Source: Pseudopyrenochaeta lycopersici
Lineage: Eukaryota > Ascomycota > Dothideomycetes > Pleosporales > Pseudopyrenochaetaceae
Reading direction: 5' to 3'
DNA length: 64,000 bases
NCBI GenBank assembly: GCA_003313425.1
Contig: NHZP01000037.1
Span: 62,001 to 126,000, forward strand
Below the pieces are notes generated by a model. The model had not been told where the DNA came from. It was given only the letters and a program-made list of their open reading frames with translations, and ran no database searches. The translations under genes and the position numbers were made by a program. Every line of letters starts with the position of its first letter. Position 1 is the first letter of the stretch. Shown here in pieces: positions 1-64,000 of the stretch.

Positions 1-231
1 TCTGTGCAAGGATTAGAGGATCTGTACGGTTCTCGCTGGCGTTAGAAGCACAGTGAGCAGGTGTTCTATGGGCGGCGGAAGGTTATTATTGATGAAGTTC
101 GGAGACGGCAGGCACAGGGTATGAGTATAGGCGCCGCAGTGGAGGAAGTAGAGCTGGTTCGGCAACGGGGTCAATTGTCGCTCTATCAGCTGTACCAGCT
201 ACTTAACAAGCAGAAAAAGTGCGCTTCGTAG
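1..231 (+). pseudogene. GCR1_C-domain gene fragment (Crypton-type), 3' end
   Basis: The frame running to the stop at 229-231 encodes YGSRWR, then an in-frame TAG at 43-45, then FYGRRKVIIDEVRRR and a helical tail. This pattern (Y-G-S-x-W-R, then F-x-x-R-R-K-x-I-I) is typical of the GCR1_C DNA-binding domain found at the C-terminus of fungal Crypton-type and GCR1-like proteins. The internal stop makes it a pseudogene. The 5' part lies outside the window here, but is visible in the mirrored copy beyond 26874. Confidence 0.6.
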
Positions 232-918
232 TGAATGCTATAAGCCATGCGCTCCTATATCGCCTATATTTTTGCCCCTATTTCAAGCACAACATGGTGC
301 AAAAGTTAAAAAAGGGGGCCCTCCGGGCGTGCCAAGACTTTTGGTATACCAGAGGTTATCCCAGAGGTTGGGGGTTCTCGCTTAATAACGCGCGTGATCT
401 CGGGAACAAATCGACCCCCATATAACTCGTAATTATTACGCCAAGCAGTGGTAAGGCGGTCATTTGCCGAATAATTATGCATAACGTTTCGCACTAGCCA
501 GGAGTAGATGCGCTTTAATTAGAAGTATTAACTAGGGTGGCGATCGCGCATAAATTTGCGCGCTACAGTAAATATAAGGCTGATAATAACCTTCCAGCAT
601 TACAGTAAGTATTTTAGCCTTAGGTAAGACTTTTTTAAGTATTTAAGGGTAGTAAAAGCTTAATAGTAGCACTCTAAGTTAGAGAAGAGACACTTTTATA
701 GCCCTCTAACGAGTCTCTCTGCGCGTTAAGCGCGAAGGTAACGATGCGCACGTATTTTTTTAGTAGGAATAGTTATAAATGTGTAAAAGTAGGCACAGCA
801 CACGACTTATAGAGAATTTAACCTATTATTAACGTGTGCGCGGAATTACAGTCGCTTGAAGTTCAAGTACCCCTTGTATTTTGCGGCACGGTGGGTTTTG
901 CGCGACCCAGGGATGGAC
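232..918. other. Non-coding interval with a MITE-like remnant at about 538-918
   Basis: No supported gene is present. From about 538 (GGCGATCGCGCAT) to 918 (GGGATGGAC) the sequence has the same head and tail signatures as the 383-bp repeat at 10171-10553. The tail motif GCGGCACGGTGGG followed by GGATGGACATTA matches the ends of pogo-type elements elsewhere in the window. The Copia element has inserted inside this tail: the last bases, ATTA, lie beyond its 3' LTR at 7041. The mirror copy is 25957-26643. Confidence 0.45.
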
Positions 919-1037
919 TGTCAAACATCACAGTGACTGAAACAGCAATATGTGACAGGGGCCGTGGGCGTATATATAAGAGTGAGGTACCACGCCTGTA
1001 GGAAAAACAACAATGAACACAATCACTTGCTTCAACA
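919..1037 (+). repeat. 5' LTR of the Copia element, with TATA box and short uORF
   Basis: The LTR is only 119 bp, short for the family. It contains a TATA-like stretch TATATATAAG at 971-980, about 34 bp before an ATG near its end. That ATG opens a 10-codon reading frame that closes with TGA inside the primer-binding region. The same ATG in the 3' LTR opens into flanking DNA. The sequence is identical to the LTR at 6917-7035. Confidence 0.93.
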
Positions 1038-1051
1038 GGTTATGAGCCCGG
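1038..1051 (+). other. Primer-binding site matching the initiator Met-tRNA anticodon arm
   Basis: Directly after the 5' LTR the sequence GGTTATGAGCCCGG is complementary to a GGGCTCATAACC segment, which reads as the anticodon stem-loop of initiator Met-tRNA (CAT anticodon). Drosophila copia and yeast Ty5 are known to prime from the half-tRNA cut in this loop rather than from the tRNA 3' end. The match is seen in the sequence; the priming mode is inferred from those relatives. Confidence 0.7.
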
Positions 1052-1355
1052 GATCGCACGCGACAAATTTGAAACTATATCTACAGCTAAGCTTCCGCAG
1101 CAAGTGATATACTTATTAGCAAGGATACTGACACATATAACCTAAGCTAGTACACCAATGAGAGCTCAAAACGGAGCGGATAACCCACTTTCCGCTCACA
1201 ATCACAAACATCACAAATGTGATATCACAGTGCCAACTCCTAGGACGCGTAAGCCAAAGGCGCACAAAGACAAAAAGAACTGAACCAGCCCTACAACACG
1301 CGTAGCAGGTCGGCTACATTAAGACGATGCGTGTAAAAGATGAAGATAGAAAAGG

Positions 1356-2138
1356 ATGTCAACTCCGACGACTAGATCAGGGACTGACCGTCTCGATTTA
1401 TCACTTCTATCCCCAAAGATACTGACACAAAAGAAACAGCGACAGAAAATTCATCGCTGGACAAAAGAGGAGTTGAACACTATATCTTATGTTCGGCTGC
1501 ACCGAAAGTGGACTTGGAGTCAAATTCAAAGGACGCTTTTCTCGTCAATGTCAGTTGGCTCAGTCAAAGTCGCGTTCCTCCGCCTACAGCCAGATGAGCG
1601 CATACGCCGTGCTTCAATTGTGAGCTCCCGCAACAAGACTATTGAGCACTTCGGATTAGGGAACGAGACAAATCAGGCCCTTTGTCATACTGCTGGTCCT
1701 ACTCAGCCTAAGCTCAGCGCTATACCAAACGCCCTGCCTACTAGAGCTAGGCATAAATATAGCATTAGTAACAATACTGCTCGCTATAACCTCCGACCAA
1801 ATAGACCTCCAGAATTCAAAGAGAACCAATCACGATACTTGGTCGACAGCCAGCGATTTCCCCACTTCTCTAGGTCCTGTAGAAAATATTCTAAACTGCG
1901 CAACACACACGACAAGGATTACTTGCCTCCATCGCATTCTCCTACGCCAGATTCGTCTGATCGTAGCCTCTCCATCACCTCCAGTACGCCAAGTGACGCA
2001 TCAAGCCTAGACCTTTTCGGTTTAGAGGTGCGCTCCGTCAACTCATCGAGTCACGCCTCTCCTGTCACCTCAAGCCCACTCAGCAACAGATCAACCTTGG
2101 AATTCTTCAGTGCGGATGAAGATCCAACCCCAAGATGA
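1356..2138 (+). CDS. Copia upstream ORF with SANT/Myb-like N-terminus
   Basis: This 260-residue frame lies between the 5' LTR and the polyprotein. Residues about 30-75 (KIHRWTKEELNTISY...RKWTWSQIQ) have the spaced tryptophans and basic helices of a SANT/Myb-like DNA-binding domain. The rest is rich in Ser, Pro and Arg, with no recognised domain. Its TGA stop (2136-2138) overlaps the ATG of the polyprotein (2135-2137) as ATGA, which suggests coupled termination and re-initiation, or a -1 shift. It could be a Gag-type protein or an accessory protein that guides target choice. Its role is not known, and most Copia elements lack such a frame. Confidence 0.7.
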   Translation: MSTPTTRSGTDRLDLSLLSPKILTQKKQRQKIHRWTKEELNTISYVRLHRKWTWSQIQRTLFSSMSVGSVKVAFLRLQPDERIRRASIVSSRNKTIEHFGLGNETNQALCHTAGPTQPKLSAIPNALPTRARHKYSISNNTARYNLRPNRPPEFKENQSRYLVDSQRFPHFSRSCRKYSKLRNTHDKDYLPPSHSPTPDSSDRSLSITSSTPSDASSLDLFGLEVRSVNSSSHASPVTSSPLSNRSTLEFFSADEDPTPR

Positions 2139-5100
2139 CTGATATTGCAAAATTTGAGCAATTTGGCCTTAACACATTTTATAATGCCATCCCAATACTC
2201 GATAATGCTAATGACTGGTTCAAATGGAACCAGAAGGTCAATGAATTCATTAAAATATCTACTGTTGCTGAAGACGGGGCGTCCCCGCCAGCAGAGGAAG
2301 GGGATGCACAACAATGGGAACGTCGCCAAAGGTTCTACTCAGCAATGATTACGGCAAAACTAACGCACAATGCTGCGCAGCGTATCAATGCTTTTAAAAT
2401 TCATCGAGTATATCCACTCCTCAATGCAGTCAAGGACAACTTCAAACCAGAAGGCTCTGGGACTTATGTCAACCTTCAACGACGATATATGTCTCTCACG
2501 CGAGAAAAGTGCGGGAGCGCCCAGGCGCTTGGAGCCGAGATCAGAGGGATTCACGCTGAGAAACTTTTACTCGATCCTGACTGTGTCACCTCAGAGATTG
2601 AGCGAACATTTTTCTTCTTGCATGCGCTGGGTGCCGAGTATGAAGGCTTTCGCGATTATATCTTTAGACAAATGGATCTTGTCAACGATAGAGATTCAGA
2701 TGGGAATATAGTTAAAGCGGCACCGACCTTCGATTACATTGAAAATAAAGCAATCGAGGAAGAGCATAGAAAAGGGCAGCTAAGAGAACGATCGAGCGTG
2801 GGGCAAACACTTCCTATCCTCGCGTTGATCCGAGGACCTGGTCAGAAGAATCTCATACCATCTTCGGATGGAACCACATGCCGAATCGAGATTGATAATG
2901 TACCCTATTGCTCCTTCTGCCGAAAGCCCTACCACGTCGAAACCGAGTGCTTTAGGAAAAATCCAAGACTAAAAGGCCAAGGGAAAGACGAAATGGGACA
3001 CAAGGCAAGGGCACAGGGCTCGCAAGCCAGTGGACACAAGCCGCCAAAGAGACCGTACTCTAGCAACGACGAGGACGACGATGCAGGTGGCCCAAAAGAC
3101 CCGAAGAAGCCTACCTTCATGGTAATGAAGGTTTCCGGAGAAGACGTCAATGCAGCATTTGAAAAGGACATTGAAAACAACTGCACCACTGTCAGCCATA
3201 CCCTCGCGATGATGGCCACTAAGATGCTCCCAATTCGCGACGCTTGGATCGTCGACAGCGGCTGTGCTCAGCATGTGTGCAACAACGCCTCGAAGTTTGT
3301 CCAAATAGGCACATATCATGGGCCTGCACTCAGGAGCGTTGATGCATCCACATCTCCCTCAGGAGTAGGAACGATCAATATTCTATGCAATTCACACGGC
3401 AGAAGAAGATGGCTTATTCTTGATAACGTCCTCTTTGTCCCATCTGCGCATGCAAACCTTATATCCGTGCCGCAGCTGCTCGAGCGCGGAGCTAAGGTCG
3501 AATTCTCTAGCAAGGGCGCCAGTATACGCAATAAGTCAAGTAAGAGGAGCTCATATACTGCAAGCAAATACCATGGCGTTTATGCGCTCGACCTATGGAC
3601 AAATCTTTCTTTTCCAGCCTACCATGTCAGCCCACAATTGACGCTTTGGCACAACCGACTGGCTCATCTGAGCGATTCAAACCTACGGCGGCTCAAAAAG
3701 CAAGCCTATGGCATTCGAGATGTAGAGCCACGAGAACCATGCAAGCCATGCCTTCAGGGGCGAATGATCGAAAAGCCACACAACTGCTCAGGTCGGAAGG
3801 GGGAATTTCCAATGGAACTCCTCCATATGGACGTCGCAGGCCCATTTGATGAGGGTCTCGATGGCAGTCGCTACTGGCTTACCATCGTTGACGACTCGAC
3901 TGGCTGGATCGAAGTCATCCCTATACCACGACGGCAGGGATTTGTCATTGAATCGTTGCGCTTCTTTCTTGACCACAATGAGCGCCCTGAACGGAAGTGT
4001 AGACGGATACGACTTGATCGAATCCCTGAACAAGTGGGAGAAGAAATGAAATTCATCCTATATTCCCGGGCGATTCAGCCTGAGGTTACAGGTGTAGATC
4101 AGCACCAACAGAATGGCGTGGCTGAAAGAGCCCATAAGACAATATATGATCGAGTTGGACCTACACTAGCACACGCAAAGCTTCCATCGAAGTTCTGGCC
4201 AGAGATAGCTCGAACGGCTGCATATCTCTCGAACCGATCGCCCTCGTCAAAGCTTCAGATGACACCATACCAGGCATGGTACGGCGAAAAGCCTGATTTA
4301 TCACGACTAAGGGTGATCGGGTCGAGGGGGGAATACCTGGTCCCACCAAAGCAGAGGAAGAAGCTTACTGAGCCGCGAACAAGACCATGCATATTATTAG
4401 GCTATGAGGGGAACACCAATTACCGCATCCTACTAGAAGATGGAAGGATCGTTGGAACCCCAAATGCCGAATTCCAAGAAGCCCTTATGACTTCCTCCAC
4501 ACAGACGAGACTAGATGTGGGAGCCAAACAAGATGGCTTACCTGAGGCAACGGCTGCTGCCCCAGGGGGGAGTGTGACGGTGGGGCTATTAAACCAACCG
4601 TCGGTAAGTATACGGCAAGCATCCGTGCCAGCCTCTGGACGTCATGCGTCCGTGGCAGCACCGGAACAGGCCATGTCTGAAACGAGCGCCGGGGACTCGC
4701 AAATACTACCTCGGGCGAGCACCAAGGACTCGCAAGTACTACCTTGGGCGGGCGACGGGGACTCGCAAATACTACCTCGCGCGAGTGACGATGACTCGCA
4801 AACACTACCTCGACCGAGTGACGATGACTCGGGAGAAGGAGCGCCGTCCCAATCGAGTGACGATGACTCGCAGCCAGTTGCTGAACAGGGAGACAGGACC
4901 TTGTCGCCTTCTAGGAGTGACGATACCTTTGGCTCATTTTCAGATGTTTCCGAAGGAGACGATTCACTACCTAATGGCGGCCAGCAACGGGACGACGCTC
5001 GACACGATCAAGCTTGGGGAGAACGGCAACGATATCCGGGACACCACCTTGATCGCACAGTTCATGAGGTGAGGCAACAAGCCTTAGAATATCACCCTGA

Positions 5101-6763
5101 ACTCAGAATCAGGGCCCCGCAGGCCACATCAGATACATCCGAATACAGCATGGAAGAGCTTGCACTGATGGATGTACCTGAAGGCAACGTACTCCCAACG
5201 TTCTTAACAGTAGCTGCGGAAGAAACAGAGCCCTTTGAACCAAAAACTCTTCATCAAGCGAAGAATGACACGAGCTGGCCTGAATGGGAGAGGTCTATGC
5301 TTGAAGAGGTCAACTCGCTCAAACAGAACAAAACGTGGGAGCTCGTCGACCATCCTAGAGACAGACGAGTTCTCAGTGGCAAATGGGTCTTCAAGCTGAA
5401 AAGAGGATCGCATGGAGAAGTAATCCGCCACAAAAGTAGGTGGGTTGTAAGAGGCTTCACACAAGAAGAAGGCATCGACTATGACAAGACATTCGCCTCT
5501 GTAGTGAAGCCAATGAGCTACAAGGCCCTATTTGCCATCGCAGCCGCATTAGGTCTCGAGATCGAACAAATGGACGTCAAGACCGCCTTCTTATACGGCG
5601 ACATTGACCACGAGATCTACGTTGAGCAACCCCACTACATGGGGGATGGCACACCAAGGGTCTGCAAACTTCGAAAGGCACTTTACGGCTTAAAGCAAGC
5701 GCCTCGCATATGGTATCAAACTCTAACCAACTTCCTGCGCGGCGTCGGCTTTGAGCCAATCAATGCTGACCTCAGTATCTTTGTGCGAAACAATATGTAC
5801 ATTGCGGTGTACGTGGATGACCTATTGATCGTCGGTCCAAGCATTGCAGAGATAAAAAGGATAAAGAGAGCCCTTCGCAACCGTTTCCAAATGACAGACC
5901 TTGGACCCTGCAGCTATTATCTCGGGATGTCTATCCAACGAGACCGTCAAAACAGGATACTTTACCTAAGCCAAGAGGCCTACATTAACAAGGTTGTCCA
6001 TCAATTCGGACTCAGCGACTGTGCCCCTATCAGCACACCGATTGAAACATCACCACCAACAGAAAACAGTCCAGAATACCGCTGTCCCCTTGAACAGAGA
6101 ATTGAATATCAACGGATTGTAGGATCGCTAATGTACATCATGCTTGGTACTAGGGGGGACATAGCATACGCGGTATCCATGGCGAGCCGGCACTTAGCAA
6201 ACCCAGGACCACAGCATATGAAGCTCGCACGACGCATCCTGAGGTACCTTAAAAGCACGTGGAGCCTCAGGCTCACGTACAAGGGCCATCTACAGATGTT
6301 GAAGGGATACACGGACGCAGACTGGGCCGGCTGTCATGACACACGGCGGTCAACCGCCGGATACCTGTTCAACATCGGAAGCGGAGCCATCAGCTGGCAA
6401 TCCAAGCGCCAGAGCGTTGTCGCCCTGTCAACCTGCGAAGCCGAATTCATGGGACAGACGCAGGCAACTAAAGAGGCAATCTGGCTGAGAAGGCTCCTCA
6501 ATGAGCTCAACCTAAGCCAAGGAAGGGTCGCGACCATCATCTGTGGCGACAACCAAGGAGCCATCGCCCTATCCTCGAATCCGCAATACCACTCACGAAC
6601 GAAGCATATGGAGATTCAGCGCAAGTGGCAAGGAGAGGTTCAAAAGGCTGGGACAGTTGAATTGAAGCACATCCCAACTGCGGAACAAATTGCCGATGGG
6701 TTCACCAAACCCCTTGCACGAGACAGATTCGAGTCGTTTCGGCGAGGGTTAGGGATTGAGTAA
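2135..6763 (+). CDS. Copia Gag-Pol polyprotein
   Basis: The frame is 1542 residues and carries the standard Copia order. It has a Gag region (about 1-240), a CCHC knuckle (CSFCRKPYHVETEC, about 258-271) and an aspartic protease with DSGC (about 374). A GAG-pre-integrase His/Cys motif follows (LWHNRLAHLS...CKPC), then integrase (from HMDVAGP, about 564, to NGVAERA). An acidic linker with DSQILPR-type repeats (about 850-910) precedes reverse transcriptase (about 1040-1290, YVDDLL near 1226) and RNase H (YTDADWAG to AEF, from about 1391). The second integrase aspartate sits in RLDRIPEQ rather than the usual DNGGE, so integrase may be altered. No stop or frameshift interrupts it. It makes the proteins needed for cytoplasmic particles, reverse transcription and integration. 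Confidence 0.95.
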   Translation: MTDIAKFEQFGLNTFYNAIPILDNANDWFKWNQKVNEFIKISTVAEDGASPPAEEGDAQQWERRQRFYSAMITAKLTHNAAQRINAFKIHRVYPLLNAVKDNFKPEGSGTYVNLQRRYMSLTREKCGSAQALGAEIRGIHAEKLLLDPDCVTSEIERTFFFLHALGAEYEGFRDYIFRQMDLVNDRDSDGNIVKAAPTFDYIENKAIEEEHRKGQLRERSSVGQTLPILALIRGPGQKNLIPSSDGTTCRIEIDNVPYCSFCRKPYHVETECFRKNPRLKGQGKDEMGHKARAQGSQASGHKPPKRPYSSNDEDDDAGGPKDPKKPTFMVMKVSGEDVNAAFEKDIENNCTTVSHTLAMMATKMLPIRDAWIVDSGCAQHVCNNASKFVQIGTYHGPALRSVDASTSPSGVGTINILCNSHGRRRWLILDNVLFVPSAHANLISVPQLLERGAKVEFSSKGASIRNKSSKRSSYTASKYHGVYALDLWTNLSFPAYHVSPQLTLWHNRLAHLSDSNLRRLKKQAYGIRDVEPREPCKPCLQGRMIEKPHNCSGRKGEFPMELLHMDVAGPFDEGLDGSRYWLTIVDDSTGWIEVIPIPRRQGFVIESLRFFLDHNERPERKCRRIRLDRIPEQVGEEMKFILYSRAIQPEVTGVDQHQQNGVAERAHKTIYDRVGPTLAHAKLPSKFWPEIARTAAYLSNRSPSSKLQMTPYQAWYGEKPDLSRLRVIGSRGEYLVPPKQRKKLTEPRTRPCILLGYEGNTNYRILLEDGRIVGTPNAEFQEALMTSSTQTRLDVGAKQDGLPEATAAAPGGSVTVGLLNQPSVSIRQASVPASGRHASVAAPEQAMSETSAGDSQILPRASTKDSQVLPWAGDGDSQILPRASDDDSQTLPRPSDDDSGEGAPSQSSDDDSQPVAEQGDRTLSPSRSDDTFGSFSDVSEGDDSLPNGGQQRDDARHDQAWGERQRYPGHHLDRTVHEVRQQALEYHPELRIRAPQATSDTSEYSMEELALMDVPEGNVLPTFLTVAAEETEPFEPKTLHQAKNDTSWPEWERSMLEEVNSLKQNKTWELVDHPRDRRVLSGKWVFKLKRGSHGEVIRHKSRWVVRGFTQEEGIDYDKTFASVVKPMSYKALFAIAAALGLEIEQMDVKTAFLYGDIDHEIYVEQPHYMGDGTPRVCKLRKALYGLKQAPRIWYQTLTNFLRGVGFEPINADLSIFVRNNMYIAVYVDDLLIVGPSIAEIKRIKRALRNRFQMTDLGPCSYYLGMSIQRDRQNRILYLSQEAYINKVVHQFGLSDCAPISTPIETSPPTENSPEYRCPLEQRIEYQRIVGSLMYIMLGTRGDIAYAVSMASRHLANPGPQHMKLARRILRYLKSTWSLRLTYKGHLQMLKGYTDADWAGCHDTRRSTAGYLFNIGSGAISWQSKRQSVVALSTCEAEFMGQTQATKEAIWLRRLLNELNLSQGRVATIICGDNQGAIALSSNPQYHSRTKHMEIQRKWQGEVQKAGTVELKHIPTAEQIADGFTKPLARDRFESFRRGLGIE

Positions 6764-6916
6764 GGTTTATGGACTTATGCATAATAAATAACGTAAGTTG
6801 TCCGGGCACCCTTTCCTTCTTTTCCCGACATAGGGTTTTTTGAAGGTTTTGACGGGGCCTATACACTGTGACGAAGGGTCGATGGCGCTTCTGACGGAGT
6901 CATCATCGAGTGGGAG

Positions 6917-7035
6917 TGTCAAACATCACAGTGACTGAAACAGCAATATGTGACAGGGGCCGTGGGCGTATATATAAGAGTGAGGTACCACGCCTGTAGG
7001 AAAAACAACAATGAACACAATCACTTGCTTCAACA
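6917..7035 (+). repeat. 3' LTR of the Copia element
   Basis: This is identical to the 5' LTR over all 119 bp. Its internal ATG (7011) opens a frame that leaves the LTR in phase with the downstream LINE RNase H frame, creating a 536-codon chimeric ORF. The LTR promoter could therefore drive read-out transcription into flanking DNA. Confidence 0.93.
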
Positions 7036-8621
7036 TGGACATTACCCCTCATTTGTCTCGCCACACAGTGTGTCTCGCTACGCAGTGGGGGACGTTAGAA
7101 GAGGTCAGACGGAAGGCGACAAAGACTGTTAGTGCACTCAGCTGCCTCGGAGGTTCGACCTGGGGCATAACCTTTGCAGACATGCGGAAACTGTACGAAG
7201 CTACTGCACTTCCCCAGATGATGTACGCGTGCTCAATCTGGTCCAATGCTAGCATCAAGGGCAAGACATACACAAAGAAGACACTTAACGTCTTGCAAAG
7301 CATACAGGCAAGAGCGGCAAGGGCTATCTGTGGGGCGTTCAAGGCTACCTCCAGAGTGGCACTCGATGTCGAAGCATACCTTTTACCTATTGAACAACAG
7401 ATCTGGAAACACAACACGGACGTCATCACCCGACTTCTCTCGTGCAAGGGTATTGCAGATACAGCCGGCCTTCAGACAAGCAGCATGCAATCTACCACCG
7501 CAATAAGAAACCGCATCAGACACATCAACTCTTGGCAGAAGATCTACGACGACATGAAGAGCCAACACAGCCAGGGCTTCGACACGCAGGAGCCAATCCC
7601 ACCCTTCATAACCCCGACATGGCAAACTGGCCCCAGGACATACATAGACAAGAACGCCGACAAGGCACGGAGCCGGCACGACAGAGCGAATGAGACAGGT
7701 CAGAGCCTCAGCATCTACACAGACGGCAGCGGCATAGACGGTGAGATAGGCGCAGCAGCGGTATGCCCGCTCACCCAGCAGACTCGCACCGTACATATGG
7801 GATCAGACACAATCTCGACAGTATATGCCGCTGAGCTACAAGGTATAAGCCTAGCACTGCAGATAGCACGAACGTACGCAGAGCAAAGGGGCGAACGACG
7901 AAACGTCGCCATCTACACCGACAACCAGGCGGCCATCTGGTCTATAGCCAAAGCCGAGGGACGATCAGGAGCCTACATCCTCGAGGAGATCGCACGACAA
8001 GTCCAGGAGCTCCAGGATATGGGACGACCAGTAATAGTAAGATGGATCCCCGCCCACGTAGGAATCCCAGGAAACGAAGCTGCAGACAGAGCCGCCAAGG
8101 AGGCGACCGGATGGAGAGAAGATGGCCGCAGACGTCCGCCGGTAGGTGCGCCGCCTAGACTCCACCGGCTCAGAACAGCCGTCAAGCGATGGTGCAAGAC
8201 CCAGACAGAACGAGCGTGGAGAGCCAAGTGGCGAGCAGAGACAAAAGGTCGCGCGACATATCGACACACACCACTGTCTACCAAGAAGGTGCTCCAGCTC
8301 CACGAGGGACTCAGCAAACGACAGAGCGCGATGCTGGTGCAGCTGCGCACCGAGAAAATCGGCCTCAACGACTTTCTTTTTAGTCGAAGAGTACCAGGCG
8401 TCGCCAGCTCTCGCTGCCCGTGCGGCGAGAGGCGGCAGACCGTCGCTCACGTCCTCCTCCGCTGCAGGACGCACAAGGACCTCCGGAACCAGGTATTCGG
8501 CAACCTCTCTGGACGATATAACCACCGGGCCATCCTGAGCAAGCCACAGCTAGCCACCAAAGCCATCCAGTTTATAGAGCAGACGCAGATCCTTGGGCAA
8601 GGGGGGATCACAGACGCGTAG
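7011..8621 (+). pseudogene. 5'-truncated LINE ORF2: RT C-terminus plus RNase H, fused to an LTR start codon
   Basis: The open frame is 536 codons, but its first residues come from the Copia LTR and its next ones from a pogo-type terminal repeat (7036-7103). True LINE sequence starts near 7104. It matches the C-terminal part of Tad/I-like ORF2: a thumb region (LPQMMYACSIW), then RNase H with the catalytic set YTDGSG, AAELQG, YTDNQAA and the final D in NEAADRA, then a Cys/His motif CPCGERRQTVAHVLLRC. Endonuclease and the RT catalytic core are absent, so it cannot move by itself. The RNase H part looks undamaged. Related fragments are at 52071-53485 and 56621-57034. Confidence 0.8.
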
Positions 8622-9215
8622 ACGACAGCCAAGCGCTGGGGGGAGACTGTAGGTAAGCCTGTGAACGAGCAATGTCTATTTCTCCGTACCTGCATATGCC
8701 TTTCATGGGAAGTTCCCTTCATTTGAGTGATGTGCTTCCTTCCCATCGTGAAGCGCCTCTGCTTTGTACTTGCCCACGTGGAGCCAAAAGTGGCGCACCA
8801 GGATGCCTGATGCGGTCTTATTCTATGTATAGAGCATGTAAATGACAGTTGGAGATGAAGAAAATTCGTTTGAATCTATTTTTACACACTAGTCAGGTTC
8901 TGTGCATACGGTGCGGCGAAATAGTCCCCAGAAGGTCAGTTTCTGGGGGATTTAGAAACAAGGCGGCGCCTTGTGATTAGTACAGGCATTTCTAGGATGG
9001 GACAACCTTGAAAAGGCTCAACAGAGTACACCATATAGGCTCCCTAATGTATTTTAGATCGAAGAGAATCATCCAAGGAAGGTGCCTGTCTCGGGCCCTC
9101 GAAGGTCACAGGGTATATATTTCCTACCACGCATCGCGTTATCTAAACAGACACTCGTTCATTCCACCTATAACCTTATCCCCAGTTTCAAAGCCCAGCT
9201 CGGCACAGTTCAATA
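8622..9215. other. LINE 3' untranslated end and upstream region of the C2H2 gene
   Basis: Just after the RNase H stop the sequence GGGGGAGACTGTAGGTA recurs at the same place in the LINE remnants near 55530 and 56620, so this is LINE 3' UTR. The remainder, to 9215, shows no supported gene. It would contain the promoter of the zinc-finger gene. Confidence 0.5.
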
Positions 9216-9697
9216 ATGAGGCACACACAGACACAAGCTGACCAAGGAAAAAATTTCCGTTGTACAACCTGCTCTAAGAGGTTTTCTAGGAGATGGAATC
9301 TTCAGATGCATACATTCACCCACAATCCCGCTCGCAAAAAAGATTACATGTGTCAAGTCTGTTCAGAGGGTTTTATTCGACGTGCAGATCTGCAACGACA
9401 TATTAGCAGCGTCCATGAGAAGGCTAAAAGATTCAAATGCTCAAGGTGTCCATATGATTCCACACGCAAGGATACATTAACGAGGTGGGTATAGTCCTAT
9501 ATTAGTAGAACTGTCTAACAGCTCGTAGACATGAAAAAAGTCACGGGAACCCGCCATCCTCTCTAGTGTCTTCAAACACCTGTACTACTATGGCACCTAA
9601 ACTGGCACCTCAACCGGCGCCTCTTAGACCTGAACTATTAGAACAGACGCGAGTGTTACCTTCATTTTTAGAACTCTTATCCTTTCATAAAAAATAG
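9216..9697 (+). CDS. Three-finger C2H2 zinc-finger protein (left-arm copy)
   Basis: Two exons are proposed, 9216-9484 and 9529-9697, with a 44-bp intron (GTGGGT...TCGTAG, branch-like GTCTAAC), giving 145 residues. The protein holds three C2H2 fingers. The first is CTTCSKRF...HTFTH, the second CQVCSEGF...HISSVH, the third CSRCPYDS...HEKSH. The intron falls inside the third finger: without splicing the frame ends just before the zinc-binding histidines, and with splicing the C-x2-C-x12-H-x3-H spacing is exact. That strongly supports the model. The tail is Pro- and Leu-rich without a known domain. It is a likely nuclear DNA-binding protein; target unknown. It is surrounded by transposon remnants, and an identical copy lies in the other arm. 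Confidence 0.72.
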
Positions 9698-10170
9698 GTG
9701 GCTCTACCAGAACTGCATCTCGCATCATAGTACAGAACTAATGGAGAATGGAAGGTTTGGTATTCAACCCTTTTTTTACAACCGCAGCGAAGATCGCTTC
9801 TTAGATAACGATATAACTTAGCCAGGCTTTAAAGAAATCTTTCTTCTTCCCACACTTAAACTATCTGATGTCCATCCCTGGATCACGCAAATGCCCCCGT
9901 GCCACAATAATTCTCCAGAATTGACATCATAAGTCTGAAAAATGTCCCTTAACCACATCGTCTTTGAGGTCTTCCTCAATGTCTATCTGTAAATCCTCGA
10001 AAATACCCACTGCTTCTTTTCGAGAACGGACTGTAACGTCCCTCCCTGCGTGCCGCAAAACCCTGCGTGCCGCAAACCCACCAGTGCTTTTCATCATAAC
10101 AAAGCTAACAATAATTAAGAGGCGCACATAATCTCGGAATAGAGACATTGAATTCTAAGCTTTATGCAAA
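9698..10170. other. Pogo-type terminal repeat fragments, no gene
   Basis: Two terminal-repeat-like blocks face the same way. One is GTCCATCCCTGGATCACGC near 9885. The other is AACGTCCCTCCCTGCGTGCC near 10034, followed by a second CCCTGCGTGCCGCAAA. Short frames here are low in information and are not supported as genes. Confidence 0.4.
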
Positions 10171-10553
10171 CTAACGTGCATCCCTTCGTAACGGAACAAC
10201 CGCCGTAACGGACAAAATTGTAAATACTTGGACTTTGCAGCAATACAAAAATCTGTACACGCGTTAATAACCTGAAATTCCTCTTAACCCACATACTAAG
10301 ATGACCCCTGAACCTATCCATGTGCATCTGTACAAAAATTACAGTCGCATAGTCGCTTGCCCTTCCGATCCACGAGGAGACCTTCTTCATAGCAATAACG
10401 AACCTCCCCCAACACAGAGCCACCACTATCATTTCCATCAAATCGCAACACATGCGCAGCTTTCGTATACGTCTAGGGATCCAATAGAAACACTTATGAG
10501 CCATGATTAGCCGTGAGGGCTGATCTAGGCGCGGATTCATGCGCGATCGCCAC
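10171..10553 (-). repeat. 383-bp dispersed repeat (MITE or pogo 3' remnant)
   Basis: On the minus strand it starts GGCGATCGCGCATGAAT and ends CGAAGGGATGCACGTTA. Close relatives lie at 57091-57468 (nearly full length) and 60298-60458 (3' part only). The mirror copy in the right arm is 16322-16704. No coding capacity is evident. Confidence 0.65.
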
Positions 10554-11159
10554 GCAGACCAGTACTTTCATTACAAACCCTCCAATCAGAGCAATTCTTG
10601 TCAAAGCTGACATAACATTACCCGTTTATGACTAGCCGCACATGAGCACCAATCGCTTCGCGCCAAGTTAAGAACACAGATGCCTGACCTCTGATGACGC
10701 GTGGGCTGTTGCCATGCTGATGACAGCTATCATGACAGACCTACATCGTTCGACACCAGTTCAAATTTCAACTAATTAATGATATTCGCAAGGAATAACG
10801 TCCGTCATAACTCAGGTTTGGTCGCACGCGCCCATCCAGCGCTAGCTCGTAGTCACCTCGCGAGCTAATCACAGCTGGCCCGAGCACGTGACCTGCTACC
10901 GTCCAAGAGGATACTTCTCAGTCATAGTTTAAGCTGGCAACCCTGTGGCAGGAGCGGGTCGGCACTTATTCCTGTTAGTGCAGTCGAGACGTTCGCCCCG
11001 CGTTATGTGAAGAGCTAGGGGTGGCAATTTGTCGCCAACTTGGACGATTCTCGAAGCTTCTGTGGCAAATATCTAGCATATATATTCATGTGCATCCCCG
11101 TCCCCTCTATGGAATACAGTTATAAAATATAAAGTATAGAAGACCAGGTTCAATCCTTG
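10554..11159. other. Arm inner end and 3' flank of the NLR gene
   Basis: No gene was seen. The palindrome arm ends at 10963. The unique spacer starts at 10964 and provides the 3' flank of the NLR gene, including an AT-rich stretch at about 11110-11150 that may serve in 3' end formation. Confidence 0.4.
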
Positions 11160-14100
11160 TTAGTCCTTGCTGATTACATCCACAGAGCTATTAAAATTAA
11201 AATTGCATAGCCATACTCTTCCAGATCCAACACCAATTCCAACGCTCTTCCCGCTCACAGATGAGCAGGCCGCCCGATACTCTGATGGCACCCAGAGCAT
11301 GTTTTTGCCGTCATGCGTGATCCATGTGCTGTCTGAGCTAACGCCTGCGTCCAAGTACTGTGCACGCTGAGGTTCCGCGATATTCGTTATACTAGAAACT
11401 TCTGTGCTTATAGCAATGGAACCAACTTCGGTGTAAAGACAGGAGCTGGTGTAATCGAATGATAAGTGATTGAGTATCTTGCCAACGCTGAGCGTCAGCA
11501 GGCACGCGCCGCTGCTGGCGTCCCAGATCTTGACGGTGCTGTCGTTCGACGCCGACGCCAGCCGGGTCGAGTCGTGCGAGAAGGCTACCGAGTTGACAGA
11601 GCCGCTATGGCCCTCGAGGGTCTGCAGGCACATGCCGCTGCTGGCGTCCCAGATCTTGACAGTCTTGTCCCATGACGCCGACGCCAGCCGGGTCGAGTCG
11701 TGCGAGAAGGCTACCGAGTTGACAGAGTCGCTATGGCCCTCGAGGGTCTGCAGGCACATGCCGCTGCTGGCGTCCCAGATCTTGACGGTGTGGTCCCTCG
11801 ACGCCGACGCCAGCCGGGTCGAGTCGTGCGAGAAGGCTACCGAGTTGACAGAGTCGCTATGGCCCTCGAGGGTCTGCAGGCACATGCCGCTGCTGGCGTC
11901 CCAGATCTTGACGGTGTTGTCCCCCGACGCCGACGCCAGCTGGGTCGAGTCGTGCGAGAAGGCTACCGAAGTGACAAAGCTGCTATGGCCCTCGAGGGTC
12001 TGTAGGCACATGCTGCTGGCGTCCCAGATCTTGACGGTGTTGTCCAATGACGCCGACGCCAGCCGGGTCGAGTCGTGCGAGAAGGCTACCGACCTGACAG
12101 AGTCGCTATGGCCCTCGAGGGTCTGCAGGCACATGCCGCTGGCGTCCCAGATCTTGACGGTCCTGTCCCCCGACGCCGACGCCAGCTGGGTCGAGTCGTG
12201 TGAGAAGGCTACCGACATGACAGAGCGGCTATGGCCCTCGAGGGTCTGCAGGCACATGCCGCTGCTGGCGTCCCAGATCTTGACGGTGTTGTCCAATGAC
12301 GCCGACGCCAGCCGGGTCGAGTCGTGCGAGAAGGCTACCGAGTTGACAGAGCGGCTATGGCCCTCGAGGGTCTGCAGGCACATGCCGCTGCTGGCGTCCC
12401 AGATCTTGACGGTGTTGTCCCCCGACGCCGACGCCAGCCGGGTCGAGTCGTGCGAGAAGGCTACCGACCTGACAAGGTCGCTATGGCCCTTGAGGGTCTG
12501 CAGGCACATGCCGCTGCTGGCGTCCCAGATCTTGACAGTCTTGTCCCCCGACGCCGACGCCAGCTGGGTCGAGTCGTGCGAGAAGGCTACCGAGGTGACA
12601 GAGTCGCTATGGCCCTCGAGGGTCTGCAGGCACATGCCGCTGCTGGCGTCCCAGATCTTGACGGTGTTGTCCCATGACGCTGACGCCAGCTGGGTCGAGT
12701 CGTGCGAGAAGGCTACCGAGTTGATATAGCTGCTATGGCCCTCGAGGGTCTGCAGGCACATGCCGCTGCTGGCGTCCCAGATCTTGACGGTGTTGTCCAA
12801 TGACGCCGACGCCAGCCGGGTCGAGTCGTGCGAGAAGGCTACCGAGTTGACAGAGCGGCTATGGCCCTCGAGGGTCTGCAGGCACATGCTGCTGCTGGCG
12901 TCCCAGATCTTGACGGTGTTGTCCCATGACGCCGACGCCAGCCGGGTCGAGTCGTGTGAGAAGGCTACCGAGTTGACAAAGTCGCTATGGCCCTCGAGCG
13001 TCTGCAGGCAAGCACTCCAGCTGTCTCCCATAGCCGGCTTGATTCTGATCCATTTTGGTTCTTCGTGCTGGAACAGCCTTTTAATTAAGCTTCCTGTCGG
13101 ACTGAATAGCAGCGCAGATGCATATGCTTGAAGAGGGCTACTTTCAATTGCCCCTTTGTGATACATAATGAATCGACGCGCATCTTCAACAGACTCAGTA
13201 ATTGTACTTGTATCTCCTCTTTTCTAGTGTATGTTAATATGTTAAAAATCTAACTACATTTTTTTGTATATGACATACCTCGACCAGCGACCACAGTTTC
13301 GCCATGGAGACTACGCCTTTCGGCATGCTCTTACACAAACTAAGCCCTTCCAGCCAGTACAGGTACTTCCCCCGTAGGAACACATCAACGGCGCCTCCGT
13401 CCTGCAGACCATCAACGTAGATCCCTAACGACCCGAGACTTGAGTCGCATAGATGGTCGACCCAGTAGATGCACGAGTAGCGCGATGCTGCTAAAGGATC
13501 CGGGTCTGGCTGTTTAACGTCTTCAATAGGGTATCCTAACGCCTTCAAGCCGTACACATCTCGCTGCAAGGTCCTGGACAGAATTTCGAGTGATCTAACA
13601 AAGATGGTGTGATGGGCTTTCTCCCTCCCAGATGGGAATAATTCTTCAGCTGCCCTAGCAAGAAGAAAGTCCTTAGCCGACTGATGCACGAAATAGACAG
13701 TCTCTTCACGCAGCGTAAGGAATGAGCCGCAAAGGCCGATGATCTCCCGTATCGAGTCTGGGTCGTCAGCTATATCTTGTAGCTGTTCGACGAGTGCCGT
13801 CAGCTCCGTCAACGTAATTGGTCGGTATACAAGCGCGATCGAAGCCAGGATCTGTTTACAGAGCTCAGCATCGTCCGACTTGCTGATCCGCTGCATCATC
13901 CGCTCGTACAGGCAGTCCAGTCCAGGCGGGAACGTGTCCAACTTTTTCAGCACGTTCCTTTTCGATGTCGTTTCGAGGTTTTGGCACACCAGTGCTACCC
14001 AGAGGAAGGTGTCGTTCGCATTCAACGCCAAATGCTCCAGCACGGCGTCTCGGATCCGCTGATCGTAATTCCTCTGTTGCGCCAGCCGAGACACCTTTTG

Positions 14101-15537
14101 CTCGATGAAGATGCTGACAGCCGTCGACACGGACTCGGCATTCAGCTCAAGGCTCAGCCTCACCTTATGACCTGCCCGCTCTATCCATTCCTCAATATCC
14201 GGCCAGTTGCGGCTGGAGACGATCCACTTAACGCGGGAAGACGCAGATGACTGCTTTGCAACAAAGTCGAGCAGCTTTGGTAAGTCAGCAACGCACTCAT
14301 CTAGCGCGTCGATGATCAGGTATGTAGTATTGAGGTTCGGGTCTCGCAGCACGTCGGCAAAGGTTTCCGTCAAGGCAACCCAAGCATTCGCATCCTCGAA
14401 CATGGTTTTGCCCGCGTGATCGTACTTCTTGCGAACGAGCGAGACGAGCGACGGCTGCTGACTGACAAGCAAGTACAGCAGGCCTCGCAACACGGCTGTG
14501 GCGCTATTGATGCGCGAGTCGGTGGCCTGGCAGAAGAAGTAGGAAACAAGGTCCGTCTTAGCTATCGACTTCTGTAGCTCGTTGATGATGCCACAGAGCA
14601 GCATCGTCTTGCCCTTGCCAGGATCGCCTTTAATCCACAGCAGTCGGCTCTGCGGGTCGTTGTGCCATTGCTGAAAGTTGGTATTGTCAAGGACCCAGCG
14701 GTACGAGTCTTGTAGCAGGCCGCCCTTGGTGTCCTCAATGCGCTTCTTGTCGTCACGCGGATCTGAGATGCGTATGTCTTGAGTACATTTTCTTAGCTCG
14801 TGTATTTCGTCATGAAGCCTTCTAAACGCTCCCGCTGCCCCTTCGCCATACACAGGCGCTAGGGAGATATCGAAAATGCCTAGCAGCGAGTACGCTCCAT
14901 CTTCTTCGCGTTTGGTCTTCCGGTGTTCTTTCCAAGACAATCGCTCGTTGATGCTGAACTGAGACAGAGGGACTCCTTGCAGTGCTAAATGCGGGATGCC
15001 TGTGATTTCGTGGATCAGTTGTGTAAGAGATGTCTTGTGGCCAAGCTTCTTCTGTTCTCGAGAGAAGAACTCAACCGAGCTTGGGGCAAGAAGCTCTTGG
15101 AGCGTCCACCCGCGGGTGAACCACCTGCTTTTCCGGAAATCTGATTCCCATAGCGGCGGATGGAACAGCTCGTCCCTTCTGGTGAGAGGGCTAGAGACAT
15201 CGGACAAGTAGACGTAGCATCGGGCAGCGTTGCGGTACCAGTGAAACATAGACTTGATAGCATGCGAGAGCTCAGCCTTGTTTGCTTTGTTAATGCAACA
15301 CGTGTCGATCCAGAAGTATTGCAAGCCGTCTCGCAGTGCCTGTTCCCTACAGAAGCGAATCTTCTTATACCCAGGCTTCGCCTTGCCATCGCCATTCGCT
15401 AGGTCTTCAAAGGTGACCTCCTCCGCATCCGCTCCCCAGGTATGAGAAAGTATCGCATAGGGAGGGATTCTATCCTCGCCGAATATATCGGTGGTAAGAT
15501 TGGAATCGCCATCGTTACTACATCGCAAAAGACGCAT
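11160..15537 (-). CDS. HET-NACHT-WD40 NOD-like receptor (HET-E/HET-D type)
   Basis: Two exons are proposed, 15537-13279 and 13223-11160, joined in phase across a 55-bp GTATGT...CTAG intron. The product is about 1440 residues. The start at MRLL is chosen because family members begin this way; an in-frame ATG 14 codons upstream (15579) is the alternative. The N-terminus is a HET domain (about 27-170: YAILSHTWG, FWIDTCCIN, GWTLQELLAP). A NACHT NTPase follows, with Walker A GDPGKGKT (about 305), Walker B LIIDALDEC (about 410) and sensor-like VSSRN. Twelve WD40 repeats occupy about 825-1326. In Podospora anserina such proteins recognise partner allele products through the WD face and trigger heterokaryon-incompatibility cell death through HET. 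That role is inferred here. All key motifs are intact. The gene is the only one in the palindrome spacer. Confidence 0.93.
11505..13010 (-). repeat. Twelve near-identical 126-bp WD40-coding tandem repeats
   Basis: The block is 1506 bp: ten units of 126 bp and two (numbers 7 and 8) of 123 bp, each encoding CLQTLEGHS...VKIWDASSGM. Differences between units cluster at a few codons: the two or three residues after GHS, the residue before SVAFS, R or Q before LASAS, and the two residues flanking the D that follows LASAS. These are the same kinds of surface positions reported as hypervariable in Podospora HNWD proteins. Units 2 and 6 encode identical residues over their full length, a sign of internal exchange. 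Confidence 0.95.
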
Positions 15538-15911
15538 CGTTTCGTATAGAGGTGTGGTGGGCGCATGCGGTAGGAACAAGGCATGGAAGGCTCAACGTGG
15601 CTGCGGTAACTGTCTCGACCGTTGAGACTGTCTTAGCGATCAAGGTCAGCAAGAGGAGAGGAATGCGGAACGCTACACCGCTCGAAAATTCACATCGGAA
15701 AGCTGGACACTACGATAGTGCTGCGAGCTAAACCTGGTGTCCTTTGCCATGTTCTTGGTATGGTGAGGGTGTCGGAACAGGCTGCGCGGGGTTAGATGCG
15801 GCTGGTTGCACAGCCCCAGAATGTGAGTGGTAAGGCTGATGTGCAGCCACTGGTTTTCAGTGTCTGGATGTTGAGAAACGGGTAAACATCTCAGCGACGC
15901 CAGCAAGGAGG
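15538..15911. other. 5' flank of the NLR gene inside the unique spacer
   Basis: About 375 bp separate the NLR start from the right arm. No convincing gene was found; a 85-codon minus-strand frame crosses the arm boundary and has no recognisable features. The proximal promoter should lie here, with the distal part inside the duplicated arm. Confidence 0.4.
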
Positions 15912-16321
15912 GCCGACCCGCTCCTGCCACAGGGTTGCCAGCTTAAACTATGACTGAGAAGTATCCTCTTGGACGGTAGCAGGTCACGTGCTCGGGCCAG
16001 CTGTGATTAGCTCGCGAGGTGACTACGAGCTAGCGCTGGATGGGCGCGTGCGACCAAACCTGAGTTATGACGGACGTTATTCCTTGCGAATATCATTAAT
16101 TAGTTGAAATTTGAACTGGTGTCGAACGATGTAGGTCTGTCATGATAGCTGTCATCAGCATGGCAACAGCCCACGCGTCATCAGAGGTCAGGCATCTGTG
16201 TTCTTAACTTGGCGCGAAGCGATTGGTGCTCATGTGCGGCTAGTCATAAACGGGTAATGTTATGTCAGCTTTGACAAGAATTGCTCTGATTGGAGGGTTT
16301 GTAATGAAAGTACTGGTCTGC

Positions 16322-16704
16322 GTGGCGATCGCGCATGAATCCGCGCCTAGATCAGCCCTCACGGCTAATCATGGCTCATAAGTGTTTCTATTGGATCCCT
16401 AGACGTATACGAAAGCTGCGCATGTGTTGCGATTTGATGGAAATGATAGTGGTGGCTCTGTGTTGGGGGAGGTTCGTTATTGCTATGAAGAAGGTCTCCT
16501 CGTGGATCGGAAGGGCAAGCGACTATGCGACTGTAATTTTTGTACAGATGCACATGGATAGGTTCAGGGGTCATCTTAGTATGTGGGTTAAGAGGAATTT
16601 CAGGTTATTAACGCGTGTACAGATTTTTGTATTGCTGCAAAGTCCAAGTATTTACAATTTTGTCCGTTACGGCGGTTGTTCCGTTACGAAGGGATGCACG
16701 TTAG
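16322..16704 (+). repeat. 383-bp dispersed repeat, right-arm copy
   Basis: This is the mirror of 10171-10553, reading GGCGATCGCGCATGAAT to GGGATGCACGTTA on the plus strand. It is related to 57091-57468 and 60298-60458. Confidence 0.65.
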
Positions 16705-17177
16705 TTTGCATAAAGCTTAGAATTCAATGTCTCTATTCCGAGATTATGTGCGCCTCTTAATTATTGTTAGCTTTGTTATGATGAAAAGCACTGGTGGGTT
16801 TGCGGCACGCAGGGTTTTGCGGCACGCAGGGAGGGACGTTACAGTCCGTTCTCGAAAAGAAGCAGTGGGTATTTTCGAGGATTTACAGATAGACATTGAG
16901 GAAGACCTCAAAGACGATGTGGTTAAGGGACATTTTTCAGACTTATGATGTCAATTCTGGAGAATTATTGTGGCACGGGGGCATTTGCGTGATCCAGGGA
17001 TGGACATCAGATAGTTTAAGTGTGGGAAGAAGAAAGATTTCTTTAAAGCCTGGCTAAGTTATATCGTTATCTAAGAAGCGATCTTCGCTGCGGTTGTAAA
17101 AAAAGGGTTGAATACCAAACCTTCCATTCTCCATTAGTTCTGTACTATGATGCGAGATGCAGTTCTGGTAGAGCCAC
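16705..17177. other. Pogo-type terminal repeat fragments, right-arm copy
   Basis: This mirrors 9698-10170. It shows GCGGCACGCAGGG twice, followed by AGGGACGTTACAG, and a further GATCCAGGGATGGAC end near 16990. No gene is supported. Confidence 0.4.
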
Positions 17178-17659
17178 CTATTTTTTATGAAAGGATAAGA
17201 GTTCTAAAAATGAAGGTAACACTCGCGTCTGTTCTAATAGTTCAGGTCTAAGAGGCGCCGGTTGAGGTGCCAGTTTAGGTGCCATAGTAGTACAGGTGTT
17301 TGAAGACACTAGAGAGGATGGCGGGTTCCCGTGACTTTTTTCATGTCTACGAGCTGTTAGACAGTTCTACTAATATAGGACTATACCCACCTCGTTAATG
17401 TATCCTTGCGTGTGGAATCATATGGACACCTTGAGCATTTGAATCTTTTAGCCTTCTCATGGACGCTGCTAATATGTCGTTGCAGATCTGCACGTCGAAT
17501 AAAACCCTCTGAACAGACTTGACACATGTAATCTTTTTTGCGAGCGGGATTGTGGGTGAATGTATGCATCTGAAGATTCCATCTCCTAGAAAACCTCTTA
17601 GAGCAGGTTGTACAACGGAAATTTTTTCCTTGGTCAGCTTGTGTCTGTGTGTGCCTCAT
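17178..17659 (-). CDS. Three-finger C2H2 zinc-finger protein (right-arm copy)
   Basis: This mirrors 9216-9697 with exons 17659-17391 and 17346-17178 and the same 44-bp intron. The 145-residue product is identical to the left-arm copy, with the third finger completed only after splicing. Two identical copies point to a very recent duplication or ongoing conversion. Confidence 0.72.
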
Positions 17660-18253
17660 TATTGAACTGTGCCGAGCTGGGCTTTGAAACTGGGGATAAG
17701 GTTATAGGTGGAATGAACGAGTGTCTGTTTAGATAACGCGATGCGTGGTAGGAAATATATACCCTGTGACCTTCGAGGGCCCGAGACAGGCACCTTCCTT
17801 GGATGATTCTCTTCGATCTAAAATACATTAGGGAGCCTATATGGTGTACTCTGTTGAGCCTTTTCAAGGTTGTCCCATCCTAGAAATGCCTGTACTAATC
17901 ACAAGGCGCCGCCTTGTTTCTAAATCCCCCAGAAACTGACCTTCTGGGGACTATTTCGCCGCACCGTATGCACAGAACCTGACTAGTGTGTAAAAATAGA
18001 TTCAAACGAATTTTCTTCATCTCCAACTGTCATTTACATGCTCTATACATAGAATAAGACCGCATCAGGCATCCTGGTGCGCCACTTTTGGCTCCACGTG
18101 GGCAAGTACAAAGCAGAGGCGCTTCACGATGGGAAGGAAGCACATCACTCAAATGAAGGGAACTTCCCATGAAAGGCATATGCAGGTACGGAGAAATAGA
18201 CATTGCTCGTTCACAGGCTTACCTACAGTCTCCCCCCAGCGCTTGGCTGTCGT
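17660..18253. other. LINE 3' end and C2H2 upstream region, right-arm copy
   Basis: This mirrors 8622-9215. It carries the LINE 3' UTR signature next to the RNase H stop and the presumed promoter of the zinc-finger gene. No other gene is supported. Confidence 0.5.
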
Positions 18254-19864
18254 CTACGCGTCTGTGATCCCCCCTTGCCCAAGGATCTGCGTCTGCTCTA
18301 TAAACTGGATGGCTTTGGTGGCTAGCTGTGGCTTGCTCAGGATGGCCCGGTGGTTATATCGTCCAGAGAGGTTGCCGAATACCTGGTTCCGGAGGTCCTT
18401 GTGCGTCCTGCAGCGGAGGAGGACGTGAGCGACGGTCTGCCGCCTCTCGCCGCACGGGCAGCGAGAGCTGGCGACGCCTGGTACTCTTCGACTAAAAAGA
18501 AAGTCGTTGAGGCCGATTTTCTCGGTGCGCAGCTGCACCAGCATCGCGCTCTGTCGTTTGCTGAGTCCCTCGTGGAGCTGGAGCACCTTCTTGGTAGACA
18601 GTGGTGTGTGTCGATATGTCGCGCGACCTTTTGTCTCTGCTCGCCACTTGGCTCTCCACGCTCGTTCTGTCTGGGTCTTGCACCATCGCTTGACGGCTGT
18701 TCTGAGCCGGTGGAGTCTAGGCGGCGCACCTACCGGCGGACGTCTGCGGCCATCTTCTCTCCATCCGGTCGCCTCCTTGGCGGCTCTGTCTGCAGCTTCG
18801 TTTCCTGGGATTCCTACGTGGGCGGGGATCCATCTTACTATTACTGGTCGTCCCATATCCTGGAGCTCCTGGACTTGTCGTGCGATCTCCTCGAGGATGT
18901 AGGCTCCTGATCGTCCCTCGGCTTTGGCTATAGACCAGATGGCCGCCTGGTTGTCGGTGTAGATGGCGACGTTTCGTCGTTCGCCCCTTTGCTCTGCGTA
19001 CGTTCGTGCTATCTGCAGTGCTAGGCTTATACCTTGTAGCTCAGCGGCATATACTGTCGAGATTGTGTCTGATCCCATATGTACGGTGCGAGTCTGCTGG
19101 GTGAGCGGGCATACCGCTGCTGCGCCTATCTCACCGTCTATGCCGCTGCCGTCTGTGTAGATGCTGAGGCTCTGACCTGTCTCATTCGCTCTGTCGTGCC
19201 GGCTCCGTGCCTTGTCGGCGTTCTTGTCTATGTATGTCCTGGGGCCAGTTTGCCATGTCGGGGTTATGAAGGGTGGGATTGGCTCCTGCGTGTCGAAGCC
19301 CTGGCTGTGTTGGCTCTTCATGTCGTCGTAGATCTTCTGCCAAGAGTTGATGTGTCTGATGCGGTTTCTTATTGCGGTGGTAGATTGCATGCTGCTTGTC
19401 TGAAGGCCGGCTGTATCTGCAATACCCTTGCACGAGAGAAGTCGGGTGATGACGTCCGTGTTGTGTTTCCAGATCTGTTGTTCAATAGGTAAAAGGTATG
19501 CTTCGACATCGAGTGCCACTCTGGAGGTAGCCTTGAACGCCCCACAGATAGCCCTTGCCGCTCTTGCCTGTATGCTTTGCAAGACGTTAAGTGTCTTCTT
19601 TGTGTATGTCTTGCCCTTGATGCTAGCATTGGACCAGATTGAGCACGCGTACATCATCTGGGGAAGTGCAGTAGCTTCGTACAGTTTCCGCATGTCTGCA
19701 AAGGTTATGCCCCAGGTCGAACCTCCGAGGCAGCTGAGTGCACTAACAGTCTTTGTCGCCTTCCGTCTGACCTCTTCTAACGTCCCCCACTGCGTAGCGA
19801 GACACACTGTGTGGCGAGACAAATGAGGGGTAATGTCCATGTTGAAGCAAGTGATTGTGTTCAT
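18254..19864 (-). pseudogene. Truncated LINE RNase H frame fused to an LTR start, right-arm copy
   Basis: This mirrors 7011-8621, with the same 536 codons. It has the RNase H catalytic residues and the C-terminal Cys/His motif, but no endonuclease and no RT core. The start codon is supplied by the Copia LTR at 19840-19958. Confidence 0.8.
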
Positions 19865-20111
19865 TGTTGTTTTTCCTACAGGCGTGGTACCTCACTCTTA
19901 TATATACGCCCACGGCCCCTGTCACATATTGCTGTTTCAGTCACTGTGATGTTTGACACTCCCACTCGATGATGACTCCGTCAGAAGCGCCATCGACCCT
20001 TCGTCACAGTGTATAGGCCCCGTCAAAACCTTCAAAAAACCCTATGTCGGGAAAAGAAGGAAAGGGTGCCCGGACAACTTACGTTATTTATTATGCATAA
20101 GTCCATAAACC

Positions 20112-23100
20112 TTACTCAATCCCTAACCCTCGCCGAAACGACTCGAATCTGTCTCGTGCAAGGGGTTTGGTGAACCCATCGGCAATTTGTTCCGCAGTTG
20201 GGATGTGCTTCAATTCAACTGTCCCAGCCTTTTGAACCTCTCCTTGCCACTTGCGCTGAATCTCCATATGCTTCGTTCGTGAGTGGTATTGCGGATTCGA
20301 GGATAGGGCGATGGCTCCTTGGTTGTCGCCACAGATGATGGTCGCGACCCTTCCTTGGCTTAGGTTGAGCTCATTGAGGAGCCTTCTCAGCCAGATTGCC
20401 TCTTTAGTTGCCTGCGTCTGTCCCATGAATTCGGCTTCGCAGGTTGACAGGGCGACAACGCTCTGGCGCTTGGATTGCCAGCTGATGGCTCCGCTTCCGA
20501 TGTTGAACAGGTATCCGGCGGTTGACCGCCGTGTGTCATGACAGCCGGCCCAGTCTGCGTCCGTGTATCCCTTCAACATCTGTAGATGGCCCTTGTACGT
20601 GAGCCTGAGGCTCCACGTGCTTTTAAGGTACCTCAGGATGCGTCGTGCGAGCTTCATATGCTGTGGTCCTGGGTTTGCTAAGTGCCGGCTCGCCATGGAT
20701 ACCGCGTATGCTATGTCCCCCCTAGTACCAAGCATGATGTACATTAGCGATCCTACAATCCGTTGATATTCAATTCTCTGTTCAAGGGGACAGCGGTATT
20801 CTGGACTGTTTTCTGTTGGTGGTGATGTTTCAATCGGTGTGCTGATAGGGGCACAGTCGCTGAGTCCGAATTGATGGACAACCTTGTTAATGTAGGCCTC
20901 TTGGCTTAGGTAAAGTATCCTGTTTTGACGGTCTCGTTGGATAGACATCCCGAGATAATAGCTGCAGGGTCCAAGGTCTGTCATTTGGAAACGGTTGCGA
21001 AGGGCTCTCTTTATCCTTTTTATCTCTGCAATGCTTGGACCGACGATCAATAGGTCATCCACGTACACCGCAATGTACATATTGTTTCGCACAAAGATAC
21101 TGAGGTCAGCATTGATTGGCTCAAAGCCGACGCCGCGCAGGAAGTTGGTTAGAGTTTGATACCATATGCGAGGCGCTTGCTTTAAGCCGTAAAGTGCCTT
21201 TCGAAGTTTGCAGACCCTTGGTGTGCCATCCCCCATGTAGTGGGGTTGCTCAACGTAGATCTCGTGGTCAATGTCGCCGTATAAGAAGGCGGTCTTGACG
21301 TCCATTTGTTCGATCTCGAGACCTAATGCGGCTGCGATGGCAAATAGGGCCTTGTAGCTCATTGGCTTCACTACAGAGGCGAATGTCTTGTCATAGTCGA
21401 TGCCTTCTTCTTGTGTGAAGCCTCTTACAACCCACCTACTTTTGTGGCGGATTACTTCTCCATGCGATCCTCTTTTCAGCTTGAAGACCCATTTGCCACT
21501 GAGAACTCGTCTGTCTCTAGGATGGTCGACGAGCTCCCACGTTTTGTTCTGTTTGAGCGAGTTGACCTCTTCAAGCATAGACCTCTCCCATTCAGGCCAG
21601 CTCGTGTCATTCTTCGCTTGATGAAGAGTTTTTGGTTCAAAGGGCTCTGTTTCTTCCGCAGCTACTGTTAAGAACGTTGGGAGTACGTTGCCTTCAGGTA
21701 CATCCATCAGTGCAAGCTCTTCCATGCTGTATTCGGATGTATCTGATGTGGCCTGCGGGGCCCTGATTCTGAGTTCAGGGTGATATTCTAAGGCTTGTTG
21801 CCTCACCTCATGAACTGTGCGATCAAGGTGGTGTCCCGGATATCGTTGCCGTTCTCCCCAAGCTTGATCGTGTCGAGCGTCGTCCCGTTGCTGGCCGCCA
21901 TTAGGTAGTGAATCGTCTCCTTCGGAAACATCTGAAAATGAGCCAAAGGTATCGTCACTCCTAGAAGGCGACAAGGTCCTGTCTCCCTGTTCAGCAACTG
22001 GCTGCGAGTCATCGTCACTCGATTGGGACGGCGCTCCTTCTCCCGAGTCATCGTCACTCGGTCGAGGTAGTGTTTGCGAGTCATCGTCACTCGCGCGAGG
22101 TAGTATTTGCGAGTCCCCGTCGCCCGCCCAAGGTAGTACTTGCGAGTCCTTGGTGCTCGCCCGAGGTAGTATTTGCGAGTCCCCGGCGCTCGTTTCAGAC
22201 ATGGCCTGTTCCGGTGCTGCCACGGACGCATGACGTCCAGAGGCTGGCACGGATGCTTGCCGTATACTTACCGACGGTTGGTTTAATAGCCCCACCGTCA
22301 CACTCCCCCCTGGGGCAGCAGCCGTTGCCTCAGGTAAGCCATCTTGTTTGGCTCCCACATCTAGTCTCGTCTGTGTGGAGGAAGTCATAAGGGCTTCTTG
22401 GAATTCGGCATTTGGGGTTCCAACGATCCTTCCATCTTCTAGTAGGATGCGGTAATTGGTGTTCCCCTCATAGCCTAATAATATGCATGGTCTTGTTCGC
22501 GGCTCAGTAAGCTTCTTCCTCTGCTTTGGTGGGACCAGGTATTCCCCCCTCGACCCGATCACCCTTAGTCGTGATAAATCAGGCTTTTCGCCGTACCATG
22601 CCTGGTATGGTGTCATCTGAAGCTTTGACGAGGGCGATCGGTTCGAGAGATATGCAGCCGTTCGAGCTATCTCTGGCCAGAACTTCGATGGAAGCTTTGC
22701 GTGTGCTAGTGTAGGTCCAACTCGATCATATATTGTCTTATGGGCTCTTTCAGCCACGCCATTCTGTTGGTGCTGATCTACACCTGTAACCTCAGGCTGA
22801 ATCGCCCGGGAATATAGGATGAATTTCATTTCTTCTCCCACTTGTTCAGGGATTCGATCAAGTCGTATCCGTCTACACTTCCGTTCAGGGCGCTCATTGT
22901 GGTCAAGAAAGAAGCGCAACGATTCAATGACAAATCCCTGCCGTCGTGGTATAGGGATGACTTCGATCCAGCCAGTCGAGTCGTCAACGATGGTAAGCCA
23001 GTAGCGACTGCCATCGAGACCCTCATCAAATGGGCCTGCGACGTCCATATGGAGGAGTTCCATTGGAAATTCCCCCTTCCGACCTGAGCAGTTGTGTGGC

Positions 23101-24740
23101 TTTTCGATCATTCGCCCCTGAAGGCATGGCTTGCATGGTTCTCGTGGCTCTACATCTCGAATGCCATAGGCTTGCTTTTTGAGCCGCCGTAGGTTTGAAT
23201 CGCTCAGATGAGCCAGTCGGTTGTGCCAAAGCGTCAATTGTGGGCTGACATGGTAGGCTGGAAAAGAAAGATTTGTCCATAGGTCGAGCGCATAAACGCC
23301 ATGGTATTTGCTTGCAGTATATGAGCTCCTCTTACTTGACTTATTGCGTATACTGGCGCCCTTGCTAGAGAATTCGACCTTAGCTCCGCGCTCGAGCAGC
23401 TGCGGCACGGATATAAGGTTTGCATGCGCAGATGGGACAAAGAGGACGTTATCAAGAATAAGCCATCTTCTTCTGCCGTGTGAATTGCATAGAATATTGA
23501 TCGTTCCTACTCCTGAGGGAGATGTGGATGCATCAACGCTCCTGAGTGCAGGCCCATGATATGTGCCTATTTGGACAAACTTCGAGGCGTTGTTGCACAC
23601 ATGCTGAGCACAGCCGCTGTCGACGATCCAAGCGTCGCGAATTGGGAGCATCTTAGTGGCCATCATCGCGAGGGTATGGCTGACAGTGGTGCAGTTGTTT
23701 TCAATGTCCTTTTCAAATGCTGCATTGACGTCTTCTCCGGAAACCTTCATTACCATGAAGGTAGGCTTCTTCGGGTCTTTTGGGCCACCTGCATCGTCGT
23801 CCTCGTCGTTGCTAGAGTACGGTCTCTTTGGCGGCTTGTGTCCACTGGCTTGCGAGCCCTGTGCCCTTGCCTTGTGTCCCATTTCGTCTTTCCCTTGGCC
23901 TTTTAGTCTTGGATTTTTCCTAAAGCACTCGGTTTCGACGTGGTAGGGCTTTCGGCAGAAGGAGCAATAGGGTACATTATCAATCTCGATTCGGCATGTG
24001 GTTCCATCCGAAGATGGTATGAGATTCTTCTGACCAGGTCCTCGGATCAACGCGAGGATAGGAAGTGTTTGCCCCACGCTCGATCGTTCTCTTAGCTGCC
24101 CTTTTCTATGCTCTTCCTCGATTGCTTTATTTTCAATGTAATCGAAGGTCGGTGCCGCTTTAACTATATTCCCATCTGAATCTCTATCGTTGACAAGATC
24201 CATTTGTCTAAAGATATAATCGCGAAAGCCTTCATACTCGGCACCCAGCGCATGCAAGAAGAAAAATGTTCGCTCAATCTCTGAGGTGACACAGTCAGGA
24301 TCGAGTAAAAGTTTCTCAGCGTGAATCCCTCTGATCTCGGCTCCAAGCGCCTGGGCGCTCCCGCACTTTTCTCGCGTGAGAGACATATATCGTCGTTGAA
24401 GGTTGACATAAGTCCCAGAGCCTTCTGGTTTGAAGTTGTCCTTGACTGCATTGAGGAGTGGATATACTCGATGAATTTTAAAAGCATTGATACGCTGCGC
24501 AGCATTGTGCGTTAGTTTTGCCGTAATCATTGCTGAGTAGAACCTTTGGCGACGTTCCCATTGTTGTGCATCCCCTTCCTCTGCTGGCGGGGACGCCCCG
24601 TCTTCAGCAACAGTAGATATTTTAATGAATTCATTGACCTTCTGGTTCCATTTGAACCAGTCATTAGCATTATCGAGTATTGGGATGGCATTATAAAATG
24701 TGTTAAGGCCAAATTGCTCAAATTTTGCAATATCAGTCAT
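20112..24740 (-). CDS. Copia Gag-Pol polyprotein, right-arm copy
   Basis: The 1542 residues are identical to the left-arm polyprotein, with Gag, CCHC knuckle, DSGC protease, integrase, YVDD reverse transcriptase and RNase H in order. Its ATG overlaps the stop of the upstream frame as ATGA. Confidence 0.95.
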   Translation of the reverse strand: MTDIAKFEQFGLNTFYNAIPILDNANDWFKWNQKVNEFIKISTVAEDGASPPAEEGDAQQWERRQRFYSAMITAKLTHNAAQRINAFKIHRVYPLLNAVKDNFKPEGSGTYVNLQRRYMSLTREKCGSAQALGAEIRGIHAEKLLLDPDCVTSEIERTFFFLHALGAEYEGFRDYIFRQMDLVNDRDSDGNIVKAAPTFDYIENKAIEEEHRKGQLRERSSVGQTLPILALIRGPGQKNLIPSSDGTTCRIEIDNVPYCSFCRKPYHVETECFRKNPRLKGQGKDEMGHKARAQGSQASGHKPPKRPYSSNDEDDDAGGPKDPKKPTFMVMKVSGEDVNAAFEKDIENNCTTVSHTLAMMATKMLPIRDAWIVDSGCAQHVCNNASKFVQIGTYHGPALRSVDASTSPSGVGTINILCNSHGRRRWLILDNVLFVPSAHANLISVPQLLERGAKVEFSSKGASIRNKSSKRSSYTASKYHGVYALDLWTNLSFPAYHVSPQLTLWHNRLAHLSDSNLRRLKKQAYGIRDVEPREPCKPCLQGRMIEKPHNCSGRKGEFPMELLHMDVAGPFDEGLDGSRYWLTIVDDSTGWIEVIPIPRRQGFVIESLRFFLDHNERPERKCRRIRLDRIPEQVGEEMKFILYSRAIQPEVTGVDQHQQNGVAERAHKTIYDRVGPTLAHAKLPSKFWPEIARTAAYLSNRSPSSKLQMTPYQAWYGEKPDLSRLRVIGSRGEYLVPPKQRKKLTEPRTRPCILLGYEGNTNYRILLEDGRIVGTPNAEFQEALMTSSTQTRLDVGAKQDGLPEATAAAPGGSVTVGLLNQPSVSIRQASVPASGRHASVAAPEQAMSETSAGDSQILPRASTKDSQVLPWAGDGDSQILPRASDDDSQTLPRPSDDDSGEGAPSQSSDDDSQPVAEQGDRTLSPSRSDDTFGSFSDVSEGDDSLPNGGQQRDDARHDQAWGERQRYPGHHLDRTVHEVRQQALEYHPELRIRAPQATSDTSEYSMEELALMDVPEGNVLPTFLTVAAEETEPFEPKTLHQAKNDTSWPEWERSMLEEVNSLKQNKTWELVDHPRDRRVLSGKWVFKLKRGSHGEVIRHKSRWVVRGFTQEEGIDYDKTFASVVKPMSYKALFAIAAALGLEIEQMDVKTAFLYGDIDHEIYVEQPHYMGDGTPRVCKLRKALYGLKQAPRIWYQTLTNFLRGVGFEPINADLSIFVRNNMYIAVYVDDLLIVGPSIAEIKRIKRALRNRFQMTDLGPCSYYLGMSIQRDRQNRILYLSQEAYINKVVHQFGLSDCAPISTPIETSPPTENSPEYRCPLEQRIEYQRIVGSLMYIMLGTRGDIAYAVSMASRHLANPGPQHMKLARRILRYLKSTWSLRLTYKGHLQMLKGYTDADWAGCHDTRRSTAGYLFNIGSGAISWQSKRQSVVALSTCEAEFMGQTQATKEAIWLRRLLNELNLSQGRVATIICGDNQGAIALSSNPQYHSRTKHMEIQRKWQGEVQKAGTVELKHIPTAEQIADGFTKPLARDRFESFRRGLGIE

Positions 24741-25519
24741 CTTGGGGTTGGATCTTCATCCGCACTGAAGAATTCCAAGGTTGATCTGTTGCTGAGTGGG
24801 CTTGAGGTGACAGGAGAGGCGTGACTCGATGAGTTGACGGAGCGCACCTCTAAACCGAAAAGGTCTAGGCTTGATGCGTCACTTGGCGTACTGGAGGTGA
24901 TGGAGAGGCTACGATCAGACGAATCTGGCGTAGGAGAATGCGATGGAGGCAAGTAATCCTTGTCGTGTGTGTTGCGCAGTTTAGAATATTTTCTACAGGA
25001 CCTAGAGAAGTGGGGAAATCGCTGGCTGTCGACCAAGTATCGTGATTGGTTCTCTTTGAATTCTGGAGGTCTATTTGGTCGGAGGTTATAGCGAGCAGTA
25101 TTGTTACTAATGCTATATTTATGCCTAGCTCTAGTAGGCAGGGCGTTTGGTATAGCGCTGAGCTTAGGCTGAGTAGGACCAGCAGTATGACAAAGGGCCT
25201 GATTTGTCTCGTTCCCTAATCCGAAGTGCTCAATAGTCTTGTTGCGGGAGCTCACAATTGAAGCACGGCGTATGCGCTCATCTGGCTGTAGGCGGAGGAA
25301 CGCGACTTTGACTGAGCCAACTGACATTGACGAGAAAAGCGTCCTTTGAATTTGACTCCAAGTCCACTTTCGGTGCAGCCGAACATAAGATATAGTGTTC
25401 AACTCCTCTTTTGTCCAGCGATGAATTTTCTGTCGCTGTTTCTTTTGTGTCAGTATCTTTGGGGATAGAAGTGATAAATCGAGACGGTCAGTCCCTGATC
25501 TAGTCGTCGGAGTTGACAT
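24737..25519 (-). CDS. Copia upstream SANT/Myb-like ORF, right-arm copy
   Basis: The 260 residues are identical to the frame at 1356-2138, with the same tryptophan-spaced N-terminal domain and Ser/Pro-rich tail. It overlaps the polyprotein by four bases. Confidence 0.7.
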   Translation of the reverse strand: MSTPTTRSGTDRLDLSLLSPKILTQKKQRQKIHRWTKEELNTISYVRLHRKWTWSQIQRTLFSSMSVGSVKVAFLRLQPDERIRRASIVSSRNKTIEHFGLGNETNQALCHTAGPTQPKLSAIPNALPTRARHKYSISNNTARYNLRPNRPPEFKENQSRYLVDSQRFPHFSRSCRKYSKLRNTHDKDYLPPSHSPTPDSSDRSLSITSSTPSDASSLDLFGLEVRSVNSSSHASPVTSSPLSNRSTLEFFSADEDPTPR

Positions 25520-25956
25520 CCTTTTCTATCTTCATCTTTTACACGCATCGTCTTAATGTAGCCGACCTGCTACGCGTGTTGTAGGGCTGGTTCAGTTCTT
25601 TTTGTCTTTGTGCGCCTTTGGCTTACGCGTCCTAGGAGTTGGCACTGTGATATCACATTTGTGATGTTTGTGATTGTGAGCGGAAAGTGGGTTATCCGCT
25701 CCGTTTTGAGCTCTCATTGGTGTACTAGCTTAGGTTATATGTGTCAGTATCCTTGCTAATAAGTATATCACTTGCTGCGGAAGCTTAGCTGTAGATATAG
25801 TTTCAAATTTGTCGCGTGCGATCCCGGGCTCATAACCTGTTGAAGCAAGTGATTGTGTTCATTGTTGTTTTTCCTACAGGCGTGGTACCTCACTCTTATA
25901 TATACGCCCACGGCCCCTGTCACATATTGCTGTTTCAGTCACTGTGATGTTTGACA

Positions 25957-26643
25957 GTCCATCCCTGGGTCGCGCAAAACCCACCGTGCCGCAAAATACA
26001 AGGGGTACTTGAACTTCAAGCGACTGTAATTCCGCGCACACGTTAATAATAGGTTAAATTCTCTATAAGTCGTGTGCTGTGCCTACTTTTACACATTTAT
26101 AACTATTCCTACTAAAAAAATACGTGCGCATCGTTACCTTCGCGCTTAACGCGCAGAGAGACTCGTTAGAGGGCTATAAAAGTGTCTCTTCTCTAACTTA
26201 GAGTGCTACTATTAAGCTTTTACTACCCTTAAATACTTAAAAAAGTCTTACCTAAGGCTAAAATACTTACTGTAATGCTGGAAGGTTATTATCAGCCTTA
26301 TATTTACTGTAGCGCGCAAATTTATGCGCGATCGCCACCCTAGTTAATACTTCTAATTAAAGCGCATCTACTCCTGGCTAGTGCGAAACGTTATGCATAA
26401 TTATTCGGCAAATGACCGCCTTACCACTGCTTGGCGTAATAATTACGAGTTATATGGGGGTCGATTTGTTCCCGAGATCACGCGCGTTATTAAGCGAGAA
26501 CCCCCAACCTCTGGGATAACCTCTGGTATACCAAAAGTCTTGGCACGCCCGGAGGGCCCCCTTTTTTAACTTTTGCACCATGTTGTGCTTGAAATAGGGG
26601 CAAAAATATAGGCGATATAGGAGCGCATGGCTTATAGCATTCA
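25957..26643. other. Non-coding interval with MITE-like remnant, right-arm copy
   Basis: This mirrors 232-918. The pogo-like end GTCCATCCCTGGGTCGCGC lies directly beside the LTR, and the GATCGC head lies near 26325. No gene is supported. Confidence 0.45.
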
Positions 26644-27360
26644 CTACGAAGCGCACTTTTTCTGCTTGTTAAGTAGCTGGTACAGCTGATAGAGCGACAA
26701 TTGACCCCGTTGCCGAACCAGCTCTACTTCCTCCACTGCGGCGCCTATACTCATACCCTGTGCCTGCCGTCTCCGAACTTCATCAATAATAACCTTCCGC
26801 CGCCCATAGAACACCTGCTCACTGTGCTTCTAACGCCAGCGAGAACCGTACAGATCCTCTAATCCTTGCACAGACGGGCCACCTGTAAGACCTACCGTCC
26901 ACTCCCTCCACAGTTAGGGGACAGTTGTCACCGCGCGCGAGAGAACGTACGACGGTGGCGGCGCCGGCTGCAGCCGCAGCCGCAGCCGCTCCTGTTCCTG
27001 TTCTTACTCCAGCTCTGGCTCCGGCTCTGGCTGTAGCTGCTCCTAAGAGAAGAGCGCGGCGGCAGCAGCAGGCCTTACCGTCATTACTGCTAAAGCAGGC
27101 GTGGCAGAGCCAGAAGAAGCCGTTATCGTCGTATAACGCGTAGTAGGATGTAGCGTCAGGGAGATACGGCCCTCAAGCAAGTCCCCCAGCCGTATCTCGA
27201 TTCTGTTAAGCCGCTCTCTCGTTTCCGCACCCCAGTCGTTGACCTCTCGCGTAAGGCCCTACTATAGGATGCTCAGACGCTCAGCAATAGCAGGAAGCGT
27301 CTTCCGAATCTGTACTTCTTCAGGCTCCTCTACGTCTAGTAGCAAAAGCTCTACTTCCTT
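26644..27360 (-). pseudogene. GCR1_C-domain protein (Crypton-type), C-terminal part, interrupted by a MULE
   Basis: Read on the minus strand from 27360, the frame gives an acidic segment, an ERLNRIEIRLGDLL helix and a low-complexity linker. A GCR1_C domain follows (WREWTVGLTGGPSV, YGSRWR, stop, FYGRRKVIIDEV). Stops in the linker and at 26830-26832 show decay. The domain crosses 26874/26875 without disruption. A MULE starts at 27361, so the 5' part is missing or displaced. GCR1_C proteins of this kind belong to fungal Crypton-type tyrosine-recombinase elements or to GCR1-like regulators; which one cannot be decided from this part. Confidence 0.6.
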
Positions 27361-30226
27361 TAGTGAGATTTGTCCCCAAGGTTTTGAGATTTGTCCCCAA
27401 AATGAGATTTGTCCCCAATGCTAGCCATAACTCTACTAGCGCAAAAAAATAAATTACAAAACGCTATGTAGCGACACTTCGACGTCTTTAGTGGCTCAAA
27501 CTATTAATTGTCTCATTGAATCTATCCTCTATTGACGTCGTTTTCTCTTGCGCGGGCTGAGATCTTTCTAAGCTTCAGAAGCCGTCGCTGCTGCAGCACG
27601 CTTAGGACGCTGTCTTGGTACATCCTGAAGCTCGAGCAGAGAATTTTGCGCATCGACTTGCGCGAATCTCTCTGCGTAGAAAGCTTCCATGTCTCCAAAG
27701 TGATAGTTCCATGCTATTGTGGGGGTACAGGAAGCAAACAGCCCTTGTGTAGCGAGCGCCATATTCCGTGCTTTAACTAACTCTGCAGGATTATCTTCCT
27801 GCCCCGTCTCTGCTAGGAAGTTAATCGCTGAGATCATGTCATTACACTCATATAGAACGGGCTGACACTGTTGACGTTTGATGTCGGCTAGGAACTCTTC
27901 TAACGACGGTGGTTGCTAAGCAGGAGGTGGACCTATAGTGACAGACACAGCAACAGCTACAGGCGGAGACGAACGGAGGAATGGGGGAGGAGGTATAGGA
28001 GCAGGTGCAGGGATCGATACAGATACACAGGTAGTTATAGGATTCACATTTGGCACAGATGTAGGAATCGACATGGTAACAGAGGTGTTTACTTGTCGCA
28101 GGGCTTCAGCGAGTGTTTGACCCTGAGGTTGAAGGTGAGGTTGGAAGTGAGGAACAGAAGGGGGCACGCGTCGCTCGAAAGCTGATGGATCTCGTCGAGT
28201 TGATGCCTCGTTCCTCCTCAGCCCACCTCTTGTTTGAGCGGTGAGAGGCTCAAGGACAGACTGATGCGGCCTTGGAGACAGGCAGATTGACGGCCCTTGT
28301 TTACGTTGATACCGCTAGTGGTTATCGTAGAGGTGATTTAGTCGTAACGTTGAACTAGATCTCCTTACGTCTTGCAGCGTATGGCGACACGGAAGGCTAT
28401 TTGTTTTCTCGAACAGGCCTGAACAAGGATGTCCGCCGCGACGCTCTCTCTGCTCCTTCTGGCGCAGCAGATCCTGTTGCCTAATGCGCTTGATCGCTGG
28501 TGGCGTTAGGACGTTATGGATGCCAGGAGGCAGGAATGGCATTGCCTCTAGCTTATGCCCGAACTTGACGCTATGTTTGGAGGAAGTAAGTTCCTTTCTG
28601 TACTTGTTGTATTGACTCCTGACTATTTGCTCAATCCTCCCTACAACGCGCAGTAAGTCGCCTCTCGAAGTCATGAGGTAGTCCTTCAGGACCTTGTGCA
28701 TTCCTTCAACGGGCGAACTTGTGATGGTATTGTAGTGTTGGTGGTGAGAAGTCCAAGCAGCTGCCCACTCGGTGCGTGTAAGGTATTGATTGTCTTGCAG
28801 GTATCTGCAGAGTTCCTGCTGGTGGCTGTAGTCTTTAAGCAGATCGTTCCACTTCAGCTGGAACTCCAGTGGTCTCTTTGCGTAGACGAGCTGCCCTAGT
28901 TAGTTCTGTAAGCAACTTTTTTAGAGGACGGCTTCCCTTAAAGTCTCTTGGGCGATTGGCATGGGGCATACCTGAGTCCAACGCTTCATGAACGCAGCCC
29001 TGTGTTCAACGATCCTCTGCTTCTCCTCTTTCGTTGCGCTATTGGCGTCTCGCCAGGTCTGCTGAGCCTTAGTCTGGACGTTCTTGTTAATATGCCACAC
29101 GCATAGAAGCTGAGGGACGCCTGGAAGTAGCGAGCGAGCTGCTATCTTCAACGCCTCTTCCTGATCGCTGATGAATACCTGTGGTCGTTGTATCTCTGTC
29201 TTAAGCAGGAAGTTCGCGATTGCCTAATAGTAGTCTGCTTGTGTCTCATTGCTAAGGAAGCAGAAGCCCGCAGAGAAGAAGGTCTGTAGGTTGGTGCAGC
29301 TAAGTATGTGCAACAGTGGAAGTCTGTACTTGTTGGTGCGGTATGTGCAGTCTATTAACAGTACGTCGGGGTTTGCCACCAGCAACTCGACCTGCTTCTG
29401 GTGGGCGAAGAAGAGATTTTGTACGCGGTTATTATCATCCTTCTTCACTGCGAAGACCTAGTCTGCTATAGATAAGTCGTCTAATAATGTCTCTATTGGA
29501 CTCCTGCTGTTTAAGTGTTTCTCCCGAATTGCCTTCCTCTCGCCTCGGATATCAGTGGCAGAGACCAGTGTGTCTTGGTCTTCCCTTTGGATCGCCGCTA
29601 GTATCTGCATCGGCCGCGCCCTAGCGTGCGTCATTGACTTAATTACTTCCTTCTGTGCTGATGTACGCCTGCGATAGACATTGTGCGCGCTAGGATTGAT
29701 TGATCGGGGGTGATTGTGATGCTTGTCCTGCACCTCTAGCTTCTACTGGCTGGTGAGCTTCACCTTGAAGATAACGAGCTTGAAAGGGCATCCTGTTGAG
29801 CGCGTGCTTGTACTCAGAACCTTTGCACTTGAATGGTAGTTGTTCCTGAAGCAATCGCAGTGGTAGTAATAACGTGTTTTGACATTTGAATTGTGAGGCC
29901 AACTCCGCTTCAGGACAAAGCCGTAGCCGTGCTGCATGCTATGCGTCTTGAGCGCATTATACGCTTCTTCATAGGAGCTGTAGAGCTGGTCTGGAGGGGG
30001 GGTAATGTCTTCCATACCGAGATGCTTAAGACAAGAAAACACATTTAAGACCTACGTTCTTTTCTAACTGGTTACCTGCGGCGGAGACGCGATGGTGTCG
30101 CGGCAGTGTCGCGTTCATAGATTACGCGCTAAGCCAAGCTAGGTGATTGATTTCCACTAGCATTAGCGTTGGGGACAAATCTCATTTTGGGGACAAATCT
30201 CAAAACCTTGGGGACAAATCTCACTA
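27361..30226 (-). mobile_element. MULE DNA transposon, decayed, with compound TIRs
   Basis: The element is 2866 bp. Its terminal repeats (27361-27423 and 30164-30226) match for the first 58 bp. Each holds three copies of GAGATTTGTCCCCA. The internal minus-strand frames belong to a FAR1/MULE-type transposase broken by many stops. No clear 8-10 bp target duplication was seen. The insertion lies within the GCR1_C pseudogene. Confidence 0.85.
28315..30042 (-). pseudogene. MULE transposase (FAR1-like) broken by stop codons
   Basis: Successive minus-strand fragments line up in order. They are a FAR1-type N-terminal domain (30042-29743, with YYHCDC and a later CPFKL), a linker (29733-29458) and the DDE core start (29448-29224, VLLIDCTYRTNKYRLPLL). 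A segment with CVWHINKNVQ (29151-28921) and a C-terminal segment (28701-28315) follow. The order and motifs fit Mutator-like transposases. Interruptions are mostly TAG or TAA, consistent with C-to-T decay. It cannot be active. Confidence 0.75.
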
Positions 30227-30501
30227 GCCCATTTGCCGCTTGATACACGGAAACACGCCAGAATATTTTGGTGGGCAGCGCACGGGCCCAAAACTCAAAA
30301 AAAAACGAGCTCCTTCGTAGGACCTGTTGGAATTATAGGCTCTTCGGCACGATGAGGAGAGGAGACTATCGACATGATAGGTATTGTCTTCTTTATTGTC
30401 AAAAGGGTATGCATCACGTCTAGTCGGTTGAGTGCTACATATAAAGATGGCGCTAGCAGGGGTCTGTCTGTTTATGTAATCCCAACAGGACCGTACAAGC
30501 A

Positions 30502-30910
30502 GTTTCGTCATCAGGGACTGATCGCTAACCAACGGCGCCAGTAGTGCGAGGTGCAGTGCTTTTGTTTCCAGTATTGCTGAGGTTGCTGGCAGAACAGTAA
30601 TTAGACCTGTTTGCTAGACTGATGCGATACTAATGAGGCCGTGGAGGAGCTTGCAGCAAGGCTGTAATTATGGAGGAGAACATAATGATCAGTCCTTCTT
30701 TATCACGATCTAAGAAATCCTGTCTAAGCTGACGTAATTAGGCAGCGGCGTGTTTTCGACCCTAGGGAGTCTTGGTGATCACGCCCGCAAGGGAAGGGTT
30801 GTGTTAGCAACCACGCTAAAAACTCATGCTGGCAGCGATTCTATGTAACAGTAGCAAGACAATCAATAAACAGCTTGACCTGCTCTCGACCGCCACGAAC
30901 CTTTTACTTA
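30502..30910. repeat. Dispersed repeat, inverted relative to 57471-57966
   Basis: The block shares CAGGGACTGATCGCTAACC at one end and CATAGAATCG/CAATAAACAGCTTG at the other with the reverse complement of 57471-57966. The two copies differ by many transitions, and the distal copy has about 90 extra bases near 57517-57600. It is probably an old transposon remnant. No coding frame is visible. Confidence 0.6.
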
Positions 30911-31775
30911 ACTATTATCATCCGCCCACTCCAGTCCTGCTTCCAAAGGTCTTGAATAGTTCAGGATCAACCACTCCGGCAACTTGACTTCAATCTAAAT
31001 GAAATAACATAAGTAATTAGCTAACTAGTTATTACCTTACTAATTATGTAGTACTTACCCCTTCTTGGGATCTCACTCAACCTATAGTCCATGAAGTATT
31101 ATAAGCTTAGTTCCGTCGGGAAGCGTAAAAATTGCTGGTGGCCCAAGCGGCGGCAGTGACAGCACACTGGGCACAACGACAATGATGGACCCCTTACTCC
31201 CAGGGTAGAAGCCACCAAGGCCTGCGCCTCTCTCCAAAGCACGCCCGTGAGCTGTCATGGCTTCTAGATCGGACGGCTGTGTCTCACTATTCAGCTCAGT
31301 TAGGATGAAAGCAATTTCCGGTATGGGGTCTGCGATGCATGACGGCCCACCTCATCTACGCCTCTGCTGCAGAGAGGGTTCCTGCTAGGAGACATTAATT
31401 CCGAACCTTGGGTATGCATTCATGTGCCTTGCGCTTACTTCCCCCACAGAAGTCAATGTCTAATGTATGGCTTTGCTCGCCATGAGATACGTGCCGCTGC
31501 CTCCAAACGAGAGATTGGCTAGACCCTGGCTTCGGAGCATGAAAGAGTTGTTGGCATCAGCAAATAGTGTTACGTGCTGTCGGGCCGCAATGCAAACTGC
31601 CACAAGCTGATTGGGTCCGGAGACGTGAAAGGATCTCGCTGACAGTCAAACTAAAACTGCTGGTGGAGCATTGTTGGTGCCCTAGACGTGTTTTACGTAT
31701 AAAGGTCTTCATATTCGCTCGCAATTGTTTCTCTCTGCCATTTATTTTACTTTACGCTCTCCTTCGCTCCACAGA
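30911..31775. other. Gene-poor interval with a possible coding remnant
   Basis: A minus-strand frame of about 79 codons ending near 31090 (IAFILTELNSE...RALERGAGLGGFYPG...LPDGTKLII) has protein-like composition but no start and no recognised family. It may be an exon or remnant. The stretch also holds the promoter region of the next gene. Confidence 0.3.
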
Positions 31776-32795
31776 ATGAAGACGAGAGGACGATCCAACG
31801 GAGAAGCTTGGCCTAGTCCCGGCCCTCTGCTTAGTCGAAATCCAACAGACACTCAGACGGTCGAAGAGCATTCACATACCTCTAAGTTGGGTGCTGAGGA
31901 GAGGTTGCACATTGCGGAATGTAAGCATCACTTTGGCACGGTGTCGCTGCTTTCGTGGGACCGCAAGGCCTGGTCACAGCGTGGCCTTCGAAAACATCCC
32001 CATTCCCTCCAGGCCCGATGTGCAGCGATGCTTATATGTGGACATCGATGCGGACGGCCGTTTGTCCGCACAGATGCACGAGACCAACAATGGTACTGCG
32101 GCGACCACGACCTATTACTGCCTAAAAGACAGTCTAGGCTGCTCGAACTTCCAGGGGAAATCCGAAATGATATTTACAAGCACGCATTTCCTCCATTTTT
32201 AGGGTTCTTTCCTAAGCGTAGACTTGAAGGGAGCAGTATAGGGCTTCTTGCGGTCAACAAACAGGTCCGTAAAGAAGTTTTAAGTCTAATGTATGGCACG
32301 AAGCCACTTAGACTTAACTATGAGGAAGACGGCTTGAGCATTGATGATGTTTTTTACGATTGGGACGGCCAGGATCACTACGTTGGACCCTACTCGGGAT
32401 GGAATTGGAGCAGATCTGTGCTTCTCCGATTGCTTGGCGGAAACGCGCTTCAATACGTTAACGATATTGAGATTTACGTGGATCTCGAAGACCTCGAGGA
32501 TGCCGAATGCTCAATTTTGCTGGAATTCGTCCACATACTCTGCGTCAAACGAAGAACGCAGCCAAGGCGCTTTACGATAAAGTTCACGGTAGCGACGTTG
32601 ACAGGTAAGCAAGAGGAGGTCGAGTTTTTCCGCTTTCTCCAGGCGCTTAGGGAGGTTCCAGAGTTTCAGGATGTACACTTTGAACTTGAAAATTCTCATC
32701 GGCTTAAAGGGGAGGATGGACGACAGCTCCTTCAGAGAGCATATGCAATGAGGGACAGCCTGCTACTAGGACGGAAACGTAAATTTGAGCACTGA
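31776..32795 (+). CDS. 2EXR-type F-box-like protein
   Basis: This is a single-exon gene of 339 residues when started at MKTRG; an in-frame ATG 17 codons upstream (31725) is possible. The N-terminus contains a short Cys/His cluster (CGHRCGRPF, YCGDH). At about residues 122-135 the motif LPGEIRNDIYKHAF is characteristic of the fungal 2EXR/F-box-like families. A C-terminal region with LLAVNKQVRKEVLSLMYG continues that family pattern. Such proteins are abundant in Pezizomycotina and their function is unknown; a role as adaptor is often assumed. The frame is undisturbed, unlike the transposon debris around it. Confidence 0.75.
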   Translation: MKTRGRSNGEAWPSPGPLLSRNPTDTQTVEEHSHTSKLGAEERLHIAECKHHFGTVSLLSWDRKAWSQRGLRKHPHSLQARCAAMLICGHRCGRPFVRTDARDQQWYCGDHDLLLPKRQSRLLELPGEIRNDIYKHAFPPFLGFFPKRRLEGSSIGLLAVNKQVRKEVLSLMYGTKPLRLNYEEDGLSIDDVFYDWDGQDHYVGPYSGWNWSRSVLLRLLGGNALQYVNDIEIYVDLEDLEDAECSILLEFVHILCVKRRTQPRRFTIKFTVATLTGKQEEVEFFRFLQALREVPEFQDVHFELENSHRLKGEDGRQLLQRAYAMRDSLLLGRKRKFEH

Positions 32796-33008
32796 GGTCT
32801 CTTTAGGGATAAGACTATAGGTCCTAATAAGGAAGTTTTATAGACATACTGAACATGTGACGAATAAGATTGATCGGAGGCATAGCGATACACAAACCCG
32901 GATGAAAGCCAGACCCCGAACTAGTACCACCCTCTTTGATGGAACAATATCGGGAGGAGTTTATAATCTTTCTTCCTAGTCAGGCTTGCACTGCTTAGCA
33001 TACTTTGC

Positions 33009-33467
33009 ATGTGGCACGCTTTAAAAGACGGAGCTTCACCCATTACCTTCGATCATTCACTCTATTTTCCACTTAACGTCATGAATGATCAGATTCTGAA
33101 AGCTACACTTTCTGGCGTGCGAGAATGCAAGCCATTGCCACCTCGAATTCTACTCGTCACGTTGCTCGATGATCATTACGTTATTCTTTTTATTCAATCT
33201 CAAAATCATAGTATACTGGAGTCGATCAAAGATATTACCAAGGAAAAATCCTACTCTGATGAGAGACACGAGGCGATGGAGCTCTCTGCCACCCCTTCGG
33301 CGTACTGGGCGCTGGTCGAGAAGCAAAAGAAATGTCTCGATAGTTGCAGTGAGTTTTCCCGCACATATTACCCATCCATACTCACAGAACACAGTTGGAT
33401 CACTTGGCAAGAAGGAATGTATCTTTCTTGTCAACGCGGATGCTGGGCATTCAGGGTCAGGACCTAA
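33009..33467 (+). CDS. Hypothetical protein, uncertain
   Basis: An open frame of 152 codons begins MWHALKDGASPITFDHSLYF and shows a mixed hydrophobic and polar composition, with LPPRILLVTLLDDHYVILFI resembling a beta-strand-rich core. No family was recognised. It may be an exon of a larger gene, or chance. Its end is Cys- and Arg-rich, which may be read-through into an intron. Confidence 0.35.
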   Translation: MWHALKDGASPITFDHSLYFPLNVMNDQILKATLSGVRECKPLPPRILLVTLLDDHYVILFIQSQNHSILESIKDITKEKSYSDERHEAMELSATPSAYWALVEKQKKCLDSCSEFSRTYYPSILTEHSWITWQEGMYLSCQRGCWAFRVRT

Positions 33468-33768
33468 AGCAGAAGAGATCACGCCCCATCTCCATAATGC
33501 AGAGGTAGAGAAAAAAGCTTTTTCCTGACGTGGTGTTGTCTTGTCAAGGGAGCTATCATGTTACCAAGTTAGATCTTCGTCACTCTGATGAATCAACGTA
33601 GACTAAGTTTTGAATTTACTCGTCCAGCCACTGTGTGTCAGGCGGTTCACGCAGAATGGCTACGTGTTTTGTCAAAGCAACTGTTATTCGCGTATCTTCC
33701 CCCCAGACAAAGTTTACGCATAAGGTCCAGCATCTCCCCAAGTCAGCCTACAAGCACTGTGAGCCTCT

Positions 33769-33806
33769 CTCTTCTTCTTCTTCTTCTTCTTCTTCTTCTT
33801 CTTCTG
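33769..33806. repeat. CTT/TTC trinucleotide microsatellite
   Basis: There are about eleven uninterrupted TTC units, preceded by CTCTCT. A simple sequence repeat in non-coding sequence. Confidence 0.9.
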
Positions 33807-33837
33807 CAGAAGAAAAATTCACCACGATATCATGAAT

Positions 33838-34341
33838 TCAAGTAACAAAACCGAAAGCAATAATCAAGATGCCCGTGTCTGGAGTTTTGCATGTGTTACG
33901 AGCTCCAATTAGGGAATGAAATGTTCGGACTTGTGAATTCATCGCCAACATCCGATATTCGGATAGATTGGCGGTATCGTCAGACATCGGCTTTTTTCGC
34001 CTCGTTCTTTTCTGGTTGGAATCATCATCGATGCTCATGTCAGGGTCGTCTTCTCGGTCGTGTTCTTCTCGGTCGTGTTCCTCTCGGTCGTGTTCCTCTC
34101 GGTCCTCTTCTTCTCGGTCCTCTTCTTCTCTACACCCTTCATTGAAGCCAGCATGATTCTCTGCTGAACGTGCTAAGCTTTCTCTTTCTCCGTTGCTCTC
34201 GTGGTCCTCGTCTTGTTGTGCATCCTCCGGATCCCTGTTTCCTGCAAACCAAAACCTTACAGAAGAGGATGTTGGTGTCCGAATAGGTCGCTCAGCAACA
34301 GATTTGAAAGGAACACTTCTCTTATTGATGATGAAGATCAA
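33838..34341 (-). CDS. Hypothetical charged protein with DREEH repeats
   Basis: The frame has 167 codons. The middle is a run of Glu/Asp/Arg units (REEED, REEHD, coded by a degenerate 15-bp repeat at about 34035-34125), followed by a basic patch (QKRTRRKKP). No family is recognised. The repeat-coding composition means the open frame could be partly a product of low complexity. If expressed, a nuclear protein is plausible. Confidence 0.35.
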   Translation of the reverse strand: MIFIINKRSVPFKSVAERPIRTPTSSSVRFWFAGNRDPEDAQQDEDHESNGERESLARSAENHAGFNEGCREEEDREEEDREEHDREEHDREEHDREDDPDMSIDDDSNQKRTRRKKPMSDDTANLSEYRMLAMNSQVRTFHSLIGARNTCKTPDTGILIIAFGFVT

Positions 34342-34867
34342 TCGAACGATTGACGCCTATCCCACCAGGTTGCAAAAGTGCAAGGATGAATACCAAGGCT
34401 TAGCAACAAAATACTAAGGAATTTGTCCTAATTTTAAGAATTTGAACGATGCAAAACATCGTTTTTTGGCTATGAAACGCAGGTGTTCTGCATTTGTTGG
34501 GCTCGGCGCTCGGTCCCTTATTTCCCACTTATTTTAAAGTACGAGAGACCACCTGGCGCACGTCCCTACCTGACGCACACAGGGCTTGTTTTTCATCCCA
34601 ACTTCAACGTTCAAAATCTCAACCACCATGGCACCTATTGACGAAGCGCTTGCAGCTTTGGATTTGCTTAGTATAGCACCATTATTGCTGAGTTCCTGAT
34701 AGAATATGCCACTGCCAGCGTCCTGAAGTGCAGCGACGCGCTTGACGGGGCTTGCGGATCGCTTCGAAGTCGACGGGGCATCTCGCACCGCTTGTGCAGC
34801 TCCAGTACAGCAATCCTACTGACCAGCGGGCCATGTATTTATTCTTGTGTCCAACAGTACAATGACC

Positions 34868-35641
34868 TCAACGGGCCCGGTAGAGAAGACTTCTCTTATC
34901 AACTTTAACCTGAAATTTAGCTGTATTCCCTCGGCGGTTCTTGCCCCAACCGACATTGAAATTACATTTGAACTCCAAGTATTCTCTCTTGATCGAGTCA
35001 CAGTAGACCTGTATTACATCGCCTGTATGAAGATCTCCGTACAGTATCCGACCTTGATGATCCGTCTGTCTTAAACGAATGCGGTTGACGCGAATGCCAA
35101 AAGTCGCCTTGGTCATGATGCCCGGCCTCAGAAAGTCTGCGATGTCCTTGATATTGCCTCGCTCGAATGCTTCCCGAACGACGTTGTGGTGAAGATGACC
35201 AGGTGCATACCAGAAAATCACAAAAGCGACCTTGGGAATTCGCATGTCCATCGTATTTCCTGCCTTTCGCCCCCACCAGTTTGAAGCCCGATCAAAATGG
35301 ATGACAAGCGAGGGTAAAAGCGAGCGGTCAGTTATTGTGAGTGTGCCTAGGCGTCCTGCGGATCTGCTTGCTATCTGGGTAGTCGGGAATGCATTGGAAG
35401 GTGGCATGAAGATTTGCGGCGATCGATCTGCTTCTTCGGATGCGTCCGGATCCAGCTCGTCATCGTGATGAGCCGAGCCCTGTTCAGGCAACAGACTTGG
35501 TTGTACACCGTGCCTTAGTGTTGATGGACGGTGAGGTCGATGTAAACGTGGCGGTAGCTGTGGATAGGACGGGAGCTTTGCGTGTTGATGACCTGCTGAC
35601 ACGCCGAACGTCAGCGGGGCCAACACTGTCGAGGGCGACAT
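34868..35641 (-). CDS. Conserved-looking hypothetical protein
   Basis: The frame has 257 codons. The N-terminal 90 residues are Pro/Ser/His-rich and probably disordered. The C-terminal 160 residues look folded: SLVIHFDRASNWWG, IPKVAFVIFWYAPGHLHH, GDLHTGDVIQVYCDSIKREY and a Lys/Arg-rich end. No known family was recognised. A second frame at 34534-34788 on the same strand could be a neighbouring exon, but no good splice pair was found. A transposon remnant starts 146 bp upstream. Confidence 0.5.
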   Translation of the reverse strand: MSPSTVLAPLTFGVSAGHQHAKLPSYPQLPPRLHRPHRPSTLRHGVQPSLLPEQGSAHHDDELDPDASEEADRSPQIFMPPSNAFPTTQIASRSAGRLGTLTITDRSLLPSLVIHFDRASNWWGRKAGNTMDMRIPKVAFVIFWYAPGHLHHNVVREAFERGNIKDIADFLRPGIMTKATFGIRVNRIRLRQTDHQGRILYGDLHTGDVIQVYCDSIKREYLEFKCNFNVGWGKNRRGNTAKFQVKVDKRSLLYRAR

Positions 35642-35786
35642 TCTTTGCCTGACATCTGAGGCTAGGGTTTAAGATTTCGCATGCCTGTATATTCCGAGCG
35701 TCCAGGTCGCGGCGGCGTTGGGGTGGAGTTGGTGACATTGAGCCGTTTCTTGGAGGGTTGGATCGGCAGATCCACGGGCCGACCTT

Positions 35787-37624
35787 GGGTGCCACGCGGG
35801 CGCAAAAAAAGGCCGCACCGCAAATGCCTTGGCGTCCCCCAACACCAACAAATTACGATGGAGAGGAGGACAATTGCGCACTTTTTGGAGTAGATTTCAA
35901 TAAGCTATGATGCTCGCAAGGTGAGGTTATAGATTTCGCTATACAGGTTGGTTTTTGGTGTTGCAGCTATCAAAACAGCGCGCTCGCGCGAGGTTACCAA
36001 CCAGTCATTTGACCATCCATTGCAATGCAATCTCTCAGCCTATTTAGTATAGAATTAACACGCTCATTAATGAAGCCTTGTCCTATCCTCTCCCGTCCTT
36101 CAAGAGCAAGCTCTCGCGTATCTCCCTGTCAGATTGTCAAATACAAGGAAAGAGCGATAAATAGTAGGACCGATAACTATTTGTGATCTACGGAACCTCC
36201 GGAAGCAGAGAAGCTATAGAAGAGAGGAACAGACAGAACACAAGAAAATAAAGGATCAATTCTCATCCATTCTGACGAACACATTCATTAAATTCTGACA
36301 CTCCCTTATCCTAAGGTGGAAATTTCTTGACGTACTGCTTAGGTGGTTGCCAGCAATTTTCTATAGTCAGGGTTAGAGTGACAGTTAAAGTAACTCTCGA
36401 GCTTATAGGGATCTTTCCACTGCTGTACTATGTTGTTTTTGCCTAAGCTATGGCCTGAGTCGCTATCCTCCTTAAGTATAAAGTCGTCTCCTCGTTTAAG
36501 CTAGGGCTTAACTACAGGCTTAAGGATCTAATTAATATAGGCGTGTTGCGTTATCTTGCTATTAGTGTTGCTTAGGATCTTATAGAAGGTAAGAGCTAAC
36601 TTAAAGTTATAGCTAATAGCCGCCTAGGCATGCACTTTCTTAAGGTTACGCTTACGGTTATCTCGCTCCTGCTTATCTTGTTGCTAGATATAATTACTGT
36701 AGTAGCGTTCTCCTAGCTTGCGGATAATATAGATACTGCCTTAAGGGCTAAGAGCCTAGTGTACCTTATTAGAGAACCTAACATAATGCTAGTCTGCAGC
36801 GTTAGGGTAGCGTTGTTGTTAGGGACTGTTGGTAGAGGTCGAGGTTAAGTGATATGGGATAGTATTAAGACTAATCCTTAACCTCTGCTCAGAGGGGGTA
36901 GCTCTCGTTTATATACTAGCCCGTCTCTAGTGTAGTCCCGAGCCTTTCCGGGCTCTATCCGGTATGGGTCCGAGGGCCCTCCGCTGGGTCGTCCCCCGCT
37001 AGGTCTGGTGTGTTCGTGACAGTTGTAGCATAATAGAGGCCTAGGATTTTCTAGCAGCAGCTGTACTATTATTAACCTATCTCTTCTAGTATATAATAGA
37101 CTTAGAGTAGCTTATAGTATTACCTATTGTATAAGAGATTGTACGTGCTAAGACTCCTTTAACACTAGCCTTAAATCCTAGCTTAAGCTATAACAGCTTT
37201 CTTGCTTTAAAACCTACCTTTTTTATGATCCTGTCTATCTCCTTAAGCTGTCTATTTGAGATAAGTGAGGGCCTACTACAGCGCTCACCTGCCTCGCTTC
37301 TGTAGTGCTTTCTGTCAACGCTGCCTGGTGAGATCATTGCCCAACCTTGTCGTTTAGAGACTCCATTGAATCTGAATACGTCTGCTTTTGAGTGTGGAAT
37401 GCCACGGGTCTCCATGTACTCAATCGCCCCCCGAACCCGGCTTTTTTTGGGCGTATCATGAGAATCACCATTGTCCCAGTCTGCCATGAAGAGGAGGAGA
37501 AAAAATAATATGTAGAGCGTTGGTGGTGTGGCTGCAAAGTTGGTTGACAGAGCACTTGGGTTTCAATTTTGGTGGGGCACGGACGCGCGGTGCGGCCTTT
37601 TTTTGCGCCCGCGTGGGTGCCAAG
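35787..37624 (-). mobile_element. Tc1/mariner-type element, heavily decayed and AT-rich
   Basis: The ends carry an inverted repeat whose core is CACGCGGGCGCAAAAAAAGG followed by CCGCACCGC (near 35795-35823 and 37582-37611). The interior from about 36300 to 37180 is unusually rich in TA, TTAA and CTTA words, as expected after repeat-induced point mutation. A transposase N-terminus survives at 37188-37487 on the minus strand. Exact ends and a TA duplication could not be fixed. Confidence 0.55.
37188..37487 (-). pseudogene. Mariner/Tc1-type transposase N-terminal fragment
   Basis: The 99-codon frame contains a helix-turn-helix-like segment (SRVRGAIEYMETRGIPHSKADVF) followed by VSKRQGWAMI and a basic stretch. 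This is the layout of the DNA-binding N-terminus of fungal Tc1/mariner transposases. Beyond it the minus strand is full of stops, so the catalytic domain is lost. Confidence 0.55.
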
Positions 37625-37676
37625 AGATGCGCAAAGCTTCTCCTGCGGCAGAAACATCAATCACTGAAAAACAACA

Positions 37677-37810
37677 ATTTTTGGAATTACCATCGCAAAC
37701 GCGTTGAAGCACATCTGCCAGTGGCTGCAACGGTCTTTGCAGGCCATCGCGCGTCCCCCAGCGTCGATTTGGTACCTCTGGTGGATCCCCACGAAACCCG
37801 GTCACGACTC
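37677..37810. repeat. Repeat fragment related to 56165-56305 (inverted)
   Basis: TTTGGAATTACCATCGCAAA, CACATCTGCCAG and ACGGTCTTTGCAGGCCATC recur with transitions in the reverse complement of 56165-56305. It is probably part of a LINE 5' region. From 37811 to 38636 no gene or clear repeat was recognised. Confidence 0.5.
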
Positions 37811-38636
37811 ACGAGCCTTGTTGTTTCTATTGCCATATGAGGAACATGGGCCATCTCCCTTCCTCGCAATCTTCGCGCCATCGTTCGCAGAAGAATGCTG
37901 CTTGGCTTTGTTGGAATCCGTCAGAAACTACTGCCGGAGTGACTGCAACCATTGCTGCATCATGTAAAGGAAGTATGACGTCAGTCCACGTACGACGATT
38001 GCGTACACGAATCTAGCGCAAGGGCATCACTCCGGTCTATATATCGATAGTCATATTAGTATGAGTACTCTAATAATGTGGCACATGTGATGCAATTCTC
38101 AATAGACTTGAAACTATCTTTATTTTGAGTTGTCTCTTTTTTCTTCTACAGAGCACAACCTAGTCTTTATATCTGCGGTCTCAACTTCAGCTCTTCGGAC
38201 TGGCCGACGGTTAATCCGATATTCTCGGTCTCACCGAAAGTCTATTATTTCGGTTTCTCCGATCAGATATCACCGTACTTTCTAGACCTGTCAACAAGTC
38301 AGATACACTCGTTAAAAGTAGGTTGAAGCATCAAATGGACATCTCATTCTGCTCTTCCATAACCACTTCCAACAGGCTTTACATTGCGGACATGATCAGT
38401 GGCGCGACCAGGAGGGCTACGAAACGAATGCACAAAGGAGTTTCACTTTCAGCGAAGAGTCGATGTATGAAGATCTCAAGATAGGTAGAGACTGTACACA
38501 GGGATATACGGTTACAGATTGTAATGAGATGAATGATTTGATTGTGTCCGATACGGAGCCCGCAGGGATGGTTTATATACATGAGCCAAGACCTCTAGTT
38601 CCGAGGCGGTTGGCAAGCCACATCGCGAAGAGAACA

Positions 38637-40661
38637 TTATCTCACCCTGTACGTCGTCGGGAAGGCTTTGTCCATACTAAACTTTCGGATCAAAAAGCTG
38701 ACGGCTAACGCACTCGCTGAGATGGTTGTCATCATAATAAAGACGGATTGGAAACCCTTCGTATAGGATTCCAGAATCGCGATTTTCTTCGGATCGGTAT
38801 CCTCCATGGCCTGAAGAATGAAGACATAGCGCTCAGAATCGTGAGCGATGTCTATAGGGAGGCCAAAGTCGGATAGCCTACCAGACATGACGTTCTGGAA
38901 GATGTTTCCTGACAGCTTGAGGAATGTTAGTGTGTTGCCAAAAAAATGTTACGGATGAAGGAGGGACTCACTGCGACTCCGAGCGGCATTCCTAGACTGC
39001 GCATGAAACCATACATACTAGCAGCCATTGCACAATCCTCCGCCTTCGAGATTGCCTGGATCCCGACATTGACGCTGGTCAAGATCATGCCATTTCCTAC
39101 ACCGAATACTATCAAAGCGACTGAGAAGACCGCCATTCCAGTGTGCAAATCAAAGAGAAGGAACAACCCGCACGCGACAGTTGTGACACTCCAACCGATC
39201 CAAATCGCCCATCGAAATCGCCCGAGGCGCGAGGTAAGAGTGGCGACGATGATAGAGCCTGGAACGAGAAAGCAGACTGCGGGGAAGAGGTCGATGCCTG
39301 CACGAGTGGGTGAGGAACCACGAACAGACATCTGGTAGAAAGGGATGTAGTAGAGAGCAGTAAAAAGCTACGTGTCTGTAAGGGACAGTATTCTATAAAT
39401 TTTGGAGCACACTTACAATAAATCCATTGATGAGTGCACAATAGAAGGCTGCGATCGAGCTGCAGTTGTAAAAAAGCGACATAGGCAGCAAATTGTGTGG
39501 GCGTGCATACATCTGCCATAGGAAAAAAATAGCAACGCCAAACGAACCCACAGCAATCGGCGCCAAAGTTGAACCCGATGCCCAAGGATGCTGGACGCCA
39601 CCCCAGGAAGTGCCAACGAGAAGGCTTGTCATTCCGCCCACGAACAGAACAGCGCCAATCCAATCCGTTTGCTTCAGCTTCTGTGCGAGCGTGAGCTCCG
39701 AGACCGCATCGAAGCGGACGAAGAGAAACGCGACAACGAAACCGACACCGCAAAAGGGGAAATTGATATGGAAACACCATCGCCAAGATGCGTTTTCCAC
39801 GAGACAGCCACCGACAACCGGGCCAATGATACTTCCAATCGACCACGAACCCAGCACCAGGGAAAAGTACTTGGGGCGCTGCCTTAAAGGGACGATGTCG
39901 CAGAAGATAACTTGGGTGATGGTGATGACACCTCCGCCACCAACGCCTTGGATACAGCGTCCGGTAAGCATGACTGTGAAATCATGTGCGACCGCGCAGA
40001 GGGCAGTGCCGAAAGTGAAAAAGACGAGGGACATGATGAGCTGCTGCTGCCGGCCGAAAGACTGAGAGATTGATGCGATGACTGGCTGGCAGATGGCCGA
40101 GGTGAGGAGATAGGATGTGCCTGCCCAGAAGGTCTCCACTGATGAACCGTTGAGGGACCGTGCTATTTCCTGTTAACAACATTTCAGTCGCGTAACAGGC
40201 ATTTTTGCATGAAGAGACTCTGGCTCACGGGTAGAACGGTGACCAGAATCGTCGTGTCAAGCGACACCACCAGCGAGATGAAGCTAAGACTGATCATGAC
40301 GAGCCACTCGTTTTTTCTTGGCTTCCCTGGAGTTGCCAGTCTGATTTCAGCGAGTGCCTGACATGTAGCTCGTATCTAGATCTTACGTACACATGTCGGG
40401 AGTATCTACCTCGCGCTCAGCTTCAGCCCTCACATGAAAGCCCAGTAGCGAGTTTGCCGATACCGGAGTGCGGTAGGTCGTAGGCTCTAGGGGGAGGTCG
40501 CCACCGTTTACTGAGTTAAACAGTTAAAAAAAGGGCACACGGCTAAAGCCAAGTGGGGTACATATACCTTTGCCATTGCTGGGCCATCCATTTTCTGACT
40601 GCGCGACGAAGCTTCTCCACTCTTCAATGGATGGCAAGGGTATCTCAGATTCATGAGACAT
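38637..40661 (-). CDS. MFS transporter, DHA-type with about 14 membrane segments
   Basis: Six exons are proposed: 40661-40568, 40510-40410, 40357-40229, 40169-39417, 39367-38972 and 38915-38637. All introns are GT..AG and 49-59 bp long, and the phases join exactly to give 583 residues. After a hydrophilic N-terminus, the first helix carries the family motif SLDTTILVTVLP. QGVGGGG and SIGSIIGPVVGG match the motif A/C areas of drug:H+ antiporters, and LFTALYYIPFYQ and GNGMILTSVNVG follow. Length and motifs fit plasma-membrane or vacuolar proton-coupled exporters of the 14-helix group, often linked to toxin or drug export. The substrate is not predictable, and no biosynthetic cluster is seen nearby. 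The start is the ATG of MSHESEIP. Confidence 0.88.
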
Positions 40662-41680
40662 GGTATTAGCAAGGAGCTGGGACGGAGCGAGGATGATTGT
40701 CGACTCTTGACTGGCAGCTTGTGCCAAAGTCCCGTTGTTCTGGAAAAAGGAGCCGGCCAGCTTGTTATTGGCATCTAACGAAAGGAACGGTCTATATAGA
40801 CGATGAGATTCCCAGCGTTTGTTCCAGCCCCGATGTAAGCAATCCTCAATGATCACATTGTTGAATGGAAGGAGTGCAATGCTAGCAGTCACGCTGACAG
40901 GGGCTGAGCGCACTCAATGACGCTAAAATTAAGCCGGGACCTGCGGCGGTTCTACCGCGATTTCGGACCTACTCCCTGGATCATAGTCAGTTCAATTGCT
41001 TTGACAGTTCTTCGTGGCACTTGAATCTTCCGGCGTTTAAGATTGCTCGTTCGCACGAGAGCCATTGTTCAGGCTCAATCGAAAGAGTGAATTGGATTTC
41101 AAAAGTTTAGACATAACGTCAGGCGTAAGTATGGTTCCTGTCAACACACGACTCTCCCTAGACGCTTATAGGGCATCACGCCGACAGGGTTGGGTGACGC
41201 AACTAACGACCGTATGGAATAGCCATGGGCCAACGCACTGGAAAACGGTGACAGATCTAGATTCGGCTTTGATGTTCTCCAGTGTTGCCCTTGACAGAAT
41301 TACATAGTAGCTGACACGCGAACGTTGTTGCTTGCTTTGTGGACGGAAGAACCGCTGCCATGCTCAAGTTTCAGCTGCAGAGAGGACACCTGAAAGCGAA
41401 TCTGCACTTCAGTCTAGTAGTGTGAGATGAGGCTTTGCTGCCTCTTTGTTACGTCAACAACAACAGGCTGCGCCGCGACATTCTCAAATCCGCACGTGCG
41501 GACACCAAAAACAGTACATACGGCATGCATCTTCGAAAATAGATCACTGGGGCCTGTCTTGGGTCCAGCTCGTCATGACCAGCTACCTTACAAGTGCTCT
41601 TAACCGGGCCTACATTTATCTGAACGTCACTACACTTCTCCACAAAGCACTAACCGAAGGACAATCTGATCTTACTCGCA
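40662..41680. other. Intergenic, nothing recognised
   Basis: About 1 kb lies between the MFS and coiled-coil genes. Short open frames on both strands lack protein-like features. The two genes are divergently transcribed, so promoters of both should lie here. Confidence 0.5.
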
Positions 41681-42365
41681 ATGGCTTCTCGGAGTACAGA
41701 AGTGGAAGGAATTCCATCTCAGGTCTGTTCATCTGTCTTTCTAGCATGAATCCAATACTCACCTTCTTCTGCAGATTGACAATCGCCAACTCGACTTACA
41801 GCTCCAACACATCCGGTACTACGCCAACGAAGTTCGAAGAGGGCTGTACGAAAAAGAGATAGCGATTAGGGGCCTTGAACAGAGGCGTACGCAGGATAGG
41901 GAGCAGCACAAGAAAGAGAAGGTCGAGCTGGAAATTCAGATACTGGCTTTGAGACTAGACCTCAAAGTGGCAAGACAGCAGAGCATAGCGACAGAGCAGG
42001 CACACACGATGCGAGAGACTCAGACCAGCGAGCTCGAACGGAGCTCTGATCAATCACACGAGACTGCACGGGAGAAGCTTGGGGGAGGTGGCATGGAAAA
42101 GCGGTGTCAGGAGCTTGAGGCTGTGTTGCGCTCACTGCAGGAGGAGAATAGGGATAGGTTAGGGCGGTTCCAGTCAGAGAAAGCCGAATGGACAAACTTG
42201 CTTGCGAGCCTTTCCCACCGTTGCGAGTCTATGGAGGTTAAGCTTAGGAGTTTGGGATATGAGATGGACTCGTTAGGAAAGATGAAGCGTACCAGGCGGA
42301 CTGCTAGAAAGCGCAGTGTGGCAATGACAAGAGCGAGTAACCGGCTGAGTGCGATCTCGTCTTGA
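41681..42365 (+). CDS. Coiled-coil protein
   Basis: Two exons are proposed, 41681-41722 and 41775-42365, with a 52-bp GTCTGT...TTCTGCAG intron joined in phase, giving 210 residues. The start MASRSTEVEG sits on an ATG preceded by CGCA. From residue 15 almost to the end the protein is Gln/Glu/Arg/Leu-rich with long heptad patterns (for example QLDLQLQHIRYYANE, ELEAVLRSLQEENRD), interrupted by GGGG. A basic C-terminus (KMKRTRRTARKRS) follows. It is predicted to be a coiled-coil protein, perhaps a nuclear or structural one. No specific family is recognised. Confidence 0.65.
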
Positions 42366-42621
42366 ATCTCATTCGCGGGTTGATACACTTCAATTATTCG
42401 ATAATGTCTAAAGGCCAGCATATAACATCATGCACTTCGATCTATGCATTATCTCACACCATGTCCACCCACTGTCAGACTCAATCAAACTCACACACGC
42501 TTAGAGTAGATATATGTACAGTGCGTCCGGCGGCTGAGCTACCGTAAACCATGGAAAGGCACAGAAAGAGCAAGAATGGATCCAGACTTCTCTACGGACG
42601 TTGCTCGGCGCCGAGGCCACA

Positions 42622-42757
42622 AGCGTGAGTAGTAGCGTGCCAGCGTGAGTAGTAGCGTGCCAGCGTGAGTAGTAGCGTGCCAGCGTGAGTTGCAGCGTGC
42701 CAGCGTGATTCCTAGCTTGACAACGTATTTTCCGGCCCGCCAGCGTGACCTCTAGCA
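42622..42757. repeat. 20-bp tandem repeat, progressively diverging
   Basis: The unit AGCGTGAGTAGTAGCGTGCC occurs three times exactly from 42622. Then come copies with increasing substitutions at 42682, 42702, 42722 and 42742, always with 20-bp spacing. It is too small and too uneven for a CRISPR array, and the genome is fungal. The rest of 42366-43249 shows no gene. Confidence 0.85.
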
Positions 42758-43249
42758 CCGCACTTGACAGGGAGAGGGTATTGGTGTCCGGGAAGACTCC
42801 GGTCTACATAACTCCCTAAATCGTGGTTTTGAAAGAGCATTGTTGCGAGAGAGTTGTTCCTCGTTTTTCAAGCAGATACATAAGGTGAAGCAGCGCTCGG
42901 CGGTCATGTCATGAGGCTGTTATGAGTCTATTAGAAGACTGCCTCAAGCTCATCTCATAGCCTCGAGGGATCCAATTAAACAGTATTCTTGTAATTAGCT
43001 GTTTTCTACATTGTAAGCGCTGGACAGGTGAAGCGGTCAATGCAGAAAGGACTGCTTCAGTCGTGCCCAGGTCACTTGAAAGTTGCCGTGCCGATCAACC
43101 CATCCTGACCTAGTGCTCTCTTCGGGGCTTTGGCTTCGAGACTCTTCTCGGTTGCCGCTCCCGTGTCGCTTGGCATTGGATGAACTCCAAGTATATATCC
43201 GGATCATCGTCCGGCATCTCTTGAGCAAGTCTTAAAGACTAATTATGAC

Positions 43250-44098
43250 TTGTTCGTGTTTCCACGCTGCGTCCTGCCTCAACCAGCCCATATCGCCCCA
43301 GCCATGCGTACCGAAACAAGCCCCTCCAAGCTCAGTCACCAACGACGCAGCACAACTTCCTACATCAAGTCGATAACCTCCATCGTGCAAATCCACACGG
43401 AGACAGTCAACATATGGACACATTCCCTTGGGGCCATCTGGTTTTCGTCAAGCGCAGTACGGTTCGCCGTTGCTTACCTAAGCCCACCTACACCGGATGC
43501 TGCGGTAGTCTTCTTATACCTTACAGCGATGGCTTTTAGCTTTCTGTGCTCTTCACTCTATCATGTCTTTGCGAACCACAATCAAGCAGACTCGTGGCAG
43601 CGTATTGATCACCTCGGGATAGTTGGTGTCATCTGGGCCTCAACCGTATCGTTTATCTTCTTCACCTTTCGTTGTCAGCCAGTCTTACGATGGGCGCACA
43701 TGGTCCTAGTAACCTCGGCCGGTGTGCTGTCTCTGATACGGCTCTGGAGGATTGAACTCCATCATTCAAGAGGCTGGTGGGGCCGACTTACCACCCATGC
43801 CGCTTTGGGGGCATTGGCTACATTACCAGGATTCCACTGCTGGTACCAACTCCATGCATTCCATCGACAACCTAGCCTTTTGACAGCCTTCGGGGGTCTT
43901 TTCATTCTCAATAGCACAGGGGGCGCACTTTACGCGACCAGCATTCTTGACAATGCTATTGGAAAAGAACTTGGCATGCCGGACGCCAGCCATCATGCTA
44001 TGCATGTAATCGTCGTTTTCGGAGCATGGAAGTACCAACAAAGCCTTCTGGCGGCGTACCAAGCCAACACTAACGGAAGCGCCGGCCTTTGTAGGTGA
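43250..44098 (+). CDS. PAQR-family seven-helix membrane protein (adiponectin receptor/haemolysin-III superfamily)
   Basis: This is a single-exon frame of 282 codons; a start at MRTETS (43304) is equally plausible. The N-terminal HTETVNIWTHSLG is the family signature. SSLYHVFANH ends the second helix, RIDHLGI provides the conserved Asp, and PDASHHAMHV near the C-terminus provides the H-x3-H pair. Together these are the three zinc ligands of PAQR proteins. About seven hydrophobic segments are visible. Fungal members (Izh-type in yeast) act in sterol or zinc homeostasis and may have ceramidase-like activity; this is inferred. The superfamily name haemolysin-III does not imply a toxin. No damage is seen. 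Confidence 0.85.
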   Translation: MFVFPRCVLPQPAHIAPAMRTETSPSKLSHQRRSTTSYIKSITSIVQIHTETVNIWTHSLGAIWFSSSAVRFAVAYLSPPTPDAAVVFLYLTAMAFSFLCSSLYHVFANHNQADSWQRIDHLGIVGVIWASTVSFIFFTFRCQPVLRWAHMVLVTSAGVLSLIRLWRIELHHSRGWWGRLTTHAALGALATLPGFHCWYQLHAFHRQPSLLTAFGGLFILNSTGGALYATSILDNAIGKELGMPDASHHAMHVIVVFGAWKYQQSLLAAYQANTNGSAGLCR

Positions 44099-44545
44099 AG
44101 AAGCTGACAACTATATGGTCTCAATCGGGACCGAAAGAAGGCGAATGAGCACAAGAACAAGCGGGGGAATGGGATTTCCGCAATGGATCCGACTTGGGGA
44201 GACTGTACGAGAGACTGGCAGGATCAGGAATGGTGGAAGGGCATTCATGGATTGGAGTTCGTCCGAGGGATCAAGACATGCTGCGCGACCATCGGGTTAT
44301 GTTGCTTGTGCGCGGCGCATAGCCTTGACCATTCAGTTAGCTATAGATAATCGCCATGTCTTTCACATGTAAGCATGGTCGCCTGCTCCAAAATAAGACC
44401 ACTCCGATTCTCCTTCTACGGCACTCCTCCTGAGAAGGTTGCATCTCCTGCGGTGGCGACGTGCTTCAAGCGGGGTGTTCCAATGCCCCCGAGAACTGTG
44501 CCACATTCTGTCGCAACAGTTTGTATGCTAGCATTCACGTACTGA
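44099..44545. other. Intergenic, nothing recognised
   Basis: Short open frames only, none with convincing composition. The interval lies between the PAQR gene and the recombinase-like fragment. Confidence 0.4.
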
Positions 44546-44809
44546 CAAAAGCAGTATATCCAAACGCATCTGAAGGATAAAATTCCTCTGTCCACGGAGA
44601 AGAAGGCTCCAACATTTTTGACCATAGATAACTATGTTCACATGCAGAAGCTCCTGTGGCAATGCGACCATCACAACTACGTCCACGAGGGCGTTCGAGT
44701 TTGCCTTGCAGGTCTACTGAATATCCACTGCTACTCAAGCGGAAGGTTGAAGGAGATTTGTATGGCAAAATACAAGGTTAGCAGATATAAACCCTTTGAA
44801 TCTTATTGA
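44546..44809 (+). pseudogene. DUF3435-like (fungal tyrosine recombinase/FluG-domain) fragment
   Basis: The frame reads YIQTHLKDKIPLST, FLTIDNYVHMQKLLW, NYVHEGVRVCLAGLL and HCYSSGRLKEI. This spacing (start motif, a D-x-hydrophobic helix ending in LW, then VHE-x-x-R, then a Y-S/T-S/G-x-R-x-x-E motif) matches the DUF3435 family. That family includes FluG-domain proteins and the captain tyrosine recombinases of Starship elements. Only about 85 residues are present: the N-terminal part and the catalytic C-terminus with the nucleophilic Tyr are not seen. The acceptor-like GCAG before the first Tyr could mark an exon border. Assigned by pattern memory only. Confidence 0.5.
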
Positions 44810-44869
44810 TGTCGTTGCTTGCCCATCTTCTCTACCAGATGCATCCACCCTTGGCTCTCACGACTTGAT

Positions 44870-45646
44870 TCATTGCTTCCTGACCCTGATCTCCACGCTT
44901 TGTGGTGGTAAGTCTCGGTACCTACCACGACTTGTTACCAAGCTATCAGAGGCCTTGCCCGGCCTTACAGTGGTATTATGCAACAGCTCAGAAACCGGTG
45001 TAACCGGGATGCATCTGAGGAAAATGTGAGCCCAATGGTAAGATGGCATGTATTGTAGGGCTTTACTGGGGAAGAATAGTTCTGTCGCCCGAGAAATTGA
45101 CCAACCATGGTTCGTGAGGTCGACAATGATGTTGTTTATATGCTGAGCACCATCCAGCAGCCTTCTGCGGTCCACCTCTCGAGCGTCTGTGATATGTTGC
45201 ATTTTCTGGTCGACAACTTCAAAGGGAATGCCTTTTTTCCGGAGAACTAGACAGTACGACAGAAAAATGAGGGCATGGACCTTAGCGAATGAAGGCTGGC
45301 GTTGGAAAGGGAGGATTTTATGAGCAAAGAGAATTTTTCCGCCAAGTCAACAAGTTCGTCTTCTGATTCATTATCTCCTTTGCAGCGTTCCGTCTTGAAT
45401 CCCACATTGGTGCAAACCGTAAATGCTCGAACAACTTCTTCGTACTGCAGGAGAAGTTCATTCTGCCTTTTGCGCCGCTCTTAGGTCTTTGGGAACATGC
45501 TGCCAAAACCAATCCGCAGATTCGTCCTTCCGCTTTCGCGGTGGTTCTGATGCCCTCAACCGCCTCCGTTTGCTAGAAGCTTCCTCAGATTGCTTGCATG
45601 AAGCTTCCGATTGCTTGCTGACCATCAAGCCCGAAGACTTCCACAT
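44870..45646 (-). pseudogene. Unknown protein gene with two apparent frameshifts
   Basis: On the minus strand a protein-like sequence runs through three frames. It begins at MWKSSGLMVSKQ (45646) with a basic KRRRLR segment, then changes frame near an AAAA run (about 45463). It continues as QNELLLQYEEVVRAF and changes again near an AAAAA run (about 45328). It then goes on as PSFAKVHALIFLSYC, RRRLLDGAQHINNII and GWSISRATELFF to a stop at 44870. Each piece looks natural only in its own frame. Either two single-base indels inactivated the gene, or the assembly has homopolymer errors. No family is recognised. A MITE lies just upstream. Confidence 0.45.
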
Positions 45647-45782
45647 GCGCGCTCGCCTCCGGGATCACATCTCGGCTGCAACACTCGAGCGAGCCCTTAC
45701 CACGACCGCGGTGAATGATTTGTCATTGGTCCAAGATACGGCCCAAATGACGACGAAGAGCGCTGCGAACAGGAAGTCAATA

Positions 45783-46338
45783 ACGTCGCCCACTGCGTAG
45801 CGAGACGCACGGTGTAACGAGACACTTTTCCCTTCGGACCTTCGGAGTCGCTCCACATCAGCTGTATTCACTTCTCATAAGCGCGCTCTGCTTCTGCAGT
45901 TGTTAGTCCTTAAGCAAGCCAGTATCCGATAAATTAATGTCCAGTTTTGATGATTCTAGTCGTTGTTTTGTCGTCATGTTTTGCCCTTCGTACAAGACCC
46001 CCTGTCTATCCTCGACGTCGCCAGTCTGTTAAGCGCTCGGAGGGCTGCAAATAAAGTTAAGATGTTAAAGTCTATAAGACTTAGTGTATCAGGTCGATTT
46101 AAGACAAGGACGTGAATCCCGGGAGTTTCGCCGATCCAAAGCGACACCCTTCCATCTAGTCTAGCATAGGTAGGATTAGAGCTATCTACTATCGGAGGCT
46201 TATAGATTTGTAGAATACTATTAGAAGATTTAATATGTGCCAGACATGGCTCTGTGCACATGTGGTAGCGTGGGTCCGAAGGTCCGATCTGCGAGGCGTC
46301 TCGCCACACCGTGTGTCTCGCTACGCAGTGAGCCACGT
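45783..46338. mobile_element. Pogo-type MITE, 556 bp
   Basis: The terminal inverted repeats begin ACGTCGCCCACTGCGTAGCG on the left and, on the reverse strand, ACGTGGCTCACTGCGTAGCG on the right. A TA dinucleotide flanks each end (45781-45782 and 46339-46340), as expected for Tc1/mariner/pogo insertions. No transposase is encoded. The same terminal sequence appears as fragments at 7043-7103, 52028-52048 and 60540-60900. Confidence 0.8.
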
Positions 46339-46340
46339 TA

Positions 46341-46819
46341 AATATATATTAACTACGGCTCGAATACTGGCACGTGTCAGGCGCTCGCGAATCGACTTGC
46401 CAGCAATGCAGCGAATAACGGCTTCAGAACTGGTGTAGTTAGTAGGCACACTGGACTCTGTGAAAGGGAACCTCTCGCCAGGAAACCCTGTCGTGGTCGT
46501 CACCGCATCGTACGAAGGTCAGCCAGCTGACAATGCAGCGCATTTTGTGAGGTGGATTTGCACACTCAAGAACACGGAGCTGGCGAACGTCTCGTACGCT
46601 GTGTTTGGATGCGGCCACCGCGACTGAAAAAAAACGCTCTATAAAATACCCAAGTATCTGGATGATGTGTGTGTTCGAGAAGCGCGGTTTGTGCTTGATC
46701 TTCATTAGCGCACAACTAAAGTAGTGACAACTGTATGGATTTGGAGCATGTTTTAGAGAAAAGGTGACCTGTCAATTACTGGCAGATGGGAATAATAGAA
46801 CTAATGAAAAGTCGACGGT
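46341..46819. other. 3' flank of the patatin gene, nothing recognised
   Basis: Only short, composition-poor open frames occur here. The interval separates the MITE from the stop codon of the phospholipase gene. Confidence 0.4.
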
Positions 46820-49800
46820 CTAGCTACTGCCACAGCGCCGTTGCCGCTTTCGGGGAAGAGATTGCCCGGCACATGGCCATGGCCTCTTCCGCTTTCCATG
46901 ATCTTCCTGGCCAAAAGGAGCGTCCAGGCCTTGGGCATCCATAAGCCTCTGCACTGAAAAGGGAGATCCGCTAATGTCGTAAGTTTTGTTATCGCCTTGC
47001 TTGCAAGACACAGTGAACTCATCAGAAGTCTCTACCTCGACTTGCACCCTAAAGTTTCCGTCTCTGTCAAAGCAGGAAGAGTCATGACCGTCACCCGGAA
47101 GTGGCCAGTCGTTCACGAAGAATCTGAGAGACCCCTTCAACTTACTAAACAGGTCTTCGAACAACGGATCACTACGTGGTATCAAGCACAGTACGTTGCC
47201 TGTGGCTACGTACTTGCCGTCCCGTCTCTCGGGAATGGAGTTCAGCTCGAAGTAGAACCGTGCGGCCAACAAACAATTTGTAACCTCGTCGATCTTCATG
47301 GACAACGGCCGATCCATTTCGACCTTCGACATCAGCTCGGGGATGCACTTCGCGTCGTCCAGCCTCGGCTCACTGGTTTCAAAATCAATGTTGAGACGAT
47401 GGATCCTGTGGTAGATATTTGCCATGAGTCCAATGGTTTTGCATGCCCGCCTTATGGGCTTTTCGCGCATTCTCTCTGAGATCAGACCAAGGGATCGCCG
47501 TAGCATCCCGTTCTTCCAGAAGCTGCGGCAGTCTCCCGTGGAGACCTCGTAGTTCCTCCGTCCTGGCTCGCCCGTTCCTAGAGAGATTACGAAGTCGGGC
47601 TTTTTAACGAGCGGGAACATTGCCGAGACTTCCGAGAGCGCCCATAGCACTGGGTCGTTCTCCAGGGCGCCAGGGTCTTGGAATGTGCCGACTCCGTTTA
47701 TATGCTTGGGTGGGAAGAATCTACACATCGCGTTCAGCCAGAGGATGGAAACAAGAGGGATGGAACATACCCGGGGGCAGCGGATGCGGATCGTGCACTA
47801 TTCTGTGGTCATTCTTCAGCTACTGAGGCAGGGCCGAGGAACTTACATTTCCCAAAGCGGCACGTTTCCGAACCCGTCTTTGGGTCTTATGATGGCATTC
47901 TCTGACGGGCTTTCAGCAAGTCTAGGCTCCCGGGCTCTGCTGTCAGGCTTACCTTGGTCGCCATCTCGCTCCCCAATTCCATTATAGTTGGTGAATAAGC
48001 GACAAGATGGATGATCACTGACGGTAGCAACGGGCAGGCCAATCTTCGTTCCCGTCGATGTTGCATGCGAACAGTCTAGGATACTCTTGTTGGTGATCCA
48101 GTCTCTCAGCACGGCATCGACATTGCCCGCCGAGTACAAGCCATCAGTGAAGTACGAGACTAGGATGTCAGCTGTGCGGGATAGCAGTGGGATCGAGGAG
48201 GATAGCCGCTTTTTGAAAACCTGGCCGGCCATCGCCGAGAATGTTCTGATGGATTCCTGGAGAGGTCGGCCCAGCATGAAGTGCTCAATGACAATGATTA
48301 CACCTGCACAACGTGAGCGCACGCTCTCTTTTCTTTCAGTTTCGCAAAAGACACTGACCTACACTAACCCCAAAGCTCACGTTAATGCACCTCTGAAGAG
48401 GTATTGGCCCAAGACGATCCTGTAGTAGCTTCATTATCACCAAGGATACCATACCACGTGTACCTCCACCATCTAAGCACAAGAGTCCTACCCCCGCTGT
48501 CGGCGGCTGGATCCTTACCTTTATGTCGCTCAGCATCTCTTGCTTGCAAAGAAAGCACTGGTGAATCTCAAAGATCCAAGGGTCGTCCTCGGAGCGGCTT
48601 CCAAAGACCACCACGCAGTTTTCGCACACACAATGTCCGCATGGCAAGCCGTACTGTGGCCTTCGTCGCAGGCAACACAAGCATGTATTGGTGCTCTTGA
48701 TGTCACACCATCTATCCTGGAAGCAGGTCAGGTTATCGCTATGTATATCCGCTGCCGACTTTGCTTTACAAGAGATGTGAACGTCAAAGTAGCGGACGAA
48801 ATCTTGTTCGATTAGGTCGATGAAGCCGCTCCTCAGGATGAAGTCGTTGGTTTGATCGAATACAATGACTCGAGCACGATTCCCCTCCCTAAAGATATCT
48901 TTGTAGAGTGCCCTAAAAATAGTTTGAGGATCAAAGGCTGCAGTACCATTAGCGGTAGACTCGTGTCTCATAGCATAATGCTACTTACCATGTGCTCCAG
49001 GAGGGTGGCTGTCGAGAAAAAGGGCAGATGCGATCATTGGGGCTGCAAATTCGGTTAGCTGGCGGGATGAGGTAACCTGTCTGAGGAAGTTTGATATATG
49101 TTCATTGAGCTCCGGTGCTACTGGATTATGCATCCTCGATGCCTTGACAAAATCGAACGACCTGCCCATCGGGTCGGAAAAATGCACACTTGCCAATTTG
49201 AGGAAGGCAGCGAAGTGGGTAGCCGAGAACAGCGTTCGCCCGTCTTCTCTGGTTTTCCGTATTTGGTCTGATCTCTGTAGCAGGCGTTCTTTGACACGCC
49301 GGTAGCGGGCTGTAGTTGAAATCTTGTTGCTGGGAAAAAGGCCAATGACATCGATTGTAGATATCTGCTTGAACGGGTCTTTGCTCGTTTCCTCTTGCAC
49401 GATTTGTAGAAAGGCTTTCCGAGCCTCCTCTTCTCTTGCTGCTTTTGGGGGAAGCTTGTCAGTGACGATGACAATACTCGGAAGCGTACTCTCCGGGGAA
49501 CTCGATGAAAAATCGTTGTTGAGCCATTGAGCTAGAGAACGTGCGATTGCCCTGAGGCCGCCGAGGTCTGCGGCAAAGAAGCAGAAAACGTCTGCAGAGG
49601 GAAGTAACAGGTGTGTGTACAGATCACTGATCCTAGTATCTGGCCGTCGAAGGGGCCGCCTTACTATCTCGTGGCACTTGCCGATTGTTGTGTGCTTCGC
49701 GCTTGATGCTTGCTCAAGTATGTCACCGTCTGCCAAAAATATAGGTCGGCTGGTAAAGACGCTCGATGGATCGATGTGCAGGTGCACTTCGTCTAGACTG

Positions 49801-50072
49801 CTTTTAAATGTAAGTCTTCGAGCTCTCTTCACTCCAAATGTCGTTTTCAGAGCAGTAGACTTTTCTTTGTTGCCAATTAACACGAACAAGCTCGGACGTT
49901 GACTGTCTGGATGCGGTAGGTGCCTTGTAAGCGTCTGAAGCCTGTCTGACTCCAGGAGAGCTGCTTCGCCGCCCTGCCTGCAAAGGCTCAACCAATGTGT
50001 ATGGATGCAATGCTTCATGCTTGACGGGCTCGGCCAGCACATAGTCGCGCCCCATTTATACCAGGCACACAC
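46820..50072 (-). CDS. RING-patatin phospholipase-like protein (1015 residues)
   Basis: Five exons are proposed: 50072-48989, 48937-48359, 48303-47847, 47797-47771 and 47720-46820. All introns are GT..AG and 49-55 bp long, phases match throughout, and the fourth exon is only 27 bp. The N-terminal 370 residues are unassigned, with helical and strand patterns but no intact P-loop. Then comes a Cys/His cluster CLCCLRRRPQYGLPCGHCVC...CFLCKQEM, a RING-like zinc finger. A patatin domain follows, with oxyanion motif LDGGGTRG, nucleophile GVSVG and the alpha-helix motif ARSASAAPGFF. The segment holding the catalytic Asp reads FQDPG rather than the usual DGG/DGA. It likely hydrolyses lipid acyl chains; the RING suggests ubiquitin-related regulation. 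Fungal patatin proteins of this kind occur with NLRs in immunity-like and Starship contexts. Confidence 0.85.
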
Positions 50073-50375
50073 GGTGTTTTGGCACTGCGCTGCGAAGCGT
50101 CAAAACAGGTCCCGACTATACTTAGCAGACCTGTCTTCCAAAACAGGGGCAACGGCAGGATGGATACCAAAAACGCCAGAATGGATTCCAAAAACGGTCT
50201 CAGCTCTTCAAAGGTCGATTTAGGCCTCGCATTGCCCATTCTGCCGTTCAGTATGTTCCGTTCGATTTCAAAGCTTAAGATAGCCGTCATTCCATCTTTC
50301 GACTCAGTATCCCACAACCAATATACTTGTCGCCTATATTAAAGCCGGACCAGAGCGCCATCAATCCTCCAAGCT

Positions 50376-50783
50376 ATGAACTTCAGCCTTCCAAGATACT
50401 CGCTCAGCGGTCGGACCAATATCACCGAGTGCGCCCTGTGTGGTAGACGCCGATCGAGGCATTACCGTGAGAGCCCAGACCCAGAATCCCTCGTTTGCTC
50501 ACGATGCGTCAAATGGGTAGGCCAAATGGCGACCCAAAAGGTCACCATTGAGGTCCATAATCATTGCCATACAACCCGGAGTCCAAACATGCACGTCACC
50601 AAAGCTCCTCACGCTGGTAACACACCGCCAGCAAAGCTAGCCAAGCCAACCGAACTCCCTGGCGATATGCGAGATATTCTGTATTCACGAAGCCGTGGTA
50701 CTCGTTGGCTGTCCCCTGTTCTAGAAGAAACACCACCTCATGTGAATCGCAATACCAAACCCGTGTTATATAGTCAGGTATAG
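50376..50783 (+). CDS. Small protein with a C4-type zinc-binding motif
   Basis: The frame has 135 codons. Near the N-terminus CALCGRRRSRHYRESPDPESLVCSRCVKW forms a C-x2-C...C-x2-C pair with a 17-residue loop, similar to GATA-like or zinc-ribbon folds. The remainder is His/Pro-rich and probably disordered. The gene is divergent from the patatin gene, with about 300 bp between the starts. Function unknown. A truncated gene or an exon of a longer one is possible. Confidence 0.5.
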   Translation: MNFSLPRYSLSGRTNITECALCGRRRSRHYRESPDPESLVCSRCVKWVGQMATQKVTIEVHNHCHTTRSPNMHVTKAPHAGNTPPAKLAKPTELPGDMRDILYSRSRGTRWLSPVLEETPPHVNRNTKPVLYSQV

Positions 50784-50865
50784 CACTGCAATCCAAGCAT
50801 GCTCAACAACGTCGTGTAAGCTACCTTATAACTAGGCTGTCGGCGTAAGCAATAACAGCTAAATA

Positions 50866-51183
50866 ATGGATGAGCTAGGCTTTGAGTGGCTGAAGTATTT
50901 TGATAGGTATATAGAGCCTCGTAAGTTACATCAGGTTCTTGGAGGCTGCTTATTGATGGCCACGGCAGCTATGCCACGCCCTGATTTTGACAGCCATTGT
51001 ACAGAACATAAGATTATAAGCCTTTGTATGCCTGCTCATACTAGCCATCTCCTTAAGCGTCTTGATGTCAGCTGCTTCTCATCTTCTTATATATCTATCT
51101 TTGGTGCTCCAGACGGCATGTTTAGGTTGATTCCCCACCCATTCGAAATGGCTAGTTACAAGGGAGCTAAATTTAGTGACTAG
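50866..51183 (+). pseudogene. Pogo/Fot-type DDE transposase fragment
   Basis: The sequence DELGFEWLKYFDRYIEPR, then HKIISLCMPAHTSHLLKRLDVSCFS, follows the catalytic region of fungal pogo transposases: a helix, then the I-x-L-x-x-x-P-x-H-x-S-H-x-L-x-x-L-D-V motif. The segment in between, which should hold the second Asp, is replaced by an unrelated frame (LHQVLGGCLLMATAAM), showing frameshift damage. Only about 105 residues remain. Confidence 0.75.
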
Positions 51184-51346
51184 GCTAAGTTAATTAGGTG
51201 AGGGTGCATGCTATATTTAGAATATGTTGGCATCGTGCTGAGTTATTCTAGTCACTGATGGAAAGCGGCATCTAGCGGCGTGTGGCCCAAAAAAAGGCCA
51301 CCTCGTCGGACTCCGGGCTAGTTACTCACTCCACGTACCAAGTATA

Positions 51347-51904
51347 ACGTTCATCCCTGCGTGCCGGAAAACCCTGTGTGCCGGAAACCTCTCAGCGCAG
51401 TTGAACACAACAAAGCCTAACTTACCATGGTTTATAGCTACAGATAATCTCGGGACATATCTATAGTAACGTATACCTAATATTCCGTATAATAAAATCT
51501 TGCTAGATCTATAATACTGCGAGCCACAACATTCGTAAGCCTGATCTAAGCAGGCGTCACAGTATTATTACAGCACATCTAGGAGAGTAAATAAGGTCCT
51601 AAGCTCGGATTGCACGCTTCTTCACTCGATATTTACGACACGTAAACTTAGAGACAGTACAGAAAGATCTTACCAAATCCGAGGCTGCCCGAGGGGAGGC
51701 GGGCGGATAGTCTTAGAGTGGATTGAGGTATTGCAGGCTTAGTAGAGGGTATTTCTTGTAGACACAAAGCAGAAATAGAGAATTAGGTGTGTAGCTTTTA
51801 TTCCGAAAGTCTATAAGGCACCCGATAGGTGCGAGGTTTATTGTGGTAGAAAGTAGCGGAGGGGTTCCGGCACACAGGGATTTCCGGCACGCAGGGATGG
51901 ACGT
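51347..51904. mobile_element. Pogo-type MITE, 558 bp
   Basis: The terminal inverted repeats begin ACGTTCATCCCTGCGTGCCG on the left and ACGTCCATCCCTGCGTGCCG on the reverse strand at the right. Both have a second inner copy of the TGTGCCGGAA motif. TA flanks each end (51345-51346, 51905-51906). Length and structure resemble the MITE at 45783-46338, but the terminal sequence belongs to a second family, shared with the ends seen in the palindrome arms. No coding capacity. Confidence 0.85.
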
Positions 51905-52070
51905 TACAGCATAAAGTTGCATAGAATCCCTCTACACTGAGATATTAAGCAAAATGTACTCCTTAACTTCCCTTATTGGTATAACGCTACTCATTTCTAT
52001 CTTCATTGACAGCTTTGCTGCGGCAACTAACATCCCTCACTACGTAGCGAGAACGTCTAGGGGTACCGGC

Positions 52071-53485
52071 TTATCCCAGTTTTGTCCTTGGTAAGAGGGC
52101 GTGAATCCTTTTCAGCGCCGACGGTAGTGTGAGTCCGGATATCGGCGGCAGGTCTTCACTTGTCGCTTTCTTTGCTAGGTCGTCTGCTTTCTCACTTCCT
52201 GTGATTTTCGCGTGTGCGGGGACCCATTGGACACGAACATCTGGCCCTCCTCGTCTTCTTAAGTCTAGTACGGTGTTCACGATCAGCCGAATCACGGCTT
52301 GACCACTCTGGCGAGAAGGTCGCTCCACTGCTCTAATGGCTGTCTGACTGTCGCTTACTATCACATAGGTGAGATCTCTGGCCCTGTCTCTGAATCGGGC
52401 TCGTATCGGGAGACCAAATGGCTGAGATGAGTTCGAGTGCGGCTTGAATTGCTGAGCTCGACGTGGCTCGCTGTGTATCCGTCGTTTTGCCCGACTCTGA
52501 TAGCCTCACCGTGTTCTGCAACTGTATTGTCCCGTCTTCTGGCCGAATGGTAGACGCCGACTCCCGCGTTGTTCCCTCGGTATGAGGCATCCACAAAGAT
52601 TTTTAAACCTTCAGATTCGTCTGCCCACTTCTTTGCTTCTTCTCTACTAAGGATGTTGGCTTTTAATCCTTGTTGCCACGGGGGTATGCAGAACGGATCA
52701 ATCCTCTCCAGCCCAATAAGATTAACTGACTCCAGTTTCGCTGCCACTTGCTGGAGCGGTGAAGGAAAGCGCTTGTTCTTCGTGTCTATACCCTTGCGTA
52801 TCTTCCACCACGGATGATTTGCCGGGAGGGTGTGGCACTTGACGTAGAAGTTGTATTTCTGTCTGCACAGGCGCGTCTCGAGTTGTTCGATATCCGCTTC
52901 CACTTCGGCCCTGGTTAGCGCCACGGTACGAAAGGCTCCTATTATCGCTTGCGTTCCAATCCGCTGGATCTGGTTTAGCATCCTGATGGTCCGACTTGTC
53001 AGACTCATAGACCATATCGGGGACGCATAGTCGACCGTGGGTGTCACTGTTGCGGTGAACAGTTGCCTAGCTGCTCCTACCGTCATCCCTTTCATGCGCT
53101 TCAGAGCTAGTGCTGCCCTCACGCCTCTCTTGGTGGCTCTGGCCGCATGTTGGTGAAACCGAAGTTTCTGATCGAAGACCACCCCAAGGATTTTGACCTC
53201 CGATTGTGGATGGATTGCTTCTCCATTGACGACGATCGGCCGGTTTGATGTTGCATTGTTCCTGCGTGTGAAGTGGATGAAGGCCGTTTTATCAGCTTCA
53301 AATGAGGCACCGCTCTTCCGCGCCCATTGCTCCGCTTTTGCTACTACTGTTTCTTGTAGCAAAGAGGTGTTTTCCTCTGCTGACGCCCCAGTGACCCAAG
53401 CAGTGTAGTCGTCTACAAAAGCTATTGCCCCTTTATTGCGGTTTATCTTGGATGCGACCAAGCCCGCATTGAAGTAAAGGAACAA
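52071..53485 (-). pseudogene. LINE RT C-terminus and RNase H, frameshifted
   Basis: The part starting at 53485 holds the catalytic FVDDYTAW motif and thumb region (SPIWSMSLTSRTIRMLNQIQ) of a LINE reverse transcriptase, then the RNase H start (FVDASYRGN). A frame change near 52364 leads to the RNase H end (VSDSQTAIRAV, VQWVPAHAKITGSEKADDLA). The RNase H active-site Glu region lies close to the break. It is related to, but clearly diverged from, the LINE in the palindrome arms. Confidence 0.8.
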
Positions 53486-53504
53486 GATGGGAGATAGCGG
53501 GGAT

Positions 53505-53633
53505 CCTGAGTTGGAATGTGGTAGCAGGCTTAATTGTAAAGACTAGCCATCTAGGTGTTTTTATATAGACAATAGACCTGGTTGCCTACTAGGCAGCTAT
53601 AGGCAGCCACACGTGATCATGGGATTCAACTCC
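53505..53633. mobile_element. Small insertion in the LINE RT motif (possible MITE)
   Basis: About 129 bp separate the codons for GLPQG from those for SPLSPILF. Both ends carry a short inverted GAGTTG/CAACTC match. Removing the block restores the expected RT reading order. Exact borders and target duplication are uncertain. Confidence 0.4.
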
Positions 53634-55040
53634 CTGGGGTAGCCCTGCCTGCGGTAGGTCCATTATCTCCGTAGTATCGCCATTCACTACCACTGACGCT
53701 TTTCGTTGGCTGCAGAAGTTGACGATCCAGTCCACTAATCGGCCAGGGATTCTCCTGTCCTGTAGTCTTCTAGCAAGCACAGTAACATCGATGGCGCACT
53801 TCCTGGGTACGGCTCGATCTAGTTTTGACGGGCAGTCGCGGCTCTCGTGCTCTTGCGCGCAGTAGCCACATGCGATTGTTGCCTTGCACTGGGTTCCTAT
53901 GTGACCATAGTGTTGGCACTTGAAGCACTGCTTCACTCGGCACTGCCGCTCGTATCGCTCACACTGAAAGACCTCGCCCTGCCAGATCAGACCCTCGTCA
54001 ATTATCTTGTTGGCGTCCTCTGGTTTGCTGAACTCGATAACGATGCTAGTCGTGGCCTTGGTAGGCGCGTTTCGCGTAAGCCATCCTATGTACTTGATCT
54101 CTGCCTGCGGGATGAACGGTTTGTTGTTTAGTAGCAGCTGGTCTCTTGTTTCCTCGAACCGGTCTATGTCTATTGTGCTTGTGCGCATACCGTGGGCAAT
54201 GATACCGTAGGTTGTGATCCGAATGGTGGCTCTGTTGCCGATGCGGTGGACCCAGTCGTCTGCGAATTGCTTTAGTGCTTCTATCTCAATGCTGGTAGCT
54301 GTCTTGATGCTAAGGTCACCGCTTTTCAGTTGGTTCGAAGAGAGCACCTTGATGCTGGCTATGTTCTCGTTTCCGCTCTGCGCGATGGCGCGCTCAACAT
54401 GCGCGTTGAGGTTGCGTGGGTTCATTGCCCGCAGGCTTTGCACTGTGTTACGGTCTCTGATGGTCACTACTACTTCACGCTGCGTCTGCATGGAAGGCAT
54501 TCTAGGAACTTGTGTATTCGGTGTACCTGCTAGTGTTGCACCCCTCGCTGCCATCGCAGCATAGCTGAGCGCGCCACCTGTCTGCGGTCCTGCGTTTTTG
54601 ATTCGTCTTGCCATCTCTAGATTGGCCTTACCTACCTCTACCGCCTCCTTGGCGGCTGTCTTTGCATCCTCTCCAGCTTTCATGTTCAGTTGTACGTTTG
54701 CCGCGATGGCGTGGACGGTGTCGGTGGTGTTCTTCATTTCGGTCTTGAGCTCGTGCTTGACAGCATCGAGCATTCGCGCAGTGTTGTCCGAGGTCGCCTT
54801 TGCTTCAGTTTGCAGGATGCTAAGCGCGTCGCACACCGTGTTGAGGTCAGGGGCGTGTTGCACTTTCAATATGAATGTCAGCGTGCCATGGATAATGACT
54901 TTGACGAGGTCTGCCGGCACGGGTTGGCTTTGCGTGCGGTCGATACAGGTCAGCGCGTCCTGAAGGTAGGTGCTGAGGCGGGTAGCGTGCTCGCGGAATG
55001 GTGTTGGCCATGCGGGCTGCTGAGGCCACGGTGTCGCCAT
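53589..55040 (-). pseudogene. LINE ORF1 (Gag-like) fused to an RT fragment
   Basis: The frame has 483 codons. The N-terminal half is helical, the middle has an RRM-like fold pattern, and residues about 370-410 hold zinc knuckles CFKCQHYGHIGTQC and CGYCAQEHESRDC, all typical of Tad-clade ORF1. Directly after the knuckles the frame continues with FCSQRKASVVVNG and AGLPQGV, part of RT. A deletion has therefore joined ORF1 to ORF2 in phase. The last residues come from an inserted sequence. Confidence 0.8.
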
Positions 55041-56330
55041 GGCACGTCAGGCGCAGTGGGCTGCTGCGGCTGGGTGCTGGCTAGTCAATTGGCGTCAAGA
55101 GCGACCGTTTGAGCACGAAACTAGGACTGAATTCCAAGAATCAAGTTCTCGCTGTGTGTGGTGTTTTTTCGGCAGGCCTCTAGTTGGTTGGTTGGTTGGA
55201 TTCCTACTCGGTTTCAGCCGTGTTCTGCGCAGCTATGCCCGGATGCAAAGGGTTGGCGGACAGCCGACGCGCTGCTGAAGAGAATATCAGCATCGCCCCA
55301 CTTCACCATACGAATGGTATGGCCAGCTGTCCCCTCGCCTTTGCGTGGTCTGGCTTCTATCTACGACTATGTACATTTCGCCCCAAGAAGTGACCTGTTT
55401 GTCTGTGTTTATGTTCCTCAAGTTGCTGTTCCCGTGTGTATGCCGTACTCGAAGCCTTGTACGTGTAACGTTGTTTTAAGGCTCGTAGAGGCGCGTTGCC
55501 TCGTGTGTCGCGTCCGCTGTACCTTCAGTCTCCCCCTAATGCTCAGCTTCGTCTATGTGTACCTGCCCTCATGCCCTCAGGGCTTGAGTAAGCCTCCGTC
55601 GTTCTTGTTCCTTCGTGTTTTGTTGCCGCTCACTAGGTTCCTATGTGGCCATGGTGTGTGGTGTGACCTGCCGCCGGGCGCAGCGGCAGCAGCATTTCAT
55701 CGTGACACAGCTCCGAGAGAGTGATGCTCCGCTCGTGCGTGTCATCGAGCCTACTGAGCATGAGAGCTCTCGCGCAAATCTCTTCAGACCTTGTCGAGTT
55801 GTGTCGAAGGGGCACCACTCCTTTGACACAGGTTGGGGCGACAGTGAGCGAGGCTGTCTGATGGTCCATAAGTATGTTGTGGCACCGATGGTAGCATGCC
55901 GGGGTGTCTGTGAAGAGATTCGTGCGAGAGATGATGTTGTTCAGCCCGAGGGCTCGCCGATGCGGGACGTCGCAGACATTGTCGGATGGTGATGGGCTGA
56001 CCAGGAAGCCCATCGGTGACTGTTGTGTGTATTGCGACCATGATGCTCAAGGGGTGTCTGGGCTCCGTCGTCGCGTCTCGCGTTGCTGTGTCGCGGCTAG
56101 ATGGCTGTCGCTGCATTTGGTAGGCGTGTCATTTTAAGTAGCTTGCTCGCAGAGTTTGTTTGTCCGTGTCTGCCAGGGCCGCAACAGCGACTCTACAGGT
56201 ACCAAACCCACACGGAGGGACGTGTGATGGCCTGTAGAGACCGTTGTGGCCTCTGGCAGATGTGTTTGCACGCCTTTGTGATGGTAATTCCAAAAATTTA
56301 GTTCTCGCTGTTTGTCGTGTTTTCGGCAGG
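55041..56330. other. LINE 3' end and repeat debris
   Basis: A minus-strand LINE 3' end lies at about 55180-55640. Its end CCGAGTAGGAATCCAACC is followed by a (CCAA)n tail, read on the minus strand. Its 3' UTR word GGGGGAGACTG recurs in the LINE fragments at 8640 and 56620. A segment at 56165-56305 is related to 37677-37810. Long open frames across 55615-55990 are repeat-derived and not supported as genes. Confidence 0.5.
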
Positions 56331-56331
56331 C

Positions 56332-57034
56332 CTCTAGATTGGATTGGATTGGATTTATTCCTACTCGGTTTCAGCCGCGTGCTGCGCAGCTATGCCCGGT
56401 GTGGCAGGCGTGGCAGACAGCCGACGCGGCGCGGATCAACGTCCGCGCCGCCCCACTTTATCCTATCTATGAGGACCAGCTGTCCCCGACACCTGTCGTT
56501 TTCACTCAACCACTATCTACAATTTGGTCCCCACCTCATCTTGATAGCAGTTCTACTAACTGAATACCGTATTTCTAGGCTCGTAGAGGTTCCTTGCCTC
56601 GTCTGTCGCGTCCACTGTACCTACAGTCTCCCCCCAGTGCTCGACGTCGTCTGCATATCTCTGATCCCCCTTTGCCCAAGGATCTGCGTTTGTTCCATAT
56701 ACTCGATGGCTTTAGTGGCTAGCTGTGGCTTGCTCAGGATCGTCCTAAGGCTGTGGCGTCCGGAAAGGTTGGCGAAGATGCGGTTCCGGAGGTCCTTATA
56801 CTTGCTGCAGCGGAGCAGGACGTGGGCGACGGTCTGTCGTCTCTCTCCACAGCTGCAGCCGGGGCTAGTGATGTCCGGAACCTGTCGTTTGAAGAGGAAG
56901 TCGTTGAGACCGATCATCTCGGTTGGCAGGCCTCTAGGGACAGCTGGCTCCTGGTTACAGGAGTGACGTGGGGCGGCGCGGAACAATGTTCTCGCGACGT
57001 GTCGGCTGTCCGCTAAGCCAGCTGCACCGGGCAT
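56332..57034 (-). mobile_element. 5'-truncated LINE copy, RNase H tail and 3' UTR
   Basis: The minus-strand frame 57034-56621 encodes the end of ORF2 (IGLNDFLFKRQVP, CSCGERRQTVAHVLLRC), clearly homologous to the LINE in the palindrome arms. The 3' UTR follows and ends with GAAACCGAGTAGGAATAAAT and an (ATCCA)n tail at about 56336-56355. Just upstream, at 57047-57090, another LINE 3' end with an (ATGA)n tail points the opposite way, so two LINE remnants lie 5' to 5'. Confidence 0.7.
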
Positions 57035-57090
57035 AGCTGCGGAAATCGCGGCTGAAACCGAGTAGGATAAAATGAATGAATGAATGAATG

Positions 57091-57468
57091 ATCGCGCATG
57101 AATCAGCGCTCAGATCAGCCCTCACGGCTAATCATGGCTCCTAAATGTTTATATTGGATCCCTAGACGTATACGAAAGCTTTGCATGTGTTGCGATAGAT
57201 GGAAATGATGGTGGTGGCTCTGTGTTGGGGGAGGTTCGTTATTGCTATGAAGAAGGTATCCTCGCGGATCAGAAGGGCAAGCGACTATGCAACTGTAATT
57301 TTTGTATAGATGCACGTGGATAGGTTCAGGGGTCATCTTAGTATGTAGGTTAAGAGGAATTTCAGATTATTAACGCGTGTACAGATTTTTGTATTGCTGC
57401 AAAGTCTAAGTACCTACAATTTTTGTCCGTTACGGCGGTTGTTCCGTTACGAAGGGATGCACGTTAGT
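57091..57468 (+). repeat. Dispersed repeat, third near-complete copy
   Basis: GATCGCGCATGAATCAGCGC to AAGGGATGCACGTTA. It matches 16322-16704 over its length with scattered transitions and a few indels. It is evidence that the unit in the palindrome arms is a dispersed family, not a local sequence. Confidence 0.75.
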
Positions 57469-57470
57469 AG

Positions 57471-57966
57471 GTTTCGTGGCGGACGAGAGCAAGCCAAGCT
57501 GTTTATTGATTGTCTAAGGGGAGGTGAGCTATGCATCTCATACACCTTGCTACATACAATAACCTCGGCAAGATGCCTAATCTAACGTGCCTTGACGCTC
57601 CCACTGCTACAGTTACATAGAATCGCGGCCAGCATGAGTTTTAGCGTGGTTGCTAACACAACCCCTTCCCTTGCGGGCGTGATCACCAAGACTCCCTAGG
57701 GTCGAAATCACGCCGCGGCCTACGTCAGCTTTGACAGGATTTCTTAGATCGTCATTATATTTTCCTCCATAATTACAGCTGCCATCGCAGCTCTCGCCCT
57801 TGCAGCGCATCACTAGTTTCGCCTCAGTCTAGCAAACAGGTCTACTGTTCTGCCAGCAACCTCTGCATTGGTACGCAGAACTATACCTGCAATACTAGAG
57901 CCGAAAGCAGCGCGTCTGGCACTATTGGCGCCGTTGGTAAGCGATCAGTCCCTGATAACGAAGCTG
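57471..57966. repeat. Dispersed repeat, inverted copy of 30502-30910
   Basis: It matches the reverse complement of 30502-30910, with an extra 90 bp near 57517-57600. Differences are mostly transitions. No gene was seen. Confidence 0.6.
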
Positions 57967-58053
57967 TGCTGAAATTATTGTAGCTTAATACTACGATATG
58001 GGAACGTCCCTCAACAGTGACCGCTTAGCTCAATAGAAGACCAGCTCCACTTC

Positions 58054-59103
58054 ATGCCTCGCGTTCTTTCTGCACTCCATGCTCCGACAGCGACCAGCAC
58101 ATGGTCGGCCACCATTTCTTCAGCATCGGTACACCGATCTTCGCCCTCGACAAGCTGGCCGAGAGACCTTACCGATGAGGAGGCGGAAGAGGAAGAGAAT
58201 CAAGTCTCCAAGCGGCCAGCGACCATTTTTGGACATTTCGATCCTGGCACTCCACCGTCCTGGTTTTACAATGAGGAGGCTCCGGAGGAAGAGAATCAAG
58301 TCCTTAAGCAGCCGGCGACCCTTTACGATGACGAGGCTCTAACTATCGCCAACCAAGTGGGCCCAGATCTAAACAATCATGGGGAAGCGGAAGAGGAAGA
58401 GAATCAAGTCTACAAGCGGCCAGCGACCGTTTTTGGACATTTCGATCCTGGCACTCCACCGTCCTGGTTTTACAATGAGGAGGCTCCGGAGGAAGAGAAT
58501 CAAGTCCTTAAGCAGCCGGCGACCCTTTACGATGACGAGGCTCTAACTATCGCCAACCAAGTGGGCCCAGACCTAAACAATCATGGGGAAGCGGAAGAGG
58601 AAGAGAATCAAGTCTCCAAGCGGCCAGCGGCCATTTTTGAACATCTCGATCCTGGCACTCCACCGTCCTGGTTTTGCAGTGAGAAGGCCCCGACGGAGAG
58701 AATCAAGTCTCCAAGCAGCCGGCAGATAGTCAAAAAACCACCAAACGAGCTCATACCATCTAGACGCGAGATCCATGCTCGTTACGCGGATCATGGCAAC
58801 GGAATGGCTGATCCAGCCGACTCTGGCCCTTCCACATATTTCCTCGATTGCACGGGGAAGCCCCGCGAGCACAACGATTTTCTTGAGGAAAAGCTGGGTG
58901 GTATGCTCGTAAAGCCTTCTCTTAGCATATTCGGCTTGGAGTCCATTCAAAGCGACCTCGCAAGATACTGCGGTGTCAGTTCGCCGCCACTCAATGATCG
59001 AGAGGCACATCTCTACGGTCTTGCAAAGAGACTCTCAGATCAAGTAGACTGTCTCACCAACGAAGTAAGAAACCGCAACCTGCGTGTGGTTGTATATGGC
59101 TAA
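58054..59103 (+). CDS. Orphan acidic protein with 68-residue internal repeats
   Basis: This is a single open frame of 349 codons. Two complete units of 204 bp (58183-58386 and 58387-58590) and a partial third encode repeated motifs EEEENQV, KRPAT(I/V)FGHFDPGTPP, SWFYNEEAP, LKQPATLYDDEAL and NQVGPDLNNHG. Within a unit the ENQV-K-P-A-T element itself occurs twice. After the repeats comes a unique C-terminus (LDCTGKPREHNDFLEEKLGG, SPPLNDREAHLYGLAKRL) that looks folded and helical. No signal peptide and no known domain. The near identity of the repeats indicates recent unequal exchange. Reported only as a candidate gene of unknown function. Confidence 0.6.
   Translation: MPRVLSALHAPTATSTWSATISSASVHRSSPSTSWPRDLTDEEAEEEENQVSKRPATIFGHFDPGTPPSWFYNEEAPEEENQVLKQPATLYDDEALTIANQVGPDLNNHGEAEEEENQVYKRPATVFGHFDPGTPPSWFYNEEAPEEENQVLKQPATLYDDEALTIANQVGPDLNNHGEAEEEENQVSKRPAAIFEHLDPGTPPSWFCSEKAPTERIKSPSSRQIVKKPPNELIPSRREIHARYADHGNGMADPADSGPSTYFLDCTGKPREHNDFLEEKLGGMLVKPSLSIFGLESIQSDLARYCGVSSPPLNDREAHLYGLAKRLSDQVDCLTNEVRNRNLRVVVYG
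58183..58690 (+). repeat. 204-bp tandem repeat within the orphan gene
   Basis: GCGGAAGAGGAAGAGAATCA starts at 58183, 58387 and 58591, exactly 204 bp apart. Units 1 and 2 differ at only a few positions over most of their length. The third is partial and more diverged toward 58690. Confidence 0.92.
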
Positions 59104-59543
59104 TGTTTCAATAGCTGGACGGAGTTTGCGGATTGGAAAGAGGGAGGCGAAATATTCACTTGAGTAAGCGTGAAGAATCTAAACAGCAATCAGAAGATGA
59201 CCAACGAGCCTTGGCCGAGGTGACGAATCAGCTGGAGTCACTCTTAAGGGCCGCGGTGTAAAAGGAAGCTCTTTTGGGTAGTTCTTGAGCGTCATCCAGA
59301 CTGTTAGCCGCGCCTCTGCCTGGTCTGGCTCATTCCTGAACATCTCTGAGTCACTTCTTATTGTGGCTTAATGTTGCCTATCGTACTAATGAAATATATA
59401 TATGCAGCACCCACCTCCACGAGTAGAAGGTCAATTAAATTCATTCCGTCCTATCGACCGCTGCTTGCATGCTTCCAGATATAGCCTGCTGATCTTAACA
59501 TCTTCAGTTATCTCTACCACCGTTGCTGTAAATCGTTCCATCT
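59104..59543. other. Intergenic, nothing recognised
   Basis: This is non-coding sequence with an AT-rich stretch (ATATATATATG near 59393). No repeat or gene was identified. Confidence 0.4.
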
Positions 59544-59897
59544 ATGAACGCCGATGAGACATCAACGGTACTCTCTACTGCTCTTTCTGCCGCTCAAAGC
59601 GACCTTGAAACCCCCGCCGACCTCAATCCATCAGATACCAGCAGAGAGGTGACTGTAGACACTTCGTCATCCGCCGACTACACTGGCTACGAAGGCATCG
59701 ATTGGAGTCGCCTTCCAGGCTATCATATACGCAAATATAGAAGAAGGTCCCGTACAGGCTGGGTATGGGAGTATGGATATGATGTCGAAAAAGATGGTTC
59801 TGGTCACCGCTTCTGGCTCTGTAAAGAGTGTCACCAGAAGAAGGCCGCAATCACTCACATGTACGATGCTGCATCTACAAGCCAAGCAATGCAATGA
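59544..59897 (+). pseudogene. hAT-type transposase N-terminus with BED-like zinc finger
   Basis: The 117-codon frame has a disordered Ser/Thr-rich start, then GYHIRKYRRRSRTGWVWEYGYDV, FWLCKECHQKKA and a THMYDAASTS tail. Aromatic residues followed by C-x2-C and a distal His region fit the BED zinc finger of fungal Restless-like hAT transposases. The transposase core does not follow; related short frames near 60111-60332 may be remnants. It could alternatively be a small host gene derived from the element. Confidence 0.5.
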
Positions 59898-60297
59898 CCG
59901 CCCATTTTTCACAACCAGCTATGGAAGTGCACGGTGCTGGACTGGTCAGTATTATTAAAGCTTATTCTTCAACTCCAAACTCCCGTTGGGTTCCTCATGC
60001 AAAGCACTGGGATTCCTACTCATTTTGATCTAACAGTCCTGTTGCATCGCGCAGCCGCATGGGTCCCACTTTAGCGTCTATCTCTGATCTCGCTCCTTCC
60101 CATTGTTTGCATGGTTGCCTGGAAAGCAGGTGAGCCGGGGGGGAGGGGGGGGGCACCTCAATGGACTTCGGAAACACCGCATAATACTGCCCAGCTAGAG
60201 CAGCAAGCAAGGCTCATACGGGACACCCTCCAGCGCCAGTCACAGAGCCCTATGGCATGGCTTTCCTCGCTGGCAGCGTATCCGGCAGTGCATGGGA

Positions 60298-60458
60298 TAG
60301 ATGCACGTGGATGGGTTCAGGGGTCATCTTAGTATGTGGGTTAAAAGAAATTTTAGATTATTAACGCGTGTACAGATTTTTGTATTGCTGCAAAGTCTAA
60401 GTACCTATAACTTTGTCCGTTACGGGGGTTGTTCCGTTACGAAGGGATGCCGTTAGCT
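60298..60458 (+). repeat. 3' part of the dispersed repeat
   Basis: ATAGATGCACGTGGATGGGTT through GTTACGAAGGGATGCCGTTA matches the last 160 bp of 57091-57468 and 16322-16704. Confidence 0.7.
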
Positions 60459-60657
60459 AGTTACAGCAGATTATTTTCATCGCACTATAGCAATATTCGT
60501 TGTGCGCATGGGTTTTCCAGTTGCTGAAAGTCAAAGTACCCCTCATTTGTCTCGCCACATAGTGTGTCTGTTAGTTTATGACACGCACACACCTAGTTGG
60601 ATGCCAAGTCACGTGATGTGACGGCTCATCACAAACAGTGATGTGATGTGATGAGCC

Positions 60658-60776
60658 TGTTGAAGCAAGTGATTGTGTTCATTGTTGTTTTTCCTACAGG
60701 TGTGGTGCCTCACTCTTATATATACACCCACAGCCCCTGTCACATATTGCTGTTTCAGTCACTGTGATGTTTGACA
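60658..60776 (-). repeat. Solo Copia LTR, 119 bp
   Basis: It aligns end to end with the LTRs of the intact Copia element in reverse orientation and differs at four positions, all transitions. Flanks are GAGCC and GAGCA, an imperfect target duplication. No internal Copia sequence is nearby, so the element was removed by LTR-LTR recombination. It shows that the family was in this region before the present young copy. Confidence 0.9.
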
Positions 60777-61834
60777 GAGCAATTCCCAAAACACACTCTT
60801 AGCTATCAATCTGTATATATATGTCTCTAGCTTGCAGGCAGAATCATCATCACTTCTTCTTCCTATTCTCAACAGTGTCTCGCTACGCAGTGAGGGACGT
60901 TAGTTAACGCAATAAATTCAAGGCAACGGTAGATATTGGGTATGAAAGATTCTATTCCGAGATTATCCATATATTCGAATCACTGTCGGAGTGGCTGTGA
61001 TAGACCGTGATTCTGGTGTTCCGGTACGGCGGGCTGTCCGTCACGCAGGGATGCACGTTAGCAGGCTTCTGGATTGCTTGGACTCACTACCTCGGGTGAA
61101 GGCGCGTTAGATCTTTGAAAGGGTTTTTCCCTAATGTGTTTGGACTTGAAGGACTTGAAGAACTCGATCATCACTGCTTTTCTTTCCGCTCGTTCCATTG
61201 ATGTGTATATGGTGGGGTGAGATTGTTCCATATTGCATTCGGTAATGAAAACGGATGTGCTAGACCGCATAGAGAAAAAACAGATGTAGCACACCCTTGG
61301 CTTCGAGACTGATGCCAAGTATAGTTTCTGCGTTTGATTTGGGGATTGTAGTGTGTGCGATACATATAAGCGGCGCTTTATAGAAACTATTTCCTTCTGC
61401 GCTATTCATGACCGGGACCAGAAGCCGACACTAGATGACTATTTCTGTCAAAAGAGTTATGTGTGGGTGCATACAAATAGCACGCGCAGTGAAATCGTAA
61501 AGGTAGCTCTTACTTGTGTGCCAGGTTCTATACTTAGCTCAGTCAAACGAATCGTCGGCGCTTCTCAAAATACCATGCCGTCAACGTCTATAATTGGCCA
61601 AGTAAAGTTAGCACGACACCCTCGACCGCTTTATGCCTGCTCATGTGTTTCAAGATTTTCCAAATCAGAGAGGTAAACAGACGAGGTAGCCATGACAGCG
61701 GGGTTGGAATGGCAGCGTAGATATAGTTTAAAAATGCGAACTGACGGATTACATACTAGAGGGGGACTGGACAATAGAACAAAGACGACCTAGACTGTAA
61801 TTGAATACGACTCCGATTCTTAGAGGAAAAGCTG

Positions 61835-62824
61835 ATGGCTGACCCGGCCATTGGGGAGCTCCTTAGCTCCCCTATTGGCTCCCCACAAGCCACGTGTCCA
61901 ACTCCACAATGGAGCACACCACCACTCTCAGAATTCAGGCGAGTTACAAGATCACTCAAAAGACGCAGGAACGACATAACTACTTTCACAGGCACCAAAA
62001 AGACGCCTAGCTTTGAGTTCACGGGCGGAGGCGAAGGAAAGGGTACAAACTTAGATGAGGTTGCGTGGCTTGTCGCGAACCTCAAAGAGACTATATCACA
62101 GCAAAATGACATTATTCAAGACATCAGAAACAACCTCACTGAGCTTAAGTCTGAGCAACTAAACTTGAAGACCCAAAACGCAGAGCTCCTTGAAGAGATC
62201 CGGTACCTCCGAACGCAACTAAGCACCCACTCGGCTTCGGCACCACTAACACGATCATGGGCGACGGTAGCGGGAAGTGGAAGCACGACAGAACTAAATG
62301 CAGACCTCACAAGAACCGTAAATACTAACAATCTAGATAGAGAACGGAACTGCATTCGAATCAGCACGCAACGAAAATCAAGCACCGACAGCGACAACAC
62401 AGCCTTCACAAGATACCTATCTACAGGCTCAGCCAACACCCACATTCGAAGCGCCCTCCTGAACTCCAGCACAACGGAAGACGTACAAGTGGCAGGGGTT
62501 GGGACAACCAAAACAGGGTACGTGATCCGATTCAAGGATCAGCGATCTGCAGAAACAGCAAGGAACAACACGGAATGGCTTGAGAAATTAGGAAATGGCA
62601 CGAAACTGGTCAAACCGCGTTTCGGGGTCGTGGTCCACCGCACCCCAACTGAGGATTTCTGGTTACCGGAGAACGAGGCACAAGGCATCCAGAAAATCAT
62701 GGATGAGAATGATATGACGACCAAGGGCTACAACATACAGGAAATTGCATGGCTCAAGAGCAAAGGGAAGGAGCTGGGAAGATCAGCTTCGCTGGGGATA
62801 TGGTTCGACCACTCCTGTCATTAG
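61835..62824 (+). CDS. LINE ORF1 (Gag-like), Tad-type, probably truncated
   Basis: The frame has 329 codons. After a Ser/Pro-rich start, residues about 80-130 form a coiled coil (LKETISQQNDIIQDIRNNL). A central RRM-like segment follows (YVIRFKDQRSAETARNN, FGVVVHRTP), and then IAWLKSKGKELGRSASLGIWF. This is the layout of Tad-clade ORF1 up to the zinc knuckles, which are missing because the frame stops at 62824. No ORF2 follows. The remnant is otherwise intact and differs from the ORF1 at 53589-55040, so it is a separate LINE family. Confidence 0.65.
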   Translation: MADPAIGELLSSPIGSPQATCPTPQWSTPPLSEFRRVTRSLKRRRNDITTFTGTKKTPSFEFTGGGEGKGTNLDEVAWLVANLKETISQQNDIIQDIRNNLTELKSEQLNLKTQNAELLEEIRYLRTQLSTHSASAPLTRSWATVAGSGSTTELNADLTRTVNTNNLDRERNCIRISTQRKSSTDSDNTAFTRYLSTGSANTHIRSALLNSSTTEDVQVAGVGTTKTGYVIRFKDQRSAETARNNTEWLEKLGNGTKLVKPRFGVVVHRTPTEDFWLPENEAQGIQKIMDENDMTTKGYNIQEIAWLKSKGKELGRSASLGIWFDHSCH

Positions 62825-64000
62825 AGGCTGCCAAATAATGTCACCGGAGACCTGCACGAATCTCGAGAGCTTAATCATGAAGAGCTCTCATCTAGAGAAC
62901 TCGCTGAATCCATAGCTACCAAAAGTCCTCCGTACTAGCATCTGCTAAATCATTCTTAGATCTGAGACGACGACCTGGATATATCTTGAACTTCTTGTTT
63001 GCGCATGTCTGACCAACCTCCTTCGCAAGCTTTCTCTCATAGTACTCTCGCCACTCATATTGCTTTTTGCAGATATCGCACTTGCCATTGTTCTCTAGTC
63101 TCATGCTCTTTATCTCATCCGCTGAGAGCCTCCGGGTCTGCGTCTTCTTGCTTACAACCTACACCCTGTTCTCACATGGTGCAACGTAATGATTTCCTCT
63201 TGGGACACTGACATCGCCAAACTGTGAGCTCGAGATTATGCGACTGTCTTTTATGGCGGTCGCAGCCGCCTATGACGGCAAGTCAGAAAGTCGAAAGCAT
63301 TTTAGATCTGATGAGTAGTAAGGCAATGCTTTGAGTCGTTTCTGAAAATATTTGATAGCGATGCTAGAGTGTGCCACAGATCTGCGAGACTCTGGAAATT
63401 TTTATGCGCACATTCCCGACCAAGTCGCTTCAAGTCATAGGACTTCATACAATATTAGAAAGAGAAAATACGCGGAAGTGGTAATGGCTCTGAGTACGAG
63501 TTCGGAATGGTGATTTTGGGCCAAGCGGCGAGTACTTCATCTGTCGCGAATATAAGAGTGATTGCATATCCGGTCTTGCTTTCGGCGTAGAGTCGAGCAT
63601 CGCGGATTATCCTAACGCTATGTCAGAGCAGGTGGTTGCAGCCTCCATCCGGAAATTCCTTCTCGCTGGCCCGACAACCTACTGCATTAAGCGCAGTGTG
63701 TGTCGTTTCGTGCAAAGTCCGTTCACCAATCTTCGTAGGTAAATCATGTCAGTGCGACCCGCGATAGTAAGCCACTCGCGATCCTTTTGCCCATTGCCGA
63801 ACCATAAGAACACGCAAACCAGCTTCTGAGCCCCCTTCCTGAAGCATTCGATATGTCCGGGCAGTGCCTTATATCTCAACCAATGTCCCAGGCGGCATCC
63901 GCTGAGGAGGGATTCAATAATAGTTGCTTGCAATAGTCAAGACCATATGGTGACAAGAAGGCGAAGCCATTCTGCTCCATCTCCGAGACAAGGTCTCCCA
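62825..64000. other. Window end, no supported gene
   Basis: Short minus-strand frames at 62916-63104 (with CDICKKQYEW and a following Cys) and 63679-63933 are protein-like in places but lack context. They may be exons of genes that continue beyond the window or remnants. No repeat family was recognised. Confidence 0.3.

Follow-up and report, generated by a model that had tools for sequence, protein, structure and literature searches.

The closest described counterparts of the gene reported here are the HNWD/HET-E-like NLRs of Podospora anserina, and the domain order of HET-E is HET-NACHT-WD40. On the question of how NLR genes multiply and spread in fungi, NLR number in Sordariales is reported to have no strong link to RIP or repeat control, which has been taken to mean that NLRs diversify by routes other than tandem duplication (PMC12258605). 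The WD, ANK and TPR repeats of fungal NLRs are described as highly conserved internally, and the main text of that article makes no mention, by word stem, of transposition, inverted repeats or mobility (PMC4986451). NLR and HET genes are also reported as transposon cargo: a Gaeumannomyces Starship carries one sesA-NACHT-WD40 NLR (PMC12134995), and Pyrenophora Starships carry heterokaryon-incompatibility and NACHT genes (PMC9594970). A fungal hAT element is reported to have captured and transduplicated histone H3, with RIP-inactivated copies, 20-bp TIRs and 8-bp duplications (PMC6710886). In yeast, reverse copying of the flank is described as primed by a break, or by a stretch of single-stranded DNA, close to inverted repeats, and fold-back at inverted repeats as an established route to inverted duplication (PMC10622511, PMC10164571).

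The locus described here shares features with each of these systems. As in the HNWD/HET-E-like NLRs, the gene has the order HET-NACHT-WD40 and near-identical WD repeats (12 repeats, 92% at the DNA level); unlike them, it lies between long TIRs akin to those around other HET/NLR genes. Like the Starships, it appears to be part of a transposon with NLR/HET cargo. In contrast to them, the paired elements opened here are about 5.4-9.6 kb, their TIRs are long (792 bp for the element in the window, 1,164 bp on contig C51), a TA duplication is present where one is readable, and no match to the DUF3435 captain that characterizes Starships was found in the 29 ORFs scanned. As in the hAT case, a host gene sits between TIRs and has been multiplied; that case, however, concerns a single, RIP-inactivated gene, whereas here the TIRs are long and the cargo comes in at least five architectures, of which several have long open frames. 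Lastly, the yeast accounts cited above describe dicentric chromosomes and secondary rearrangements, while the product here is an interstitial duplication with both flanks kept. Among the matches listed from the NLR/HET, transposon and gene-capture literature (titles and beginnings of abstracts, most subscription journals lying outside), none described a TIR family with fungal NLR/HET genes as its cargo.

The window, that is the whole 64-kb stretch of DNA analysed (C37:62001-126000, C37 being the source contig and other C-numbers contigs of the same genome), contains a large palindrome that we delimited by fetching the flanking contig sequence and comparing the arms:

1..10963, plus strand: in-window part of the left arm, which starts 3,356 bp further left (C37:58645); over its full length it matches the reverse complement of 15912-30230 at 100%
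10964..15911, no strand: palindrome spacer, 4,948 bp (arm-to-arm comparison)
15912..30230, minus strand: complete right arm, 14,319 bp (arm-to-arm comparison)

The arms (C37:58645-72963 and C37:77912-92230) measure 14,319 bp each and show no difference; together with the spacer they form an inverted duplication of 33.6 kb, whose outer edges are C37:58645 and C37:92230 (window positions -3355 and 30230). The first-pass annotation had proposed a palindrome ending at 26874. The palindrome is real, with 0 differences over 10,963 bp when 1-10963 is aligned with the reverse complement of 15912-26874, but that outer limit merely results from where the window starts, since mismatch-free identity continues 3,356 bp outward to 30230. 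Chance is of no concern as a source of a perfect 14-kb inverted repeat. The centre, which had been called unique, is indeed unpaired locally, but it is not unique in the genome, its HET-NACHT part being matched on C52 (90%) and C34 (85%). An Rfam scan of the 64-kb window gave nothing at gathering thresholds.

The innermost 792 bp of each arm are the TIRs of a DNA element, and the NLR gene in the spacer appears to be carried by this small transposon of its own (~6.5 kb):

10172..16703, minus strand: NLR-carrying TIR element, 6,532 bp including the TA at each end, with identical left and right 792-bp TIRs
10172..10963, plus strand: left TIR, with terminus TAACGTGCATCCC..., X module at 10172-10634 and inner core GGCAACCCTGTGGCAGGAGCGGGTCGGC at 10936-10963
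15912..16703, minus strand: right TIR, with the core at 15912-15939
13279..15537, minus strand: predicted NLR exon 1, with HET, NACHT/NPHP3_N and GPIID_WHD domains and the P-loop GDPGKGKT
13224..13278, minus strand: predicted 55-nt NLR intron, GT...AG, called from sequence without transcript support
11160..13223, minus strand: predicted NLR exon 2, with a tandem array of 126-bp units encoding 12 WD40 repeats

The TIRs start with TAACGT, and the element has the terminal inverted repeats of a class II transposon (792 bp identical; core at 22 sites). Joined in frame, the exons give a predicted HET-NACHT-WD40 NLR of 1440 aa. HET, NACHT and WD40 all fall within this one predicted gene, with 12 WD40 stretches in the second frame, and the array counts 12.1 copies of 126 bp with 92% matches at the DNA level, pointing to high internal identity. 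We considered, and do not favour, the idea that two inversion states of the spacer act as an expression switch: since the predicted gene and 374 bp upstream lie inside the spacer, inversion alone should leave the gene unchanged.

Outside both TIRs lies one 13.5-kb transposon nest, mirrored without any difference. The element is flanked as gcaaac/TA ... TA/gtttgc, and because these flanks are mirrored, the TA on either side is uninformative as a target-site duplication. The same bases would form the centre of a spacerless palindrome, and the NLR element might have inserted there into a pre-existing perfect palindrome with the central TA as target, much as a related element on C51 duplicated a TA. 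However, such an insertion must have hit the exact centre of symmetry, and with arms of 13.5 kb a palindrome lacking any spacer would be highly unstable, so that we regard this scenario as quite improbable.

The junctions also bear on whether the structure was created by the assembly, with one arm a false duplicate or two haplotypes merged. Such an error would account for perfect identity across 14.3 kb of repeats, and C37 holds further large near-perfect inverted repeats (305036-319560 by coordinates; 402864-411999), so the assembly may be prone to it. Against this, the outer flanks to the left and right are unlike, the two inner junctions differ from each other, and both palindrome ends are internal to the contig (561,939 bp), away from its ends. 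Moreover, the edges coincide with element boundaries, namely the end of the TIR core inside and 1 bp past the end of a second transposon, element T, outside. The right side of the NLR element is shared with C42:146926-148067, which is collinear with the right inner junction over 187 bp (95%) from the inner side across the core, and over 113 bp (90%) and 517 bp (89%) outside; this junction is therefore not a join confined to C37. Altogether, we consider an assembly artefact unlikely. The first-pass annotation took the distinct spacer as evidence against a simple fold-back read artefact; this reasoning is valid, and the two distinct outer flanks add to its strength.

The nest inside the arms and the element at their outer end comprise the following features:

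915..7035, plus strand: Copia LTR element of the left arm, LTRs 915-1037 and 6913-7035 (122/123 identical), 1542-aa pol ORF, mirror at 19840-25960
7043..7097, minus strand: TIR-A positions 1-55, terminus of a further member of the NLR element's superfamily, left arm, mirror at 19778-19832
7096..8655, plus strand: repeat bearing an ORF for RNase H (7011-8621) and present in several other copies at 99-100%, mirror in the right arm
27361..30229, no strand: putative MULE-like element T, with TIRs of 63-66 bp, which closes the right arm on its outer side, mirror at C37:58646-61514, left of the window

The Copia element, with a single LTR difference in 123 positions and its long pol frame mirrored, bears out the earlier mention of intact transposons. 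On both sides the palindrome ends 1 bp past the terminus of element T. The first-pass annotation had noticed neither this nor the TIR-bounded NLR element around which the symmetry is organised. Because an exact, adjacent 9-bp target-site duplication was found at five of the ten other copies fetched, T is a genuine transposon, and the palindrome edge is marked by its end. We take it to be Mutator-like, a tentative assignment that draws on its TIRs and the length of the duplications, TIRs with 9-bp duplications being characteristic of that group; its reading frames are short. The two palindrome copies of T are short of 3 bp at one end and have no 9-bp target-site duplication.

Outer edges placed 1 bp past the T terminus would also suit a composite transposon, in which the outermost two T ends moved the whole 33.6 kb. 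Yet there is no 9-bp duplication around the whole unit, the 9 bp past T, in outward reading, being CGCGCATAA at the left edge and CATTTGCCG at the right edge, and for this reason we disfavour transposition by T. This explanation, which would also leave the inner identity of the two arms unexplained, is highly improbable. Neither the arm as a whole nor the spacer as a whole carries a clear RIP signature by two indices. The arm lies near one cut-off (0.88 vs 0.89), and element T alone has a high TpA/ApT (1.03) while its other index is not high. With no clear signature over the whole arm, RIP was dropped as an explanation or a clock.

Across the whole genome, allowing up to 3 mismatches, the 28-bp TIR core is matched at 22 sites (reversed control, 0), of which 14 make up seven convergent pairs spaced 4.7-5.5 kb apart. 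Sixteen loci were opened via the core or related TIRs: ten hold HET/NACHT/NB-ARC domains, three NLR-type repeats only, and three neither. In the paired elements opened, mostly one gene each was found. The related element C51:268914-278305, whose 1,164-bp TIRs are 99.9% alike, has a TA target-site duplication, the unoccupied site being a neighbouring unit of a tandem array. TIR-A termini form eight short pairs of 233-694 bp, which we count in favour of an inverted duplication.

The same loci inform the other possibility raised by the first-pass annotation, an old palindrome whose arms are kept identical by arm-to-arm gene conversion. Conversion could produce 0 differences over 14,319 bp, and near-identical TIR pairs recur in some related elements (C51:268914, 99.9%; C37:402864-404700 / 410163-411999, 99.95%) as well as in four of the six other core pairs (98.5-100% over the best-aligned stretch). 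But the pattern is not general, the other two pairs (C25:185743 and C52) being only 74% alike. Between the elements C37:48204 and C51:268914, TIR identity amounts to 99.4%, which recent transposition explains, and C37:48204-56254 retains a private 1.1-kb insertion in one TIR. In the palindrome itself the arms are identical, yet neither an arm-private change marking incomplete conversion nor a conversion tract is visible. We find conversion rather unlikely. As for the comparison with sex-chromosome palindromes, the locus does have large arms of at least 99.9% identity (14,319 bp, 0 differences), but nothing beyond size and identity supports the likeness.

A TIR-B locus, C37:402613 to about 412250, has the opposed 99.95% arms mentioned above (at least 1,837 bp), both of which hold the same DDE_3 ORF adjoining an X module. 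It is a second case of a nested insertion mirrored across both arms; no NLR domain was found in the four ORFs scanned there. A DDE_3 ORF also lies inside C25:256469-264321, in a transposase look-up among the TIR loci opened, with the C13, C29 and C31 pairs outside it. These two loci looked promising as the autonomous transposase of the TIR family but are no more than candidates: the DDE_3 ORF at C37:402613 is bounded by its own 44-bp inverted repeats and may be a separate insertion, and 0 of the checked relatives of the C25 ORF lie inside the 14 terminus pairs.

Since the arms show 0/14,319 differences, the outer flanks are unlike, the TIR cores occur in convergent pairs and the C51 element duplicated a TA, we lean towards a 33.6-kb inverted duplication built around the NLR-carrying DNA element as the best explanation. 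A new inverted duplication was thus the better-supported half of the initial proposal, and the same nested insertions in both arms agree with it. In our best reading the duplication is recent and was seeded by the TIRs of this element. As to the copying mechanism and its direction, we infer that the NLR element was broken across both strands at one of its ends, whereupon the exposed TIR would anneal to the opposite-facing TIR of the same element, on the same molecule or the sister. Repair synthesis would copy that TIR and about 13.5 kb of flank and would halt where the template ends, at a transposase-cut T terminus; end joining would then link the copied end to the opposite side of the break. 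The duplication would be young, with no mutation yet between the arms, in keeping with the lack of a clear RIP signature over the whole arm or spacer.

Some observations count against the duplication model. The structure is read from one assembly; the T edge may be a coincidence, given the missing target-site duplication and the 3 bp lost from the palindrome copies; the dicentric products described for yeast fold-back are unlike the one here (PMC10622511, PMC10164571); TIR-B termini, the type of the NLR element, show no HET/NACHT enrichment inside (6/58 inside vs 8/58 outside within 4 kb), and the four ORFs scanned at the TIR-B locus C37:402613 gave no NLR domain; and the high TpA/ApT of T, with the arm value near the cut-off, weakens the negative RIP result.

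Candidate signs of which arm is the older were also considered. X_out, at the left outer edge, is 90.1% identical to the arm's X copy and 89.6-91.4% to the four others compared; as it is no closer to the former, these identities do not support it as the displaced left TIR of the NLR element. Nor do we take C42 to prove the right arm original, because what it has in common with that arm is confined to the element's own TIR and leader, and these may at one time have stood on both sides. In the left arm, X_out (58273, plus strand) faces the TIR-A terminus (69097, minus strand; C37 coordinates) as a mixed convergent pair, which could argue for an older left side.

Considering all the above, we think it probable that small long-TIR DNA transposons, many with one immune/self-non-self gene (HET, HET-NACHT-WD40, HET-NB-ARC-TPR or NACHT-ankyrin), multiply and shuffle the NLR repertoire, and that their opposed TIRs are hot spots of perfect inverted duplication, the 33.6-kb palindrome being one product. 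If true, the palindrome would offer a natural example, from a eukaryote, of a perfect large inverted duplication delimited by TIRs and by the end of a second transposon, and its exact junctions would let fold-back and break-induced models be tested. The NLR-transposon family is of more interest than the palindrome itself: NLR genes carried between long TIRs would, if confirmed, provide a direct means of NLR spread.

We confirmed and extended the palindrome described in the first-pass annotation as an apparently perfect structure over positions 1..26874, with arms of at least 10963 bp around a 4948-bp spacer. When 1-10963 was aligned with the reverse complement of 15912-26874, we counted 0 differences, as had been claimed; the outer limit at 26874 was wrong, since the right arm reaches 30230 (window numbering). 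By comparing the adjoining pieces of the contig (C37, NHZP01000037.1; C-prefixed coordinates refer to contigs of the assembly), we found that arm identity extends past the window to C37:58645 and C37:92230 and ends abruptly on both sides. The palindrome thus totals 33,586 bp, with two arms of 14,319 bp each (0 differences) and a spacer of 4,948 bp. On the left and on the right, the mirror stops 1 bp past the outer end of T, a MULE-like element. The left outer edge adjoins a truncated copy of X, an outer TIR module, and the first 70 bp of the right outer flank had no other full match in a search of the genome (62.7 Mb, 188 contigs).

Domain scans of the long ORFs in the spacer revealed two frames.
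11160-13166, minus strand: frame with 12 WD40 repeats
13234-15579, minus strand: frame with HET and NACHT domains

A predicted 55-nt GT-AG intron (13224-13278) joins them in frame into one 1440-aa protein with the P-loop GDPGKGKT and 12 VKIWD motifs, in the order HET-NACHT-WD40, as in HET-E-like NLRs. At the DNA level, the HET-NACHT part has 40 genome places, itself included, from the best 40 of 152 candidates scored; the closest other copies among these lie on C52 (90%) and C34 (85%). The best protein match of the first ORF is 82%, and the best named ones, from Cenococcum geophilum and Lineolata rhizophorae (both Dothideomycetes), are at 79%. For one conserved ORF, the top protein match reaches 65%, and the top named one, from Boeremia exigua, 59%.

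Each arm ends inward in a 28-bp core, GGCAACCCTGTGGCAGGAGCGGGTCGGC, that also flanks, inverted, the NLR relatives on C52 and C34. This core has 22 genome matches at up to 3 mismatches (reversed control, 0), and 14 of them make seven convergent pairs spaced 4.7-5.5 kb apart; in the six pairs besides the window's, the outward sequences are mutually related. We distinguish two related TIR types, TIR-A and TIR-B. A 1.1-kb TIR-A query (C37:48204-49300) gave at least 60 genome matches, with the best 40 of 174 candidates scored; 22 of the matches listed begin at base 1, which we therefore regard as the terminus. The TIRs of C51:268914-278305 measure 1,164 bp and are 99.9% alike, and this element lies within a tandem array, where gag-TA...TA-cttag versus gagTActtag in the neighbouring unit indicates a TA duplication. 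Eight TIR-A terminus pairs are short, 233-694 bp apart. The X repeat (window 10172-10634), which starts with TAACGTGCATCCC, makes up the outer part of TIR-B, a type with 58 terminus matches. Since X also adjoins TIR-A position 509 at three loci (on C34, C5 and C73), we delimit the NLR-carrying window element to 10172-16703; its TIRs are 792 bp long and identical. The right side of this element is shared by C42:146926-148067 as three collinear stretches of 187 bp (95%), 113 bp (90%) and 517 bp (89%).

Three TIR-A loci call for a closer description. The 560-bp pair of TIR-A termini at window 45781-46340 (C37:107781-108340) is likely to be a relative that is non-autonomous and MITE-like. At C37:48204-56254, roughly 2 kb beyond the left edge of the palindrome, a TIR-A element carries a gene of DUF7104 repeats. 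Apart from a private 1.1-kb insertion, the right TIR of this element matches the left one at 99.8%. The element at C51:268914-278305 itself contains, beside its HET gene, a tandem array of a 68-bp unit that runs for about 4.4 kb, 91-97% alike between shifts.

We opened 16 loci: seven core pairs, a biased sample because they were found with the core from the window's NLR element; seven from the TIR-A search, two of which (C2 and C14) also bear an unpaired core match; C42, whose core match has no partner; and the TIR-B pair C37:402613. Cargo was assigned by domain scans, and at C52 and C34:197084 by DNA similarity and one NACHT hit each.
Cargo of the opened loci
Window, C52, C34:197084, C25:388886, C15:255170: HET-NACHT (profile matches confirm WD40 in the window, C25 and C15; DNA similarity shows it in C52 and C34:197084)
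C34:352519, C14:185262: HET-NB-ARC-TPR
C25:185743: successive ORFs with HET and with TPR
C51:268914: HET
C51:71618: successive ORFs with NPHP3_N and with ankyrin repeats
C37:48204, C2: DUF7104 repeats only
C7: TPR repeats only
C25:256469-264321: TIR-A element with HNH_2, DDE_3 and AhpC-TSA_2 ORFs; no NLR
C37:402613: DDE_3 in both arms; three inner ORFs without family match
C42: 187 bp of NLR leader beside an AnmK ORF

HET, NACHT/NPHP3_N or NB-ARC cargo is thus present at 10 of the 16 loci, NLR-type repeats only at three (DUF7104 repeats presumably belong with NLRs), and neither at the last three listed. For the seven TIR-A-picked loci the corresponding numbers are 4, 2 and 1. A single TIR was found at C15, and some frames are broken (C25:388886 is in pieces, C7 has repeats only).

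We then counted HET hits (150 of 520 candidates scored), NACHT places (144 from 152 matches, after removal of six same-place second pieces and two unlisted ones) and NLR DNA places (40, after removal of 8 second pieces from 48 rows) on the inner and the outer side of each terminus, up to 4 kb away. HET/NLR hits lay inside 11/84 TIR-A termini versus outside 2/84, and inside 12/22 core sites versus outside 2/22, one of these two being the element's own hit, which starts 1 bp past the site. For TIR-B, the window element's own terminus type, the counts were 6/58 versus 8/58. At 8 kb they were 13 versus 6 for TIR-A and 8 versus 11 for TIR-B. These counts indicate NLR enrichment at TIR-A termini and core sites, and none at TIR-B termini. 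Of the 14 convergent pairs of termini that span 1.5-12 kb, those on C13, C29 and C31 lie outside the opened set, C43:243906-248949 was judged from its inside HET hit, and C34:347003-351364 and C37:58273-69097 seem to pair by chance or to be mixed.

The arms themselves carry a nest of transposons.
Outer arm end: T, MULE-like element, 2.87 kb
Left arm, outward of the Copia element: 469-bp repeat, copies 92-100%
915-7035, left arm: Copia element, LTRs 122/123 identical
7043-7097, left arm: terminus of a TIR-A-type element
7096-8655, left arm, nearest the window element: RNase H ORF repeat; seven other copies match at 99-100%, the remainder at 73% or more

Many copies of the RNase H ORF repeat share the same start base, and in the arm it begins right at the end of the TIR-A terminus. 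Searches with window 1-3000, 7036-10400, 10400-11300 and 27300-30300, which leave aside the Copia interior and 26875-27299, gave no full-length match besides the two arms. Complete T ends read GGCTAGTGAG...CTCACTAGCC, and of the 10 other T copies fetched, 5 are directly flanked by an exact 9-bp duplication; the palindrome's copies show no such duplication and are 3 bp short at the inner end. Judged by two dinucleotide indices, TpA/ApT and CpA+TpG/ApC+GpT, with cut-offs of 0.89 and 1.03, there is no clear RIP signal in the whole arm (0.88 and 1.19) or the spacer (0.75 and 1.21), and T alone gives a mixed result (1.03 and 1.18).

The palindrome is likely to be genuine and of recent origin. Opposed TIRs may have paired by fold-back or strand invasion, one flank of the window element would have been copied, copying would have halted at the end of T, and the copied end would have been joined by end-joining. 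With a presumed break, template and polymerase, these steps would yield every feature seen. A parallel is found at C37:402613 (fetched as C37:402000-411999), where opposed arms of at least 1,837 bp (402864-404700 and 410163-411999) are 99.95% alike. One and the same DDE_3 element occupies the corresponding position in both, its ORF bounded by 44-bp inverted repeats and adjoining an X module. With this parallel, there seem to be at least two cases in which sequence was copied from arm to arm or duplicated after an insertion. It very slightly raises the probability that the window palindrome is an old one kept identical through arm-to-arm gene conversion, a reading that we still consider unlikely; the weight of the other readings is unchanged.

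Elsewhere, match coordinates at C37:305036-319560 are mirror-symmetric about C37:312300, with two equal-score T copies and two copies of the 469-bp repeat; these coordinates suggest that C37 has another large inverted repeat. C34:519312-527055 and C88:7932-15675 each hold an NLR match and a T copy at the same spacing with equal scores, an apparent segmental duplication.

Giant Starships with NLR and HET cargo (PMC12134995, PMC9594970) and a fungal hAT element that captured a housekeeping gene (PMC6710886) have already been published. Among the papers listed in our searches, none described fungal NLR/HET genes carried by a TIR family; the main text of PMC12258605 does not contain "inverted repeat" or "mobile", nor does PMC12222747 contain "inverted", "palindrom", "ectopic" or "gene conversion". 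We regard the TIR-NLR family as a more interesting result than the palindrome itself; the family would explain where the palindrome is centred.
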